From Carboxylicivirga sp. M1479 (GTDB lineage Bacteria; Bacteroidota; Bacteroidia; Bacteroidales; Marinilabiliaceae), in NCBI RefSeq assembly GCF_007097485.1, contig NZ_VKDE01000034.1, positions 1-48,802 of the forward strand: a stretch of 48,802 nucleotides of DNA, in the 5' to 3' direction. The notes below the pieces were generated by a model. That model was not told the origin of the DNA, did not search any database, and saw nothing but the letters and a program-made list of their open reading frames with translations. The translations under genes were made by a program, and so were the position numbers. Numbering within the stretch: position 1 is the stretch's first letter; each line of letters opens with the position of its first letter. This document shows, piece after piece, positions 1-48,802 of this stretch.

Positions 1-1
1 C

Positions 2-133
2 TTCAATTTAAAGAAAATGCTCAATAGAATTAAAGAGCAGATTCTTTTTACCCTTTTTCAAATGTTAAATGATTGGGAAGTACTTCTTTTGAAAATTGTA
101 GCTCATCAAAATACAAGGGTTTTTAAGGTTTGA
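2..133 (+). CDS. possible 3' end of an unidentified gene (partial)
   Basis: The frame is open from the window edge for 43 codons and ends at a TGA at 131-133. The translated tail is rich in Leu, Lys and Ile (it contains LKKMLNRIKEQ) and has the look of a protein C-terminus. A hairpin followed by a T-run on the same strand starts 30 bp after the stop. I do not recognise the family, and too little is present to name a function. An open frame of this length can occur by chance in AT-rich DNA, so the downstream terminator is the main support. Confidence 0.35.
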   Translation, partial: FNLKKMLNRIKEQILFTLFQMLNDWEVLLLKIVAHQNTRVFKV

Positions 134-162
134 CTAATTACTAGATAATACGAAATATTAAT

Positions 163-200
163 AGGTCACATTACTCAATTGATAATGTGGCTTATTTTTT
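163..200 (+). terminator. rho-independent terminator, plus strand
   Basis: CACATTA (167-173) pairs with TAATGTG (183-189). The stem extends outward by four pairs, two of them G-U, and is followed by a run of seven T from 194. It would end transcription of a plus-strand gene entering from the left edge. Confidence 0.5.
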
Positions 201-226
201 TATCATTTGTAAAATACAAGCAACAA

Positions 227-256
227 AAAACCGTTTTAGAAAACTAAAACGGTTTT
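227..256 (-). terminator. terminator of the hydrogenase set 1 operon
   Basis: A perfect 13-bp stem (227-239 with 244-256) closes a 4-nt loop. On the minus strand the stem runs directly into a T-rich tail. It sits 70 bp past the stop of the NuoE-like gene, the last gene of the operon. The perfect symmetry could also let it work on the plus strand. Confidence 0.8.
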
Positions 257-325
257 AAATTATATTTCACCAACTCGCTTGACAAAGTTACAATTCACCT
301 ATCAAACAACTGACTAATACGATCT

Positions 326-802
326 TTATCTGTATTCTTCCAGAATACCTTTTACATCTTCTGCAGCAACGCGACCATAAACTTTTTCGCCTACAGTAAC
401 AACTGGTGCAAGTCCACAAGCACCAACACAACGTAAACAGCTGATTGAAAACTTACCATCTTCTGTGGTTTCTCCAACTTTTACATCAAGATGACGCTTA
501 AATTCATCCAATACTTTCTCGGCTCCACGAACATAACAAGCTGTACCCATACAAATTGAAATAGGGTGCTCTCCTTTAGGAATCATCGAGAAGAAAGAAT
601 AAAATGTAACAACACCATAAACATGAGCAACTGAAACATTCATTTCACTAGCTACCAACTCCTGAACCTCAGCAGGAAGATAACCGAATAATTCCTGAGC
701 TGCATGAAGCGCGTTAATTAACTCACCTCCTTCGTTACCGAGTTTTTTACAAACTCCTCTTAATTCTTCCACCTTGCCGGCGGGTAATTTTATATCTGCC
801 AT
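326..802 (-). CDS. hydC: NuoE-like [2Fe-2S] subunit of [FeFe]-hydrogenase set 1
   Basis: This is a 158-residue protein of the 24-kDa NuoE family. It has a helical N-terminal part and a thioredoxin-like C-terminal half whose four cysteines, C84, C89, C125 and C129, form the usual C-x4-C ... C-x3-C ligand set for one [2Fe-2S] cluster. In HydABC/HndABCD enzymes this subunit docks on the NuoF-like flavoprotein and takes part in NAD(H)-linked electron transfer in the cytoplasm. I chose the ATG at 800-802 because family homology begins there. An in-frame ATG at 836-838 would add 12 residues (ILESFILKKRK) that do not look like the family. It is the last gene of its operon, after hydA1, whereas set 2 begins with its NuoE-like gene. 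Confidence 0.88.
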   Translation of the reverse strand: MADIKLPAGKVEELRGVCKKLGNEGGELINALHAAQELFGYLPAEVQELVASEMNVSVAHVYGVVTFYSFFSMIPKGEHPISICMGTACYVRGAEKVLDEFKRHLDVKVGETTEDGKFSISCLRCVGACGLAPVVTVGEKVYGRVAAEDVKGILEEYR

Positions 803-884
803 TTTTCTTTTCTTTAAGATAAAAGATTCAAGTATCAAGTATCAAGATGGCCTTTCATCCTGATACTTATAGCTTGATACTTTT

Positions 885-2651
885 TTAGATTTCAACCTTC
901 TTTTTCTTATCATGATAATGAGTGTGAAGTAATTCGTGCGACTTATGTCCACAAGGTTCTCCTAAAAACTCAGAGTATAACTTCTGAATAAAAGGATTCT
1001 CGTGCGACTTACGAATTACTTTACCTTTATCTTCTTCGTAAATAGCTTTCTGGCGCTTCTTCAACACTTCAACATCACCATGGTGATATGGCTGACCACC
1101 ACCACCGATACATCCACCAGGACATGCCATGATTTCGATCGCATGGAACTGTGATTTACCAGCTCTTATATCTTCTAACAATTGACGTGCATTACCTAAG
1201 CCATGCGCAATACCAATATTGATAGGCAGACCATCAAAATCGATAGTTGCCGAACGAATACCATCAAAACCACGTAACTCTTCGAAATCAAGCTTCGGAA
1301 GTGGCTTTTTAGTGTGAACTTCATATGCCGTACGAACAGCAGCTTCAATTACACCTCCTGTAGTACCAAAAATAACGGCAGCACCTGTTGACTCACCCAT
1401 TGGCTTGTCAAAGTCATCATCTTCTAATGCTTCAAAATTCAAGTTGGCATTACGAATCATCTGAGCCAACTCACGAGTGGAAATTGACAAATTAACATCC
1501 GGATCACCGTCTACCTTGAACTCATCACGAGCACACTCATATTTCTTCGCCAAACATGGCATTACTGAAACAACAACAACATCTTCACGCTTCTGCTTCA
1601 ACTGGTCTGCAAAATAAGTTTTGGCGATAGCACCAAACATCTGCTGAGGCGATTTAGCTGTTGATGGAATATCAATCATGTCAGGAAAATGATGTTCGAA
1701 GAAATTCACCCAACCAGGACAACACGAAGTCAAAATCGGTAATTTCACATCTTTATCTCCTGCCAGGTGTTTTCCTAAACGATCTAACAACTCTGTTCCT
1801 TCTTCCATAATGGTAAGGTCAGCAGCAAAGTCAGTATCAAATACATGGTCGAAACCTAATTTGCGTAAAGCAGAAACCATTTTGCCAGTAACCAAAGTAC
1901 CAGCATCCATTCCAAACTCCTCACCCAAGGCTGCACGAACAGCTGGAGCAGTTTGTACAATTACTGTTTTCTTTGGATCAACAATGGCATCCATCACTTT
2001 AGCTGAACTATCGCGCTCTGTTAAAGCACCTGTTGGACATACAGCGACACACTGACCACAGAATGTACAAGCCGAATGATCTAAATCCATTTCGAAAGCT
2101 GGTGCAACAACCGATTCAAAACCTCGATTAATGGCTGAAAGCACACCTACTGTTTGTACGTCGTTACAAGCTGTTTCGCATCGACGACACATGATACACT
2201 TTTCCATTTCGCGAACGATAGCAGGAGATTCATCACTCTTGTAAGAGTTCTTCTCACCCTGGTAACGCACTTCGCGAATACCCAGGTTCTGCGCCATTGT
2301 TTGCAACTCACAATCACCAGATTTAGAGCAAACCAAACACTCAAACGGATGATCTGATAAGATCAACTCCATTACTGTACGACGCGCATTAACTACACGT
2401 ACTGAGTGTGTTTGAATGTCCATACCTTCGGTACATTCAGTTTTACAAGCTGGCGCTAAGTTGCGACGACCTTCAACCTCAACCACGCAAACACGACATC
2501 CGCCCGGCTTATTCTCAATGTTCATATCGTGCAGCTTCATATGACATAAGGTAGGAATATCCACCCCGATGTTTTTAGCTGCCTCTAAGATGGTAGTGCC
2601 TTGCTCAACAACTACCTTTTTATTATCTATGCTTAATTGAACGATTTCCAT
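885..2651 (-). CDS. hydA: [FeFe]-hydrogenase catalytic subunit 1 (group A, trimeric/NAD-linked)
   Basis: This 588-residue catalytic subunit reduces protons or oxidises H2. Domains in order: a [2Fe-2S] ferredoxin-like domain (C36, C52, C55, C69), a His-Cys [4Fe-4S] site (H101, C105, C108, C114), two [4Fe-4S] clusters (C152/C155/C158/C162 and C195/C198/C201/C205), the H-cluster domain, and a small-subunit-like tail (about 530-588). All three H-cluster signatures are canonical: TSCCPGW at 308-314 (proton-transfer C310, ligand C311), MPCLAKK with C366, and MACPGGC with C510 and C514. This is the M3-type architecture of NAD(P)-linked and electron-bifurcating enzymes. It lies 34 bp after the NuoF-like gene and shares its operon. 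The maturases HydE, HydF and HydG are not in the window but would be needed. Confidence 0.96.
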   Translation of the reverse strand: MEIVQLSIDNKKVVVEQGTTILEAAKNIGVDIPTLCHMKLHDMNIENKPGGCRVCVVEVEGRRNLAPACKTECTEGMDIQTHSVRVVNARRTVMELILSDHPFECLVCSKSGDCELQTMAQNLGIREVRYQGEKNSYKSDESPAIVREMEKCIMCRRCETACNDVQTVGVLSAINRGFESVVAPAFEMDLDHSACTFCGQCVAVCPTGALTERDSSAKVMDAIVDPKKTVIVQTAPAVRAALGEEFGMDAGTLVTGKMVSALRKLGFDHVFDTDFAADLTIMEEGTELLDRLGKHLAGDKDVKLPILTSCCPGWVNFFEHHFPDMIDIPSTAKSPQQMFGAIAKTYFADQLKQKREDVVVVSVMPCLAKKYECARDEFKVDGDPDVNLSISTRELAQMIRNANLNFEALEDDDFDKPMGESTGAAVIFGTTGGVIEAAVRTAYEVHTKKPLPKLDFEELRGFDGIRSATIDFDGLPINIGIAHGLGNARQLLEDIRAGKSQFHAIEIMACPGGCIGGGGQPYHHGDVEVLKKRQKAIYEEDKGKVIRKSHENPFIQKLYSEFLGEPCGHKSHELLHTHYHDKKKKVEI

Positions 2652-2685
2652 TCTTCTATCTTTTACTGTTCAAAAACTGGTTTGG

Positions 2686-4479
2686 CTATTGAATGCTGAT
2701 CGCACCAAACTTACATTTTTCATAACAAGCACCACACTTGATACAAGTCTCCTGACTAATTAAGTGAGGTTCTTTCTTATCACCGGTAATCGCATCAACC
2801 GGACATACGCGAGAACACAATGTACAACCAATACATTTTTCGTCGCTGATAACATATTGCATCAATGACTTACACTGACCGGCTGGACATTTGCCATCAT
2901 GAACGTGAGCTTCGTACTCATCAGCAAAGTTTTCCATTGTTGAAAGAACCGGGTTTGGCGATGTTTGACCTAAACCGCAAAGCGAAGTATCCTTAATCAC
3001 ATTGCTTAAATTACGCAATAAAGTAAGGTCCTCCTCAGTTCCTTTTCCTTCGGTAATTTTATCAAGCATCTCATACAAACGCTTGTTACCGATACGACAT
3101 GGAGCACATTTACCACACGATTCTTCAACTGTAAAATCTAAATAGAATTTAGCCATTGAAACCATACAGTCATCCTCATCCATTACGATCATTCCTCCTG
3201 AACCCATCATAGAGCCAGAAGCCAAAAGATTATCGTAATCAATAGGAATATCTAAATGTTTTTCAGTTAAGCAACCTCCTGATGGTCCACCTGTCTGAAC
3301 AGCTTTAAATTTCTTACCATCTTTAATACCACCACCAATATCGAAGATAACTTCGCGTAGTGTGGTACCCATTGGTACTTCAATCAAACCAACGTTATTT
3401 ACCTTACCTGCTAAGGCAAATACCTTAGTACCTTTACTCTTTTCAGTTCCGATACTACTAAACCACTCTGCACCTTCTAATAAGATCACAGGTATATTGG
3501 CGTAGGTTTCAACGTTATTTACGTTGGTTGGCATACCCTTGTACCCACTTTCTGATGGGAATGGAGGCTTCACAGTAGGCTCGCCACGTAAACCTTCCAT
3601 TGAGTGAATTAATGATGTTTCCTCTCCGCAAACAAATGCTCCTGCACCATAGCGTAATTCTACATCAAAACTAAAATCGGTACCAAATATATTATTACCT
3701 AGTAAGCCGTACTCACGTGCTTGGTCAATAGCAATTTTCAAACGAGAAATTGCCAATGGATACTCTGCACGGATGTAAATTAATCCATGTGATGCACCTG
3801 TACAAAAACCATTAATAGCCATTGCTTCAAGCACAGCATGCGGATCTCCCTCTAGGATTGAACGGTCCATAAATGCACCTGGGTCTCCCTCATCGGCATT
3901 ACAAACCACATATTTCTGCTCAGCTTCAACTTTGCGGGTTATTTCCCACTTTAAGCCAGTTGGGAAACCACCTCCCCCACGACCACGAAGACCTGAGTCA
4001 ATTATCACCTTAATGGCTGCTTCTGGTGTCATTTCAGTTAACACTTTTCCTAGGGCAGCATAACCATCGCGAGCGATGTACTCATCAACATTTTCAGGGT
4101 TGATAAAACCACAGTTACGTAAGGCAATACGAATCTGTTTCTTGTAGAAACCCATATCTTTTGATTCTGATACACGCTCTTGTGTTTCAGGGTCGGTGTA
4201 TAGTAAACGCTCTACTTTACGACCTTTTACCAAATGCTCAGCCACAATCTCAGGAGCATCTTCAGGCGTTACCTGCACGTAAAAGGTATTGTCAGGAACC
4301 ATTTTAACAACAGGACCTTTTTCACAAAAACCGAAACAACCAGTTCTTACCACTTGTACTTCGTTTTCAAGGCTGTTTTCCTCTAAAACTTTTCCAAGAT
4401 TTTGTACAATTTCTTCCCCTTGCGAAGCACGACAGCCAGTTCCGCCACAAACAAGGATATGATTTTTATATTTAGCCAT
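2686..4479 (-). CDS. hydB: NuoF-like flavoprotein subunit, full-length form (set 1)
   Basis: This 597-residue diaphorase subunit resembles HydB/HndC. It has an N-terminal thioredoxin-like [2Fe-2S] domain (C11, C16, C48, C52), then the NADH/FMN-binding core with the glycine-rich GRGGGGFPTG around 166-175 and NADEGDPGAF around 194-203. A [4Fe-4S] site follows (C455, C458, C461, C501). The C-terminal extension holds two further [4Fe-4S] clusters (C549/C552/C555/C559 and C579/C582/C585/C589). FMN here is the proposed site where electrons from NADH and ferredoxin are split or merged. The gene starts 12 bp after the HndB-like gene and precedes hydA1. It differs from the set 2 paralogue, which has neither end domain. 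Confidence 0.95.
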   Translation of the reverse strand: MAKYKNHILVCGGTGCRASQGEEIVQNLGKVLEENSLENEVQVVRTGCFGFCEKGPVVKMVPDNTFYVQVTPEDAPEIVAEHLVKGRKVERLLYTDPETQERVSESKDMGFYKKQIRIALRNCGFINPENVDEYIARDGYAALGKVLTEMTPEAAIKVIIDSGLRGRGGGGFPTGLKWEITRKVEAEQKYVVCNADEGDPGAFMDRSILEGDPHAVLEAMAINGFCTGASHGLIYIRAEYPLAISRLKIAIDQAREYGLLGNNIFGTDFSFDVELRYGAGAFVCGEETSLIHSMEGLRGEPTVKPPFPSESGYKGMPTNVNNVETYANIPVILLEGAEWFSSIGTEKSKGTKVFALAGKVNNVGLIEVPMGTTLREVIFDIGGGIKDGKKFKAVQTGGPSGGCLTEKHLDIPIDYDNLLASGSMMGSGGMIVMDEDDCMVSMAKFYLDFTVEESCGKCAPCRIGNKRLYEMLDKITEGKGTEEDLTLLRNLSNVIKDTSLCGLGQTSPNPVLSTMENFADEYEAHVHDGKCPAGQCKSLMQYVISDEKCIGCTLCSRVCPVDAITGDKKEPHLISQETCIKCGACYEKCKFGAISIQ

Positions 4480-4491
4480 AGCGTAAAAAAA

Positions 4492-4899
4492 CTATTCGTT
4501 TTTATTCTCTTTTACTGTTTCGTAATTCACTGGGATGATTCCATCCACCAACTCTCCTCTGATAACATACTTTTCTATGATTTCATCGGCCTTTTTATTA
4601 TCCACATGACCAAAAACCACAGGGTCGTTACCTGGTAGCGTTACTTCAATGGTTGGTTCTGCGTGGCAGAAACCCATACATCCTGTTTGAGTTACTATGG
4701 CATCAATTGCCTGACGATCCATTTCTTCAATCATATGGTTCATCACTTCTTTTGCTCCTGAGGCAATACCACAGGTAGCCATCGACACTTTTACCTGAAC
4801 CAACTTTTCAGGATTGTCGCTTTTCTCACGCAAACTAACTTTAGTCTGCAATTCATCGCGCATTTTACGCAAATCAGCCAGAGATTTTACTTTTGACAT
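4492..4899 (-). CDS. HndB-like thioredoxin-fold ferredoxin (set 1)
   Basis: A 135-residue protein resembling HndB of NADP-reducing hydrogenases, with a thioredoxin-like [2Fe-2S] fold. An N-terminal helical segment (about 1-35) is followed by the core. The second cysteine pair, C74 and C78 in TGCMGFC, is clear. At the first pair only C43 is seen (TCGIASGA), so three of the usual four ligands are present. This also appears in HndB relatives, and whether a cluster binds is uncertain. It opens the catalytic part of the downstream operon, 65 bp after the HATPase gene and 12 bp before the NuoF-like gene. It is probably an accessory electron carrier of set 1. Confidence 0.85.
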   Translation of the reverse strand: MSKVKSLADLRKMRDELQTKVSLREKSDNPEKLVQVKVSMATCGIASGAKEVMNHMIEEMDRQAIDAIVTQTGCMGFCHAEPTIEVTLPGNDPVVFGHVDNKKADEIIEKYVIRGELVDGIIPVNYETVKENKNE

Positions 4900-4964
4900 A
4901 GCGATTGGTTATTATTAATTACACATTCCTTTATATAGTCTGGATGCCTGACCAAGTCAGACAT

Positions 4965-5510
4965 TTAATCAAATTCGATATTCAATTCTTTTATATTCTC
5001 TTCAATCATTTCTTTTAAGAAACTTGTTACCTGAGGCATGCGGATGTCTACATCGCCCATTACCTCTTTTACTTCATTTGTACTAATGGCAAATTCATCT
5101 GCACCTCTTTTTAATGAAAACTGCAAATTAACACCATCATTACCGGTCATCATCATAGCAACTGTGGATGATAAATTACCGATGGGTGGACGATCCCAAT
5201 GTTTTAAACCGAACTTAGCAATAAGCGTGGTGCCCTTTCCAAGTATTGATTTAAGTATCATTTCACCGTTTGTTAATTCGGCATTTTGCTTTATTAAAGG
5301 AATGCCTAATCCCACCTTACGAGTGGTTCGTGATGTATAAAATGGATCTGTAACTTTCTCCAATGTATCGGCATCCATACCAGTACCATCGTCAACAACT
5401 TTAATTTCCAACCATTGACTATCAAGCTGGATATTCAATTCAACATTACTGGCTTTTGCCCTAACTGAATTCTGGACGATGTCCATAATATGCATTGATA
5501 AGTCCTTCAT
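4965..5510 (-). CDS. histidine-kinase-type ATPase domain protein
   Basis: This 181-residue protein has a single GHKL ATPase domain and no sensor or dimerisation/phosphoacceptor domain. Visible motifs are the N-box (DIVQNSVRA), the G1 box (VVDDGTGMD), a lid segment with DPFYTSR, the G2 box (GLGIPL) and a final GKGT. The remaining 60 residues, from about 120 on, are not recognisable. Its start codon overlaps the PHP gene stop by one base, so the two are translationally coupled. Similar stand-alone ATPases occur beside HydS genes in clostridia and Thermotogales. A kinase acting on a protein of this cluster is likely, but the partner is unknown. Confidence 0.85.
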   Translation of the reverse strand: MKDLSMHIMDIVQNSVRAKASNVELNIQLDSQWLEIKVVDDGTGMDADTLEKVTDPFYTSRTTRKVGLGIPLIKQNAELTNGEMILKSILGKGTTLIAKFGLKHWDRPPIGNLSSTVAMMMTGNDGVNLQFSLKRGADEFAISTNEVKEVMGDVDIRMPQVTSFLKEMIEENIKELNIEFD

Positions 5511-6253
5511 TACTTTAACTCCACTACCTTTCTACCATCTTGTTTCCTCAGTGCTTTTCTTAGTTCATCAAAACTAGCTTCAGCCAATTCTACTATTGAA
5601 TAATGACTCCCTATTTGATCAGGAAAATGAGCATCTGATGAACGAAGCACTGTTAATTTTTTTAATTCCGGATGTTTACCTAACATTTCGTCAACATTAA
5701 CCCTTGCACTCATCCCAATGGCATCGGGCTTTATATCAAAAGGCATAAACCCCAATTGACTATAAATACTAAAGCTCGGACGAAAAATATGTGCTGGAAT
5801 AAACAATCCATCCAATTGTCGAACCTTTTGCTCAAGCTCGTCAATTGATTGGTCAAGGCCACTTATCAACAAACGCTCCTCTTGCCCTAGTATTTCTTCG
5901 TTAGCATCTACCCAAACCTGATGACCAAATTTATCAACATCATTTTGAATATTAGGTAAATGCGCATCCAAATACATTTGAAAGGCTTCAAGTTTCTCAA
6001 TATTTTCAAAGAACGTTAAACAGTGTACTTCTTCTTTGGTGGTTACCTCTGCTCCACCCAACACCGTTAATCCTTTTTCCTGACCTAACTTAATAACTTC
6101 GGCACATTGCCTTGTTGAATTATGGTCGGTTATGCCAATTATATCTAATCCTCGTTGTAAAGCCGTTTCAACAATGACTGTTGGACTCATCTCCAAACTA
6201 CCACATGGAGATAAGACCGTATGCATGTGCAAGTCGGCCTTAAAACGCTTCAT
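5510..6253 (-). CDS. PHP-domain metal-dependent phosphoesterase-like protein
   Basis: A 247-residue protein with the PHP fold (histidinol phosphatase/DNA polymerase III alpha N-terminal type). Metal-site motifs are present: DLHMHTVLSPCG near the N-terminus, GITDHNS around 41-47, a conserved His in IPAHIFRPS, and SSDAHFPD near the C-terminus. The ligands appear intact, so phosphoesterase activity is likely, but the substrate is unknown. The gene is separated from the DRTGG gene by one base and overlaps the ATPase gene by one base. PHP genes recur in hydrogenase-sensor clusters, so a role in the signalling block is inferred from context. Confidence 0.85.
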   Translation of the reverse strand: MKRFKADLHMHTVLSPCGSLEMSPTVIVETALQRGLDIIGITDHNSTRQCAEVIKLGQEKGLTVLGGAEVTTKEEVHCLTFFENIEKLEAFQMYLDAHLPNIQNDVDKFGHQVWVDANEEILGQEERLLISGLDQSIDELEQKVRQLDGLFIPAHIFRPSFSIYSQLGFMPFDIKPDAIGMSARVNVDEMLGKHPELKKLTVLRSSDAHFPDQIGSHYSIVELAEASFDELRKALRKQDGRKVVELK

Positions 6254-6254
6254 A

Positions 6255-6590
6255 TTATCCTTTCAATAACTGATACAGCTCGCCTGATAATTCGTAGGCT
6301 TCCATGCTTGAACTTAACAGTGGAATACCTTCATCATTACTTTGGCTAATGGTGTTTTCATCAGCTTCTAAATCCTTAACAATAATTACAGCAGCCACCT
6401 CTTTAAGTGATGCCACCGCCATAACATTTCTATGGGTTTGAAGAGTAATCCATATCTGACCTTCGTCAACATTACCCATTACATCACTTAGCAAATCTGA
6501 AGTATAACCTCCTGTTACTTCATTTTGTAAGCCTTCTTCTCCACCTATTACCTTAAGGTTGAGTTTTTCTATAATGTCACAAACCTTCAT
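6255..6590 (-). CDS. DRTGG-domain protein 2
   Basis: A 111-residue protein consisting of one DRTGG-like domain, the fold found next to the kinase domain of HPr kinase and in CBS-domain pyrophosphatases. The YTSDLLSDVM segment (29-38) is the characteristic part. There is no P-loop, so it is not itself a kinase. It overlaps the end of the preceding Fe-S protein gene by 14 bp. It resembles the second DRTGG protein at 8395-8751 (FASDLMSDVL in the same place), which suggests an old duplication. It is probably a ligand-binding or protein-interaction module. The exact function is unknown. Confidence 0.78.
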   Translation of the reverse strand: MKVCDIIEKLNLKVIGGEEGLQNEVTGGYTSDLLSDVMGNVDEGQIWITLQTHRNVMAVASLKEVAAVIIVKDLEADENTISQSNDEGIPLLSSSMEAYELSGELYQLLKG

Positions 6591-7956
6591 TCTTTGCTCC
6601 TTTTTTCTTACAATCTTTATCTAATCGATCTTTTCCCCAGGTTTTTTCAATGATACGAATTGAATGCATTGGGTCCAGTTTCTTTGTTTTTTCCATCATG
6701 CGTTGCACAAAAACACAATTTGATAAATGTGCTTCTTTACTAACAATATCTTTAGCAAGGCTCTCACAATTAGGAGCTCCACAAGCTCCACAATCGATAC
6801 CTGGCAAATAACACATCATACGACGCACTCGCTCCATCTTCTTGAGAGCGATACCCATGTCTTCGTCCAACACCATCATAGAGCGAGGTTCAATTTTTCC
6901 AACTTCGCTCGTTTCTTTAATCATCTGCTTATGCTTCTCCGAAATGTTTTGAACATATTTACCAGATGCATTAATTCTATCTGCCCTATTTTTGATTCGC
7001 TCTACCGTCAGAAATCGGTTTTCAGTTAACAAAACTCCACCTGCACAACTTTGATCACAAGCTCTTAGTTCTAAGAAATCGACATTGACAATCTCATCGT
7101 TTTCAACTTTCTCAAGAAAAGAAATAACATTGTGTATTTCATCAATTGCCAAACAACGCCCTGTCATATTTGAAGCTTCACCCTCTGTTAAACTCCAATT
7201 TAATCCCTTAGGCGATAAATAAGGCACAGTATCGTGGCATACATCAGCCGATTCGGCTCGAGTTTTTAAAACGTGGTAGACTTTATTGTAAAGAAAATCC
7301 ATATTAATAACGCCGTCTACATTGGACATTTCATCACCAACAGGACTCTTTACCGTTGCTATTTTAGAAGCACATGGCGTTACATAAAAAACTCCTATCT
7401 CATCAGAACTCTTTCCTTCTTCCTGAAGTAATTGACGGTAATACGAAGCAGTGCTATCAATAGGTGGTTTTACTGGAATTATATTATTAACCAAACCAGG
7501 GAAACGTACTTGAATTAAACGAACAATAGACGGACAAAACGCACTGATCATTGGCTTTTCTCTATCTGAACGTTGTTCTTCCAGCATCGCTTCGTTAATA
7601 ACATCAACTGTTGCTTCTGCAGGAACAACGTGAGTAAAACCGAGGCTTTTTAGCACATCAATTATCTCACATTCCTTTATATGTTTCGAAAACTGCCCAA
7701 TAAACACAGATGGCAAAATAGCCACTCGATGTTTAAAACTAAATATCTTTTCAAAATCGTCTTGTTCGACATAGAAAGCATCAACAGGACAGGCTTTCAT
7801 ACATTCACCACAATCAACACACCAGTTCTTTCGAATGGTAGCAATACCATCCCTTATACGGATAGCATCCGTTGGACAAACATTCATGCAATGGGTACAT
7901 CCATAACACAAATCCTTATCAACTTTTAATGCATGATAAAACTGCTGATCGCTCAT
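6577..7956 (-). CDS. divergent [FeFe]-hydrogenase-like Fe-S protein (group D-like)
   Basis: A 459-residue protein. Domains: two N-terminal [4Fe-4S] clusters (C17/C20/C23/C27 and C46/C49/C52/C56), an H-cluster-type domain (about 75-320) and a C-terminal [4Fe-4S] domain of the RnfB/CO-dehydrogenase kind (C389, C392, C397, C414). The four cysteines expected to hold the H-cluster cubane are kept: C141 (AFCPS), C195 (TPCASK), C300 and C304 (ACDQSC). The proton-transfer cysteine before C141 is Phe, the PGW of motif 1 is lost, and the GGGG stretch of motif 3 is reduced. A sensory or regulatory role is more likely than turnover. Its neighbours are an RsbW-like ATPase and a DRTGG protein. Confidence 0.85.
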   Translation of the reverse strand: MSDQQFYHALKVDKDLCYGCTHCMNVCPTDAIRIRDGIATIRKNWCVDCGECMKACPVDAFYVEQDDFEKIFSFKHRVAILPSVFIGQFSKHIKECEIIDVLKSLGFTHVVPAEATVDVINEAMLEEQRSDREKPMISAFCPSIVRLIQVRFPGLVNNIIPVKPPIDSTASYYRQLLQEEGKSSDEIGVFYVTPCASKIATVKSPVGDEMSNVDGVINMDFLYNKVYHVLKTRAESADVCHDTVPYLSPKGLNWSLTEGEASNMTGRCLAIDEIHNVISFLEKVENDEIVNVDFLELRACDQSCAGGVLLTENRFLTVERIKNRADRINASGKYVQNISEKHKQMIKETSEVGKIEPRSMMVLDEDMGIALKKMERVRRMMCYLPGIDCGACGAPNCESLAKDIVSKEAHLSNCVFVQRMMEKTKKLDPMHSIRIIEKTWGKDRLDKDCKKKGAKNEGL

Positions 7957-7968
7957 AGCTTAAACATC

Positions 7969-8385
7969 TTAACTTGTCAACTTAGTTGTTAATTCAACTA
8001 CAGTACCTTCGCCGACCTTACTTGAAATTTCAATTGCGTCAGCGTTTCGTTTCATGTTAGGTAATCCCATACCTGCACCAAATCCCATTTCGCGTACCAT
8101 AGCCGATGCAGTAGAGTACCCTACTTGCATTGCTAAATCAATATCAGGGATACCAGGTCCCTCATCCTCAATTCTTATATATATCCTACTTGTATCTATA
8201 TCAACTAAAACTTTTCCTTTGTAGGCGTGGGCCACTACATTCACCTCACCTTCATAAAGCGCTACTACAATGCGCTTAATAACTTTCGGGTCAACATTTA
8301 GTTGTTTCAGCACTTTTTTAACACCACTAGCTGCATTCCCTGCTTTTGCAAAATTTCCACCTTCTACTTCGTAGCTAAATTCCAT
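7969..8385 (-). CDS. RsbW/SpoIIAB-like anti-sigma-type serine kinase
   Basis: A 138-residue single-domain GHKL ATPase of the anti-sigma-factor kinase type. The N-box is ALYEGEVNVVAHA (about 42-54), the G1 box is EDEGPGIPD, and the glycine-rich lid is GFGAGMGLPNMKR. Proteins of this family phosphorylate a serine on a STAS-domain antagonist, and a SpoIIE/PP2C phosphatase reverses this. A SpoIIE-family gene is indeed upstream (9002-10192), but no STAS protein or sigma factor is encoded in the window. The gene is 9 bp after the DRTGG 1 gene and 12 bp before the hydrogenase-like gene. A role as kinase for a protein of this cluster is inference. Confidence 0.85.
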   Translation of the reverse strand: MEFSYEVEGGNFAKAGNAASGVKKVLKQLNVDPKVIKRIVVALYEGEVNVVAHAYKGKVLVDIDTSRIYIRIEDEGPGIPDIDLAMQVGYSTASAMVREMGFGAGMGLPNMKRNADAIEISSKVGEGTVVELTTKLTS

Positions 8386-8394
8386 ACACTTTTA

Positions 8395-8751
8395 TCAATA
8401 AACAGGTGTTACACCAACTTCGTGCAACAATCCAATGGTTTTAAACATTGAATACTGACACTCAATCAATACTGTGTTATTTTCATTGGCGACCTCAATC
8501 ATTTCAGGAGTCACCCGTTTACCTCTGACAAATACGATACAGTTAATATCAGCCATTTCTGCCGTTCTAACCGTTTGAATATTTGTTAATCCAGTTATTA
8601 GCACAACTTGCTCCGAATCTAGAGTTAAGACATCACTCATTAAATCACTTGCAAACGCGTAATCAACTTCATGATCAATAAAACTATCACCACAAACTAT
8701 TTGTGCATCAAGAACCTCTGCAATCTTTCTTATTTTTATTGATGACGCCAT
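8395..8751 (-). CDS. DRTGG-domain protein 1
   Basis: A 118-residue DRTGG-like protein with the FASDLMSDVL segment (33-42), related to the protein at 6255-6590. No kinase motif is present. It is the first gene after a 250-bp non-coding gap and so probably the first gene of the downstream operon, followed 9 bp later by the RsbW-like gene. Its role is unknown; family knowledge suggests binding of an adenine nucleotide or another protein. Confidence 0.75.
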   Translation of the reverse strand: MASSIKIRKIAEVLDAQIVCGDSFIDHEVDYAFASDLMSDVLTLDSEQVVLITGLTNIQTVRTAEMADINCIVFVRGKRVTPEMIEVANENNTVLIECQYSMFKTIGLLHEVGVTPVY

Positions 8752-9001
8752 ATAATTATTCTTAGCTGGGTTTATTTAGCGAACTATTAAAGAAATATTT
8801 CCCGAATACAAAAGCAAACTAATACTAATATAACGAGAAAAAAAAGGTCAGATGTTGGTTTTCGTTAATACAGAAGCAGTCTAAATTAAAACGCAACAAA
8901 TCAATTAATAAGCCATTGATTGACTTTCAATTCAAAAGGATTTTTCAACATCAGGCTTGCAATTTATAACAAAGCCCCAATACATGATTTAGATCATGTA
9001 A
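8752..9001 (-). promoter_or_regulatory. non-coding gap within the signalling block, probable promoter region
   Basis: These 250 bp contain no open frame of note. They separate the SpoIIE gene from the DRTGG 1 gene on the same strand. No perfect TAnnTTTG box is seen; the nearest matches on the minus strand are TTAGTTTG and TCCTTTTG. A short inverted repeat, ATTGA-CTT-TCAAT, lies at 8919-8931. The length and position suggest that the downstream genes can be transcribed separately from the upstream set. Confidence 0.4.
8981..9000 (-). other. perfect 20-bp palindrome after the SpoIIE gene
   Basis: TACATGAT (8981-8988) and ATCATGTA (8993-9000) are exact inverted repeats around TTAG, one base after the stop of the phosphatase gene. 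The minus-strand RNA would form an 8-bp hairpin, but no T-run follows, so a classical terminator is doubtful. It could instead be an RNA processing site or an operator. Confidence 0.5.
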
Positions 9002-10192
9002 TTACATGTATTCAATGCTTACGTCTTTGAGGAATTTCTCTTCGAGCAAACGCACAACTCGCTTAACAACTGTACGACGTATCTCTAATTCAACAGGTAA
9101 ATTAGGGTCTTGATGCGCCACATTAATTCTTGTTCCATTAAGAATATGTATTCGATCACTCTCAAATAGTTTTTTTATAATTTGTTCGGCTGGCCCTTTA
9201 CCTAGCTTGCTATCATTATTGTACGATTCGAGTAAACGTGCCACCTTACCTAAGGTTAAAATACCTTCTGTCACTAAACTTATCCCTTCCATAAACGAAA
9301 CAGGTGGCAATTCCGAATCTTCAGAATCAATACCAGCATCAAACTTTAGTGCTAGCTCTCTTGCCACAACTTCAGCGGTTGTCCCACCAGCAATTATTTT
9401 CTGCCCCTTAAATTGCTTTACTTTTAAAGAGAACGTAAAATCATTATGCTCGTCAAAAGGAGGCCCGGTTACTAGTAGTAATTTACGTGGCTCACGGTAA
9501 TAAATCACGCCACATGAGGTGTCATCTTTTGGTTCATCGCCATCGTGTAACTTAGCCATATTTATTACTTTTTGCGCCAATTTCCCTGATGAAGCAAAAG
9601 GAGTGTATTTTACAATTTTCCTAACATAAGATCCTAAATCATCACGGCCCCAACCAAAGGGGAAAGCCCGCGAACCCATGCCTGATTGCACAATGCCATC
9701 AGACCAAAAGAAAATGCGATCCTCCAGGCGAGCCTTGAACTTACATATACGTAATTTTTTGCCCTTGTTTTTATCACTTTTAAGGATCAAATCTTCCCAG
9801 CCAGGATCAAATTCTGATTGCCCTCGCATAACCAAGCACAATGGATTATCGTATTCAACAATGGTGGTCGTTCCATCATCTTCAATGTCAATTATGGTGA
9901 ATGTACTGTAACTTACTTTTCTAACACTGCAAACAGGTAGTGTATTCATTATTATCTCAGCCGAGCGAGCAACCTCACGGTGTTCAATTGTAAAATTCAT
10001 TGCCATAGAAGCAGTTAACGTTGCCAATACATTAGCTTTAACACCACTTCCCATTCCATCAGAAAGCACAGCAATAATCCTCCCTTCCTCTTTAATCCTA
10101 TGAGAAAGAAATACATCGCCACAAATCATTTCTCCTACATGATTAAATTGGCGACACTCAACATCAATAAAAAAGTTATTTTCCAATTCCAT
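9002..10192 (-). CDS. SpoIIE-family PP2C-type phosphatase of the hydrogenase cluster
   Basis: A 396-residue protein. Residues 1 to about 232 form a PP2C/SpoIIE domain, with metal-binding motifs SDGMGSG (about 46-52), FFWSDGIVQSG and DDTSCG. The remaining 160 residues (LLLVTGPPFDEHND, then a GGTTAEVVA segment) form a domain I cannot name. Such phosphatases dephosphorylate serine/threonine on STAS or other partner proteins. The start codon lies 17 bp inside the end of the hydS gene, so the two are tightly coupled. HydS probably controls or forms a complex with this phosphatase, which suits the lack of any kinase domain in HydS. Confidence 0.88.
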   Translation of the reverse strand: MELENNFFIDVECRQFNHVGEMICGDVFLSHRIKEEGRIIAVLSDGMGSGVKANVLATLTASMAMNFTIEHREVARSAEIIMNTLPVCSVRKVSYSTFTIIDIEDDGTTTIVEYDNPLCLVMRGQSEFDPGWEDLILKSDKNKGKKLRICKFKARLEDRIFFWSDGIVQSGMGSRAFPFGWGRDDLGSYVRKIVKYTPFASSGKLAQKVINMAKLHDGDEPKDDTSCGVIYYREPRKLLLVTGPPFDEHNDFTFSLKVKQFKGQKIIAGGTTAEVVARELALKFDAGIDSEDSELPPVSFMEGISLVTEGILTLGKVARLLESYNNDSKLGKGPAEQIIKKLFESDRIHILNGTRINVAHQDPNLPVELEIRRTVVKRVVRLLEEKFLKDVSIEYM

Positions 10193-12035
10193 TGGCTTCT
10201 CCTAATTGCTGAGCTTCAATAATACTATTGAGTGTTTTCTCTGTTTTTGAGGCACTCTCACCCAATAAGAAAGCTATTTGCTGAACAGTTTCCAGGTTTT
10301 CCTTGATAACATCACGTGCCCGCTTTATAACCTCTTCTTTTCGTACTTCAGGCGTTATTAAATCGCGAATAATACCACCAACGACTTCATTACTTTTTAT
10401 GGTAAATACCGATACATTAAAAATAGAATCGGCATAATCAACATCCCTGTCTAATACATCCTGCCCCGATTGCAAAACTGTTGAAAACACTTTATGAAAA
10501 TCAACCAAACTCTTCAGTTCAGCCCCTTTTAATCCTGGAACTACTTCGGCTATCTCACGCGCATCATCACCAAGCATTTCAATAAAACGCTGATTAGCTT
10601 CCAATACATTTAATCGCTTATCAACTATTACAACACCAGCTCTTAACTTATTTAACATGGCTGTTGTAGTTTTAGATGCCTCTATTGCTAATGCTTCTTC
10701 AACTCTTGCCTTTTCTTCACTTTTAACAAGTGCTTCCTGAGTTTTTTTATACTTTTCGTTGGATGCATTAACCTTACTTACATATGAACGTAACTTTTTA
10801 ATTGAATAAGTATAGCACTGTTCATAATCAGTTAAGCCCTGTAAGTGTGCTACAGCGAACTCTTCGCACGACGGATAACCACATGCTCCACATCCAAGCT
10901 GATCTTCACATTTTGACTTACCCATATCGGCCAATACAACATCTACTTCTGCTTTGGTAGGCACGGGCAAACGTAAATTTTTTGCCTTAAAACTTCGTGA
11001 TAAGTCCAAACTTTTGAACTCAACAATATCTAAGCGCCATTGATAGGCATCAATCGCTTTCATTCGCTTATTAACATACTTAATAACCTGCGATCGCCTG
11101 GTAAACTTCTTTCCACCTTGCGACATTCCAGGACCCTGAATACAGCCTTTGCAGTAAAACAAATCGAGATGTTGACTTAGTTGATTTTCAGATTTGAACT
11201 CTTTAATCGATTGTAAAAAATTAGTTCGCCCTTCGGTTATAAGAATGTCCCCTTCGAGCAATCCTTGATTAATATCAACTGATTGAAATAATCCGTGTGA
11301 AATTGGGAATAATCCACCCTTTCGACCTAATGGTGGGTCAAATTCGCTAAATTCAACGGTATTTTCAGTTATACTTCTCTTGGCGAACAGCTTACGTAAC
11401 TCCACAAATGTGAGCACTCCATCAACATGACCATCGGTATGATAAAACTGTTTAACTTCATCTTTAGCGGCCGTACACGCGGTTAAGTAAACAACCTTTA
11501 CATCTTCCCCATAGCGTTTATGAATCACTTTAGACATTGCAATATAAGGCGGAACAATTGGGGCTAAATTATCAACTAATTCAGGCTCCTGCCGTTCGAT
11601 ATAACTGGTAACAGGCGGGCATTTGGTTGTTATAAAATGCTTCCCCTGAAAGTTTTCAACTAAATCTTTATACTTGTATGCAATCAGATCAACAGCAAAC
11701 GACATTTCAGTAACAATGTCAAAGCCAACTTCTCGTATCATAGCGACAAACTTTCGATAGTCAGCTACATCGGTAAATTCACCCGAAATTGCAGGATCAC
11801 AAATAGCAGCAACCTTGCTATTCGTACTTACCAAATCCTCAACATTCTCAATGTCACTCCGATAATTAATTGCTCCTTGCGCACACATGGTAACACACTG
11901 TCCGCAACCAATGCATCTATCGGCTATTATTTGCGCATGCTTATCGGCAATTTTAATTGCCTTTGCCGGACATACGCGCACACACGTAAAACTTAAATTA
12001 CACTTATCTTTATCACTAACAATCAGTTGCCCCAT
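10176..12035 (-). CDS. hydS: sensory [FeFe]-hydrogenase with PAS domain (HydS, group C-like)
   Basis: A 619-residue protein. It has two N-terminal [4Fe-4S] clusters, with the second CIGCGQC site starting at C41, then an H-cluster domain (about 70-335). The H-cluster motifs are divergent: TTKCPP with C139 in place of TSCCPGW, TACTAAK with C187, and CKGCIQGPG with C295 and C298 only two residues apart. A C-terminal [4Fe-4S] domain follows (C376/C382/C385/C390/C407 region), then a probable coiled coil (about 410-460), a PAS domain (about 462-575) and a helical tail. There is no histidine kinase or methyl-accepting output domain. Group C relatives are thought to sense H2 or redox state. It begins 8 bp after the small ferredoxin gene and overlaps the phosphatase gene. 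Confidence 0.88.
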   Translation of the reverse strand: MGQLIVSDKDKCNLSFTCVRVCPAKAIKIADKHAQIIADRCIGCGQCVTMCAQGAINYRSDIENVEDLVSTNSKVAAICDPAISGEFTDVADYRKFVAMIREVGFDIVTEMSFAVDLIAYKYKDLVENFQGKHFITTKCPPVTSYIERQEPELVDNLAPIVPPYIAMSKVIHKRYGEDVKVVYLTACTAAKDEVKQFYHTDGHVDGVLTFVELRKLFAKRSITENTVEFSEFDPPLGRKGGLFPISHGLFQSVDINQGLLEGDILITEGRTNFLQSIKEFKSENQLSQHLDLFYCKGCIQGPGMSQGGKKFTRRSQVIKYVNKRMKAIDAYQWRLDIVEFKSLDLSRSFKAKNLRLPVPTKAEVDVVLADMGKSKCEDQLGCGACGYPSCEEFAVAHLQGLTDYEQCYTYSIKKLRSYVSKVNASNEKYKKTQEALVKSEEKARVEEALAIEASKTTTAMLNKLRAGVVIVDKRLNVLEANQRFIEMLGDDAREIAEVVPGLKGAELKSLVDFHKVFSTVLQSGQDVLDRDVDYADSIFNVSVFTIKSNEVVGGIIRDLITPEVRKEEVIKRARDVIKENLETVQQIAFLLGESASKTEKTLNSIIEAQQLGEANGIGK

Positions 12036-12043
12036 TTTAAAAC

Positions 12044-12304
12044 TTACTTCTCCTGTTCAACTTCAAAGTAATCATTTAATACTTCATATACATTATCCAC
12101 AGTAACTTTCGAAAAAGTTTGATCATCGATCTGTAATACAGGCCCATTTTCACACTTTCCCCCACATAAATCACCATGAAAAAAAACTTCTGCTGCTAAA
12201 TCATGCTCGTTTAAAAATTCTTTCACAATTTCTAAAACATCCTTATTTCCTCTTGAAAAACAAGAACTTCCAAGGCATATTACTATCTCATGCTTTGTTT
12301 CCAT
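12044..12304 (-). CDS. small thioredoxin-like [2Fe-2S] ferredoxin
   Basis: An 86-residue protein equal to the C-terminal half of NuoE, a stand-alone thioredoxin-like ferredoxin. All four ligands are present: C10 and C15 (C-x4-C), C47 and C51 (C-x3-C). It resembles the N-terminal domain that the set 2 NuoF-like subunit lacks, so it may replace that domain as a separate subunit; alternatively it hands electrons to HydS, whose gene starts 8 bp downstream. A terminator-like hairpin separates it from hydA2, placing it at the head of the sensory transcription unit. Confidence 0.85.
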   Translation of the reverse strand: METKHEIVICLGSSCFSRGNKDVLEIVKEFLNEHDLAAEVFFHGDLCGGKCENGPVLQIDDQTFSKVTVDNVYEVLNDYFEVEQEK

Positions 12305-12341
12305 AATTAACTAACTCGAAATTATTGGTCAAAGTAGTAAA

Positions 12342-12367
12342 AAGAAACCGACAGTTGCCGGTTTCTT
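12342..12367 (-). terminator. terminator-like hairpin after hydA2
   Basis: AAGAAACCG (12342-12350) pairs with CGGTTTCTT (12359-12367). On the minus strand the stem is followed by TTTTACTAC. It lies 11 bp past the hydA2 stop and before the small ferredoxin gene, so it may separate or attenuate transcription between set 2 and the sensory genes. Confidence 0.7.
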
Positions 12368-12377
12368 ATCAATAAAA

Positions 12378-14168
12378 TTAATAGCGATTTCGTTCGGTAT
12401 AGTGCGTATGTAGTAACTTGTGCGATACCTCACCTAAAGGCTCTTTCAAGAACTCTTCGTAAAGATGAATCACTTCTGGGTTTTCATGTGATTTTCTGAT
12501 TGGCTTTAATTCATCCTCATGGTAGATTGCTTCGCTACGTTTTTTACGAATAGCCGGCGATGTAGGGATAGGTTGCCCACCTCCTCCCAAGCATCCACCA
12601 GGACAGGCCATTATTTCAATAAAGTGATAATTGGCTTTACCATCCCGAACGGCCTCCATTACTTTTTTTGCATTGGACAGGCCATGTGCAACACATGTTT
12701 TAAGCTCCACTCCTTCCAAAAAGTCCCATTCTGGTAAAACATTTTCAATTTTAATGGTAGCTTCCCGAATATAATCCATACCTCTAACAGGGGTAATATT
12801 CAATCCTTCAAATGGTACCTCTCGACCTGTAACAACCTCATAGGCGGTTCGTAATGCAGCTTCCATAACACCACCCGTTGCACCAAAAATAACAGCGGCA
12901 CCGCTGGATTCTCCCATTATGCTATCGTATTCATCATCGGGTAATGAGGCAAAATCAATTCCTGCTTGTTTAATCATCAAAGCCAGCTCACGAGTCGTTA
13001 GCACATAATCAACATCCTTAAATCCACTACTGCGCATTTCAGGTCTATCCGCTTCGTACTTCTTGGCTGTACAAGGCATAATGGAAATACTTACCATGTT
13101 TTCAGGATCAACTTTCAACTTATTGGCGTAAAATGTTTTGGCTAAGGCACCAAACATCTGCTGAGGAGATTTGGCAGTTGAAACATTTGGCAGATACTCA
13201 GGAAATGCATGCTCAATAAACTTAACCCAGCCTGGAGAACACGAGGTTGTTAATGGTAAACGCACAGTTGTATCTTTGTCTTTCACCACTTTTTTTAAGC
13301 GATGTAACAACTCATTACCTTCTTCAATAATGGTTAAATCAGCTGTAAAATCGGTATCCAAAACTGAACTAAACCCCAAGCGTCTTAAAGCTGAAACCAT
13401 TTTACCTGTAACAATTTCTCCCACAGGCATACCCAAAGCTTCACCCAAAGCTATTCGCACAGCAGGCGCCGTTTGAACTACTGTGTGCTTCGTTTCTGAG
13501 TTAAGTGCCGTCCAAACTTCATCGAGGTATGTTTTTTCAGTTAATGCTCCAGTTGGGCATCGATTAACACATTGCCCGCAATTGGTACATACAACTTCAA
13601 ACATAGGTTTATCAAAAAATGACGAAACCTTCATGCTTTCTCCTTTATGAGCTACGGTTAGGGCACTAATACTTTGTAATTGGTCGCAAGTACGCACACA
13701 TCGTTGGCACCGAATGCATTTGCTATCATCTTTAATAATTGATGGAGAAAAGTTATCTATTGTGTAGCCTTTATGAGCGACTAAATCAATAAAACCATTC
13801 TCTCCTACAATATATTCAGAAGACAACTCCTGCAACTCACATTTACCATTTTTATAACATCGTGTGCAATCAGCTCGATGTTCACTTACCAAAAGCTCAA
13901 CAATTTGTTTACGGGCATTACGCACTTTCATGCTGTTTGTATGAATTTCCATGCCTTCTGAAACAGGCATAGCACAGGCTGGCAATAAACGATCACTGCC
14001 TGTTTGTTCAACTACGCAAATGCGACAATTGCCTGCCACGCATAAATCTTCGTGATAACATAAAGTAGGAATCCGAACATTAATTTTTTCTGCCGCTTCA
14101 AGAATGGTTGATCCATTTTTAATACTAACAGCTATATTATCTATTTTAAGATTAACCTTATCTGACAT
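12378..14168 (-). CDS. hydA: [FeFe]-hydrogenase catalytic subunit 2 (group A, trimeric/NAD-linked)
   Basis: A 596-residue paralogue of HydA1 with the same M3-type order: [2Fe-2S] domain (C37, C48, C51, C65), His-Cys [4Fe-4S] site (H97, C101, C104, C110), two [4Fe-4S] clusters, H-cluster domain and small-subunit-like tail. Motif 2 (MPCTAKK) and motif 3 (MACPGGC) are canonical. Motif 1 reads TSCSPGW: the second cysteine, which by Clostridium pasteurianum numbering ligates the H-cluster cubane, is Ser (codon TCT on the coding strand). I have seen this TSCSP form in other NAD-linked hydrogenases as far as I recall, but cannot confirm it here. It follows the NuoF-like gene by 16 bp and ends at a hairpin. 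It should form a trimer with the products at 14185-15411 and 15614-16093. Confidence 0.95.
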   Translation of the reverse strand: MSDKVNLKIDNIAVSIKNGSTILEAAEKINVRIPTLCYHEDLCVAGNCRICVVEQTGSDRLLPACAMPVSEGMEIHTNSMKVRNARKQIVELLVSEHRADCTRCYKNGKCELQELSSEYIVGENGFIDLVAHKGYTIDNFSPSIIKDDSKCIRCQRCVRTCDQLQSISALTVAHKGESMKVSSFFDKPMFEVVCTNCGQCVNRCPTGALTEKTYLDEVWTALNSETKHTVVQTAPAVRIALGEALGMPVGEIVTGKMVSALRRLGFSSVLDTDFTADLTIIEEGNELLHRLKKVVKDKDTTVRLPLTTSCSPGWVKFIEHAFPEYLPNVSTAKSPQQMFGALAKTFYANKLKVDPENMVSISIMPCTAKKYEADRPEMRSSGFKDVDYVLTTRELALMIKQAGIDFASLPDDEYDSIMGESSGAAVIFGATGGVMEAALRTAYEVVTGREVPFEGLNITPVRGMDYIREATIKIENVLPEWDFLEGVELKTCVAHGLSNAKKVMEAVRDGKANYHFIEIMACPGGCLGGGGQPIPTSPAIRKKRSEAIYHEDELKPIRKSHENPEVIHLYEEFLKEPLGEVSHKLLHTHYTERNRY

Positions 14169-14184
14169 AATCTGATTTTTGAAA

Positions 14185-15411
14185 TTAATAAATCATTTCT
14201 TCTTTGAAATTTTCAACAATAGAAGAAAAAGAGTTAGCAACAGATTGGCCCAAACCACACTTAGACGTTACGCGCATAGCTTCGGCCAGCACCAATAATT
14301 TATCAAGATAGGATGATGGCTGCTCGCCTTTTTTAACTGCCTGAATACCTAATAATAGCTGCTGGGTACCTACTCGACAAGGTGTGCATTGACCACACGA
14401 TTCTTCTACGAAAAAATCGAGATAATTATGCAATACATTGTACATTGAGCGAGATGAGTTAAAGATCATCATGGAACCGCCAGTTGGAAGCGAAGTTCCA
14501 CGAAGTTTACCCTGATATCCAATAACTGTTTTTACAAATTTCTTACGAGGAACGCAAAAGCCAGAAGCTCCACCCACCTGCACGGCTTTGGAATCTCCAT
14601 CTCCAAAATCATCAACAAATTTTTGCAAGGACATTCCAAACTCAAGCTCATAAATTCCAGGATTAGGTGTATCTCCAGATACCGAAAATACTTTTGAGCC
14701 ACGTGAATCCTGAATTCCTAAATCCTTGAATTTATCGGCTCCATATTTAAGTATAGAATAAGTATGTGCTAATGTTTCAACATTGTTTATAACGGTTGGC
14801 TCACCCATGTAACCAAAATCCGTTGGAAATGGAGGTTTATTACGAGGTTCTCCCCTTTTTCCTTCCATACTTTCGAACAAAGCACTTTCCTCTCCACAGA
14901 TGTAAGCACCACTTCCCATAAAAATATCAACTTTAAAATTGATATTTAAAACCTCTAATAATTTGTGAAATTCATCAATAACAGATAATAGCTGTGGCTT
15001 TAAAAATTTATATTCGCTACGCAGATATATAAACCCTTTTGTAGAACCAATAATATTAGCACATACTGCCATGCCTGTTAATACCTTATGTGGCACACTG
15101 GATAAAATCTCACGATCTTTAAAAGTACCAGGCTCCCCTTCATCAGCATTGCAAATAACATACTTCTGCTCAGCTTGTGCTTCGGCGGCTAATTTCCATT
15201 TTAATCCAGTTGGAAAGCCTGCGCCGCCTCTTCCTTTCAAACCTGAACTTATCAAATCGTTTATCACTTCATCGTGACTTCGATCTAAGGTCTTCCTTAA
15301 TATAGCTTCGGTATCGTGTTCATTTTTAAAAATGAGATCAAGACGTTGTAAATTCTTTTTCATCAGTATATTTTTATCGTTCTTTTGACAGATAGAGCTT
15401 TCTACAAGCAT
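14185..15411 (-). CDS. hydB: NuoF-like flavoprotein subunit, short form (set 2)
   Basis: A 408-residue diaphorase subunit containing only the NADH/FMN core and its [4Fe-4S] site. GRGGAGFPTGLKW lies at about 60-72, NADEGEPGTF near 88-97, and the cluster motif ESCGQCTPC plus SKCGLG near the C-terminus. It has neither the N-terminal thioredoxin-like domain nor the C-terminal two-cluster ferredoxin domain of the set 1 protein, and so is close to NuoF in size. The start is uncertain: the first ATG is at 15409-15411, but the ATG at 15361-15363 (MKKNLQRLDLIF) begins where family homology starts. It lies 202 bp after the NuoE-like gene and 16 bp before hydA2. Confidence 0.92.
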   Translation of the reverse strand: MLVESSICQKNDKNILMKKNLQRLDLIFKNEHDTEAILRKTLDRSHDEVINDLISSGLKGRGGAGFPTGLKWKLAAEAQAEQKYVICNADEGEPGTFKDREILSSVPHKVLTGMAVCANIIGSTKGFIYLRSEYKFLKPQLLSVIDEFHKLLEVLNINFKVDIFMGSGAYICGEESALFESMEGKRGEPRNKPPFPTDFGYMGEPTVINNVETLAHTYSILKYGADKFKDLGIQDSRGSKVFSVSGDTPNPGIYELEFGMSLQKFVDDFGDGDSKAVQVGGASGFCVPRKKFVKTVIGYQGKLRGTSLPTGGSMMIFNSSRSMYNVLHNYLDFFVEESCGQCTPCRVGTQQLLLGIQAVKKGEQPSSYLDKLLVLAEAMRVTSKCGLGQSVANSFSSIVENFKEEMIY

Positions 15412-15518
15412 TTTTGGATTCGCATTTTACCAAACACTATAGCGATAAGCAGTTAACAAATATGCTCCATCAGTCAATAATTATACTTTAATTTTCTTTG
15501 ATTCCTTGAGAATAATTG

Positions 15519-15557
15519 GAAACACTATCATGCAAGACACATGAGGCTAAGTGTTTC
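15519..15557 (-). other. structured RNA candidate between the NuoE-like and NuoF-like genes
   Basis: GAAACACT (15519-15526) pairs with AGTGTTTC (15550-15557). Inside it, TCATG (15528-15532) pairs with CATGA, giving a two-tier hairpin. It sits in an unusually long 202-bp gap within an otherwise tight operon and has no T-run. An RNA processing site or a post-transcriptional control element is possible. Confidence 0.4.
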
Positions 15558-15613
15558 TATATGGAAATCAAGAATTTGTCTAATTGCAAATTGAAACCAT
15601 TCTGCAAAAGCAA

Positions 15614-16093
15614 TTAGTTAGCACTAATCTCTTGTTGTTTGTATTTCATTATTATCGAACGCACTTTTTCGGGGGTCAGTTCTGTATAGGGTTCATCGTT
15701 TATGAGCATGGCTGGTCCTTTATGGCATTGACCTAAACAGTTTGTTTCTAAAAGGGTAAACTTGCCATCGTGTGTTGTTTCTCCAAGTTTTACTTTTAAA
15801 ACTGTTTCAAGCTCCTGAATGACCTGATTTTTGCCATGCATCATACAAGTTATCGTCTTGCAAACGCGGATAACGTATTTTCCAAGTGGTTTTGTGTGTA
15901 GAAACGAATAGAAAGTCGCTGTTCCATACACTTGAGCTGCAGATATATCAAGCTCGCGTGCAACTTCCACCATTGCATCTTCAGAAATGTGCTGTTGTTG
16001 ATGAACAATTCCTTGAAGAATAGGTAAAAGGCTCTCCATTGTCCGACCATGTTGATCGGCCAATCCTTTTACCAATAGTTTTACTTCTGTCAT
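15614..16093 (-). CDS. hydC: NuoE-like [2Fe-2S] subunit of [FeFe]-hydrogenase set 2
   Basis: A 159-residue NuoE-family protein with an N-terminal helical region and a thioredoxin-like domain binding one [2Fe-2S] cluster through C78, C83, C119 and C123 (CKTITC and CLGQC). It pairs with the short NuoF-like subunit and HydA2. It is the first gene of the set 2 operon, read away from the divergent gene at 16356. The upstream 262 bp hold an inverted repeat that may be an operator. It is only moderately similar to the set 1 NuoE-like protein, so the two sets are not a recent duplication. Confidence 0.92.
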   Translation of the reverse strand: MTEVKLLVKGLADQHGRTMESLLPILQGIVHQQQHISEDAMVEVARELDISAAQVYGTATFYSFLHTKPLGKYVIRVCKTITCMMHGKNQVIQELETVLKVKLGETTHDGKFTLLETNCLGQCHKGPAMLINDEPYTELTPEKVRSIIMKYKQQEISAN

Positions 16094-16147
16094 AATTGTT
16101 GATTTAAGGGATTATAAAACTTGGTATAAAGAATTATTTCTTTAAAA

Positions 16148-16163
16148 GTTAAGTTTTTTTAAC
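16148..16163. promoter_or_regulatory. inverted repeat upstream of set 2, possible Rex-like operator
   Basis: GTTAA (16148-16152) and TTAAC (16159-16163) flank six bases. Rex redox repressors bind TTGTTAA/TTAACAA-type inverted repeats and often control hydrogenase genes. The core matches but the outer bases do not, and the region is very AT-rich, so chance is a real possibility. The repeat lies 55 bp upstream of the NuoE-like start codon. Confidence 0.3.
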
Positions 16164-16306
16164 ATTTTAATCCAACTTCCAATTATCATTTAAAGAAAAA
16201 AGCCGCTATTAATATCCATTCTTAATAACTCATAATCAATTCTTTATCCATTATTTAAGTATCGAATTACTAAAATGTAAAGAATTTAGATAAACGCGTA
16301 AGATGC

Positions 16307-16338
16307 TTGCCAGAAACAAAGCATTTTTACGATCTTTG
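16307..16338 (+). promoter_or_regulatory. probable Bacteroidota promoter for the AlbA_2 gene
   Basis: GATCTTTG (16331-16338) matches TAnnTTTG in all but the first base, and TTG lies at 16307-16309, 21 bp upstream. The start codon follows 17 bp after the -7 box, giving a short leader. Confidence 0.5.
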
Positions 16339-16355
16339 CCCCAAAATATACCACA

Positions 16356-17033
16356 GTGGATCAAAAAGAATTAGAGCAAATGATAAAGGAGGGTGAACAC
16401 CAGACCCAAGATTTTAAATTTGCAATTACAGATACAAAAAAGATAGCTCGATCAATAGCTGCTTTTGCCAATACAGATGGCGGTAGATTATTAATTGGCG
16501 TTAAAGATAATGGCAGAATAGCTGGCGTTGAATCGGATGAAGAATACTACATGATTGAATCGGCGGCCAAACGTCATTGTAAACCATCGGTAGCATTTGA
16601 AACTCGCAAATGGGAAATTGAAGGAAAAACCGTACTGGAGGTAATCATCGAAAAAAGTAAGAAAAGACCACATTCAGCTCCTGATAAGGATGGAAAATCT
16701 ACTTTTTATGTCCGTGTTAAAGATCAAAACTTAGTGGCTAATCGAATATTAACAGAGGTTTGGAAGCGTGAAAAGCAACCTGGAGGAGCTTTGTTGAAGA
16801 TAAAATATGCCGAAAGTAAATTATTGACTTACCTGGGCATACATGGTTACATCACATTTTCAAAATTATGCGGCATGGCGAACATCAGTCCACGCAAGGC
16901 CGAAAAGATCCTGATCAATCTCATCCATATGAAAGTAATTGAAATGGATATTACCGAAGGTCAGATCTTTTACAAGATGAATAGTAAACCTGAATATCCA
17001 GAGCCTAATCAGGACTTACCGGAAGATTGGTAG
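16356..17033 (+). CDS. Schlafen/AlbA_2-domain ATP-binding protein with C-terminal winged helix
   Basis: A 225-residue protein starting with GTG. Residues 1 to about 130 are an AlbA_2 (Schlafen AAA_4-type) domain: the typical EGEHQTQDFKF start, then AAFANTDGGRLLIGVKDNG. Residues about 140-210 look like a winged helix-turn-helix, ending in a proline-rich tail. Members are putative transcription or nucleic-acid regulators; the biochemical role is not settled. The GTG is chosen because it follows a promoter-like element closely. The gene is divergent from the hydrogenase set 2 operon and its last 29 bp overlap the convergent serine hydrolase gene. A link to hydrogenase control is possible but not shown. 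Confidence 0.82.
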   Translation: MDQKELEQMIKEGEHQTQDFKFAITDTKKIARSIAAFANTDGGRLLIGVKDNGRIAGVESDEEYYMIESAAKRHCKPSVAFETRKWEIEGKTVLEVIIEKSKKRPHSAPDKDGKSTFYVRVKDQNLVANRILTEVWKREKQPGGALLKIKYAESKLLTYLGIHGYITFSKLCGMANISPRKAEKILINLIHMKVIEMDITEGQIFYKMNSKPEYPEPNQDLPEDW

Positions 17034-18819
17034 GTATCGGAGTATTTAAAGCATCATAAAAAATCTGCTGGATGCGTGGTCGTACATTCATCCGGTAGAT
17101 TAAAGGGTTATCGCGCGTTGGATATACCCTGTTCGACAAAAAGATAAAAACCATTTCATATTTCGGATCTATCCAAACAAAAGTACCGGTATAACCACTA
17201 TGCCCATAGCTTTCTTTGCTGACTCCTGGTGCCGGATAACTCTCTTTTATCGACAAAGTATCATTCCCAAACAGTGGCTTATCAAAACCGGCTCCGCGGC
17301 GATTATCATTTTCAGCAAACTGAACTTTAGTAAACTCATTTACGGTTTGTTGGGTAAGGTAGCGCACACCATTGTACCAACCTTTTTGCAAATACATTTG
17401 TAGTAATTTTGCCAAATCATCTGCACTTCCGAATAAACCTGCATTACCAGATATGCCACCCATTACAGCAGCAGCTTCATCGTGAACAAGCCCTTTAATT
17501 TGTTTCTTACGAAAGTTTGCATCGTTTTCAGTTGGTACAATTCTACTTTGCTTAATTTTGCCAATTGGATTATAAACCAAAGATGAAGCGCCTAAAGGTT
17601 TATAAAACTGATCGTATAGCAATTGTTCATAATCCTTTTGATATAAATCGCTCAACAACTGAGGATACAACATAAAGGATAGTCCACTATACTTATATTC
17701 TGCCGTTGGCAAAAGTTCTGATTTTCGAATTGCTTTATACACAGTTTTCTTAAACTTTGTAGAAAGGTATAAGTGCTCATCAATCTTAAGCTGATATTGC
17801 TCGGATGCATTAACGCTAAAAAACTTTTCATTGTATTGTTGCCCCTTCATAAGCCATGGATAGTAGTTAATATATGGGCTTAGTTGTGCCTGATGTGCAA
17901 GCACCTGCCTAACTGTCATAGCATCCTTATTGGAGCGGCGAAATAGTTTCGATCTCCAATCATTCCAATATTGACTAAACGGTCGATCTAAATCCATCAA
18001 ACCACTGTCATATGCTTTCATTAATAACGGTAAGGGGCCAGAAATTTTAGTAACTGAAGCTAAGTCATAAACATCGTGCAGTTGCACTTTTGTTCGCTTA
18101 TCATAGGTATGATAGCCATAGCATTGGTTAAAGATCACAGTCCCTTTTACGGCTACTAAAATGCGACAACCTGGAAATGCTTGCGCTGTAATGGCTTCCT
18201 CAACAACATGACTTACACTTTCCTTAAGCTGATTGTTATTCAAACCAATCGATTCAGGCGGAAGGTACCTTAGGCGAAAACAATCATGTGAAGAAGATTG
18301 GTCATCATCTTGCGATATGGCCCCAAATAGTAATTGTATAGCTAAATCGTGCGATGTATAATTATTGACAGAACAACTTAATAAGTTAGCTGCCCATAAG
18401 AGTGCTTTTTCTTCCGTTTCATTGATTTCACTAAAAACAATCAAAGAGATGATATTAAGCGCCTGCTTTTTTTCTAAACTTTGCACTGCGAATAAGCTAT
18501 CGGTAATAACGATAAGATGTTCAATCGAATCATTGGTCACATCTTTAAGCCAGTGATCACTACCGATACTATAAATTGGTACGTGATTATATCTATAAAT
18601 TAAATTAGACCATTCATCTTCAGATCCAGAAACCAAAAAACCGATTTTATTTTCTTCCAGGTCTTTAATAGGTAAACTATTCTGCTTAAAATGTATTTTG
18701 AATTGCTTCTGAACCTCAGTGAATTCATCTAAGGTTGATAACAATGTAGTTTCTTGTGCAAAACCATGAAGACTTAAGCAAAGGCACAAACACACAAATA
18801 TGAAACGGCTTATTTTCAT
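17005..18819 (-). CDS. secreted serine hydrolase (beta-lactamase fold) with N-terminal GH3-C-like region
   Basis: A 604-residue protein with a signal peptide (about 1-21, ending HGFAQ). Residues about 25-190 resemble the C-terminal alpha/beta domain of GH3 N-acetylglucosaminidases. Residues about 190-600 form a class C beta-lactamase/transpeptidase-like domain, with SVTK at 255-258 (nucleophile S255, K258), a tyrosine motif YSG at 377-379 and HSG at 540-542. In Bacteroidota complete GH3 plus beta-lactamase fusions occur; here the catalytic GH3 barrel is missing. It overlaps the NamZ gene by 4 bp and so is translationally coupled. A role in periplasmic peptidoglycan recycling is likely. The 3' end overlaps the convergent gene by 29 bp. 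Confidence 0.85.
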   Translation of the reverse strand: MKISRFIFVCLCLCLSLHGFAQETTLLSTLDEFTEVQKQFKIHFKQNSLPIKDLEENKIGFLVSGSEDEWSNLIYRYNHVPIYSIGSDHWLKDVTNDSIEHLIVITDSLFAVQSLEKKQALNIISLIVFSEINETEEKALLWAANLLSCSVNNYTSHDLAIQLLFGAISQDDDQSSSHDCFRLRYLPPESIGLNNNQLKESVSHVVEEAITAQAFPGCRILVAVKGTVIFNQCYGYHTYDKRTKVQLHDVYDLASVTKISGPLPLLMKAYDSGLMDLDRPFSQYWNDWRSKLFRRSNKDAMTVRQVLAHQAQLSPYINYYPWLMKGQQYNEKFFSVNASEQYQLKIDEHLYLSTKFKKTVYKAIRKSELLPTAEYKYSGLSFMLYPQLLSDLYQKDYEQLLYDQFYKPLGASSLVYNPIGKIKQSRIVPTENDANFRKKQIKGLVHDEAAAVMGGISGNAGLFGSADDLAKLLQMYLQKGWYNGVRYLTQQTVNEFTKVQFAENDNRRGAGFDKPLFGNDTLSIKESYPAPGVSKESYGHSGYTGTFVWIDPKYEMVFIFLSNRVYPTRDNPLIYRMNVRPRIQQIFYDALNTPIPTNLPVSPD

Positions 18820-19994
18820 GGATACAGGCTATATTTATCTCTTAATAAAGAGTATTGTAGTAAATCCTCTTGCCAACTTTTCCTAATTGCTTCTTCACTC
18901 CATCCGTTTTCTATTTTCGACACTAGTGTATCATTACCAGCAAGCAAGTTAAACCACTTCCTTTTACTAATAAACTTCTCTTTATTGTGGAATCGATTAT
19001 AGGATTGAATAAGATATTCTAAAGTGAAAGTGTGGGCCAAATTCTCAGATCGCAAATCAATTCCATAGCATAGCTGATCCTGTTGAGGAGGGTGCTTTGA
19101 CATTCCATCAATGCTTATAGGTGTAAATTGAAATGATCCCAAAGTGCTATCGGGATAGCCAATTACTTGAAAAGGCATATGGGTACCTCGACCAATACTA
19201 ACATCAGTTGCCTCAAAAAAACAGAGCGAGGGGTATAATCGAATGGATAAATCATTTGGCAAGTTAGGCGATGGCTTAATGGGTAAGGAATAATTAGATT
19301 GATGCTTATAATTATCCATTTTAATGACTTGCAAAGAACACTGCAATGAGTCTTTTAACCAATATTCTCCGTTAATCATTAAAGCTAATTCTCCAACAGT
19401 AAGGCCATGAACTACTGGAATTGGATGCAGTCCCACGAACGATTGAAATTTTAAATCCAAAACGGGACCATCGAAATAATCTCCATTGGGATTTGGACGA
19501 TCAAGAATAAGCATCGATATTCCTTTTTCGGCACATGCTTCCATCATGTAATGCATGCTAGAAATATAGGTGTAAAAACGAACCCCAACATCTTGTATGT
19601 CGAACACAATTACATCAAGTTCATTCAACTGTTCTTGTGTTGGCTTCTTGTTTTTTCCGTACAATGAAATAATAGGTAAACTAGTCTGCTCATCAATCTT
19701 ATTATCTATGTACTCGCCAGCATCTGCAGTTCCTCTAAAACCATGTTCAGGTGCGAAAATTTTTGAAATATTCACTCCATTAAGTAACAAGGTATCGATC
19801 AAGTGAGTGCCTCCAACGTACGAAGTATGATTGACTAAAACACCTACCCTTTTGTTTTTTAATAAAGGCAAATAAGCATCCATCTTCTGACAACCGAGCT
19901 TAATTGCACTATTTGCATCTTGCTTTTGAGCCTGGCAAGCTATTAAAACCAGTGAAAAAGATAAAATTATTAAACTAACGATTGATAAACGCAT
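18816..19994 (-). CDS. namZ: NamZ-type exo-beta-N-acetylmuramidase (DUF1343, GH171), lipoprotein
   Basis: A 392-residue DUF1343 protein. The N-terminus has a lipobox with C20 (LIAC), so it is probably anchored in a periplasmic or outer membrane leaflet; no surface-export signal is evident after the cysteine. Recognisable blocks are GVLVNHTS, FAPEHGFRG, DVIVFDIQDVGVRFYTY and LDRPNPNGD. Family members release terminal N-acetylmuramic acid from peptidoglycan fragments. It is followed with a 4-bp overlap by the serine hydrolase gene, a combination seen in peptidoglycan-salvaging Bacteroidota. Its start lies just after the terminator of the DUF3467 gene. Confidence 0.9.
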   Translation of the reverse strand: MRLSIVSLIILSFSLVLIACQAQKQDANSAIKLGCQKMDAYLPLLKNKRVGVLVNHTSYVGGTHLIDTLLLNGVNISKIFAPEHGFRGTADAGEYIDNKIDEQTSLPIISLYGKNKKPTQEQLNELDVIVFDIQDVGVRFYTYISSMHYMMEACAEKGISMLILDRPNPNGDYFDGPVLDLKFQSFVGLHPIPVVHGLTVGELALMINGEYWLKDSLQCSLQVIKMDNYKHQSNYSLPIKPSPNLPNDLSIRLYPSLCFFEATDVSIGRGTHMPFQVIGYPDSTLGSFQFTPISIDGMSKHPPQQDQLCYGIDLRSENLAHTFTLEYLIQSYNRFHNKEKFISKRKWFNLLAGNDTLVSKIENGWSEEAIRKSWQEDLLQYSLLRDKYSLYP

Positions 19995-20016
19995 GGAAAC
20001 GAATTTTACTTAAAAA

Positions 20017-20047
20017 TAAAAAAAACGGAACAATAATGCCCCGTTTT
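20017..20047 (-). terminator. terminator of the DUF3467 gene
   Basis: AAAACGG (20022-20028) pairs with CCGTTTT (20041-20047). On the minus strand the stem runs into a long T-rich tail (complement of 20015-20025). Confidence 0.75.
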
Positions 20048-20069
20048 AAAAATCGATATTCATATTTTA

Positions 20070-20390
20070 TTAAGCTTGTCCTGTGGGACCAAAACTCATC
20101 GGCATAACAGGCCCCTGTCCATTGTTATCAGTATTTTTGATTGGCCCATGCAATGATTCATATCTTGCAATATTATCCTTTAGTGCATTCATCAGGCGTT
20201 TGGCATGTTCAGGTGTTAAAATAACACGTGATTTAACTTGTGCTTTTGGCACACCTGGCATAATACGTACGAAATCAACCACAAACTCAGCTGGAGAATG
20301 CGTAATAATCGCCAAGTTTGAATAAGTTCCTTGCGAAACTTCTTCATTCAACTCTATATTTATTTGATTCTGATTTTTCTTATCTTCCAT
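20070..20390 (-). CDS. DUF3467-family protein
   Basis: A 106-residue cytoplasmic protein. The core (about 20-92) carries the family signature: a SNLAIITHSPAEFVVDF segment, VILTPEHAKRLMNAL, and a C-terminal helix followed by a proline/glycine tail. No function is established for the family that I know of. It lies between two terminators, downstream of rpoC on the same strand, and is therefore probably its own transcription unit. Confidence 0.85.
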   Translation of the reverse strand: MEDKKNQNQINIELNEEVSQGTYSNLAIITHSPAEFVVDFVRIMPGVPKAQVKSRVILTPEHAKRLMNALKDNIARYESLHGPIKNTDNNGQGPVMPMSFGPTGQA

Positions 20391-20405
20391 GATATTAGAT
20401 TTTTT

Positions 20406-20436
20406 AAAAAAGGGGAAGACACAGTTGTGCTTCCCC
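20406..20436 (-). terminator. rpoC terminator
   Basis: GGGGAAG (20412-20418) pairs with CTTCCCC (20430-20436), with extra CACA/TGTG pairing inside past a bulge. Six T follow on the minus strand. It ends the rplKAJL-rpoBC unit. Confidence 0.85.
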
Positions 20437-20463
20437 TCTTCCTAATTTTCTATAAGAATGTAT

Positions 20464-23400
20464 TTACTCAACACTCTCGCTAGCTGCTTGCTTACTAACT
20501 AAACCATCGTATTCTTCTTTAGAACCTACAACAACTTTGTTGAAAGTACGAATACCAGTACCAGCAGGTATTAAGTGACCACAAATTACGTTTTCTTTCA
20601 ATCCGTCTAACTTATCAACTTTTCCTTGGATAGCTGCTTCATTAAGCACCTTAGTTGTTTCCTGGAAAGAAGCTGCAGACATGAAACTCTTAGTTTGAAG
20701 AGCTGCACGTGTAATACCTTGTAGTACCTGACCCGAAGTGGCTGGAATAGCTTCACGAGCTGTTACTAACTGTAAATCACGACGCTTTAATTGAGAGTTC
20801 TCATCACGAAGACGACGAGCTGTAACAATCATACCAGCTTTTAAAGTCTGAGAATCCCCAGGCTCCTCAACCACTTTCTTGCCCCAGATTTCGTCATTTT
20901 CAGTCATGAACTCAATCTTGTCAACAATTTGTTTTTCTAGGAACTTCGTATCACCTGGATCAGCAATATCAACCTTACGCATCATCTGACGAACGATAAT
21001 TTCGAAATGCTTATCGTTAATCTTCACACCTTGTAAGCGATATACATCTTGTACTTCGTTCACAATGTATTCCTGAACAGCAGTAGGTCCTTTAATGCTC
21101 AAGATATCATTTGGCGTAGTTGCTCCGTCTGATAGAGGAGTTCCTGCACGTACATAATCGTTTTCTTGAACCAAAATCTGCTTCGATAAAGAAACTAAGT
21201 ATTTCTTAACATCACCAGCTTTTGTTGTAACAATAATTTCTCGGTTACCACGCTTAATTTTACCAAACGTTACCTCACCATCAACTTCAGATACAACTGC
21301 AGGATTACTTGGGTTACGTGCTTCGAATAATTCCGTTACACGAGGAAGACCACCGGTAATATCACCCGCTTTACCAACTGCTCTAGGGATTTTAGCAAGA
21401 ATTTGACCTTGATCAACTGCATCACCCTCTTCAACTGACATGTGGGCACCTACTGGTAAGTTGTAATTTTTCAACACTTCACCATCGGCACTTACAACAC
21501 GTAAACCAGCATTCTTAGTTTTATCTCGTGTTTCAGTAATTACTTTTTCACGGAAACCTGTTTGCTCATCAGACTCTTCTTTATAAGTAATACCGTCGAT
21601 CATATTTTCGAAAGCGACCTTACCTTTTTTCTCAGAAATAATCAAAGCATTGTATGGATCCCACTCACAAATCACATCATCCTTTTTAATTTCAGCACCA
21701 TTCTTAATAAATAGTTTAGCACCGTAAGGAATTGGATAAGTAGTTAAAGCAATATTTGTATTCTTATCGATAATACGAAGTTCTGCCAAACGACCAATTA
21801 CCACATCCACATCTTCACCTTCTTCAGTTTTAGATGGAACAGTACGTAATTCTTCAATTTCAGCAATACCGTCGTATTTTGCATGAATCTTATTTTCAGA
21901 TGTAATGTTACCAGCAGTACCCCCGACGTGGAATGTACGTAATGTTAACTGTGTACCTGGTTCACCAATAGACTGTGCAGCAATTACACCTACCGACTCA
22001 CCTAGTTGAACCATTTTACCTGTTGCCAGGTTACGGCCATAACACTTGGCACAAACACCTTTTTTCGATTCACATGTTAATACAGAGCGTATTTCAACTC
22101 GCTCGATTGGCGATTCATCAACAATTTTGGCTTCGTTTTCACCAAACTCTTGTCCAGACTTGATGATAAGCTCACCTGTACTTGGGTGCGTAATGTCATG
22201 AACAGACACACGACCTAAAATACGCTCGTATAAAGAAGCAACAATCTCTTCATTATTCTTAATATCAGTTGCAGTTAAGCCTCGTAGGGTACCACAATCT
22301 TCTTCAAGAATAACAACATCCTGCGATACATCAACCAAACGACGTGTTAAGTATCCTGCATCGGCAGTTTTAAGAGCTGTATCGGCCAAACCTTTACGAG
22401 CACCGTGAGTTGAAATAAAGTACTCAAGTACTGATAATCCTTCTTTAAAGTTCGAAAGAATCGGGTTTTCAATAATCTGACCACCTTCTGCACCAGATTT
22501 CTGTGGCTTAGCCATCAGACCCCTCATACCAGATAACTGACGAATCTGCTCTTTAGATCCCCTCGCACCTGAATCAAGCATCATATAAACAGAGTTAAAC
22601 CCTTGTCTATCGGTGCTAATCTGATTCATTAATGTTTGAGTAAGACGAGCATTTACATGCGTCCAAATATCAATAATCTGATTATAACGTTCGTTATTAG
22701 TAATGAATCCCATGTTATAGTTATTCAATACCTCTGCAACTTCGTCATAACCCTCTTTTACAAGAATCTCTTTCTCCGCTGGGATGATTACATCACCTAA
22801 GTTAAAAGACAGACCACCTTCGAATGCCATACGGTATCCAAGGTTTTTAATATCATCTAGGAAATTAGCTGTACGTGGCGTACCACATACCTTGTGCACA
22901 TTACCAATAATGTCACGAAGTGCTTTTTTCGTTAGAACCTCATTGATGTAACCAGCTTCATTTGGTACAAACTCATTAAATAGAATTCGACCAACAGTGG
23001 TTTCAATAATTTTTTCAACTATTTCACCAGCGTCATCTGTATCTAAAGTTTGTACTTTAACAATGGCATGTAAGTCTACACGCTTTTCGTTAAAGGCAAT
23101 TTTAGTTTCTGCTGGGGAGTAGAATAATAAGCCTTCACCTTTTGCTCCTTCACGTGCTTTGGTCATATAGTAAAGACCAAGAACCATATCCTGTGATGGA
23201 ACTGTAATAGGCGCACCATTAGCAGGGTTCAAAATGTTTTGAGAAGCTAACATTAGCATTTGGGCTTCCAAAATTGCAGCATTACCTAATGGTAAGTGAA
23301 CCGCCATCTGGTCACCATCAAAATCCGCGTTAAATGCGGCACATGCTAGTGGGTGCAATTGAATCGCTTTACCTTCAATCAATTTAGGCTGGAAAGACTG

Positions 23401-24738
23401 TATACCTAAACGGTGAAGAGTAGGAGCACGGTTTAATAGAACCGGGTGTCCTTTCAATACATTTTCCAAAATATCCCAAACAACAGGATCTTTGCGATCA
23501 ACAATCTTTTTGGCTGACTTAACCGTTTTTACAACACCACGCTCAATAAGCTTACGGATAACAAACGGTTTATATAATTCGGCTGCCATATCCTTAGGGA
23601 TACCGCACTCATGCATATTTAACTCAGGACCTACAACAATAACTGAACGTGCAGAATAATCAACACGCTTTCCAAGTAAGTTCTGACGGAAACGTCCTTG
23701 CTTACCTTTTAAGCTATCACTTAAAGACTTTAATGGACGGTTAGAGTCAGTTTTAACAGCATTTGATTTACGTGAATTATCAAATAATGAATCAACTGAT
23801 TCCTGAAGCATACGCTTCTCGTTACGCAAAATAACTTCTGGTGCTTTAATCTCAATTAAACGCTTCAATCTGTTATTACGGATAATAACACGACGGTATA
23901 AATCATTTAAATCAGATGTTGCAAAACGACCACCATCTAAAGGTACTAATGGACGTAATTCTGGTGGAATTACAGGAACCACTTTTACAATCATCCACTC
24001 AGGACGATTGATTCCTTGAGAATCACGGAATGATTCAACTACGTTCAAACGCTTTAAAGCTTCGTTTTTACGTTGCTGCGATGTTTCAGTGTTTGCTTTG
24101 TGACGCAGGTCATATGATAATGTATCTAAGTCAATACGACCTAACAACATATGAAGTGCGTCGGCACCCATTTTTGCAATAAACTTATTTGGATCATCGT
24201 CATCCAAATGCTGGTTTTCTCTTGGAAGTGTTTCAAGAATATCTAAATATTCTTCTTCTGTTAGGAAATCCATTTTATTAATACCATCTTCGGCTTTAAT
24301 ACCAGCATTAATTACAACATAACGTTCGTAATAAATGATTGTATCCAACTTTTTAGTTGGTAAACCTAATAGGTATCCAATTTTATTTGGTAATGATTTG
24401 AAGTACCAGATGTGTGCAACAGGCACAACTAGAGAAATATGCCCCATACGCTCACGACGCACTTTCTTTTCTGTAACTTCAACACCACATCGGTCACAAA
24501 CGATACCACGGTAACGGATACGCTTGTATTTACCACAGTGACACTCATAATCCTTTACAGGACCGAATATTCTTTCACAGAATAAACCATCACGCTCAGG
24601 TTTGTATGTACGGTAATTTATTGTTTCTGGCTTCAAAACCTCACCACTTGACATCTCCAAAATTTCCTCTGGCGATGCTAGTCCAATCGTGATTTTATTG
24701 AAGCTAGTTTTTTGTTTCTGATCTCTTCTAAATGCCAT
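20464..24738 (-). CDS. rpoC: RNA polymerase beta' subunit
   Basis: A 1424-residue beta' subunit. The N-terminal zinc site is C66, C68, C81 and C84. The catalytic NADFDGDQ motif spans 470-477, with the three metal-binding aspartates D472, D474 and D476. The second zinc site, near [13 protein letters not shown], is also present. The protein runs full length to an acidic C-terminus. It is separated from rpoB by 79 bp that contain a hairpin, and a strong terminator follows it. Confidence 0.99.
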
Positions 24739-24779
24739 ATAGCGTAGAGTATTATTTTATTTATATAATATGGTTATCA

Positions 24780-24805
24780 AGAGAGAAGTATAAATACCTC
24801 TCTCT
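24780..24805 (-). other. hairpin in the rpoB-rpoC gap
   Basis: AGAGAGAAGTAT (24780-24791) and ATACCTCTCTCT (24794-24805) pair with one mismatch around a minimal loop. There is no T-run, so it is not a standard terminator. An RNase processing site between rpoB and rpoC is one reading. Confidence 0.5.
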
Positions 24806-24817
24806 TCGATCAGACTA

Positions 24818-27800
24818 TTATTCTAGGTTCACACTTAGTCCAAGACCTCTCATCTCATGAAGCAATACGTTCAATGACTCTGGAATACCTGGTGTAGGCA
24901 GACCATCACCTTTAACGATTGATTCATATGCTTTCGCTCGACCAATTACATCATCCGACTTAACGGTCAGAATCTCTTGCAGGATATTGGCAGCACCAAA
25001 CGCTTCCAGTGCCCAAACTTCCATCTCACCAAAACGCTGACCACCAAACTGTGCTTTACCACCTAATGGCTGCTGAGTAATTAATGAGTATGGTCCGATA
25101 GAACGAGCGTGCATCTTATCTTCAACCATGTGACCAAGCTTCAGCATGTAGATTACTCCGACTGTAGCTGGCTGGTGGAAACGTTCTCCTGTTCCTCCAT
25201 CATATAGATAAGTACGACCGTATCTTGGAATTTCTGCTTTATCAGTCCAGCCATTCATGTCGTCCATTTTAGCTCCATCGAAAATAGGTGTAGCAAATTT
25301 AACACCCAATTTAAGACCAGCCCAACCTAACACAGTTTCGTAAATCTGTCCAAGGTTCATCCTCGACGGTACACCAAGCGGGTTTAAGACGATATCAACT
25401 GGTGTTCCATCCTCAAGGAATGGCATATCTTCAGCACGTACAATACGTGAAACGATACCTTTGTTACCATGTCGACCAGCCATCTTATCACCTACAGTAA
25501 TCTTACGCTTTTTAGCGATATATACTTTGGCTAACTGTACAATACCAGCAGGAAGCTCATCACCAATAGTAACATTATACTTTTGACGCTTTTCTTTTGC
25601 TTCCAACTCTTTATGCTTCATCCTGTAGTTATGGATAACCTTAGCGATAAGTTCATTCTTGTCCTTATCAGTTGTCCATTTATTAGGATTAACATTTATA
25701 TAATCAATATCGTTTAAGATTTTCTGTGTAAACTTCGTTCCTTTTGAAACAATATCTACATCGAAATAATCTTTAACGCCTTGAGATGTTTTACCGTTTA
25801 CCTGAGAGAATAACTTGTCTACCAAACGACTCTTTAATTCATCAGTTGCTCTGATAAAATCTTCATCAATTTTAGTAATCTGGCTCTTCTCTGAAGTTCT
25901 TGACTTACGATCTTTTACAATTCGTGAGAATAACTTCTTGTCAATTACTACACCCTTTAATGATGGCGAAGCTTTTAATGATGCATCTTTAACATCACCA
26001 GCTTTTTCACCAAAAATAGCACGTAATAACTTCTCTTCAGGTGTTGGGTCACTTTCACCCTTAGGTGTAATCTTACCAATTAGAATATCACCAGGTGTTA
26101 CATGAGCACCAATTCGGATTAGACCATTCTCGTCTAAGTCCTTAGTTGCTTCTTCACTTACGTTAGGTATATCAGATGTTAACTCCTCTAAACCACGTTT
26201 TGTATCACGTACTTCAAGTGAATATTCATCGATATGTACAGAAGTAAAGACATCGTTACGAACTACTTTTTCAGAGATTACAATCGCATCCTCAAAGTTG
26301 TAACCTTTCCAAGGCATAAACGCCACCTTAAGGTTACGTCCTAAACCTAATTCACCTTTCTGAGTAGAATATCCATCAGTCAAGATCATACCTTTTTCAA
26401 CACGTTGCCCTTTTTCAACAAGAGGCTTCACATCGATACAAGTATTCTGGTTAGTCTTTTGATACTTAATGATTGGGTAACGTCGTGTTTCACCTTCGAA
26501 GCTTACATAACGCTCATCATCTGAATAATCGTAACGGATAACAATTTCATCAGCATCAACATACTCTACAACACCATCGCCTTCAGCAACAATATGAGTA
26601 CGAGAATCCTGAATTAACTTACCCTCTAATCCTGTACCAACAATCGGCGATTCAGGCACCAATAAAGGCACTGCCTGACGCATCATGTTAGATCCCATCA
26701 ATGCACGGTTGGCATCATCATGCTCCAAGAAAGGAATTAGCGATGCGGCAACAGAAGCAATCTGGTTAGGTGCAACATCCATCATGTGAACCTCATTTGG
26801 CTCAACAACAGGGAAGTCACCCTCTTCACGTGCTTTTACACGATCATTTTTGAAGAATCCATCTTCTTTCAAAGGCGCATTTGCCTGTGCAATAATTTTA
26901 GATTCCTCTTCTTCAGCGGTTAAATATGAAACTCCTTCGTTAGAAAGGTCCACTTGTCCCTCAGTAACCTGACGGTATGGTGTTTCAATAAAACCTAGGT
27001 CATTAATCTTTGCATAAACACATAAAGAAGATATCAAACCAATGTTTGGACCCTCAGGTGTTTCAATCGGACAAAGACGACCGTAGTGAGTATAGTGAAC
27101 ATCTCGCACCTCGAAACCAGCTCTTTCTCGCGAAAGACCACCTGGTCCTAATGCTGACATGCGTCTCTTGTGAGTGATCTCGGCCAATGGATTCGTTTGA
27201 TCCATAAACTGAGATAGAGCATTCGTTCCAAAGAAACTATTAATTACAGAAGACAAAGTCTTACTGTTAATCAAGTCTATTGGCGTAAACACCTCGTTAT
27301 CTCGAACATTCATGCGCTCGCGAATAGTACGCGCCATACGCGCTAAACCAACACCAAATTGATTGGCCATTTGTTCTCCAACTGTTCTAACACGTCGGTT
27401 ACTTAAGTGGTCAATATCATCAACATCGGTTTTTGAGTTTATCAACTGAATTAAGTGCTTGATAATAGCAATAATATCAGCTCGTGATAATACTTTACTC
27501 TCCCAATCAGCATTCTGTTGTAGCTTTTTGTTTAGTCTGTAACGACCAACCTCGCCAAGATCATAACGCTTATCTGAGAAAAATAATTTATCAATTACAT
27601 CACGTGCCGTAGCCTCATCAGGTGGCTCAGCATTTCTTAATTGACGATAGATGTGAACTACAGCTTCTTTTTCAGAGTTACATGGGTCTTTCTGAAGTGT
27701 ATTGTAAATAATAGCAAAGTCAGAAAGGTTTTGATTCTCTTTGTGTAGAAGAATTGTTTTACTACCAGAGTCAATAATTTCGTCTACATGCTCTTCAGTG

Positions 27801-28627
27801 ATGATTGTTTCACGGTCAATAATAACCTCATTTCGCTCAATCGATACTACTTCACCAGTATCTTCATCAACAAAATCCTCAATCCAGCTCTTAAGAACAC
27901 GAGCTGCTAGCTTACGGCCAACAACTTTTTTAAGACTCGCTTTATTAACTTTAATTTCGTCAGCCAAGTCGAAGATCGCCAAGATATCTTTATCTCCTTC
28001 GTAACCAATGGCTCTTAACAATGTTGTAACAGGTAACTTTTTCTTCCTGTCGATGTAGGCGTACATCACACTGTTGATATCGGTAGCAAACTCAATCCAT
28101 GACCCTTTGAAAGGTATTATACGTGCAGAGTATAATTTTGTACCATTTGCGTGAACGCTTTGCCCAAAGAACACACCAGGCGAACGGTGTAACTGGCTAA
28201 CAACAACACGCTCAGCTCCATTAATAATGAAACTACCCTTATCGGTCATATAAGGGATTGTACCTAAGTAAACGTCTTGTACCACAGTATCAAAATCCTC
28301 ATGCTCAGGATCGGTACAATACAACTTTAACTTAGCTTTTAGAGGTACACTATATGTTAAACCTCTTTCTATGCACTCAGGAATGGTGTAACGGGCTGGA
28401 TCAATCGAGAAATCAAGAAACTCAAGAACAAAATTGTTTCTTGTGTCGGTAATTGGAAAGTTCTCGTTGAAAACCTGATACAACCCCTCCAATGTTCTTT
28501 CTTCAGGGGTGGTTCCCATCTGAAAAAATTCGCGGAAAGATTTCAATTGCACCTCCAGTAAATCAGGGTAATTTAACCTGTTCTGGATCGAAGCAAAACT
28601 AATCCTCTCTGTAGTATTTGGAGTCAT
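24818..28627 (-). CDS. rpoB: RNA polymerase beta subunit
   Basis: A 1269-residue beta subunit. The rifampicin-region segment is present ([18 protein letters not shown], then [12 protein letters not shown]), as are the [12 protein letters not shown] and C-terminal [20 protein letters not shown] blocks. The [11 protein letters not shown] sequence carries no obvious resistance change that I can identify. The gene is preceded by an attenuator-like hairpin after rplL and followed by rpoC. Confidence 0.99.
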
Positions 28628-28665
28628 CTATCAACTTATTTATTGAACCTAAAATATAAAAGCAC

Positions 28666-28704
28666 AAAAAGGTTTAGGAGTCAGCTTGCGCTGATTCCTA
28701 AACC
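28666..28704 (-). terminator. rplL-rpoB attenuator/terminator
   Basis: A 15-bp stem (28671-28685 with 28690-28704) has one G-U pair and a 4-nt loop, followed on the minus strand by TTTTTG. It sits between rplL and rpoB, where partial termination is known in E. coli to lower rpoBC expression relative to the ribosomal proteins. Confidence 0.85.
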
Positions 28705-28728
28705 GGATATCCTTATATTGGACGTAAA

Positions 28729-29103
28729 TTACTTAAGTTCAACTTCTGCTCCTGCCTCTTCTAATTGAGATTTTAATGCTTCAGCTTCTTCTTTAGTAAC
28801 TTTCTCCTTCAATGCAGTTGGAGCTTTGTCAACTAATTCTTTAGCTTCTTTAAGACCAACGCCAGTCATTTCTTTTACTAACTTAACGATAGCTAATTTA
28901 GAACCACCTGGAGAGTTTAAGATTACATCAAACTCAGTCTGTTCAGCAGCAGCAGCTTCGCCACCAGCAGCAGGACCTGCAACAGCTACAGCTGCAGCAG
29001 CAGGTTCGATACCATACTCTTCTTTTAAAATTTCAGCAAGTTCGTTAACATCTTTAACAGTTAAATTTACTAACTCTTCTGCAAGCTTTTTGATATCAGC
29101 CAT
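28729..29103 (-). CDS. rplL: 50S ribosomal protein L7/L12
   Basis: A 124-residue acidic protein with an N-terminal dimerisation domain, an Ala/Gly-rich hinge (about 34-53) and a C-terminal factor-binding domain containing [13 protein letters not shown]. It forms the stalk with L10, encoded 35 bp upstream. It lies immediately before the attenuator hairpin. Confidence 0.98.
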
Positions 29104-29138
29104 TTTTCTATTTATTAAATATTGTTTTTTTACTAAAA

Positions 29139-29657
29139 TTATTCTTTTTCTGCTATGGTTTGTAATAAACCGTGTATTGTTGAACCTCCTGATTGAAGCG
29201 CAGAAACAACATTTTTCATTGGCGACTGTAATAATCCAATAACATCACCAAGCAATTCGTCCTTAGACTTAATACTACATAGTGCTTCTAATTGATCTGC
29301 ACCTACGTATACTGATTCTTCTACGTATGCACTTTTTAGAGTTGGTTTGTCGCTAGACTTTGTGAACTCTTTGATCAATTTAGCAGGAACATTACCCGTG
29401 TTTGAAAACATCACAGCAGTAGTTCCAACTAATGTAGGATAAATATCTTCGAAATTACCTTCTAACTGTTCCAAGGCTTTACGTAAGATGGTATTTTTTA
29501 CCATTACCATCTTTACTTCTTCCTTAAAACAAGTACGACGCAAGTTACTACTCGTCTCTGCATTTAAACCACCTGCTTCAGTTACATAAAAGTGACTGTA
29601 TTCATTAAGGTTTGAAAGCAGCTCATTGACAATTATACTTTTATCTTCTTTTCTCAT
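29139..29657 (-). CDS. rplJ: 50S ribosomal protein L10
   Basis: A 172-residue L10 with the N-terminal rRNA-binding domain ([12 protein letters not shown] ... [24 protein letters not shown]) and a C-terminal helix that carries L7/L12 dimers. It lies 27 bp after rplA and before rplL, the usual order. No long L10-binding leader is seen in the short gap. Confidence 0.98.
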
Positions 29658-29684
29658 GATTCCTTTGTCTTTAAAAATTAAACA

Positions 29685-30380
29685 TTAAGCATCAACCGAC
29701 TTAGGTTCGATGCGAATACCAGGACTCATAGTACTTGAAAGACTAATACTTTTGACGTAAGTTCCTTTAGCAGCAGAAGGCTTAAGCTTCATAATTGTGC
29801 TCATAAATTCCTTTACGTTGTCAATTATCTTTTCTTCGGTAAATGAAACTTTACCAATTGAAGTATGAACAATACCGTAACGATCAACTTTAAAGTCGAT
29901 TTTACCAGCTTTAACTTCGTTTACAGCTTTTGCTATATCCATAGTTACAGTACCACTCTTTGGATTTGGCATAAGACCGCGTGGTCCTAAGATACGTCCA
30001 AGAGCACCTACTTTAGCCATTACGCTAGGCATTGTTATGATCACATCAACATCAGTCCAACCGCCTTTGATTTTCTCGATGTATTCATCTAATCCAACAA
30101 AATCGGCACCAGCTGCCTTTGCTTCCTCTTCTTTGTCAGGCGTACACATTACAAGAACGCGTGTTACCTTTCCAGTTCCGTGAGGCAAAGTGACAACTCC
30201 TCTAACCATCTGGTTCGCTTTACGAGGATCAACTCCTAAGCGAACATCCATGTCAATAGAGGCATCAAATTTGGTAGTGGTTATTTCCTTTACCAATTTT
30301 GCAGCTTCCTCAACATTGTAATGTTTTGAGGCATCGATTTTTTCTAACGCTAACTTTTTATTTTTTGTTAGTTTTGTCAT
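29685..30380 (-). CDS. rplA: 50S ribosomal protein L1
   Basis: A 231-residue L1. Typical blocks are [36 protein letters not shown] (split over domains I and II) and the C-terminal [16 protein letters not shown]. It binds 23S rRNA at the L1 stalk and in other bacteria represses the L11 operon. It is 19 bp after rplK. Confidence 0.98.
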
Positions 30381-30399
30381 TTTCGCAAAAAGGTCTTAA

Positions 30400-30843
30400 T
30401 TAGTTACTACCGGGGAATTCACCTGAAACGGTTACTCCCATACTTCTCGCGGTACCGGCAATCATCCTCATTGCAGATTCTACAGTAAAACAATTCAAGT
30501 CAGCCATCTTATCTTCGGCAATTGTTCTCACCTGATCCCAAGTGACAGAACCAACTTTCTTACGGTTAGGCTCCGGAGAACCACCTTTAAGCTTAGCTGC
30601 TTCCAATACTTGAACAGATGCCGGAGGTGTTTTAATAACAAAGTCAAAAGACTTGTCTTTATACACCGAGATGACCACAGGTAAAACTTTACCAGCTTTT
30701 TCCTGTGTTCTGGCATTGAATTGCTTACAGAATTCCATAATATTCACTCCCTTAGCACCTAACGCAGGTCCTACAGGAGGTGAAGGATTTGCCGCACCAC
30801 CCTTAATCTGAAGTTTGATAAAGGTTTCTACTTCTTTAGCCAT
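30400..30843 (-). CDS. rplK: 50S ribosomal protein L11
   Basis: A 147-residue L11. The N-terminal [11 protein letters not shown] segment and the C-terminal rRNA-binding domain ([12 protein letters not shown]) are intact. It is the first gene of the L11-L1 pair, with a 107-bp gap after nusG that contains a perfect -7 box. Confidence 0.98.
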
Positions 30844-30910
30844 TGTAGCAATTCGTATTTATTAATAAATATAGTTTATCGGTTTAAAAAAGATTTTGTA
30901 CTTGTAGATG

Positions 30911-30918
30911 CAAACATA
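30911..30918 (-). promoter_or_regulatory. candidate -7 box of an internal promoter before rplK
   Basis: The minus strand reads TATGTTTG, an exact match to TAnnTTTG, 68 bp before the rplK start codon. No clear TTTG is found at the -33 position, so this is weaker than the tRNA-Tyr promoter. Confidence 0.35.
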
Positions 30919-30950
30919 AAGTTTACACGGAAGCCATTACTACTAAGCTA

Positions 30951-31496
30951 CTATTCTTTTTCTACCTGCATAAAACTCAACTCCAATGGTGTTTTTCTTC
31001 CGAAAATTTTCACCATTACTTTCAATTTTTTCTTTTCCTCGTTGACCTCTTCAATTAAACCATTGAAGCCATTAAATGGACCATCAATAACTTTAACTGT
31101 TTCACCAACAAAGTAAGGCACATTGATTTCCTCATCTGTTTCATTCAGCTCATCAACCTTACCTAAAATACGGTTAACTTCTGATTGTCTTAATGGAACA
31201 GGTGTGTCATTATTATCATTTAAGAAGCCGATCACATTCGGAATATTCCTAAGAATGTGAGGTATCTCTCCTACCATTGCAGCTTCTACCAATACATAAC
31301 CAGGTAAATAAGGACGCTCTTTGCTTACTTTTTTACCATTACGTATTTGATAAACTTTTTCGGTTGGTATCAATACCTGACTAACGTAATCGGTTAGCTT
31401 TAAGCCAGCGATTTCGCTTTCGACATATTCTTTAACTTTCTTTTCCTTCCCTCCAATTGCTCGAAGGACGTACCATTTTTTATTGACTTCTGCCAT
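30951..31496 (-). CDS. nusG: transcription elongation/antitermination factor NusG
   Basis: A 181-residue NusG with the NGN domain (starts [16 protein letters not shown]) and a C-terminal KOW domain (about 125-181, [13 protein letters not shown]). It binds RNA polymerase and couples transcription to translation or termination. The start is 19 bp after secE, the normal order. Confidence 0.97.
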
Positions 31497-31515
31497 TATC
31501 TGAGAGTCCTAATAA

Positions 31516-31710
31516 TTAGTAAAGGCGTTTGTAAACCCAATCTAAAAGATTATCAAATGAGTAGTCCATTGCGAAAATTACTCCTGCAATAATTACAGAC
31601 GCAACCATTACTACAATTGCACTATTGGTTAACTCAGACCAGCTTGGCCATGATGTTTTATGAACCAATTCATTCTGTACATCTTTGAAATATGTCGTTA
31701 TCTTACTCAT
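31516..31710 (-). CDS. secE: preprotein translocase subunit SecE
   Basis: A 64-residue single-span SecE. A short amphipathic N-terminal helix (ITTYFKDVQNELVHKTSWPSW) precedes one membrane segment (about 29-50). I chose the ATG at 31708-31710; an in-frame ATG four codons upstream is less likely. It lies between tRNA-Trp and nusG. Confidence 0.92.
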   Translation of the reverse strand: MSKITTYFKDVQNELVHKTSWPSWSELTNSAIVVMVASVIIAGVIFAMDYSFDNLLDWVYKRLY

Positions 31711-31727
31711 AGTACTTATCATTAATT

Positions 31728-31763
31728 AGCCGCTTTAAAATTCATGAAAATTTCAAAGCGGTT
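31728..31763 (-). other. hairpin between tRNA-Trp and secE
   Basis: AGCCGCTTT (31728-31736) pairs with AAAGCGGTT (31755-31763) with one G-U pair. There is no T-run in the minus direction. It is probably a folding or processing element at the 3' side of the tRNA. Confidence 0.4.
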
Positions 31764-31770
31764 ATTCGTG

Positions 31771-31843
31771 CACGGGAGGAGCGACTCGAACGCCCGACAC
31801 CTGGTTTTGGAGACCAGTGCTCTACCAACTGAGCTACACCCGT
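31771..31843 (-). tRNA. trnW: tRNA-Trp (CCA)
   Basis: A 73-nt cloverleaf. The acceptor stem ACGGGTG/CTCCCGT has one U-U mismatch, the anticodon loop CTCCAAA gives anticodon CCA, and the T-loop is TTCGAGT. The 3' CCA is not encoded. It is embedded in the tuf-secE unit. Confidence 0.95.
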
Positions 31844-31846
31844 AAA

Positions 31847-31873
31847 ATAACCGGAAGCAAAACTTCCGGTTAT
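31847..31873 (-). terminator. terminator-like hairpin after tuf
   Basis: An 11-bp perfect stem (31847-31857 with 31863-31873) has a 5-nt loop, followed on the minus strand by TTTTACGGG. The T-run is short and the tRNA-Trp gene begins almost at once, so partial termination or RNA processing is likely. Confidence 0.65.
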
Positions 31874-31891
31874 ATATATTCTAATCAGTGA

Positions 31892-33079
31892 TTAGTCAAG
31901 AATTTCAGTAACCTGACCAGCACCTACAGTTCTACCACCTTCACGGATAGCGAAACGTAGACCTTGGTTCAATGCAACTGGGTAGATCAAATCTACAGTA
32001 ATAGTTACGTTATCACCAGGCATTACCATTTCAGTTCCTTCAGGAAGAGTAATCTCACCAGTTACGTCTAATGTACGTAAATAGAACTGAGGACGGTATT
32101 TGTTGTGGAAAGGAGTGTGACGACCACCTTCTTCTTTCTTCAATACATAAATCTCACCTTTAAACTTAGAGTGAGGAGTGATTGAACCAGGCTTAGCAAG
32201 TACCATACCACGCTTGATTTCAGCTTTGTCGATACCACGTAATAAAAGACCTACGTTATCACCAGCTTCACCACGGTCAAGAATCTTACGGAACATCTCA
32301 ACACCAGTACATACAGTTTTCTTACCTTCAGCACCTAAACCAATGATCTGCATTTCTTCACCAGAGTTGATAACACCAGTTTCGATACGACCAGTAGCAA
32401 CAGTACCACGACCTGTAATAGAGAATACATCCTCAACAGGCATTAAGAAATCTTTTTCAACATCACGTGGAGGAAGTGGAATCCACTCATCAACGGCTGC
32501 CATTAATTCCATAATTTTGTCTACCCACTGAGGATCGTTATTTAATCCACCTAGAGCAGAACCCATGATAACAGGAGAGTTATCACCATCAAACTCGTAG
32601 AAGCTTAATAGGTCACGAACTTCCATTTCAACAAGCTCTAAAAGCTCTTCATCATCAACCATGTCAACTTTGTTCAAGAAAACAACGATTTTAGGTACAT
32701 TTACCTGACGACAAAGTAGGATGTGCTCGCGTGTTTGAGGCATAGGACCATCAGTAGCAGCACATACAAGGATAGCACCGTCCATCTGGGCAGCACCAGT
32801 TACCATGTTCTTCACGTAATCCGCGTGACCAGGACAGTCAACGTGCGCATAGTGACGATTTTCTGTTTCATACTCAACGTGAGCAGTATTAATTGTAATA
32901 CCCCTTTCTTTCTCTTCAGGAGCATTGTCGATCTGATCAAAGTCTTTAACGTCACAGAATCCTTTAGATGCCAACACAGTCGTAATTGCTGCAGTTAACG
33001 TAGTTTTACCGTGGTCAACGTGACCGATGGTACCGATATTAACGTGAGGCTTCGTCCTTTGAAATGTTTCTTTAGCCAT
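31892..33079 (-). CDS. tuf: elongation factor Tu
   Basis: A 395-residue EF-Tu. The P-loop GHVDHGKT spans 19-26, DCPGH and NKVD (G3 and G4) are intact, and domains II and III follow. It delivers aminoacyl-tRNA to the ribosome. It lies between tRNA-Gly upstream and tRNA-Trp downstream. Confidence 0.99.
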
Positions 33080-33161
33080 AACTCGAAATATTAGACAATT
33101 AGATATAAATTGAATCTTTAATTAATATTCTTAAGGAATCTCTTTCGCAACTCTTAAAGAG

Positions 33162-33234
33162 AGCGGGAGACGGGGCTCAAACCCGCGACCCTCAGCTTGG
33201 AAGGCTGATGCTCTATCAACTGAGCTACTCCCGC
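33162..33234 (-). tRNA. trnG: tRNA-Gly (TCC)
   Basis: A 73-nt cloverleaf with perfect acceptor stem GCGGGAG/CTCCCGC, anticodon loop CTTCCAA (anticodon TCC), T-loop TTTGAGC and a T discriminator typical of glycine tRNAs. Confidence 0.96.
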
Positions 33235-33311
33235 GATTTTTTCACAGGACGTTAAAGATAAAAAAAATCTATCTTAATGTCAGTAAAAAACAGATTAAGA
33301 TCCTAAAAAAG

Positions 33312-33394
33312 TGGGGAGAGCAGGATTCGAACCTACGAAGACATAAGTCAGCGGAGTTACAGTCCGCCCCAGTTGGCCACTTTGGTATCTCCCC
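33312..33394 (-). tRNA. trnY: tRNA-Tyr (GTA)
   Basis: An 83-nt class II tRNA with acceptor stem GGGGAGA/TCTCCCC, anticodon loop CTGTAAC (anticodon GTA), a long variable arm and an A discriminator. It is the first gene of the tRNA-tuf unit. Confidence 0.96.
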
Positions 33395-33527
33395 AAAAAA
33401 ATTACACTATTTAAAAGATCGTTGTCAGAAAACACTGACTTTATTTCATTTCAATAGGCCGACAACCATAGTCAATCAGCCTATTTATAGTGCTTTAGCG
33501 TTGTTTTTCAACCCTAAATTCGGTGTG

Positions 33528-33558
33528 CAAATGTATAATTAATTTACAAGACCACAAA
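33528..33558 (-). promoter_or_regulatory. promoter of the tRNA-Tyr/tRNA-Gly/tuf unit
   Basis: On the minus strand, TTTG (33558-33555) is followed after 19 bp by TACATTTG (33535-33528). Both boxes match the Bacteroidota sigma-ABfr consensus exactly. Transcription would begin some 125 bp before tRNA-Tyr. Confidence 0.8.
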
Positions 33559-33579
33559 AAAAAATTACTCTTTTTTAAT

Positions 33580-33879
33580 TTATTTGGCACGCACCTTTTC
33601 TTTCCATTTAATCAGCTGCTTACGCAAGGCATCAACAGCTAAATCTACACCTTCTTCAAATGTTTTATTTTGCTTTTTGGCAAACAACTCATTACCAGGA
33701 AGACTTAAACTAATTTCCACAACCTTATTTTCGGTCGAATCCGACTTATCTAATTTTAATATTACTTCAGCAGACACAATACCGTCAAAGAACTGCTCTA
33801 ATTTACCAACCTTTTGCTGTATAAACTCCTCTAATTGTACCGATGCATCAAAGCGTACTGATTGAATTGTAATATTCAT
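33580..33879 (-). CDS. hpf: ribosome hibernation-promoting factor, short form
   Basis: A 99-residue HPF/RaiA-fold protein (beta-alpha-beta-beta-beta-alpha). It starts MNITIQSVRF and ends with a basic helix (ALRKQLIKWKEKVRAK). It lacks the C-terminal dimerisation domain of long HPF, so a partner would be needed for 100S ribosome formation. Its start overlaps the xerC-like stop by 4 bp. Confidence 0.92.
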   Translation of the reverse strand: MNITIQSVRFDASVQLEEFIQQKVGKLEQFFDGIVSAEVILKLDKSDSTENKVVEISLSLPGNELFAKKQNKTFEEGVDLAVDALRKQLIKWKEKVRAK

Positions 33880-34781
33880 ATATAATCCTCCATCTTTTCG
33901 GCTCTTGGATGAGCCTGTTTATAAATAGAATTTAGCTGTTTAAACGAATTATGAGTATAAACTTCGGTTGCAGCTAAACTTGAATGTCCTAATAATTCTT
34001 TGATGGCATTTAAATCAGCTCCTTTATTGAGCAATGCCGTTGCAAAAGTATGCCGTATGACGTGAGGACTTTTTTTCACAACAGTAGACACCTGATTTAA
34101 ATAACCATTAACCACGCGATAAACCAACTTACTATACACTGGCAATCCCTTTTCTGTCAAAAACAAATTAGTTTTTACCCTTTCTGAAAATAATCTATCA
34201 CGCTCTTTCATATAACGAACAAGCGACACTTTTAGTTCTTTCATAAATGGTATTATCCGCTCCTTATTTCTTTTCCCGCGAACCTTGAATAACTCGTTAG
34301 AAAAATCAATTTGATCATCGGTCAATCCCACTAATTCCGACAAGCGCATTCCGGTATTGTAAAAAACCTCCAAAATAAGCCGATCCCTCATTCCTTTAAA
34401 ATCTTCACTAAAAACAACATGATCAAGAAGAACATCCATCTCTTGCTCTTTTACAAATACAGGCAAACGCTTAGCCAACTTTGGCGTAATTACCAATTCA
34501 GCCACATTAGTGTCAAGCACCTCTTGCATCATTAAAAATCGAAAGAAAACTTTGAGTGTGGAGATTTTTCGGGTAACAGAACGTGAAGAAACACCATTGT
34601 TAACCATTTTTACCATCCAAGATCGGATGGTTTTAGAAGTTACATCAGTCCAAAGACTAATGCTTTCATCATTTAGAAACTCACAAAATTGACGCATGTC
34701 ATTTTTGTAAGCAATAATTGTATGAGACGAATTTCTTCGCTCAAACTCTAAATATTTATAGAAAGAATCTAAGTATTGCAT
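33876..34781 (-). CDS. xerC: tyrosine recombinase, XerC-like
   Basis: A 301-residue tyrosine recombinase. The N-terminal SAM-like DNA-binding domain (about 1-85) is followed by the catalytic domain with Arg in NTGMRLSEL, a basic KVRGKRNKERIIP strand, HVIRHTFAT (His and second Arg), LGHSS (third His) and the nucleophile Tyr in EVYTHNS. The position between rpsU and hpf, with a 4-bp overlap with hpf, is conserved in Bacteroidota. It is probably the housekeeping dimer-resolution enzyme, although many genomes have several XerC/D paralogues. Confidence 0.88.
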   Translation of the reverse strand: MQYLDSFYKYLEFERRNSSHTIIAYKNDMRQFCEFLNDESISLWTDVTSKTIRSWMVKMVNNGVSSRSVTRKISTLKVFFRFLMMQEVLDTNVAELVITPKLAKRLPVFVKEQEMDVLLDHVVFSEDFKGMRDRLILEVFYNTGMRLSELVGLTDDQIDFSNELFKVRGKRNKERIIPFMKELKVSLVRYMKERDRLFSERVKTNLFLTEKGLPVYSKLVYRVVNGYLNQVSTVVKKSPHVIRHTFATALLNKGADLNAIKELLGHSSLAATEVYTHNSFKQLNSIYKQAHPRAEKMEDYI

Positions 34782-34784
34782 TAA

Positions 34785-34847
34785 CAGAGGGTGTCTTTTT
34801 ATGCTTTAAACGAATATACAAAAAAAGCAGTAAACAGACGCCCTCTG
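34785..34847. repeat. long-range inverted repeat between rpsU and xerC
   Basis: CAGAGGGTGTCT (34785-34796) and AGACGCCCTCTG (34836-34847) are 12-bp inverted arms with one G-U pair and a 39-nt interior. The interior holds a smaller GCTTT/AAAGC pair and an A-rich run that reads as T7 on the minus strand. It may be the rpsU terminator region or a cruciform. Confidence 0.5.
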
Positions 34848-34855
34848 CAATTATT

Positions 34856-35047
34856 TTATTCAGCGTCGCGCTGTAGTTGCTCGATGTATATAGCTTTCTT
34901 TACTTCCTCTCTTCTTACGATAGAAGGCTTAGTAAATGCCTGACGAGATCTTAATTCTCTCATAGCACCAGTCTTCTCGAATTTTCTCTTAAACTTCTTT
35001 AAGGCTCTCTCAATATTTTCGCCTTCTTTAATAGGAATAACTATCAT
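34856..35047 (-). CDS. rpsU: 30S ribosomal protein S21
   Basis: A 63-residue basic S21 with IPIKEGENIERALKKFKRKFEKTG at the N-terminus and a lysine/arginine-rich helix after it. It starts its own transcription unit, with a -7 box 25 bp upstream. Confidence 0.96.
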   Translation of the reverse strand: MIVIPIKEGENIERALKKFKRKFEKTGAMRELRSRQAFTKPSIVRREEVKKAIYIEQLQRDAE

Positions 35048-35071
35048 AACACTTACTTTTTATTTTAACCG

Positions 35072-35102
35072 CAAAATTAGTCATTAAACTACAAAAAATC
35101 AA
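35072..35102 (-). promoter_or_regulatory. probable rpsU promoter
   Basis: The minus strand has TTG (35102-35100), 20 bp, then TAATTTTG (35079-35072), an exact -7 match. The leader to the S21 start codon would be about 20 nt. Confidence 0.6.
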
Positions 35103-35207
35103 TTCAAACAATTCAATTAAACGAACCTGTCGATTTTTTTGCAGGTGCAAAGAAAATGAAGATTAATGATTACAACAAATTTTTGACCATTCTTTTTTAT
35201 TAAATAT

Positions 35208-36119
35208 TCACTCCGCAGACTCACCTACAACAAAATAGCAAGCCAACTTCATGGAATCAACCCGCAGAAAGGCCTCTTGCCCGATGAACTGCCCAATAGA
35301 ATATAACTCATTTCTCTTTCGGGATTCATAAATTTCTTTGGCCATGTAAAAATTTAAATATGGATGATTCTTTAACTGCCGAACACTAGCCTTTGAAATA
35401 TCAATTGGCTTAATCAGAGTTATATCAACAGTTAGGTAATGTTTGTTCTTTTCTATTACCTCATCACTCACCCCATATACTTCGGATAATTGTTCAATAG
35501 AATAATAGCCCCCTATCTTTTTACGATAAGCGATAATTCGTCGAGATAAAACAGGGCCAATTCCATACAACAAAGCAAACATGGCAGTGTCAGCCGAATT
35601 GATTTCTATTTGCATATCATCCGAGATATCCTCTTCACTCAATAGTAATGGTTTACTTCGGAAATGTGCAGCAAGATTATACTTATCCTTTTTCGTCTCG
35701 ATTTTGATTCGACTTCGCCCCTCTTGGCCATGTTTAATAACGATGAACTTTTCCAACTTGCGATACAACAAAGAGTCAACTCCATAAATACCTCTTAATT
35801 GAGAAGCTTGCTTAATACGACCACCCGCTTCACGGTATTTTAACAAATTAATAATGGAGGTGCTTGAAAAACCCAACATCTGTAAACGTGAAACTTTTTC
35901 AATATTAGGATCAAAGAAGAAGACAGTATCCTTCTTTTTCGAAACATCATCCGCTGGATAGCTTACACTTTTAGCCCACAGCACAAGTTCTTCATCAACA
36001 ACACTATTATAGTCGGATTGATAAACGAACAAGTACAACAATAGCAATAACAGGAGAAGAAGCAATCCAAATATTCCTAACTGCTCTCGCCTGGATAATG
36101 TTAATAGGTCTTGCCACAT
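35208..36119 (-). CDS. ComEA-like helix-hairpin-helix protein, membrane anchored
   Basis: A 303-residue protein. One hydrophobic segment near the N-terminus (about 15-33, mostly Leu) anchors it. The rest holds about three helix-hairpin-helix regions: around residues 75-125, 170-230 (EINSADTAMFALLYGIGPVLSRRII, the clearest) and 240-300. The fold binds DNA without sequence preference, and ComEA relatives take part in DNA uptake. A role in uptake is inference. It lies 17 bp after the NSS transporter gene, probably in the same transcript. Confidence 0.8.
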   Translation of the reverse strand: MWQDLLTLSRREQLGIFGLLLLLLLLLLYLFVYQSDYNSVVDEELVLWAKSVSYPADDVSKKKDTVFFFDPNIEKVSRLQMLGFSSTSIINLLKYREAGGRIKQASQLRGIYGVDSLLYRKLEKFIVIKHGQEGRSRIKIETKKDKYNLAAHFRSKPLLLSEEDISDDMQIEINSADTAMFALLYGIGPVLSRRIIAYRKKIGGYYSIEQLSEVYGVSDEVIEKNKHYLTVDITLIKPIDISKASVRQLKNHPYLNFYMAKEIYESRKRNELYSIGQFIGQEAFLRVDSMKLACYFVVGESAE

Positions 36120-36136
36120 TACCTAAATCATTATTT

Positions 36137-37522
36137 CTAACCTAATAAACCAACCGAATATAAGAAAACAATAGCAATGGCAACCGGAGCCAAGAAGCGA
36201 ATTATAAAATAGATACTCTTGAAAAGTTTGATTTTTATAGTGCCATTATTGGATAACTCGTTATAAAACTCACTTTGCTTCATAACCCAACCTGTAAAGA
36301 TAGCGATAAGCATACCTCCTATCGGCAACAAAAAGTTTGAAGATACATGATCCATTGTATCGAAGATATTTCGTCCAAAAAACGAAACATCCTTCAACAC
36401 ACTGTTTGATAAAGAGCAAGCCACACCTAAAGCAGTAATACTAACAGCTGTAATAATAGTTGCTTTTAAGCGATTAATCTTCAACTCTTCGGTAAAGTAG
36501 GCTACCGCCACCTCTAGCAAGGAGATACTTGAGGTTAGGGCTGCTACAGCAAACAAGACAAAAAATGCAAGAGTCCAAATATACCCACCAGCCATTTTCT
36601 GGAAGATACTAGGCAACACCGAGAAAACCAGACCTGGCCCTTCTGTTGGAGGTACATTAAAATAAAATACTGCTGGGAAAATAGCAACACCTGCTAATAC
36701 GGCAATTAAAGTATCTAAAAATGCCACTTCAATCGCGGTTTTTTTAAGGTTGTTATCCTTTTTAATATATGATCCATAGGTTATAATTGTACCCATACCC
36801 AAGCTTAAAGAGAAAAAGGCTTGACCTAAAGCATCCAGCACCACATCTATATCAATTTTAGAGAAATCTGGTTTAAATAGAAATTTTAATCCATCATAGG
36901 AATGTCCAATAACTTCGCCAGATTCACTTATATTAGCTCCTAAAGAAACAGAACGAATACCGATAACAACTATCAATAAAAATAAAATGGGCATGAGTAG
37001 TTTAGTTATCTTCTCAATACCATTTTTAATACCACCAATAACTACTAACGCTGTTAAGGTCATAAAGCCCACCTGCCAAAATACTGGACGTATAGGATTT
37101 GATATAAATTCGTTAAAACCTTTAGACAACTGTTCGGGATTCTGGCCTTTAAAGGCATTAATTACAGCCAGATAAATATACTCAAGCGTCCAACCAGACA
37201 CTACACCGTAGAACGATAGAATCATAAAAGCTGCAGCAACACCCATTACTCCCGTAAAAAACCAAGGTGTTTTTGGTGCTAGAGATTTAAAAGCTCCAAC
37301 CGCATTGGCGTTGGTTTTACGACCGATAACAAACTCCGACATCATAACTGGCAAGCCAATTAAAATTACAAATACAAAGTACAGCAACAAAAATGCTCCA
37401 CCTCCATTTTGACCTGCTTCATAGGGAAACTTCCAAATATTTCCCAATCCTACAGCTGACCCAGCTGCCGCAGCAATAACACCAAATTTACTTGAAAATC
37501 CATCTCTAGGTTTAGAACTCAT
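36137..37522 (-). CDS. sodium-dependent transporter, NSS family
   Basis: A 461-residue integral membrane protein with about 11-12 membrane spans. Family signatures are GSAVGLGNIWKFPYEAGQNGGGAF in the first span region (sodium and substrate site) and SLGMGTIITYGSY around the sixth span. Bacterial NSS proteins usually import amino acids such as tryptophan, tyrosine or leucine with Na+; the substrate cannot be told from sequence. A terminator of the upstream aldolase gene precedes it, so it needs its own promoter. Confidence 0.92.
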   Translation of the reverse strand: MSSKPRDGFSSKFGVIAAAAGSAVGLGNIWKFPYEAGQNGGGAFLLLYFVFVILIGLPVMMSEFVIGRKTNANAVGAFKSLAPKTPWFFTGVMGVAAAFMILSFYGVVSGWTLEYIYLAVINAFKGQNPEQLSKGFNEFISNPIRPVFWQVGFMTLTALVVIGGIKNGIEKITKLLMPILFLLIVVIGIRSVSLGANISESGEVIGHSYDGLKFLFKPDFSKIDIDVVLDALGQAFFSLSLGMGTIITYGSYIKKDNNLKKTAIEVAFLDTLIAVLAGVAIFPAVFYFNVPPTEGPGLVFSVLPSIFQKMAGGYIWTLAFFVLFAVAALTSSISLLEVAVAYFTEELKINRLKATIITAVSITALGVACSLSNSVLKDVSFFGRNIFDTMDHVSSNFLLPIGGMLIAIFTGWVMKQSEFYNELSNNGTIKIKLFKSIYFIIRFLAPVAIAIVFLYSVGLLG

Positions 37523-37551
37523 AACTTTACGATTAGTAGTAGACCAAATTA

Positions 37552-37589
37552 TAAAAAAAGAGGCACAATGTACAATACATGTGCCTCTT
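37552..37589 (-). terminator. fbaA terminator
   Basis: AAGAGGCACA (37558-37567) pairs with TGTGCCTCTT (37580-37589), a perfect 10-bp stem. On the minus strand it is followed by a run of T (complement of 37553-37559). Confidence 0.85.
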
Positions 37590-37614
37590 AATTTACAATA
37601 AGTTTATACTAATA

Positions 37615-38691
37615 TTACAAACGATCGATGCAATTAAGATCTTCGAATGCAACTTTTAAGCGATCAACAAGTGTTACCTGACCTGCACGCAACCAAACAC
37701 GTGGATCATAAAATTTCTTGTTTGGCTTATCATCTCCTTCAGGGTTACCAATCTGACCTTGTAGGTACTCACGGTTTTTAGCTTCGAAAGCACGAACACC
37801 ATCCCAAGTAGCCCACTGAGTATCTGTATCGATGTTCATTTTGATAACACCATAACCAATCGCCTCACGAATTTCTTCTAATGAAGAACCAGAACCACCG
37901 TGGAAAACAAAGTTTACAGGCTTATCAGCTGTTTTGTGCTTTTCCTGAATATACTTTTGTGAAGCATCAAGGATTGACGGCTTCAAAACAACATTACCTG
38001 GCTTGTAAACACCGTGAACATTACCGAAAGAAGCAGCAATAGTAAAGTTTGGAGAAACTTCTAATAATTGCTCATAAGCATAATTTACTTCTTCTGGCTG
38101 AGTATATAATAATGAGTTGTCAACATCTGAGTTATCAACACCATCTTCTTCACCACCAGTGATACCTAATTCAATCTCTAAAGTCATGCCCATTTTATTC
38201 ATGCGCACTAAATACTCTTTGCAGATTGCAATATTCTCTTCCAATGGCTCTTCTGAAAGATCAAGCATATGAGAGCTGAATAAAGGCTTACCTGTCTCAG
38301 CAAAATGCTTCTCACTTGCATCTAACAATCCGTCGATCCAAGGTAATAATTTTTTTGCAGCGTGGTCGGTATGCAAAACAACAGGTACTCCATAAGCTTC
38401 TGCTAAAGTGTGAACATGTTTAGCAGCCGCTACAGCTCCTAAAACCTGAGCCTCTTGTCCATCTAACTTAAGTCCTTTTCCTGCGTAAAATGCAGCACCT
38501 CCGTTAGATAACTGAATCATTACAGGAGAGTTAACAGCTTTAGCTGCTTCTAAGATACCATTAACTGAATCTGTTCCAACAACGTTGACAGCAGGCATTG
38601 CAAAACCTTCTTCTTTTGCTACCGCTAAAAGTTTGTTCAAGTCATCACCAGTAACAACACCAGGTTTTACAACATCTAATACTCGCTTCAT
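37615..38691 (-). CDS. fbaA: fructose-bisphosphate aldolase, class II
   Basis: A 358-residue class IIA aldolase that cleaves fructose 1,6-bisphosphate into dihydroxyacetone phosphate and glyceraldehyde 3-phosphate. Zinc-site residues lie in VVLHTDHAAKK and NVHGVYKPG, and the phosphate-binding VFHGGSGSS loop is present. The length matches the E. coli FbaA type. It stands alone between a long gap and a terminator. Confidence 0.96.
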   Translation of the reverse strand: MKRVLDVVKPGVVTGDDLNKLLAVAKEEGFAMPAVNVVGTDSVNGILEAAKAVNSPVMIQLSNGGAAFYAGKGLKLDGQEAQVLGAVAAAKHVHTLAEAYGVPVVLHTDHAAKKLLPWIDGLLDASEKHFAETGKPLFSSHMLDLSEEPLEENIAICKEYLVRMNKMGMTLEIELGITGGEEDGVDNSDVDNSLLYTQPEEVNYAYEQLLEVSPNFTIAASFGNVHGVYKPGNVVLKPSILDASQKYIQEKHKTADKPVNFVFHGGSGSSLEEIREAIGYGVIKMNIDTDTQWATWDGVRAFEAKNREYLQGQIGNPEGDDKPNKKFYDPRVWLRAGQVTLVDRLKVAFEDLNCIDRL

Positions 38692-39005
38692 AGCTTTTAA
38701 TTTATAGTTCGAAATAATATGCTTTTAAAAAACTGTACGAAATTAGTGAAAATCATCGAAAATAAATTACATTTTTTTACCTGCTAACATCTAATCACTT
38801 ACATTTAAGAATGTTTCACTGTATCAATTTGTAAATGCAGAACATGACAAAAATCACTTATTAATTTGTTTGTCAACACCTTTGATAGCTCAAACACTCT
38901 TTTAAAAGCACAATAACTGCTCTGTTCCACCCCTACGAGATAAATATTAAAGGGTGCTTTTTTTGAAATATTAATAGAAGTTTAACGAATGTTTACATAT
39001 TCATT
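38692..39005. other. 314-bp gap between fbaA and tamL
   Basis: No gene is seen. The left part should carry the fbaA promoter; the closest -7 match on the minus strand is TAATTTCG (38745-38738), one base off. Near the tamL end, AAAAGCAC (38904-38911) can pair with GTGCTTTT (38954-38961), and CACCC (38928-38932) with GGGTG (38952-38956), as alternative structures. A weak tamL terminator here is possible. Confidence 0.4.
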
Positions 39006-41321
39006 TTAGAACGGATATCCGATGGCAAAATTAAAAGCCATATCATTCCACTTTATGGGTTGAACACCCAACACCCACCTATTTCCCTCTGGCAATATAG
39101 GATCCCGGGCCTTTATTCCCATATCAAGTCGAAACACAAAATAACTAAAATCAAGCCTTGCTCCAGTTCCAACACCCACAGCTATTTGCTTGTAGAACTT
39201 ATTAAATTCAAACAAGCCTTTTAAATCAATGTCTTCATCACCAGACGAACGAATCGTCCATATATTACCAATATCCACAAAAAAGGCTCCTTCAAGCAAC
39301 CAAAATAACTTAAATCGGTATTCAGCATTTGCTTCGAGCTTTATATCGGCTGTTTGGTTATAGTATTCTAATTGCGTCTCCTCATAGGAACCTGGCCCTA
39401 GGCCACGCACAGGCCAAGCTCTTATACTATTAGCCCCTCCAGAAAAATATCGACGTTCAAAAGGCATTACCGTAAGGTTACCATAAGGATAACCTGCCCC
39501 CATAAATATTCGATAAGCAAAAGCGTTAATCGGGTTTACTTTAATGTGATAGCGCCAATCAATATCAGCCTTAATATATTGAGCATAACGAATACCAAAC
39601 ACTTCGTTATACTCTTTACTCCTATTTTCCTGTACTAAAGAACTTAAACCGTCAATTAAATTACCGGCTGACTGTATATTAGCCTGAAAAAAATGATAAT
39701 TCTTATTTCCGGCCACACTTTGCTCATTATAAGTATAGGAATAGGATGTACTGCTGATTAAGTGATCCTCATAACTATACTTTAAGAAAGTTGGTTCAAT
39801 TTGTTTTTGAAATTCGGGGTCAATATAAGGCACATTAACAACGCTAAAATCGATGGGGGCCAAATAATGCGACACCAAAGCAGACGATTTCCATGAGTAT
39901 CCAATACGGCCACTTGCAATTGTTCTCGTATAATCGGGGCGCCTCTGATAATTATATGCCAGGGTAAAATTGGTGCGAGGATTGTATCGCTTCCTAAAAT
40001 TCTCAATTTTAAAAGGAACCATAAATTTCGGTATGGTTAAAGTGGCATCTGCACCTGCCTCTAAAGTTTGAAAATTTTCATTACTTCTGCTCCTTTGACT
40101 CTCTCCAGCAAGACGAAAGCCCATATTAAACACCTCTCCACCTCGCATAAAATTCTTATGCTTGTATTTAAAACTACCTGCTGCCCCAAGGTTACCAGAG
40201 GAATTAGTCCCTTCAACATCAACCGTATAGCTTTGTAATTTTGAAGATGATAATTGAATAAAACACTCCAACTGCCCTTCTTCTTGATCATTAACAGCAT
40301 CCACCACTTCTTTAAAACGAATATTTACAAAGCGGAACAACTGCAATTCAGACAATAAGCGCTGGGTTTTATCCACCAAGTCCTGGTTATAATAATCACC
40401 TGGAAATATGTAATTGGAGTTAATTAACACATCAGCCCTAAAATCCAGATTAGTACCATACAACAATTTACAGCCTTCATACTCCACACTTTCGAAACTA
40501 TTTAGGTAGTCACTCCCGCCATCGAGTGCCTTTTGCGGCTCGTATCCTACCAAAAAGTATACATCTTTAATTTTAAATTTACGATGGTTAATGATGGAGT
40601 CATTTTTCCCTTGCAATACAATACGATCCTTCATCACAATAAGCGAATCATTAACAGTGTAATTGCCCAAGGCACTGTCGGCAAGAAAGTACACGAACTC
40701 TTTCCGAAACGCATAGTACCCCTTATTTCGCATTGCACGTGTAATTCTACTTCTCTCCTTATCATGAAGTTCGGCATCAAAAGGCGCACCGCTTTTCAAC
40801 AAAGCATTGGTGGTGTCTTTTAAAACATAATTTCTTATAGAATCATCATCCACACGATACGATAAATTACCAATATGATAGCGTTCCCCAGCTTGAATAG
40901 AATAGCGCACTTTTGCTTTTTTGTTCTTTTTATAAAGAACTGTATCTGTTACTACAGCATTATAATACCCCTTGTTATTTAAAAACAAGCGCATTTGCTC
41001 GTTGGATTTTTGTTTTAACAAACCATCGTATAAAACAGGCTCCTCGCCAATGCGTCGTAACCACTGATTAAAACCTTTAGCAGCATCTCTACCTGAAAGA
41101 TTATATAATCCAAGATGAAAACGCCAAAAACCAAGAATTTTACCATTTTCCTTCTGACGCACATAATACTTCAATTCCTCCTTGGAGATATCTTTGGCTT
41201 CGCTCTCTATTTCGATTTTATTTAGCAAGTAAGCATTATCAGGAACGTACTTAGTTGAGCGACATCCGAACATGCCGATGATAAGTACCACCCCAACTAG
41301 TAATATAAACTTGTTCCCCAT
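39006..41321 (-). CDS. tamL: TamL-type Omp85 outer-membrane assembly lipoprotein
   Basis: A 771-residue Omp85 protein. The N-terminus is a lipoprotein signal with C20 (GMFGC). POTRA-like domains fill roughly residues 30-390, and a C-terminal beta-barrel covers the rest, with the Omp85 signature near PFERRYFSGGANSIRAWPVRGLGPG. The lipid anchor distinguishes TamL of Bacteroidota from TamA. It inserts or exports outer membrane proteins or lipids with a TamB partner, which is not in this window. It faces a divergent methyltransferase gene. Confidence 0.88.
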   Translation of the reverse strand: MGNKFILLVGVVLIIGMFGCRSTKYVPDNAYLLNKIEIESEAKDISKEELKYYVRQKENGKILGFWRFHLGLYNLSGRDAAKGFNQWLRRIGEEPVLYDGLLKQKSNEQMRLFLNNKGYYNAVVTDTVLYKKNKKAKVRYSIQAGERYHIGNLSYRVDDDSIRNYVLKDTTNALLKSGAPFDAELHDKERSRITRAMRNKGYYAFRKEFVYFLADSALGNYTVNDSLIVMKDRIVLQGKNDSIINHRKFKIKDVYFLVGYEPQKALDGGSDYLNSFESVEYEGCKLLYGTNLDFRADVLINSNYIFPGDYYNQDLVDKTQRLLSELQLFRFVNIRFKEVVDAVNDQEEGQLECFIQLSSSKLQSYTVDVEGTNSSGNLGAAGSFKYKHKNFMRGGEVFNMGFRLAGESQRSRSNENFQTLEAGADATLTIPKFMVPFKIENFRKRYNPRTNFTLAYNYQRRPDYTRTIASGRIGYSWKSSALVSHYLAPIDFSVVNVPYIDPEFQKQIEPTFLKYSYEDHLISSTSYSYTYNEQSVAGNKNYHFFQANIQSAGNLIDGLSSLVQENRSKEYNEVFGIRYAQYIKADIDWRYHIKVNPINAFAYRIFMGAGYPYGNLTVMPFERRYFSGGANSIRAWPVRGLGPGSYEETQLEYYNQTADIKLEANAEYRFKLFWLLEGAFFVDIGNIWTIRSSGDEDIDLKGLFEFNKFYKQIAVGVGTGARLDFSYFVFRLDMGIKARDPILPEGNRWVLGVQPIKWNDMAFNFAIGYPF

Positions 41322-41411
41322 AATACTGATAAACGCTCTTGTAGAAAGAAAAACCTTAGAAATATGTCTTTCAATTTTGCCCTAAAGATATTTAATTCGC
41401 TTGATATGATA

Positions 41412-41419
41412 TAACTTTG
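41412..41419 (+). promoter_or_regulatory. -7 box upstream of the RNA methyltransferase gene
   Basis: TAACTTTG matches TAnnTTTG exactly, 42 bp before the chosen ATG. No clear TTTG at the proper -33 spacing is seen. It also argues against the upstream TTG start at 41417, which lies inside the box. Confidence 0.5.
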
Positions 41420-41461
41420 CGCAAGATAAACTCATTCATTACAGTTAAAGATTCAGTTTGT

Positions 41462-42229
41462 ATGCTAAGTAAAAACAAACAAAAGTTCATTGCGTCATTA
41501 AACCGAAAAAAAATACGCGAGCAGCAAGGCGTTTTTATTGCTGAGGGGCACAAGCTAGTAATTGACTTAATGGGCTCAAATTGCAAACTCTTAACTTTAA
41601 TCACCACCGAAGAATGGTTATCTGAACACCATCAAAACATCCAGAAAAACACAGAAATCATAACATGCCCACTTTCTGATATTAAGAAAATTACAACACT
41701 AAAAAGTCCTCCATCTGTCATTGCTATTTTCGAACAGAATAAGGCTCTTCTTAATATAGATGAATTGAACAGTCAGCTTTGTTTATTTTTAGATGAAGTA
41801 CAAGACCCTGGCAATTTAGGAACCATCATCCGATTGGCGGATTGGTTTGGTATCGAACACGTTATCTGCACAAAAACATGTGCCGATATCTATAACCCTA
41901 AAACAATACAAGCAACAATGGGTGCCATTGGGCGAGTAAAAACACACTACGTGGATACCCAAACCTTTTTTGAAGACTACACACAATTAGGCCTCCCTAT
42001 TTATGGCACCTTTCTGGATGGCAACAACATTTATCAAGAAAAATTAAGCAAAAACGGATTAATAGTAATGGGCAACGAAGGCCAAGGCATTAGCCCAAGC
42101 GTTGAAAAATTCATCAACCAGAAACTATACATCCCGTCATACCCTAGCGATGTAATTAGTTCCGAATCGTTAAATGTATCTGTGGCCACGGCTATTACCT
42201 GCGCCGAGTTCAGGCGTCAGTTTCAATAA
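41462..42229 (+). CDS. TrmH/SpoU-family RNA 2'-O-methyltransferase
   Basis: A 255-residue SPOUT methyltransferase. The N-terminal substrate-binding domain (LSKNKQKFIASLNRKKIREQQG ... FIAEGHKLV) is followed by the SpoU catalytic domain with NLGTIIRLADWFG, MGNEGQGIS and SSESLNVSVATAI, the three motifs that form the trefoil knot and bind S-adenosylmethionine. It methylates a ribose in rRNA or tRNA; the target is unknown. The ATG at 41462 is chosen over an upstream TTG. It is convergent with, and directly abuts, the FAD dehydrogenase gene. Confidence 0.9.
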   Translation: MLSKNKQKFIASLNRKKIREQQGVFIAEGHKLVIDLMGSNCKLLTLITTEEWLSEHHQNIQKNTEIITCPLSDIKKITTLKSPPSVIAIFEQNKALLNIDELNSQLCLFLDEVQDPGNLGTIIRLADWFGIEHVICTKTCADIYNPKTIQATMGAIGRVKTHYVDTQTFFEDYTQLGLPIYGTFLDGNNIYQEKLSKNGLIVMGNEGQGISPSVEKFINQKLYIPSYPSDVISSESLNVSVATAITCAEFRRQFQ

Positions 42230-43804
42230 CTACTGAAGGCTTTTACCAGTTATAAATTCCCAGGTTTTTTCCGCACACTTTTCACCATCAATAGCTGATG
42301 ATGCAATTCCTCCTGCATAGCCAGCTCCTTCACCACATGGATACAAACCTTTTATTTGTAAATGCTGAAACGAAGCTCTATCCCTTGGAATACGCACAGG
42401 AGATGAAGTACGACTCTCAACCCCAACCACCAAGGCCTCGTTTGTTACAAAACCATGTGCACGACGATCGAAATAATCGAGACCTTTTCTTAAACGCATT
42501 CCAATGTTCTCGGGTAACCAAAAATGCAATGGCGATGCAACTAAACCTGGAACATACGAGCACTCAGGCAAATCGAAGGACAATTGTCCGTCCACAAAAT
42601 CGGCTAAGGACTGAGCAGGAGCAACCACTCCTCTACCTCCATTAACAAAAGCCAGCCGTTCAATTTCCATTTGATACTCCAAGCCACCCAAAACACCTTT
42701 ATTCTGGAACTCTCCAATATCTTCGGGACGAACCTCAACTACCATTCCTGAATTAGCCCAAGGCGAATTTCTTTTGGATGGCGACATGCCATTCACAACC
42801 ATCTCGTCTTTTCCCGTCATAGCTGGAACAATAAAACCACCAGGGCACATACAAAATGAATAAACCCCTCTTTCTTCAATTTGACAAGACAAACTATAAG
42901 TAGCTGCAGGTAAGTAATCTCCTCTTCCTTTTGGAGAGTGGTACTGAATCTGATCAATTAGTTCTTGTGGATGCTCAACCCGCACCCCCATGGCCCATGT
43001 TTTAGCCTCCAGCAATACTTTTTTATCATCCAACATGTAATAGATATCACGCGCCGAATGACCAGTTGCCAATATAACGGACTGCGCCATTATTTTTTCA
43101 CCAGAATGAAGTACAACACCTTTTACATGTTCATCTTCTATGATTAAATCGCTAACCTTGGTATCGAAATGCACTTCTCCGCCAGCATCAATAATTGATT
43201 GACGCATGGCTTTGATCACTTCGGGTAATTTATCGGTTCCAATATGCGGATGAGCATCAACCAGAATATCATCATTCGCTCCATGAAACTGAAATACCTC
43301 AAGAATTTTTTTAAAATCGCCTCGCTTGGTACTACGCGTATATAATTTACCATCTGAAAAAGTTCCAGCTCCGCCTTCTCCAAATGCATAATTTGACTCT
43401 TCATTAACCGATTCGTTCCGATTTAAAAGTGCCAAATCTTTTTTCCGCTCATTAACACCTTTCCCTCGCTCCAATACAATTGGACGCAATCCAAGCTCAA
43501 CTAAACGAAGAGCTGCAAAGTAACCGCCAGGACCAGCCCCAACTACAATCACTTCGGGTTTGTTTTTAACATCGGGATATTCAAATGAAACTGCAACAGG
43601 CTTTGGAGGCTTAATATTAGCATAAGCCTCAATATGCAACTGTACCAGCACAATCTTTTTGCGAGCATCAATGGACCGTTTCGCCACCCTTAAGTAAGTG
43701 ATTTTTTCTGGGGCTACTTTCATTTTTTTAGCCACCAGGTCCTTGACAAGCTTATCGTCAGCTGCTTCTTTGGGAGAAATTCGTAAAACTATTTCGCGTT
43801 TCAT
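42230..43804 (-). CDS. FAD-dependent dehydrogenase (COG2509-like)
   Basis: A 524-residue flavoprotein. An N-terminal domain of about 80 residues (KREIVLRISPKEAADD...) is followed by a Rossmann FAD-binding motif VIVVGAGPGGYFAA (about 86-99), an EGGAGTFSDGK segment and a C-terminal GEGAGYAGGI second FAD contact. The family lacks a firmly assigned substrate. I placed the start at the ATG 43802-43804, since the 14 extra upstream codons look unrelated. The stop abuts that of the plus-strand methyltransferase gene. It lies 65 bp after the porT-like gene. Confidence 0.85.
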   Translation of the reverse strand: MKREIVLRISPKEAADDKLVKDLVAKKMKVAPEKITYLRVAKRSIDARKKIVLVQLHIEAYANIKPPKPVAVSFEYPDVKNKPEVIVVGAGPGGYFAALRLVELGLRPIVLERGKGVNERKKDLALLNRNESVNEESNYAFGEGGAGTFSDGKLYTRSTKRGDFKKILEVFQFHGANDDILVDAHPHIGTDKLPEVIKAMRQSIIDAGGEVHFDTKVSDLIIEDEHVKGVVLHSGEKIMAQSVILATGHSARDIYYMLDDKKVLLEAKTWAMGVRVEHPQELIDQIQYHSPKGRGDYLPAATYSLSCQIEERGVYSFCMCPGGFIVPAMTGKDEMVVNGMSPSKRNSPWANSGMVVEVRPEDIGEFQNKGVLGGLEYQMEIERLAFVNGGRGVVAPAQSLADFVDGQLSFDLPECSYVPGLVASPLHFWLPENIGMRLRKGLDYFDRRAHGFVTNEALVVGVESRTSSPVRIPRDRASFQHLQIKGLYPCGEGAGYAGGIASSAIDGEKCAEKTWEFITGKSLQ

Positions 43805-43869
43805 TGATACCGATAGATTAATCCACCTTTTAAAAAGATGACACAATTTGAACGCAAAAGTAATTGAAT

Positions 43870-44589
43870 TTATTCAAAATAGAATGTCAATGAAAAAATA
43901 CGGGAATTTAGCTTATCAAGTGCATTGGTATATTCCATATCTATTTCCTCACCTGTCCCTTTTGGATTTAAGACATTACTCAGACCTATTGAAGCTTTAG
44001 CCTCTACTGAAAGGCGAAAATAGGTTAAGTAAAAATCAAAACCTGCCCCAAATTCTAAGTAAGGATCCAGTGAAGTAAGCAATAACTTATCTTGCTTATT
44101 CTTAGCCAAATCGTAACGTGTATTAATTCCTCCAACCAAATATGGTTTAGAGTTATGCATTCGAAAAGCATTGTATTTCAGCAATAAGGGGAATTCTAAA
44201 AATGTAGACTTAATTTTAAATGACTCTTCTCTTCCTATAAAATCACCATTTTCATCGTAACGTATGTAGGTCATATTTCGCTGTCCGAAACTAATGCCAG
44301 GCAAAAAACGAAGGTTTAATTTACTCGTTAGTTTATAACTTGAAATAATGCCAATATTTAAACCAGGCGTTAAGTCCAGCACGTCGGCATAAAGGATTTC
44401 GCCTGTTTTAGGATCGGGGACACCAGAATTATAAACCCTAAAATCCATTGTATTGATTCCAATTAAGAAACCAAAATGCAAAGGGCGCTCATCGAAAGAA
44501 CGCAAATTAGCTATACCACTATTTTTTCCCTGAGCATAAACAGCTGCAACCAGAGCCAACATAAATATGGTGAGAAGTACCTTTTTCAA
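43870..44589 (-). CDS. porT: PorT-like outer-membrane beta-barrel protein
   Basis: A 239-residue protein with a signal peptide (about 1-19, ending AAVYAQ), alternating hydrophobic strands of a small barrel, and a C-terminal SLTFYFE typical of outer membrane beta-barrels. Length and its place directly after ubiE/menG fit PorT/SprT of the type IX secretion system. The name rests mostly on neighbourhood and size; a generic porin-family barrel is the alternative. The gene is 44 bp after menG. Confidence 0.75.
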   Translation of the reverse strand: MKKVLLTIFMLALVAAVYAQGKNSGIANLRSFDERPLHFGFLIGINTMDFRVYNSGVPDPKTGEILYADVLDLTPGLNIGIISSYKLTSKLNLRFLPGISFGQRNMTYIRYDENGDFIGREESFKIKSTFLEFPLLLKYNAFRMHNSKPYLVGGINTRYDLAKNKQDKLLLTSLDPYLEFGAGFDFYLTYFRLSVEAKASIGLSNVLNPKGTGEEIDMEYTNALDKLNSRIFSLTFYFE

Positions 44590-44633
44590 TGGATAATTTT
44601 TGACTTTAAGTTATAAACTGATAATGTGCTTAT

Positions 44634-45362
44634 TTATTGCGCAGGTTTCTCGGATAAATATATAGTTGCAATACCCATTGTTTGTTTATAGCGTTTAACA
44701 GGCCTCATACCAGCTTCTACCAACTCATCGTCAAAAAGCTGACCATCAGGAAAACTCAGTACCGACTCCGGCAGGTATGTATAAGCAGCTTTATCATTTG
44801 AAATAGCTCCACCTAACCAGGGCAGGATATACCTGAAATAAAATAAATACAACTGCTTAAATGGGAAGTAGGCAGGTTTTGAAAACTCTAGAACCACCAT
44901 TTTACCACCTGGCTTTAAGGTACGTGCCATGTCTGTTAAACCCTTATTTAGGTTTTCGAAATTACGAACCCCAAAAGCAACCATAACAGCATCAAAGTGA
45001 TTATCGTCAAAAGGTAGGTTTTCTGAATCGGCCTCTTGAACGGATATTACATCAGAGAGTCCCCTCTTCTCTATTTTTTCTTGCGCCACTTTTAACATCT
45101 CTGTTGAGATATCAATACCAACCACCTGGCATCCTAAACGCTGGTGCGCTTGCAGAGCAAGATCGCCGGTTCCAGTTGCTACATCCAGGATTAAAGGTTT
45201 TTCTTTACTTTTTAGCAAATTAATTGCTCTCTTTCGCCAAATCTTATCTATACCTAAGGATAAAAAATGGTTTAAGAAATCGTACTTGGGTGCTATATTA
45301 TTAAACATCCCGGCTACTTGCTTTTTCTTAGAGCCTTCCGATGTATATGGTTTAACCGTCAT
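44634..45362 (-). CDS. menG: demethylmenaquinone methyltransferase
   Basis: A 242-residue class I SAM methyltransferase of the UbiE/MenG family: MFNNIAPKYDFLNHFLSLGID at the N-terminus, motif I LDVATGTGDLA, then DNHFDAVMVAFGVRNFENL. It makes menaquinone, the quinone used by Bacteroidota, from demethylmenaquinone. It probably shares a transcript with porT. A terminator of the tlpA-like gene lies upstream. A TATTTTTG sequence (minus strand, 45386-45379) matches the -7 consensus. Confidence 0.93.
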   Translation of the reverse strand: MTVKPYTSEGSKKKQVAGMFNNIAPKYDFLNHFLSLGIDKIWRKRAINLLKSKEKPLILDVATGTGDLALQAHQRLGCQVVGIDISTEMLKVAQEKIEKRGLSDVISVQEADSENLPFDDNHFDAVMVAFGVRNFENLNKGLTDMARTLKPGGKMVVLEFSKPAYFPFKQLYLFYFRYILPWLGGAISNDKAAYTYLPESVLSFPDGQLFDDELVEAGMRPVKRYKQTMGIATIYLSEKPAQ

Positions 45363-45378
45363 TTTGATAAATTTTCTT

Positions 45379-45386
45379 CAAAAATA
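45379..45386 (-). promoter_or_regulatory. candidate -7 box for menG
   Basis: The minus strand reads TATTTTTG, an exact TAnnTTTG match, 17 bp before the start codon. The only TTG upstream is 16 bp away, which is short for this promoter class. Confidence 0.4.
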
Positions 45387-45459
45387 TAAAAAAAGCTAAG
45401 AGCAACAGGTGCTGATGAAATTAACATCAGAATCAATAACATTAGATTATTTGTAAACG

Positions 45460-45488
45460 AAAAAAGGATGCCATTTAAATAGCATCCT
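45460..45488 (-). terminator. terminator of the tlpA-like gene
   Basis: AGGATGC (45465-45471) pairs with GCATCCT (45482-45488). On the minus strand six T follow directly. It ends the purL-tlpA pair. Confidence 0.8.
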
Positions 45489-45509
45489 AGAATACATTAT
45501 GTAAATCTT

Positions 45510-46028
45510 TTACAAATTATTTTCGATAATCGTTATCATCTGCTCAAACTCCTGATGATTATAACCTTTTGATGCATAGATAACCTTTCCTTTTTTGTCG
45601 ATTACGTAGTTTCGGGGAATCGATTGAGTAGCGAATTGCCCAAAAACAGCTCGATTTTCATCGGGACAGAATGGTAAGTCAAACCCTTTACTTTTTGCAA
45701 ACTCATTTAACTCCTTCATCGTATGTTCCCGCCCCACTACTAGTAAAACAAAATCATCATTCCCTTTAAATCTTTCCCAAACATCTTTTTGCAAAACAGG
45801 AAGTTCTTTTATACAAGGAGGACACCATGTTGCAAAAAAGTTAATTAAAACAAGTTTACCTCTTAAATCCTCATTCGTTACTTCCCCATCTGGAGTGATT
45901 ACTCTAAAAGCAGGTGAATCATCACCAACCTTCACTTTATCAACCTGATCAGTATTTGCCCAAGCGACTAAAATTCCAGCTGAGAGAATTAATCCAATTA
46001 TTGATAAGGTACGCCATGTAAATTTCAT
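45510..46028 (-). CDS. TlpA-like thioredoxin, membrane anchored or secreted
   Basis: A 172-residue protein with an N-terminal hydrophobic signal or anchor (about 8-25) and a thioredoxin domain. The active site is WCPPC (C69 and C72), followed by the cis-proline region SIPRNYVID. It acts as a periplasmic thiol-disulfide reductase, for example in cytochrome c maturation or protection against oxidised thiols; the target is unknown. It is 17 bp after purL, so probably co-transcribed. Confidence 0.88.
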   Translation of the reverse strand: MKFTWRTLSIIGLILSAGILVAWANTDQVDKVKVGDDSPAFRVITPDGEVTNEDLRGKLVLINFFATWCPPCIKELPVLQKDVWERFKGNDDFVLLVVGREHTMKELNEFAKSKGFDLPFCPDENRAVFGQFATQSIPRNYVIDKKGKVIYASKGYNHQEFEQMITIIENNL

Positions 46029-46045
46029 AGTTATTAAGTGTGTGT

Positions 46046-48271
46046 TTATACTCCTTCAACCCAAACTTCCAATTTTTGTTCAAATGCTTTTTTCAAATCC
46101 TCAATATGTCCGAATGATTCATCATCAATTCTAATATCACCTTTCGTTACGTGACCCAATATTGAGAAAGGCACCTTGCTTTTCATCATAAAGTCAACAA
46201 AATCATCTTGCTTTTCAGGCGAAACAGAAACTACTACCCTACTTTGAGACTCTCCAAAAAGGAATGCTTCTTTTCGTATTTCAGCATCTGATGTAATATC
46301 AAAACCAAACTCCAAAGGAATACTTGACTCTAACAAACTAAAGAATAGTCCACCGTTTGACACATCATGAATCGATCGAACCAATTCTTCTTTTATCATA
46401 TCATAAACTGCCCCTTGCAAGTCTTGCTCTTCAGCAGCGTCATAAAACGGAGCCGCTGATTTCTTAATGTTCAAAATACTACTTGCATACTCAGAAGAGT
46501 TAACGTCGTTACGTGACTGGCCAATTAAGAATATCATATCCCCTTTATGTCGAAAAGATAAAGTACTATGGTGTTTTTTGTCATCAACCAAACCAATCAT
46601 ACCAATAACCGGAGTAGGCGTTATTGGCTTTAACAGTCCATTTTCTGAACGTTGGTTATGAAAACTAACATTGCCACTTACTACCGGCACCTTAAAATCT
46701 TTACAAGCCTTAGTGATACCTTTCACCGAGTCCACGAATGTTCCATATACCTTTTCGTCATATGGGTTACCAAAATTCAAGCAATCAGATACGGCCAAGG
46801 GCTTAGCTCCTGCACAAACCAAGTTACGTGCAGCTTCTGCTACTGCGATTTGGGCTCCAATAAAAGCATCTGACTTCATGTAACGTGAGTTACAATCCAT
46901 AGTGGCAGCAATTGACTTATCGGAATCTTCCACATTAATAAAAGCTGCATCCGAGGGAAAATCAAAATTATCACCCTCTGTTCCATTGGGTTTATTAAAC
47001 TTATCTGTTAACCAACTTTTAGAAGTAACATTTAAGTTCGACAACATTGCCTTAACTACGTCAGGATAATGATCTGGCTCATCATAAATATCTAAATTAA
47101 TTTCTGGTGACTTTTCCTTATTTAAGGCATAATCACGATCATAAACAGGCGATTCTGATCCTAACATGCCAATATCAACAGGCAACTCAGCAACCTCTTC
47201 CTGATTATAAGTACAAACAATACGATTATCGTTACTCACATTTCCAATTACAGAAACCGCTACTTGTAAGCGCTCCAACACCTCACGAGCAGAATCTAAA
47301 TCGCTAGGTTTAATACAAATTAAAACACGTCCCCATGTTTGAGATAACAGTAAATCTTTAACCTCTAAACCCTTTTGTCGTTCAGGGATTTTATCAACAT
47401 TAAGTTGCATACCTGACTTACCACGAGCCGCCATTTCCAAAGCAGCACCAGCTACCCCCTGCGTACCAATCGACTGAATACCTATGATCTCTATTTTATC
47501 TGATAACTGAGAGATAGCTTCTTGTAATTCCTTTTCAATTGATACATCCATCATTTGTTCAATAGACACAGGTGGTGTATCTATTTCGGCAAGTATATCG
47601 GTTTCAAAAACATCGGTATCGACTCCATCCTTACCTGTTCTGGAGCCAACTATTAACACCAAATTACCATCTCCCTGAGCCACACCTCTTAATAGTTTAT
47701 CTTTAGGCACTATTCCAATAGCCATATTATTTACTATTGGTGTAGTGTTGTATCCTCGCGAGAAAAATGTTTCGCCTCCAAGAATTGGCACATCAAAACC
47801 TCTTTCAAATTCACAAATACCCTCTGCCACCTCTTCAAACAACCACCTAGCAGTATCCCTTTTACCATCGCCAAAACGTAAGGAACTTAGAAAAGCTGAT
47901 GGCTTGGCTCCCATTGAAAACACATCGCGCATCACTACCCTCAAACCAGTTAAAGCACCTAATCGGGGCTGAATAGCACACGGACTATTGTGTGATTCAA
48001 CTTTAAAAACACAAGCCTTTCCATCACCCAAATCTACAACTCCAGCATTATCATCTCCAGCTGCAACAATTACATCGTCTCCTTGCATCGGCAGAGTTGA
48101 CAACCATTTAATTGAATTTTTATAGGATGCATGTTCAGACCAAAGTCGTGAAAACAATTCTAACTCCAAAGCATTAGGATTGCGCTTCAACAGTACCTTT
48201 ATCTTATCAAATTCTTCAGAAGTCAAATCTAACTTCTCGGCCTCTTCTAATGTAGTTATTGTAGTGCTCAT
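46046..48271 (-). CDS. purL: phosphoribosylformylglycinamidine synthase, short (PurL) subunit
   Basis: A 741-residue protein of the short Bacillus-type PurL, the ATP-dependent synthetase part of the fourth step of purine synthesis. The active-site His lies in LWSEHASYK (H47); Ala follows where Cys is common. The repeated AIRS-like halves are visible (KVESHNSP and AATMDCNSRY regions). This form needs the PurQ glutaminase and PurS, neither of which is in the window. A single long PurL of about 1,230 residues is common in other Bacteroidota. Confidence 0.93.
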   Translation of the reverse strand: MSTTITTLEEAEKLDLTSEEFDKIKVLLKRNPNALELELFSRLWSEHASYKNSIKWLSTLPMQGDDVIVAAGDDNAGVVDLGDGKACVFKVESHNSPCAIQPRLGALTGLRVVMRDVFSMGAKPSAFLSSLRFGDGKRDTARWLFEEVAEGICEFERGFDVPILGGETFFSRGYNTTPIVNNMAIGIVPKDKLLRGVAQGDGNLVLIVGSRTGKDGVDTDVFETDILAEIDTPPVSIEQMMDVSIEKELQEAISQLSDKIEIIGIQSIGTQGVAGAALEMAARGKSGMQLNVDKIPERQKGLEVKDLLLSQTWGRVLICIKPSDLDSAREVLERLQVAVSVIGNVSNDNRIVCTYNQEEVAELPVDIGMLGSESPVYDRDYALNKEKSPEINLDIYDEPDHYPDVVKAMLSNLNVTSKSWLTDKFNKPNGTEGDNFDFPSDAAFINVEDSDKSIAATMDCNSRYMKSDAFIGAQIAVAEAARNLVCAGAKPLAVSDCLNFGNPYDEKVYGTFVDSVKGITKACKDFKVPVVSGNVSFHNQRSENGLLKPITPTPVIGMIGLVDDKKHHSTLSFRHKGDMIFLIGQSRNDVNSSEYASSILNIKKSAAPFYDAAEEQDLQGAVYDMIKEELVRSIHDVSNGGLFFSLLESSIPLEFGFDITSDAEIRKEAFLFGESQSRVVVSVSPEKQDDFVDFMMKSKVPFSILGHVTKGDIRIDDESFGHIEDLKKAFEQKLEVWVEGV

Positions 48272-48802
48272 AATTCAGCATTTTAGAATTGTTCTTTCTA
48301 TCAGAAACAATTTAATATACATTTGTGATGCATTGGATAAAGTAGGTTATCAATGTTGAAAGTATAAAAAATTACCCAATTACCAAACGGAAAAAAGCAT
48401 TTAAACGAGACAGTTGAGATATGTTATAGTTTTTTACACGAATCATCAATTTGCATTGATCAACGACATAAACAGACATTGTGATGAAACGAGCCATAAG
48501 GATTGCTTCACACACAGGAGCGTGATTATTTTGGCGAGTTCCATGTGGCAATAAAAAACAAAATTTAAACACATGAAACGACCATGTAAATTTAGCATCT
48601 AATTTTTCACACAGGGGAATGATAAAATTTACTTGAGAGTTCCATATGGCAAATGAAAGAAAATTATAATCATATGAAACATCCATGGCAAGTAAATTTG
48701 ACACACAGGGGGATGATTATTGGTGGGAATTCGGAACTTAGTGAATAAAAGAAGGCATGGCTAGGACAAGTAACAACATAGAGTTTGAGCAGGTCATTGA
48801 AC
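48272..48802. other. 531-bp region with no convincing gene at the right edge
   Basis: The region starts with the purL upstream sequence. A minus-strand open frame (48372-48704) is present but its translation resembles no family, and it runs across non-coding tandem repeats whose period is not a multiple of three. A plus-strand TACATTTG (48318-48325) matches the -7 box and points into the repeat region. Confidence 0.6.
48511..48720. repeat. degenerate tandem repeat, about 95 bp per unit
   Basis: Units begin with CACACAGG at 48511, 48608 and 48702 (spacings 97 and 94). Shared blocks are GAGTTCCATRTGGCAA, then CATRTGAAAC, CCATG and TAAATTT. A decayed unit to the left, from about 48479, shares ATGAAACGAnCCAT. 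The third unit breaks off near 48720. Repeats this long and imperfect are not CRISPR repeats. Confidence 0.7.

Follow-up and report, generated by a model that had tools for sequence, protein, structure and literature searches.

The window analysed here is the whole 48,802-nucleotide stretch of contig NZ_VKDE01000034.1 from Carboxylicivirga sp. M1479. Between positions 326 and 16093, its minus strand carries 16 genes with gaps of -17 to 250 bp, in which two NAD-linked [FeFe]-hydrogenase sets enclose eight signalling genes and two small [2Fe-2S] proteins. The gene names are backed by Pfam and NCBIfam matches, according to which NuoE-like, NuoF-like and HydA proteins are each present twice among the 16 products. 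All genes named in the first-pass annotation lie where it had placed them. Two thioredoxin-like [2Fe-2S] proteins, at 4492-4899 and 12044-12304, had been omitted there. The features are as follows.

15614..16093, minus: nuoE2 (HydC2), set 2 NuoE-like [2Fe-2S] subunit (PF01257, 5e-48)
14185..15411, minus: nuoF2 (HydB2), 408 aa; PGTFKDR, GSGAY and GGASG, a non-bifurcating signature
12378..14168, minus: hydA2, group A [FeFe]-hydrogenase catalytic subunit; L1 TSCSPGW, L2 MPCTAK, L3 EIMACPGGCLGGGGQP
12305..12377, minus: terminator-like hairpin with T-run in the hydA2-fdx2 gap; paired changes among relatives
12044..12304, minus: fdx2, small thioredoxin-like [2Fe-2S] protein (PF01257, 7.2e-11)
10176..12035, minus: HydS-like sensor; 2x[4Fe-4S], H-domain (altered L2/L3), FeS (PF04060), PAS, C-terminal tail
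9002..10192, minus: SpoIIE/PP2C-type phosphatase (PF07228, 5.1e-9); Asp residues conserved
8752..9001, minus: conserved intergenic block at the module boundary, a possible promoter region; TGAT-N4-ATCA palindrome
8395..8751, minus: D2, DRTGG protein (PF07085, 4.9e-7); Ser39 in DLxSDV near-invariant
7969..8385, minus: K2, SpoIIAB/RsbW-like GHKL ATPase (HATPase_c_2); conserved boxes
6577..7956, minus: HL; 2x[4Fe-4S], divergent H-domain, C-terminal FeS (PF04060)
6255..6590, minus: D1, DRTGG/HPr-kinase-N-like protein (PF02603, 2.7e-6; PF07085, 6.1e-5); Ser35 in DLLSDV near-invariant
5510..6253, minus: PHP phosphoesterase-type protein (PF02811, PF13263); His/Asp/Glu conserved
4965..5510, minus: K1, HATPase_c protein (PF02518, 2.2e-15)
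4492..4899, minus: fdx1, thioredoxin-like [2Fe-2S] protein between K1 and nuoF1 (PF01257, 5e-5, just under the Pfam cut-off)
2686..4479, minus: nuoF1 (HydB1), 597 aa, full HydB; PGAFMDR, GAGAF and GGPSG, a bifurcating signature
885..2651, minus: hydA1, group A [FeFe]-hydrogenase catalytic subunit; L1 TSCCPGW
326..838, minus: nuoE1 (HydC1), NuoE-like (PF01257, 1.1e-48)
227..256, minus: 13-pair terminator-like hairpin 3' of nuoE1; consensus match only

The nuoE1 reading frame starts with TTG, and an alternative in-frame ATG lies 36 bp further downstream. The spoIIE-D2 intergenic region is conserved within the genus. The hydA2-fdx2 hairpin shows paired changes in an alignment of 12 sequences, which left out L052, L059 and L063 (gap of 0 or more than 700 bases); it was not listed by a terminator scan of the region. 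Terminator-like sites in the region number 14 against 10.4 expected, and consequently the hairpin after nuoE1 is treated as a consensus match only. A sigma-70 promoter scan gave 50 sites against 49 expected, an uninformative total. The palindrome TGAT-N4-ATCA has three matches in the window against 1.4 expected. Its likeness to what we take to be the Crp/Fnr-type consensus was given no weight, as it occurs in 12 of the 14 loci L051-L064 but in only 14 of 29 loci of the family. The cluster would likely give three transcripts, one for set 2, one for fdx2-HydS-SpoIIE, and one that joins the six-gene unit to set 1.

Two hydrogenase sets of different predicted type

HydA1 and HydA2 both exceed the NCBIfam FeFe_hydrog_A6 cut-off and fall in [FeFe]-hydrogenase group A by the L1/L2/L3 test, with L2 and L3 intact in both. 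The L1 motif TSCSPGW of HydA2 was considered as a sign of H-cluster ligand loss. This reading was dropped because the same motif appears at the aligned place in 7q4v_A, a solved chain that was deposited as iron hydrogenase HydA1, and because passages of PMC11406978 report Ser at that place as common.

The two NuoF proteins differ in residues linked to bifurcation. According to the relevant passages of PMC7311640, bifurcating HydB has A/E232, M234, F367 and GGPSG (T. maritima numbering), while the non-bifurcating type has T/S at 232, K/S/A at 234 and Y at 367, without GGPSG. With positions matched by motif, NuoF1 carries the former residues (PGAFMDR, GAGAF, GGPSG) and NuoF2 the latter (PGTFKDR, GSGAY, GGASG). 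NuoF1 also carries extra Fe-S domains, an N-terminal [2Fe-2S] and a C-terminal 2x[4Fe-4S], neither of which was found by Pfam in NuoF2. Across 37 NuoF2-type relatives (loci L051-L116), T, K and Y are always present and GGPSG never (0/37). Set 1 (nuoE1/F1/hydA1) is predicted to bifurcate electrons, and the prediction for set 2 (nuoE2/F2/hydA2) is an NADH-only, non-bifurcating enzyme. By its residues, NuoF2 would resemble the non-bifurcating, NADH-dependent Syntrophomonas wolfei HydABC and Syntrophus aciditrophicus HydAB, and like them it appears to be without the extra Fe-S domains. Because the sets differ in predicted energetic type, a balance between the two enzymes would make sense.

The sensor-phosphatase pair and the six-gene unit

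The occurrence of HydS-SpoIIE beside hydrogenases is already known: HydDB group C3, which PMC5037454 lists as 'phosphatase-linked (putative)'. The window pair was assigned to this group by the gene criterion (an H-domain protein encoded with a Ser/Thr phosphatase). Passages of PMC6776011 place such a pair of Ruminococcus albus within a gene set that changes with H2. From what is described of the C3 systems HfsB-HfsC of Thermoanaerobacterium and R. albus pRUMAL01, they share with the window a PAS-bearing HydS whose gene overlaps the next one, for a SpoIIE-type phosphatase; a hydrogenase and small [2Fe-2S] proteins are encoded close by. Unlike them, the window HydS is without the L2 Pro and Lys and is one residue shorter in L3, and the pair adjoins trimeric NAD-linked enzymes and then the six-gene unit. 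For group A3 HydABC (BfuABC), a C3 'T' subunit adjoining A3 has been published for Hydrogenedentota, and in three Bacteroidota C3 beside A3 is reported to have two T genes (PMC11406978). The text passages of that paper describe neither a DRTGG/PHP/GHKL unit nor a pairing of bifurcating and NADH-only enzymes around one.

By Pfam, the window HydS consists of an H-domain, an FeS domain and a PAS domain. It belongs to a class of 41 among the 52 HydS proteins compared, 3 of the 41 coming from the same genomes fetched twice. This class keeps the four H-site cysteines and has lost the L2 Pro, the L2 Lys and the L3 spacing, and the canonical H-cluster motifs of a C3 H2 sensor (PCxxK, CxxxC) are absent from the window protein. 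An L2 Cys-x-x-A/S without Pro combined with CxxC in L3 is found in 41/41 of the window class and 0/11 canonical proteins; where L3 has CxxC, there is no Lys three residues after the L2 Cys (41/41), and where it has CxxxC, the Lys is there (11/11). Window-type HydS also occurs in two genomes (G368, G414) that have no HydE, HydF or HydG over cut-offs. From these motifs, the window class is more likely to be a redox sensor than an H2 sensor. An H2-sensing role is doubtful, since the HydS class, and less clearly HL, departs from the usual H-cluster motifs. The host cell could still sense H2, because its genome contains the maturases HydG and HydE and a second HydS copy, canonical in CxxxC and PCxxK, which adjoins a sigma-54 activator. 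The SpoIIE protein has a C-terminal region of ~160 aa without a Pfam match. Among relatives, SpoIIE, K2 and PHP conserve the residues that we take to be catalytic.

The six-gene unit comprises a DRTGG, a GHKL, an H-like, a DRTGG, a PHP and a GHKL protein (D2, K2, HL, D1, PHP, K1). D2 exceeds the Pfam DRTGG cut-off and D1 lies just below it. In NCBIfam, K2 best matches an anti-sigma factor kinase model (TIGR01925), with a score below the cut-off of that model, and a histidine-kinase phosphotransfer domain was not found in K1 by Pfam. In HL, Cys141, 195, 300 and 304 are invariant across 18 proteins; the L2 lysine and the CxxxC spacing are retained, which makes it less certain than for HydS that the two-iron site has been lost. 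No description of the unit was found in the literature searched. The idea of a partner-switch block stood in part. A PP2C phosphatase and a GHKL kinase are present, as in an RsbU/RsbW/RsbV-type switch, but a Pfam search of the 16 cluster proteins revealed no STAS protein, no sigma factor and no DNA-binding domain, and the classical switch is consequently incomplete in the cluster.

Conservation and modularity

The order of all 16 genes is the same in 11 of 11 same-genus loci uncut by contig ends (two further loci are cut and were not counted), and this repetition indicates that the arrangement is more than chance. Carboxylicivirga linearis (L118) is a cultured relative in which the complete cluster is present. 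The full arrangement recurs in 16 of 23 loci from other genera of the host family and in none of 12 loci from other families. The cluster had been thought unusual for Bacteroidota; this neighbourhood comparison across genomes shows it to be common in the host family. Nor is it one self-contained block, as had been suggested: HydS-SpoIIE and the six-gene unit also occur separately in other genomes, and the conserved spoIIE-D2 intergenic region lies between them. The cluster is a composite of modules.

The link between regulatory genes and hydrogenases, by contrast with these claims, was borne out by their joint conservation and by co-occurrence in 78 families of the host's order, represented by one genome each. 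HydA1-type (bifurcating-type) HydA is present in 23/25 families with SpoIIE and 3/53 without it (p=2e-14), and in 18/21 families with HL and 8/57 without it (p=6e-9). SpoIIE occurs in 18/21 HL families compared with 7/57 others (p=2e-9), and at E<1e-100 in 0/14 families that have a listed HydA of A2-type and none of A1-type. Neither module needs the other, because SpoIIE is still present in 6/8 order-level genomes with HydA1-type HydA but no HL, and is absent from 5/66 genomes with HL. HL is absent from 14/75 genomes with HydA1-type HydA. In a second, divergent arrangement, SpoIIE adjoins the six-gene unit in five loci (L105, L135, L136, L138, L161; L137 is similar but cut and was not counted). 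In these five loci, the SpoIIE partner has a PAS domain instead of the hydrogenase head, and in L135 the partner's C-terminal PAS and tail match the window HydS at 46% identity across 169 residues.

In 40 of the 46 loci that have long flanks, the six-gene unit is followed downstream by hydA1 in the same direction. Among 43 named loci with long flanks, D2-K2-HL stands alone in nine and all six genes occur without a nearby hydrogenase gene in three; because of these departures, the unit may serve further enzymes. The genome-contig scan covered the best 80 of 582 confirmed relatives, most of them from Bacteroidota, and the view of other phyla is limited to L200 and a few further loci (L169, L187, L196). 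A search of viral contigs with HL found no relative. L200, from Subdoligranulum, represents clostridial HydABC with DRTGG/PHP/GHKL: D2-K2-HL-D1-PHP diverges from nuoE1-K1-fdx1-nuoF1-hydA1. Unlike in the window, the genes are split into two divergent arms, and no set 2 or HydS-SpoIIE match was found within 19.8 kb.

A putative redox switch and its alternatives

The favoured reading, with about an even chance of being right, is a lineage-conserved composite of two hydrogenases of differing predicted energetic class and two regulatory modules that would combine a kinase/phosphatase push-pull with redox sensing. Gene content, order, co-inheritance, enzyme signatures and residue changes are read from the sequence; from these we infer transcripts, phosphorylation, sensing and output. 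In the push-pull, the SpoIIAB-like K2 would phosphorylate a small partner under the control of HL, and SpoIIE would strip the phosphate under the control of the HydS-like sensor. The simplest K2 targets would be the conserved serines in the DLxSDV motif of the DRTGG proteins, although the role of these proteins as substrates is a guess. HydS and HL would be hydrogenase relatives with four H-site cysteines from which the two-iron subcluster is probably (HydS) or possibly (HL) gone. As would follow from that absence, they would respond to how reduced the low-potential electron pool is and not to H2 itself. The main target of the output would be the bifurcating enzyme, either directly or through its expression. 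A more specific version is put forward tentatively: HydS and HL may be hydrogen-independent redox sensors that, through phosphatase and kinase, drive a STAS-free DRTGG phospho-switch setting the use of the bifurcating hydrogenase, without need of two-iron maturation.

It is rather unlikely that the cluster merely represents two complete, neighbouring hydrogenase operons, each with regulators of its own, joined once in the family ancestor and kept by descent without shared control. The separate occurrence of the modules in other families, the conserved spoIIE-D2 block with the hydA2-fdx2 hairpin, and the restriction of the full arrangement to one family all fit such a history. However, SpoIIE and HL co-occur strongly across families even when unlinked, they meet again in the five divergent loci, and SpoIIE tracks HydA1 of the other module and not the adjoining HydA2.

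According to the classical view, an H-cluster HydS senses H2, SpoIIE and GHKL form an RsbU/RsbW-like switch, and the transcription of both hydrogenases is adjusted to H2. The C3 classification (PMC5037454) and the H2-dependent R. albus gene set (PMC6776011), as far as those sources describe them, are in line with this view, as are the maturases and the canonical HydS of the host. It is nevertheless improbable in view of the altered HydS class, its presence in G368 and G414, five relatives in which a PAS domain replaces the hydrogenase head, and a cluster that encodes neither STAS nor sigma factor. Least probable, and very unlikely, is that the six-gene unit has an accessory instead of a signalling role and helps to assemble, repair or protect the bifurcating enzyme; PHP and GHKL would then act on either a phosphorylated metabolite or a partner in folding. 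The presence of HydA1-type genes in most HL families, the downstream position of hydA1, and the conservation of what are presumably the PHP metal-site residues would suit this role, but the best match of K2 is an anti-sigma factor kinase model, and the HydA1-type genomes without HL indicate that the unit is not always needed.

If the redox-switch reading is true, an easily read gene set marks anaerobes that control a bifurcating hydrogenase by redox state, and HL, K2, D1, D2 and PHP are candidates for a control layer without description in the literature searched. The altered HydS class means that the annotation name 'HydS' need not denote an H2 sensor. The pairing of bifurcating and NADH-only enzymes in one cluster could allow the route of H2 disposal to be switched as H2 pressure changes.

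Gene content and the two hydrogenases

The window is the start of a contig in a 5.4 Mb genome. The two hydrogenase sets around signalling genes that the first-pass annotation had reported at 326..16093 are confirmed by Pfam and NCBIfam: 16 genes lie there on one strand, and the earlier gene list is correct, lacking only two small [2Fe-2S] proteins, fdx1 and fdx2. Gene names follow Pfam and NCBIfam, while short labels (D1, D2, K1, K2, HL etc.) were coined in this analysis.

Features of the window
16093-326, minus, in order of transcription: nuoE2, nuoF2, hydA2, fdx2, hydS, spoIIE, D2 (DRTGG), K2 (GHKL ATPase), HL (divergent H-domain/FeS protein), D1 (DRTGG), PHP, K1 (GHKL ATPase), fdx1, nuoF1, hydA1, nuoE1
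9002-9480, minus: C-terminal part of SpoIIE (residues ~239-396), strongly conserved, with no Pfam match
1-325: end of the contig beyond nuoE1
16356-19994: next genes beyond the cluster, a Schlafen AlbA_2 protein (plus), then a beta-lactamase-family hydrolase and a NamZ muramidase (minus); they look unrelated to the hydrogenase cluster

HydA1 and HydA2 share 50% identity, and each scores above the cut-off of the NCBIfam model for NADH-dependent group A6. At 597 aa, NuoF1 is a complete HydB, with HydB chain 7q4v_B as its best solved relative; NuoF2 is only 408 aa long and has neither the N-terminal [2Fe-2S] nor the C-terminal ferredoxin domains. Residue criteria for bifurcating and NADH-only beta subunits are published (PMC7311640); judged from sequence, they place NuoF1 among the bifurcating and NuoF2 among the non-bifurcating enzymes. 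Among relatives at loci L051-L116, the complete bifurcating signature is present in 49 of 53 NuoF1-type proteins, the others being three short pieces and one protein without one motif. All 37 NuoF2-type proteins from these loci carry T, K and Y; GGASG occurs in 26, no GGxSG in 11, and GGPSG in none.

The 250 bp gap between spoIIE and D2 holds a long block conserved throughout the genus. The hydA2-fdx2 gap contains a hairpin with a run of T's behind it, and paired changes in relatives preserve the stem (12 sequences aligned; three omitted for gap length). A 13-pair hairpin lies 3' of nuoE1. Three transcripts can fairly be predicted across the cluster. In 11 of the 13 other same-genus genomes, hydA1 shares a contig with the maturase gene HydG, which follows ~0.9-10 kb further out; in this genome HydG sits on another contig (C42).

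Spread of the arrangement and its separable modules

Of 149 relatives searched, 66 gave a strong HL match (E<1e-50, the author's cut-off), among them this genome and all 13 other genus members; at the looser E<=0.001, H-domains and Fe-S domains bring in all 149. The neighbourhoods of all 65 other HL-positive genomes were fetched as 66 stretches, and the full arrangement was scored on ten genes in place and co-directional: hydA1, hydA2, hydS, spoIIE and the six-gene unit from D2 to K1. Stretches were counted if they extended at least 7.8 kb upstream and at least 6.2 kb downstream, and those too short numbered 2 in the genus, 8 in other genera and 10 in other families. With such flanks, the full arrangement is present in 11/11 stretches of the genus, where all 16 genes keep an identical order, in 16/23 from other genera of the family, and in 0/12 from other families of the order. 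What had been called unusual for Bacteroidota is ordinary inside its family.

In other families, the six-gene unit accompanies set 1, follows directly on set 2, or stands apart from both, and HydS-SpoIIE is located elsewhere or is divergent relative to it. Flanks of the same length are available for 43 of the 80 named loci (the best 80 of 582 relatives); among these, the six genes accompany hydrogenase genes in 25 and stand without them in 3, just D2-K2-HL of the unit is seen in 9, and 6 hold other mixtures. Relatives of the window SpoIIE were detected in 11 of 296 genomes across the phylum, and at 6 of the 10 loci read from other genomes in that search, HydS-SpoIIE has a bifurcating-type trimer nearby but no six-gene unit. 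Since the modules are found apart in other families and loci, the cluster is a family trait made of separable modules, and the earlier idea of one self-contained block is not supported. Two loci show further variation. In L208 (genome G398), a shuffled spoIIE-nuoE2-nuoF2-hydA2-hydS order again links HydS-SpoIIE to a non-bifurcating set. L116 (G432), a distant version, carries D1-K2-HL, then nuoE1-nuoF1 and a 775-aa protein weakly matching HydA1 (134 bits), perhaps another bifurcating enzyme.

One of the two modules is documented. HydS with a phosphatase corresponds to HydDB group C3, its role given as undetermined in PMC5037454, and two further papers describe such operons in R. albus (PMC6776011), where the sequence record also has it, and Thermoanaerobacterium (PMC11837493). 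C3 adjoining A3, Bacteroidota included, appears in PMC11406978, and PMC9304861 states that hisK and hydD in a related operon do not belong to the enzyme. For the six-gene unit, no description was found in the literature searched, partly by titles and abstracts and with thin coverage of subscription journals; the DRTGG passage found there concerns lactate use. The cluster is thus a known pair joined to a unit without a description in the literature searched.

Co-occurrence was tabulated with one genome from each of 78 families in the order. Members of the SpoIIE subfamily are present in 25, and HydA1-type genes occur in 23 of these vs 3 of the 53 without it; HL is present in 21, with HydA1-type genes in 18 vs 8 of the 57 without HL. 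The association of HydG with HL is looser (15/21 vs 26/57, p=0.04). No SpoIIE reached the author's cut-off in the 14 families with a listed HydA2-type but no HydA1-type protein. Two genomes blunt the pattern: SpoIIE matches weakly (9e-28) in G418, which belongs to the 14, and G424 has SpoIIE but no HydA1-type protein, standing outside the 14 because its HydA match is not among the matches listed. Despite the place of HydS-SpoIIE beside set 2 in the window, both modules on the whole track the bifurcating enzyme.

HydA1-type genes in genomes without maturase matches

Eight HL-positive genomes gave no match over family cut-offs for HydE, HydF or HydG: four named Parabacteroides (G443-G446) and the MAGs G368, G407, G414 and G435. 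All except G414 have a HydA1-type gene with L1-L3 motifs. HydABC1-type genes whose H-cluster motifs are intact, together with HL and five or six unit genes, were observed in G443-G446 (L120-L123, L202-L205), the genus of G443 (L211-L225), G368, G407 and G435. Of 38 genomes of the P. gordonii genus, a sample without G445 and G446, none has HydG and 15 have a HydA1-type gene; L1 and L2 are intact in all 15 and L3 in 14, the fifteenth being cut. Such enzymes may work without the two-iron cluster or be matured by another route, or the genes may be relics; the last reading is less favoured because the L1-L3 motifs are conserved.

Putative sensors, switch and output

The four H-site cysteines are kept in 52/52 HydS proteins. 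In the window class (41 of 52, three from genomes fetched twice), the spacer between the L3 cysteines is two residues long rather than three, the Lys at the third position after the L2 cysteine is replaced by Ala (36) or Ser (5), and, in the L2 forms listed, the Pro preceding that cysteine is replaced by Ala or Ser. In the C. pasteurianum enzyme, the residues at these places hold the two-iron subcluster. The remaining 11, among which are the second copy in this genome (locus L019), R. albus and the more distant Bacteroidota, retain three L3 spacer residues and the L2 Lys. In HL, all four cysteines, the L2 lysine and the CxxxC spacing are retained; its L3 reads ACDQSC, and Phe stands at what we take to be the proton-relay Cys position.

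PAS-headed SpoIIE partners and the second HydS-SpoIIE locus
L135, L136, L138, L161, L105 (two Draconibacterium, Sunxiuqinia, a Prolixibacteraceae MAG, G435): PAS-PAS with HydS-like tail, no hydrogenase domain, divergent from D2-K2-HL
L019, ~7856-14695 of the locus: PAS/sigma-54 activator, fdx, canonical HydS, SpoIIE, fdx, 485-aa hydrogenase; like the R. albus and Thermoanaerobacterium hfs sets

In these five loci, the protein upstream of SpoIIE has the HydS-like C-terminal PAS and tail, and a PAS domain replaces the hydrogenase head. Consequently, the PAS-tail is the constant input part and the head is exchangeable, which argues against H2 as the common signal.

Residues that we take to be catalytic are kept in SpoIIE, K2 and PHP. 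The best NCBIfam match of K2, below its cut-off, is the anti-sigma F factor model. The Ser of a DLxSDV motif is near-invariant in both D1 and D2. In the proposed switch, HL and HydS would provide the input, and K2 and SpoIIE would act in opposition on D1/D2. Pfam found no STAS, sigma or DNA-binding domain in the 16 cluster proteins; the nearest hint of an output is the PAS/sigma-54 activator adjoining the second HydS-SpoIIE copy. A putative redox/H2 controller over the two enzymes is plausible, and the pairing of the two enzymes and the altered HydS class are worth following.
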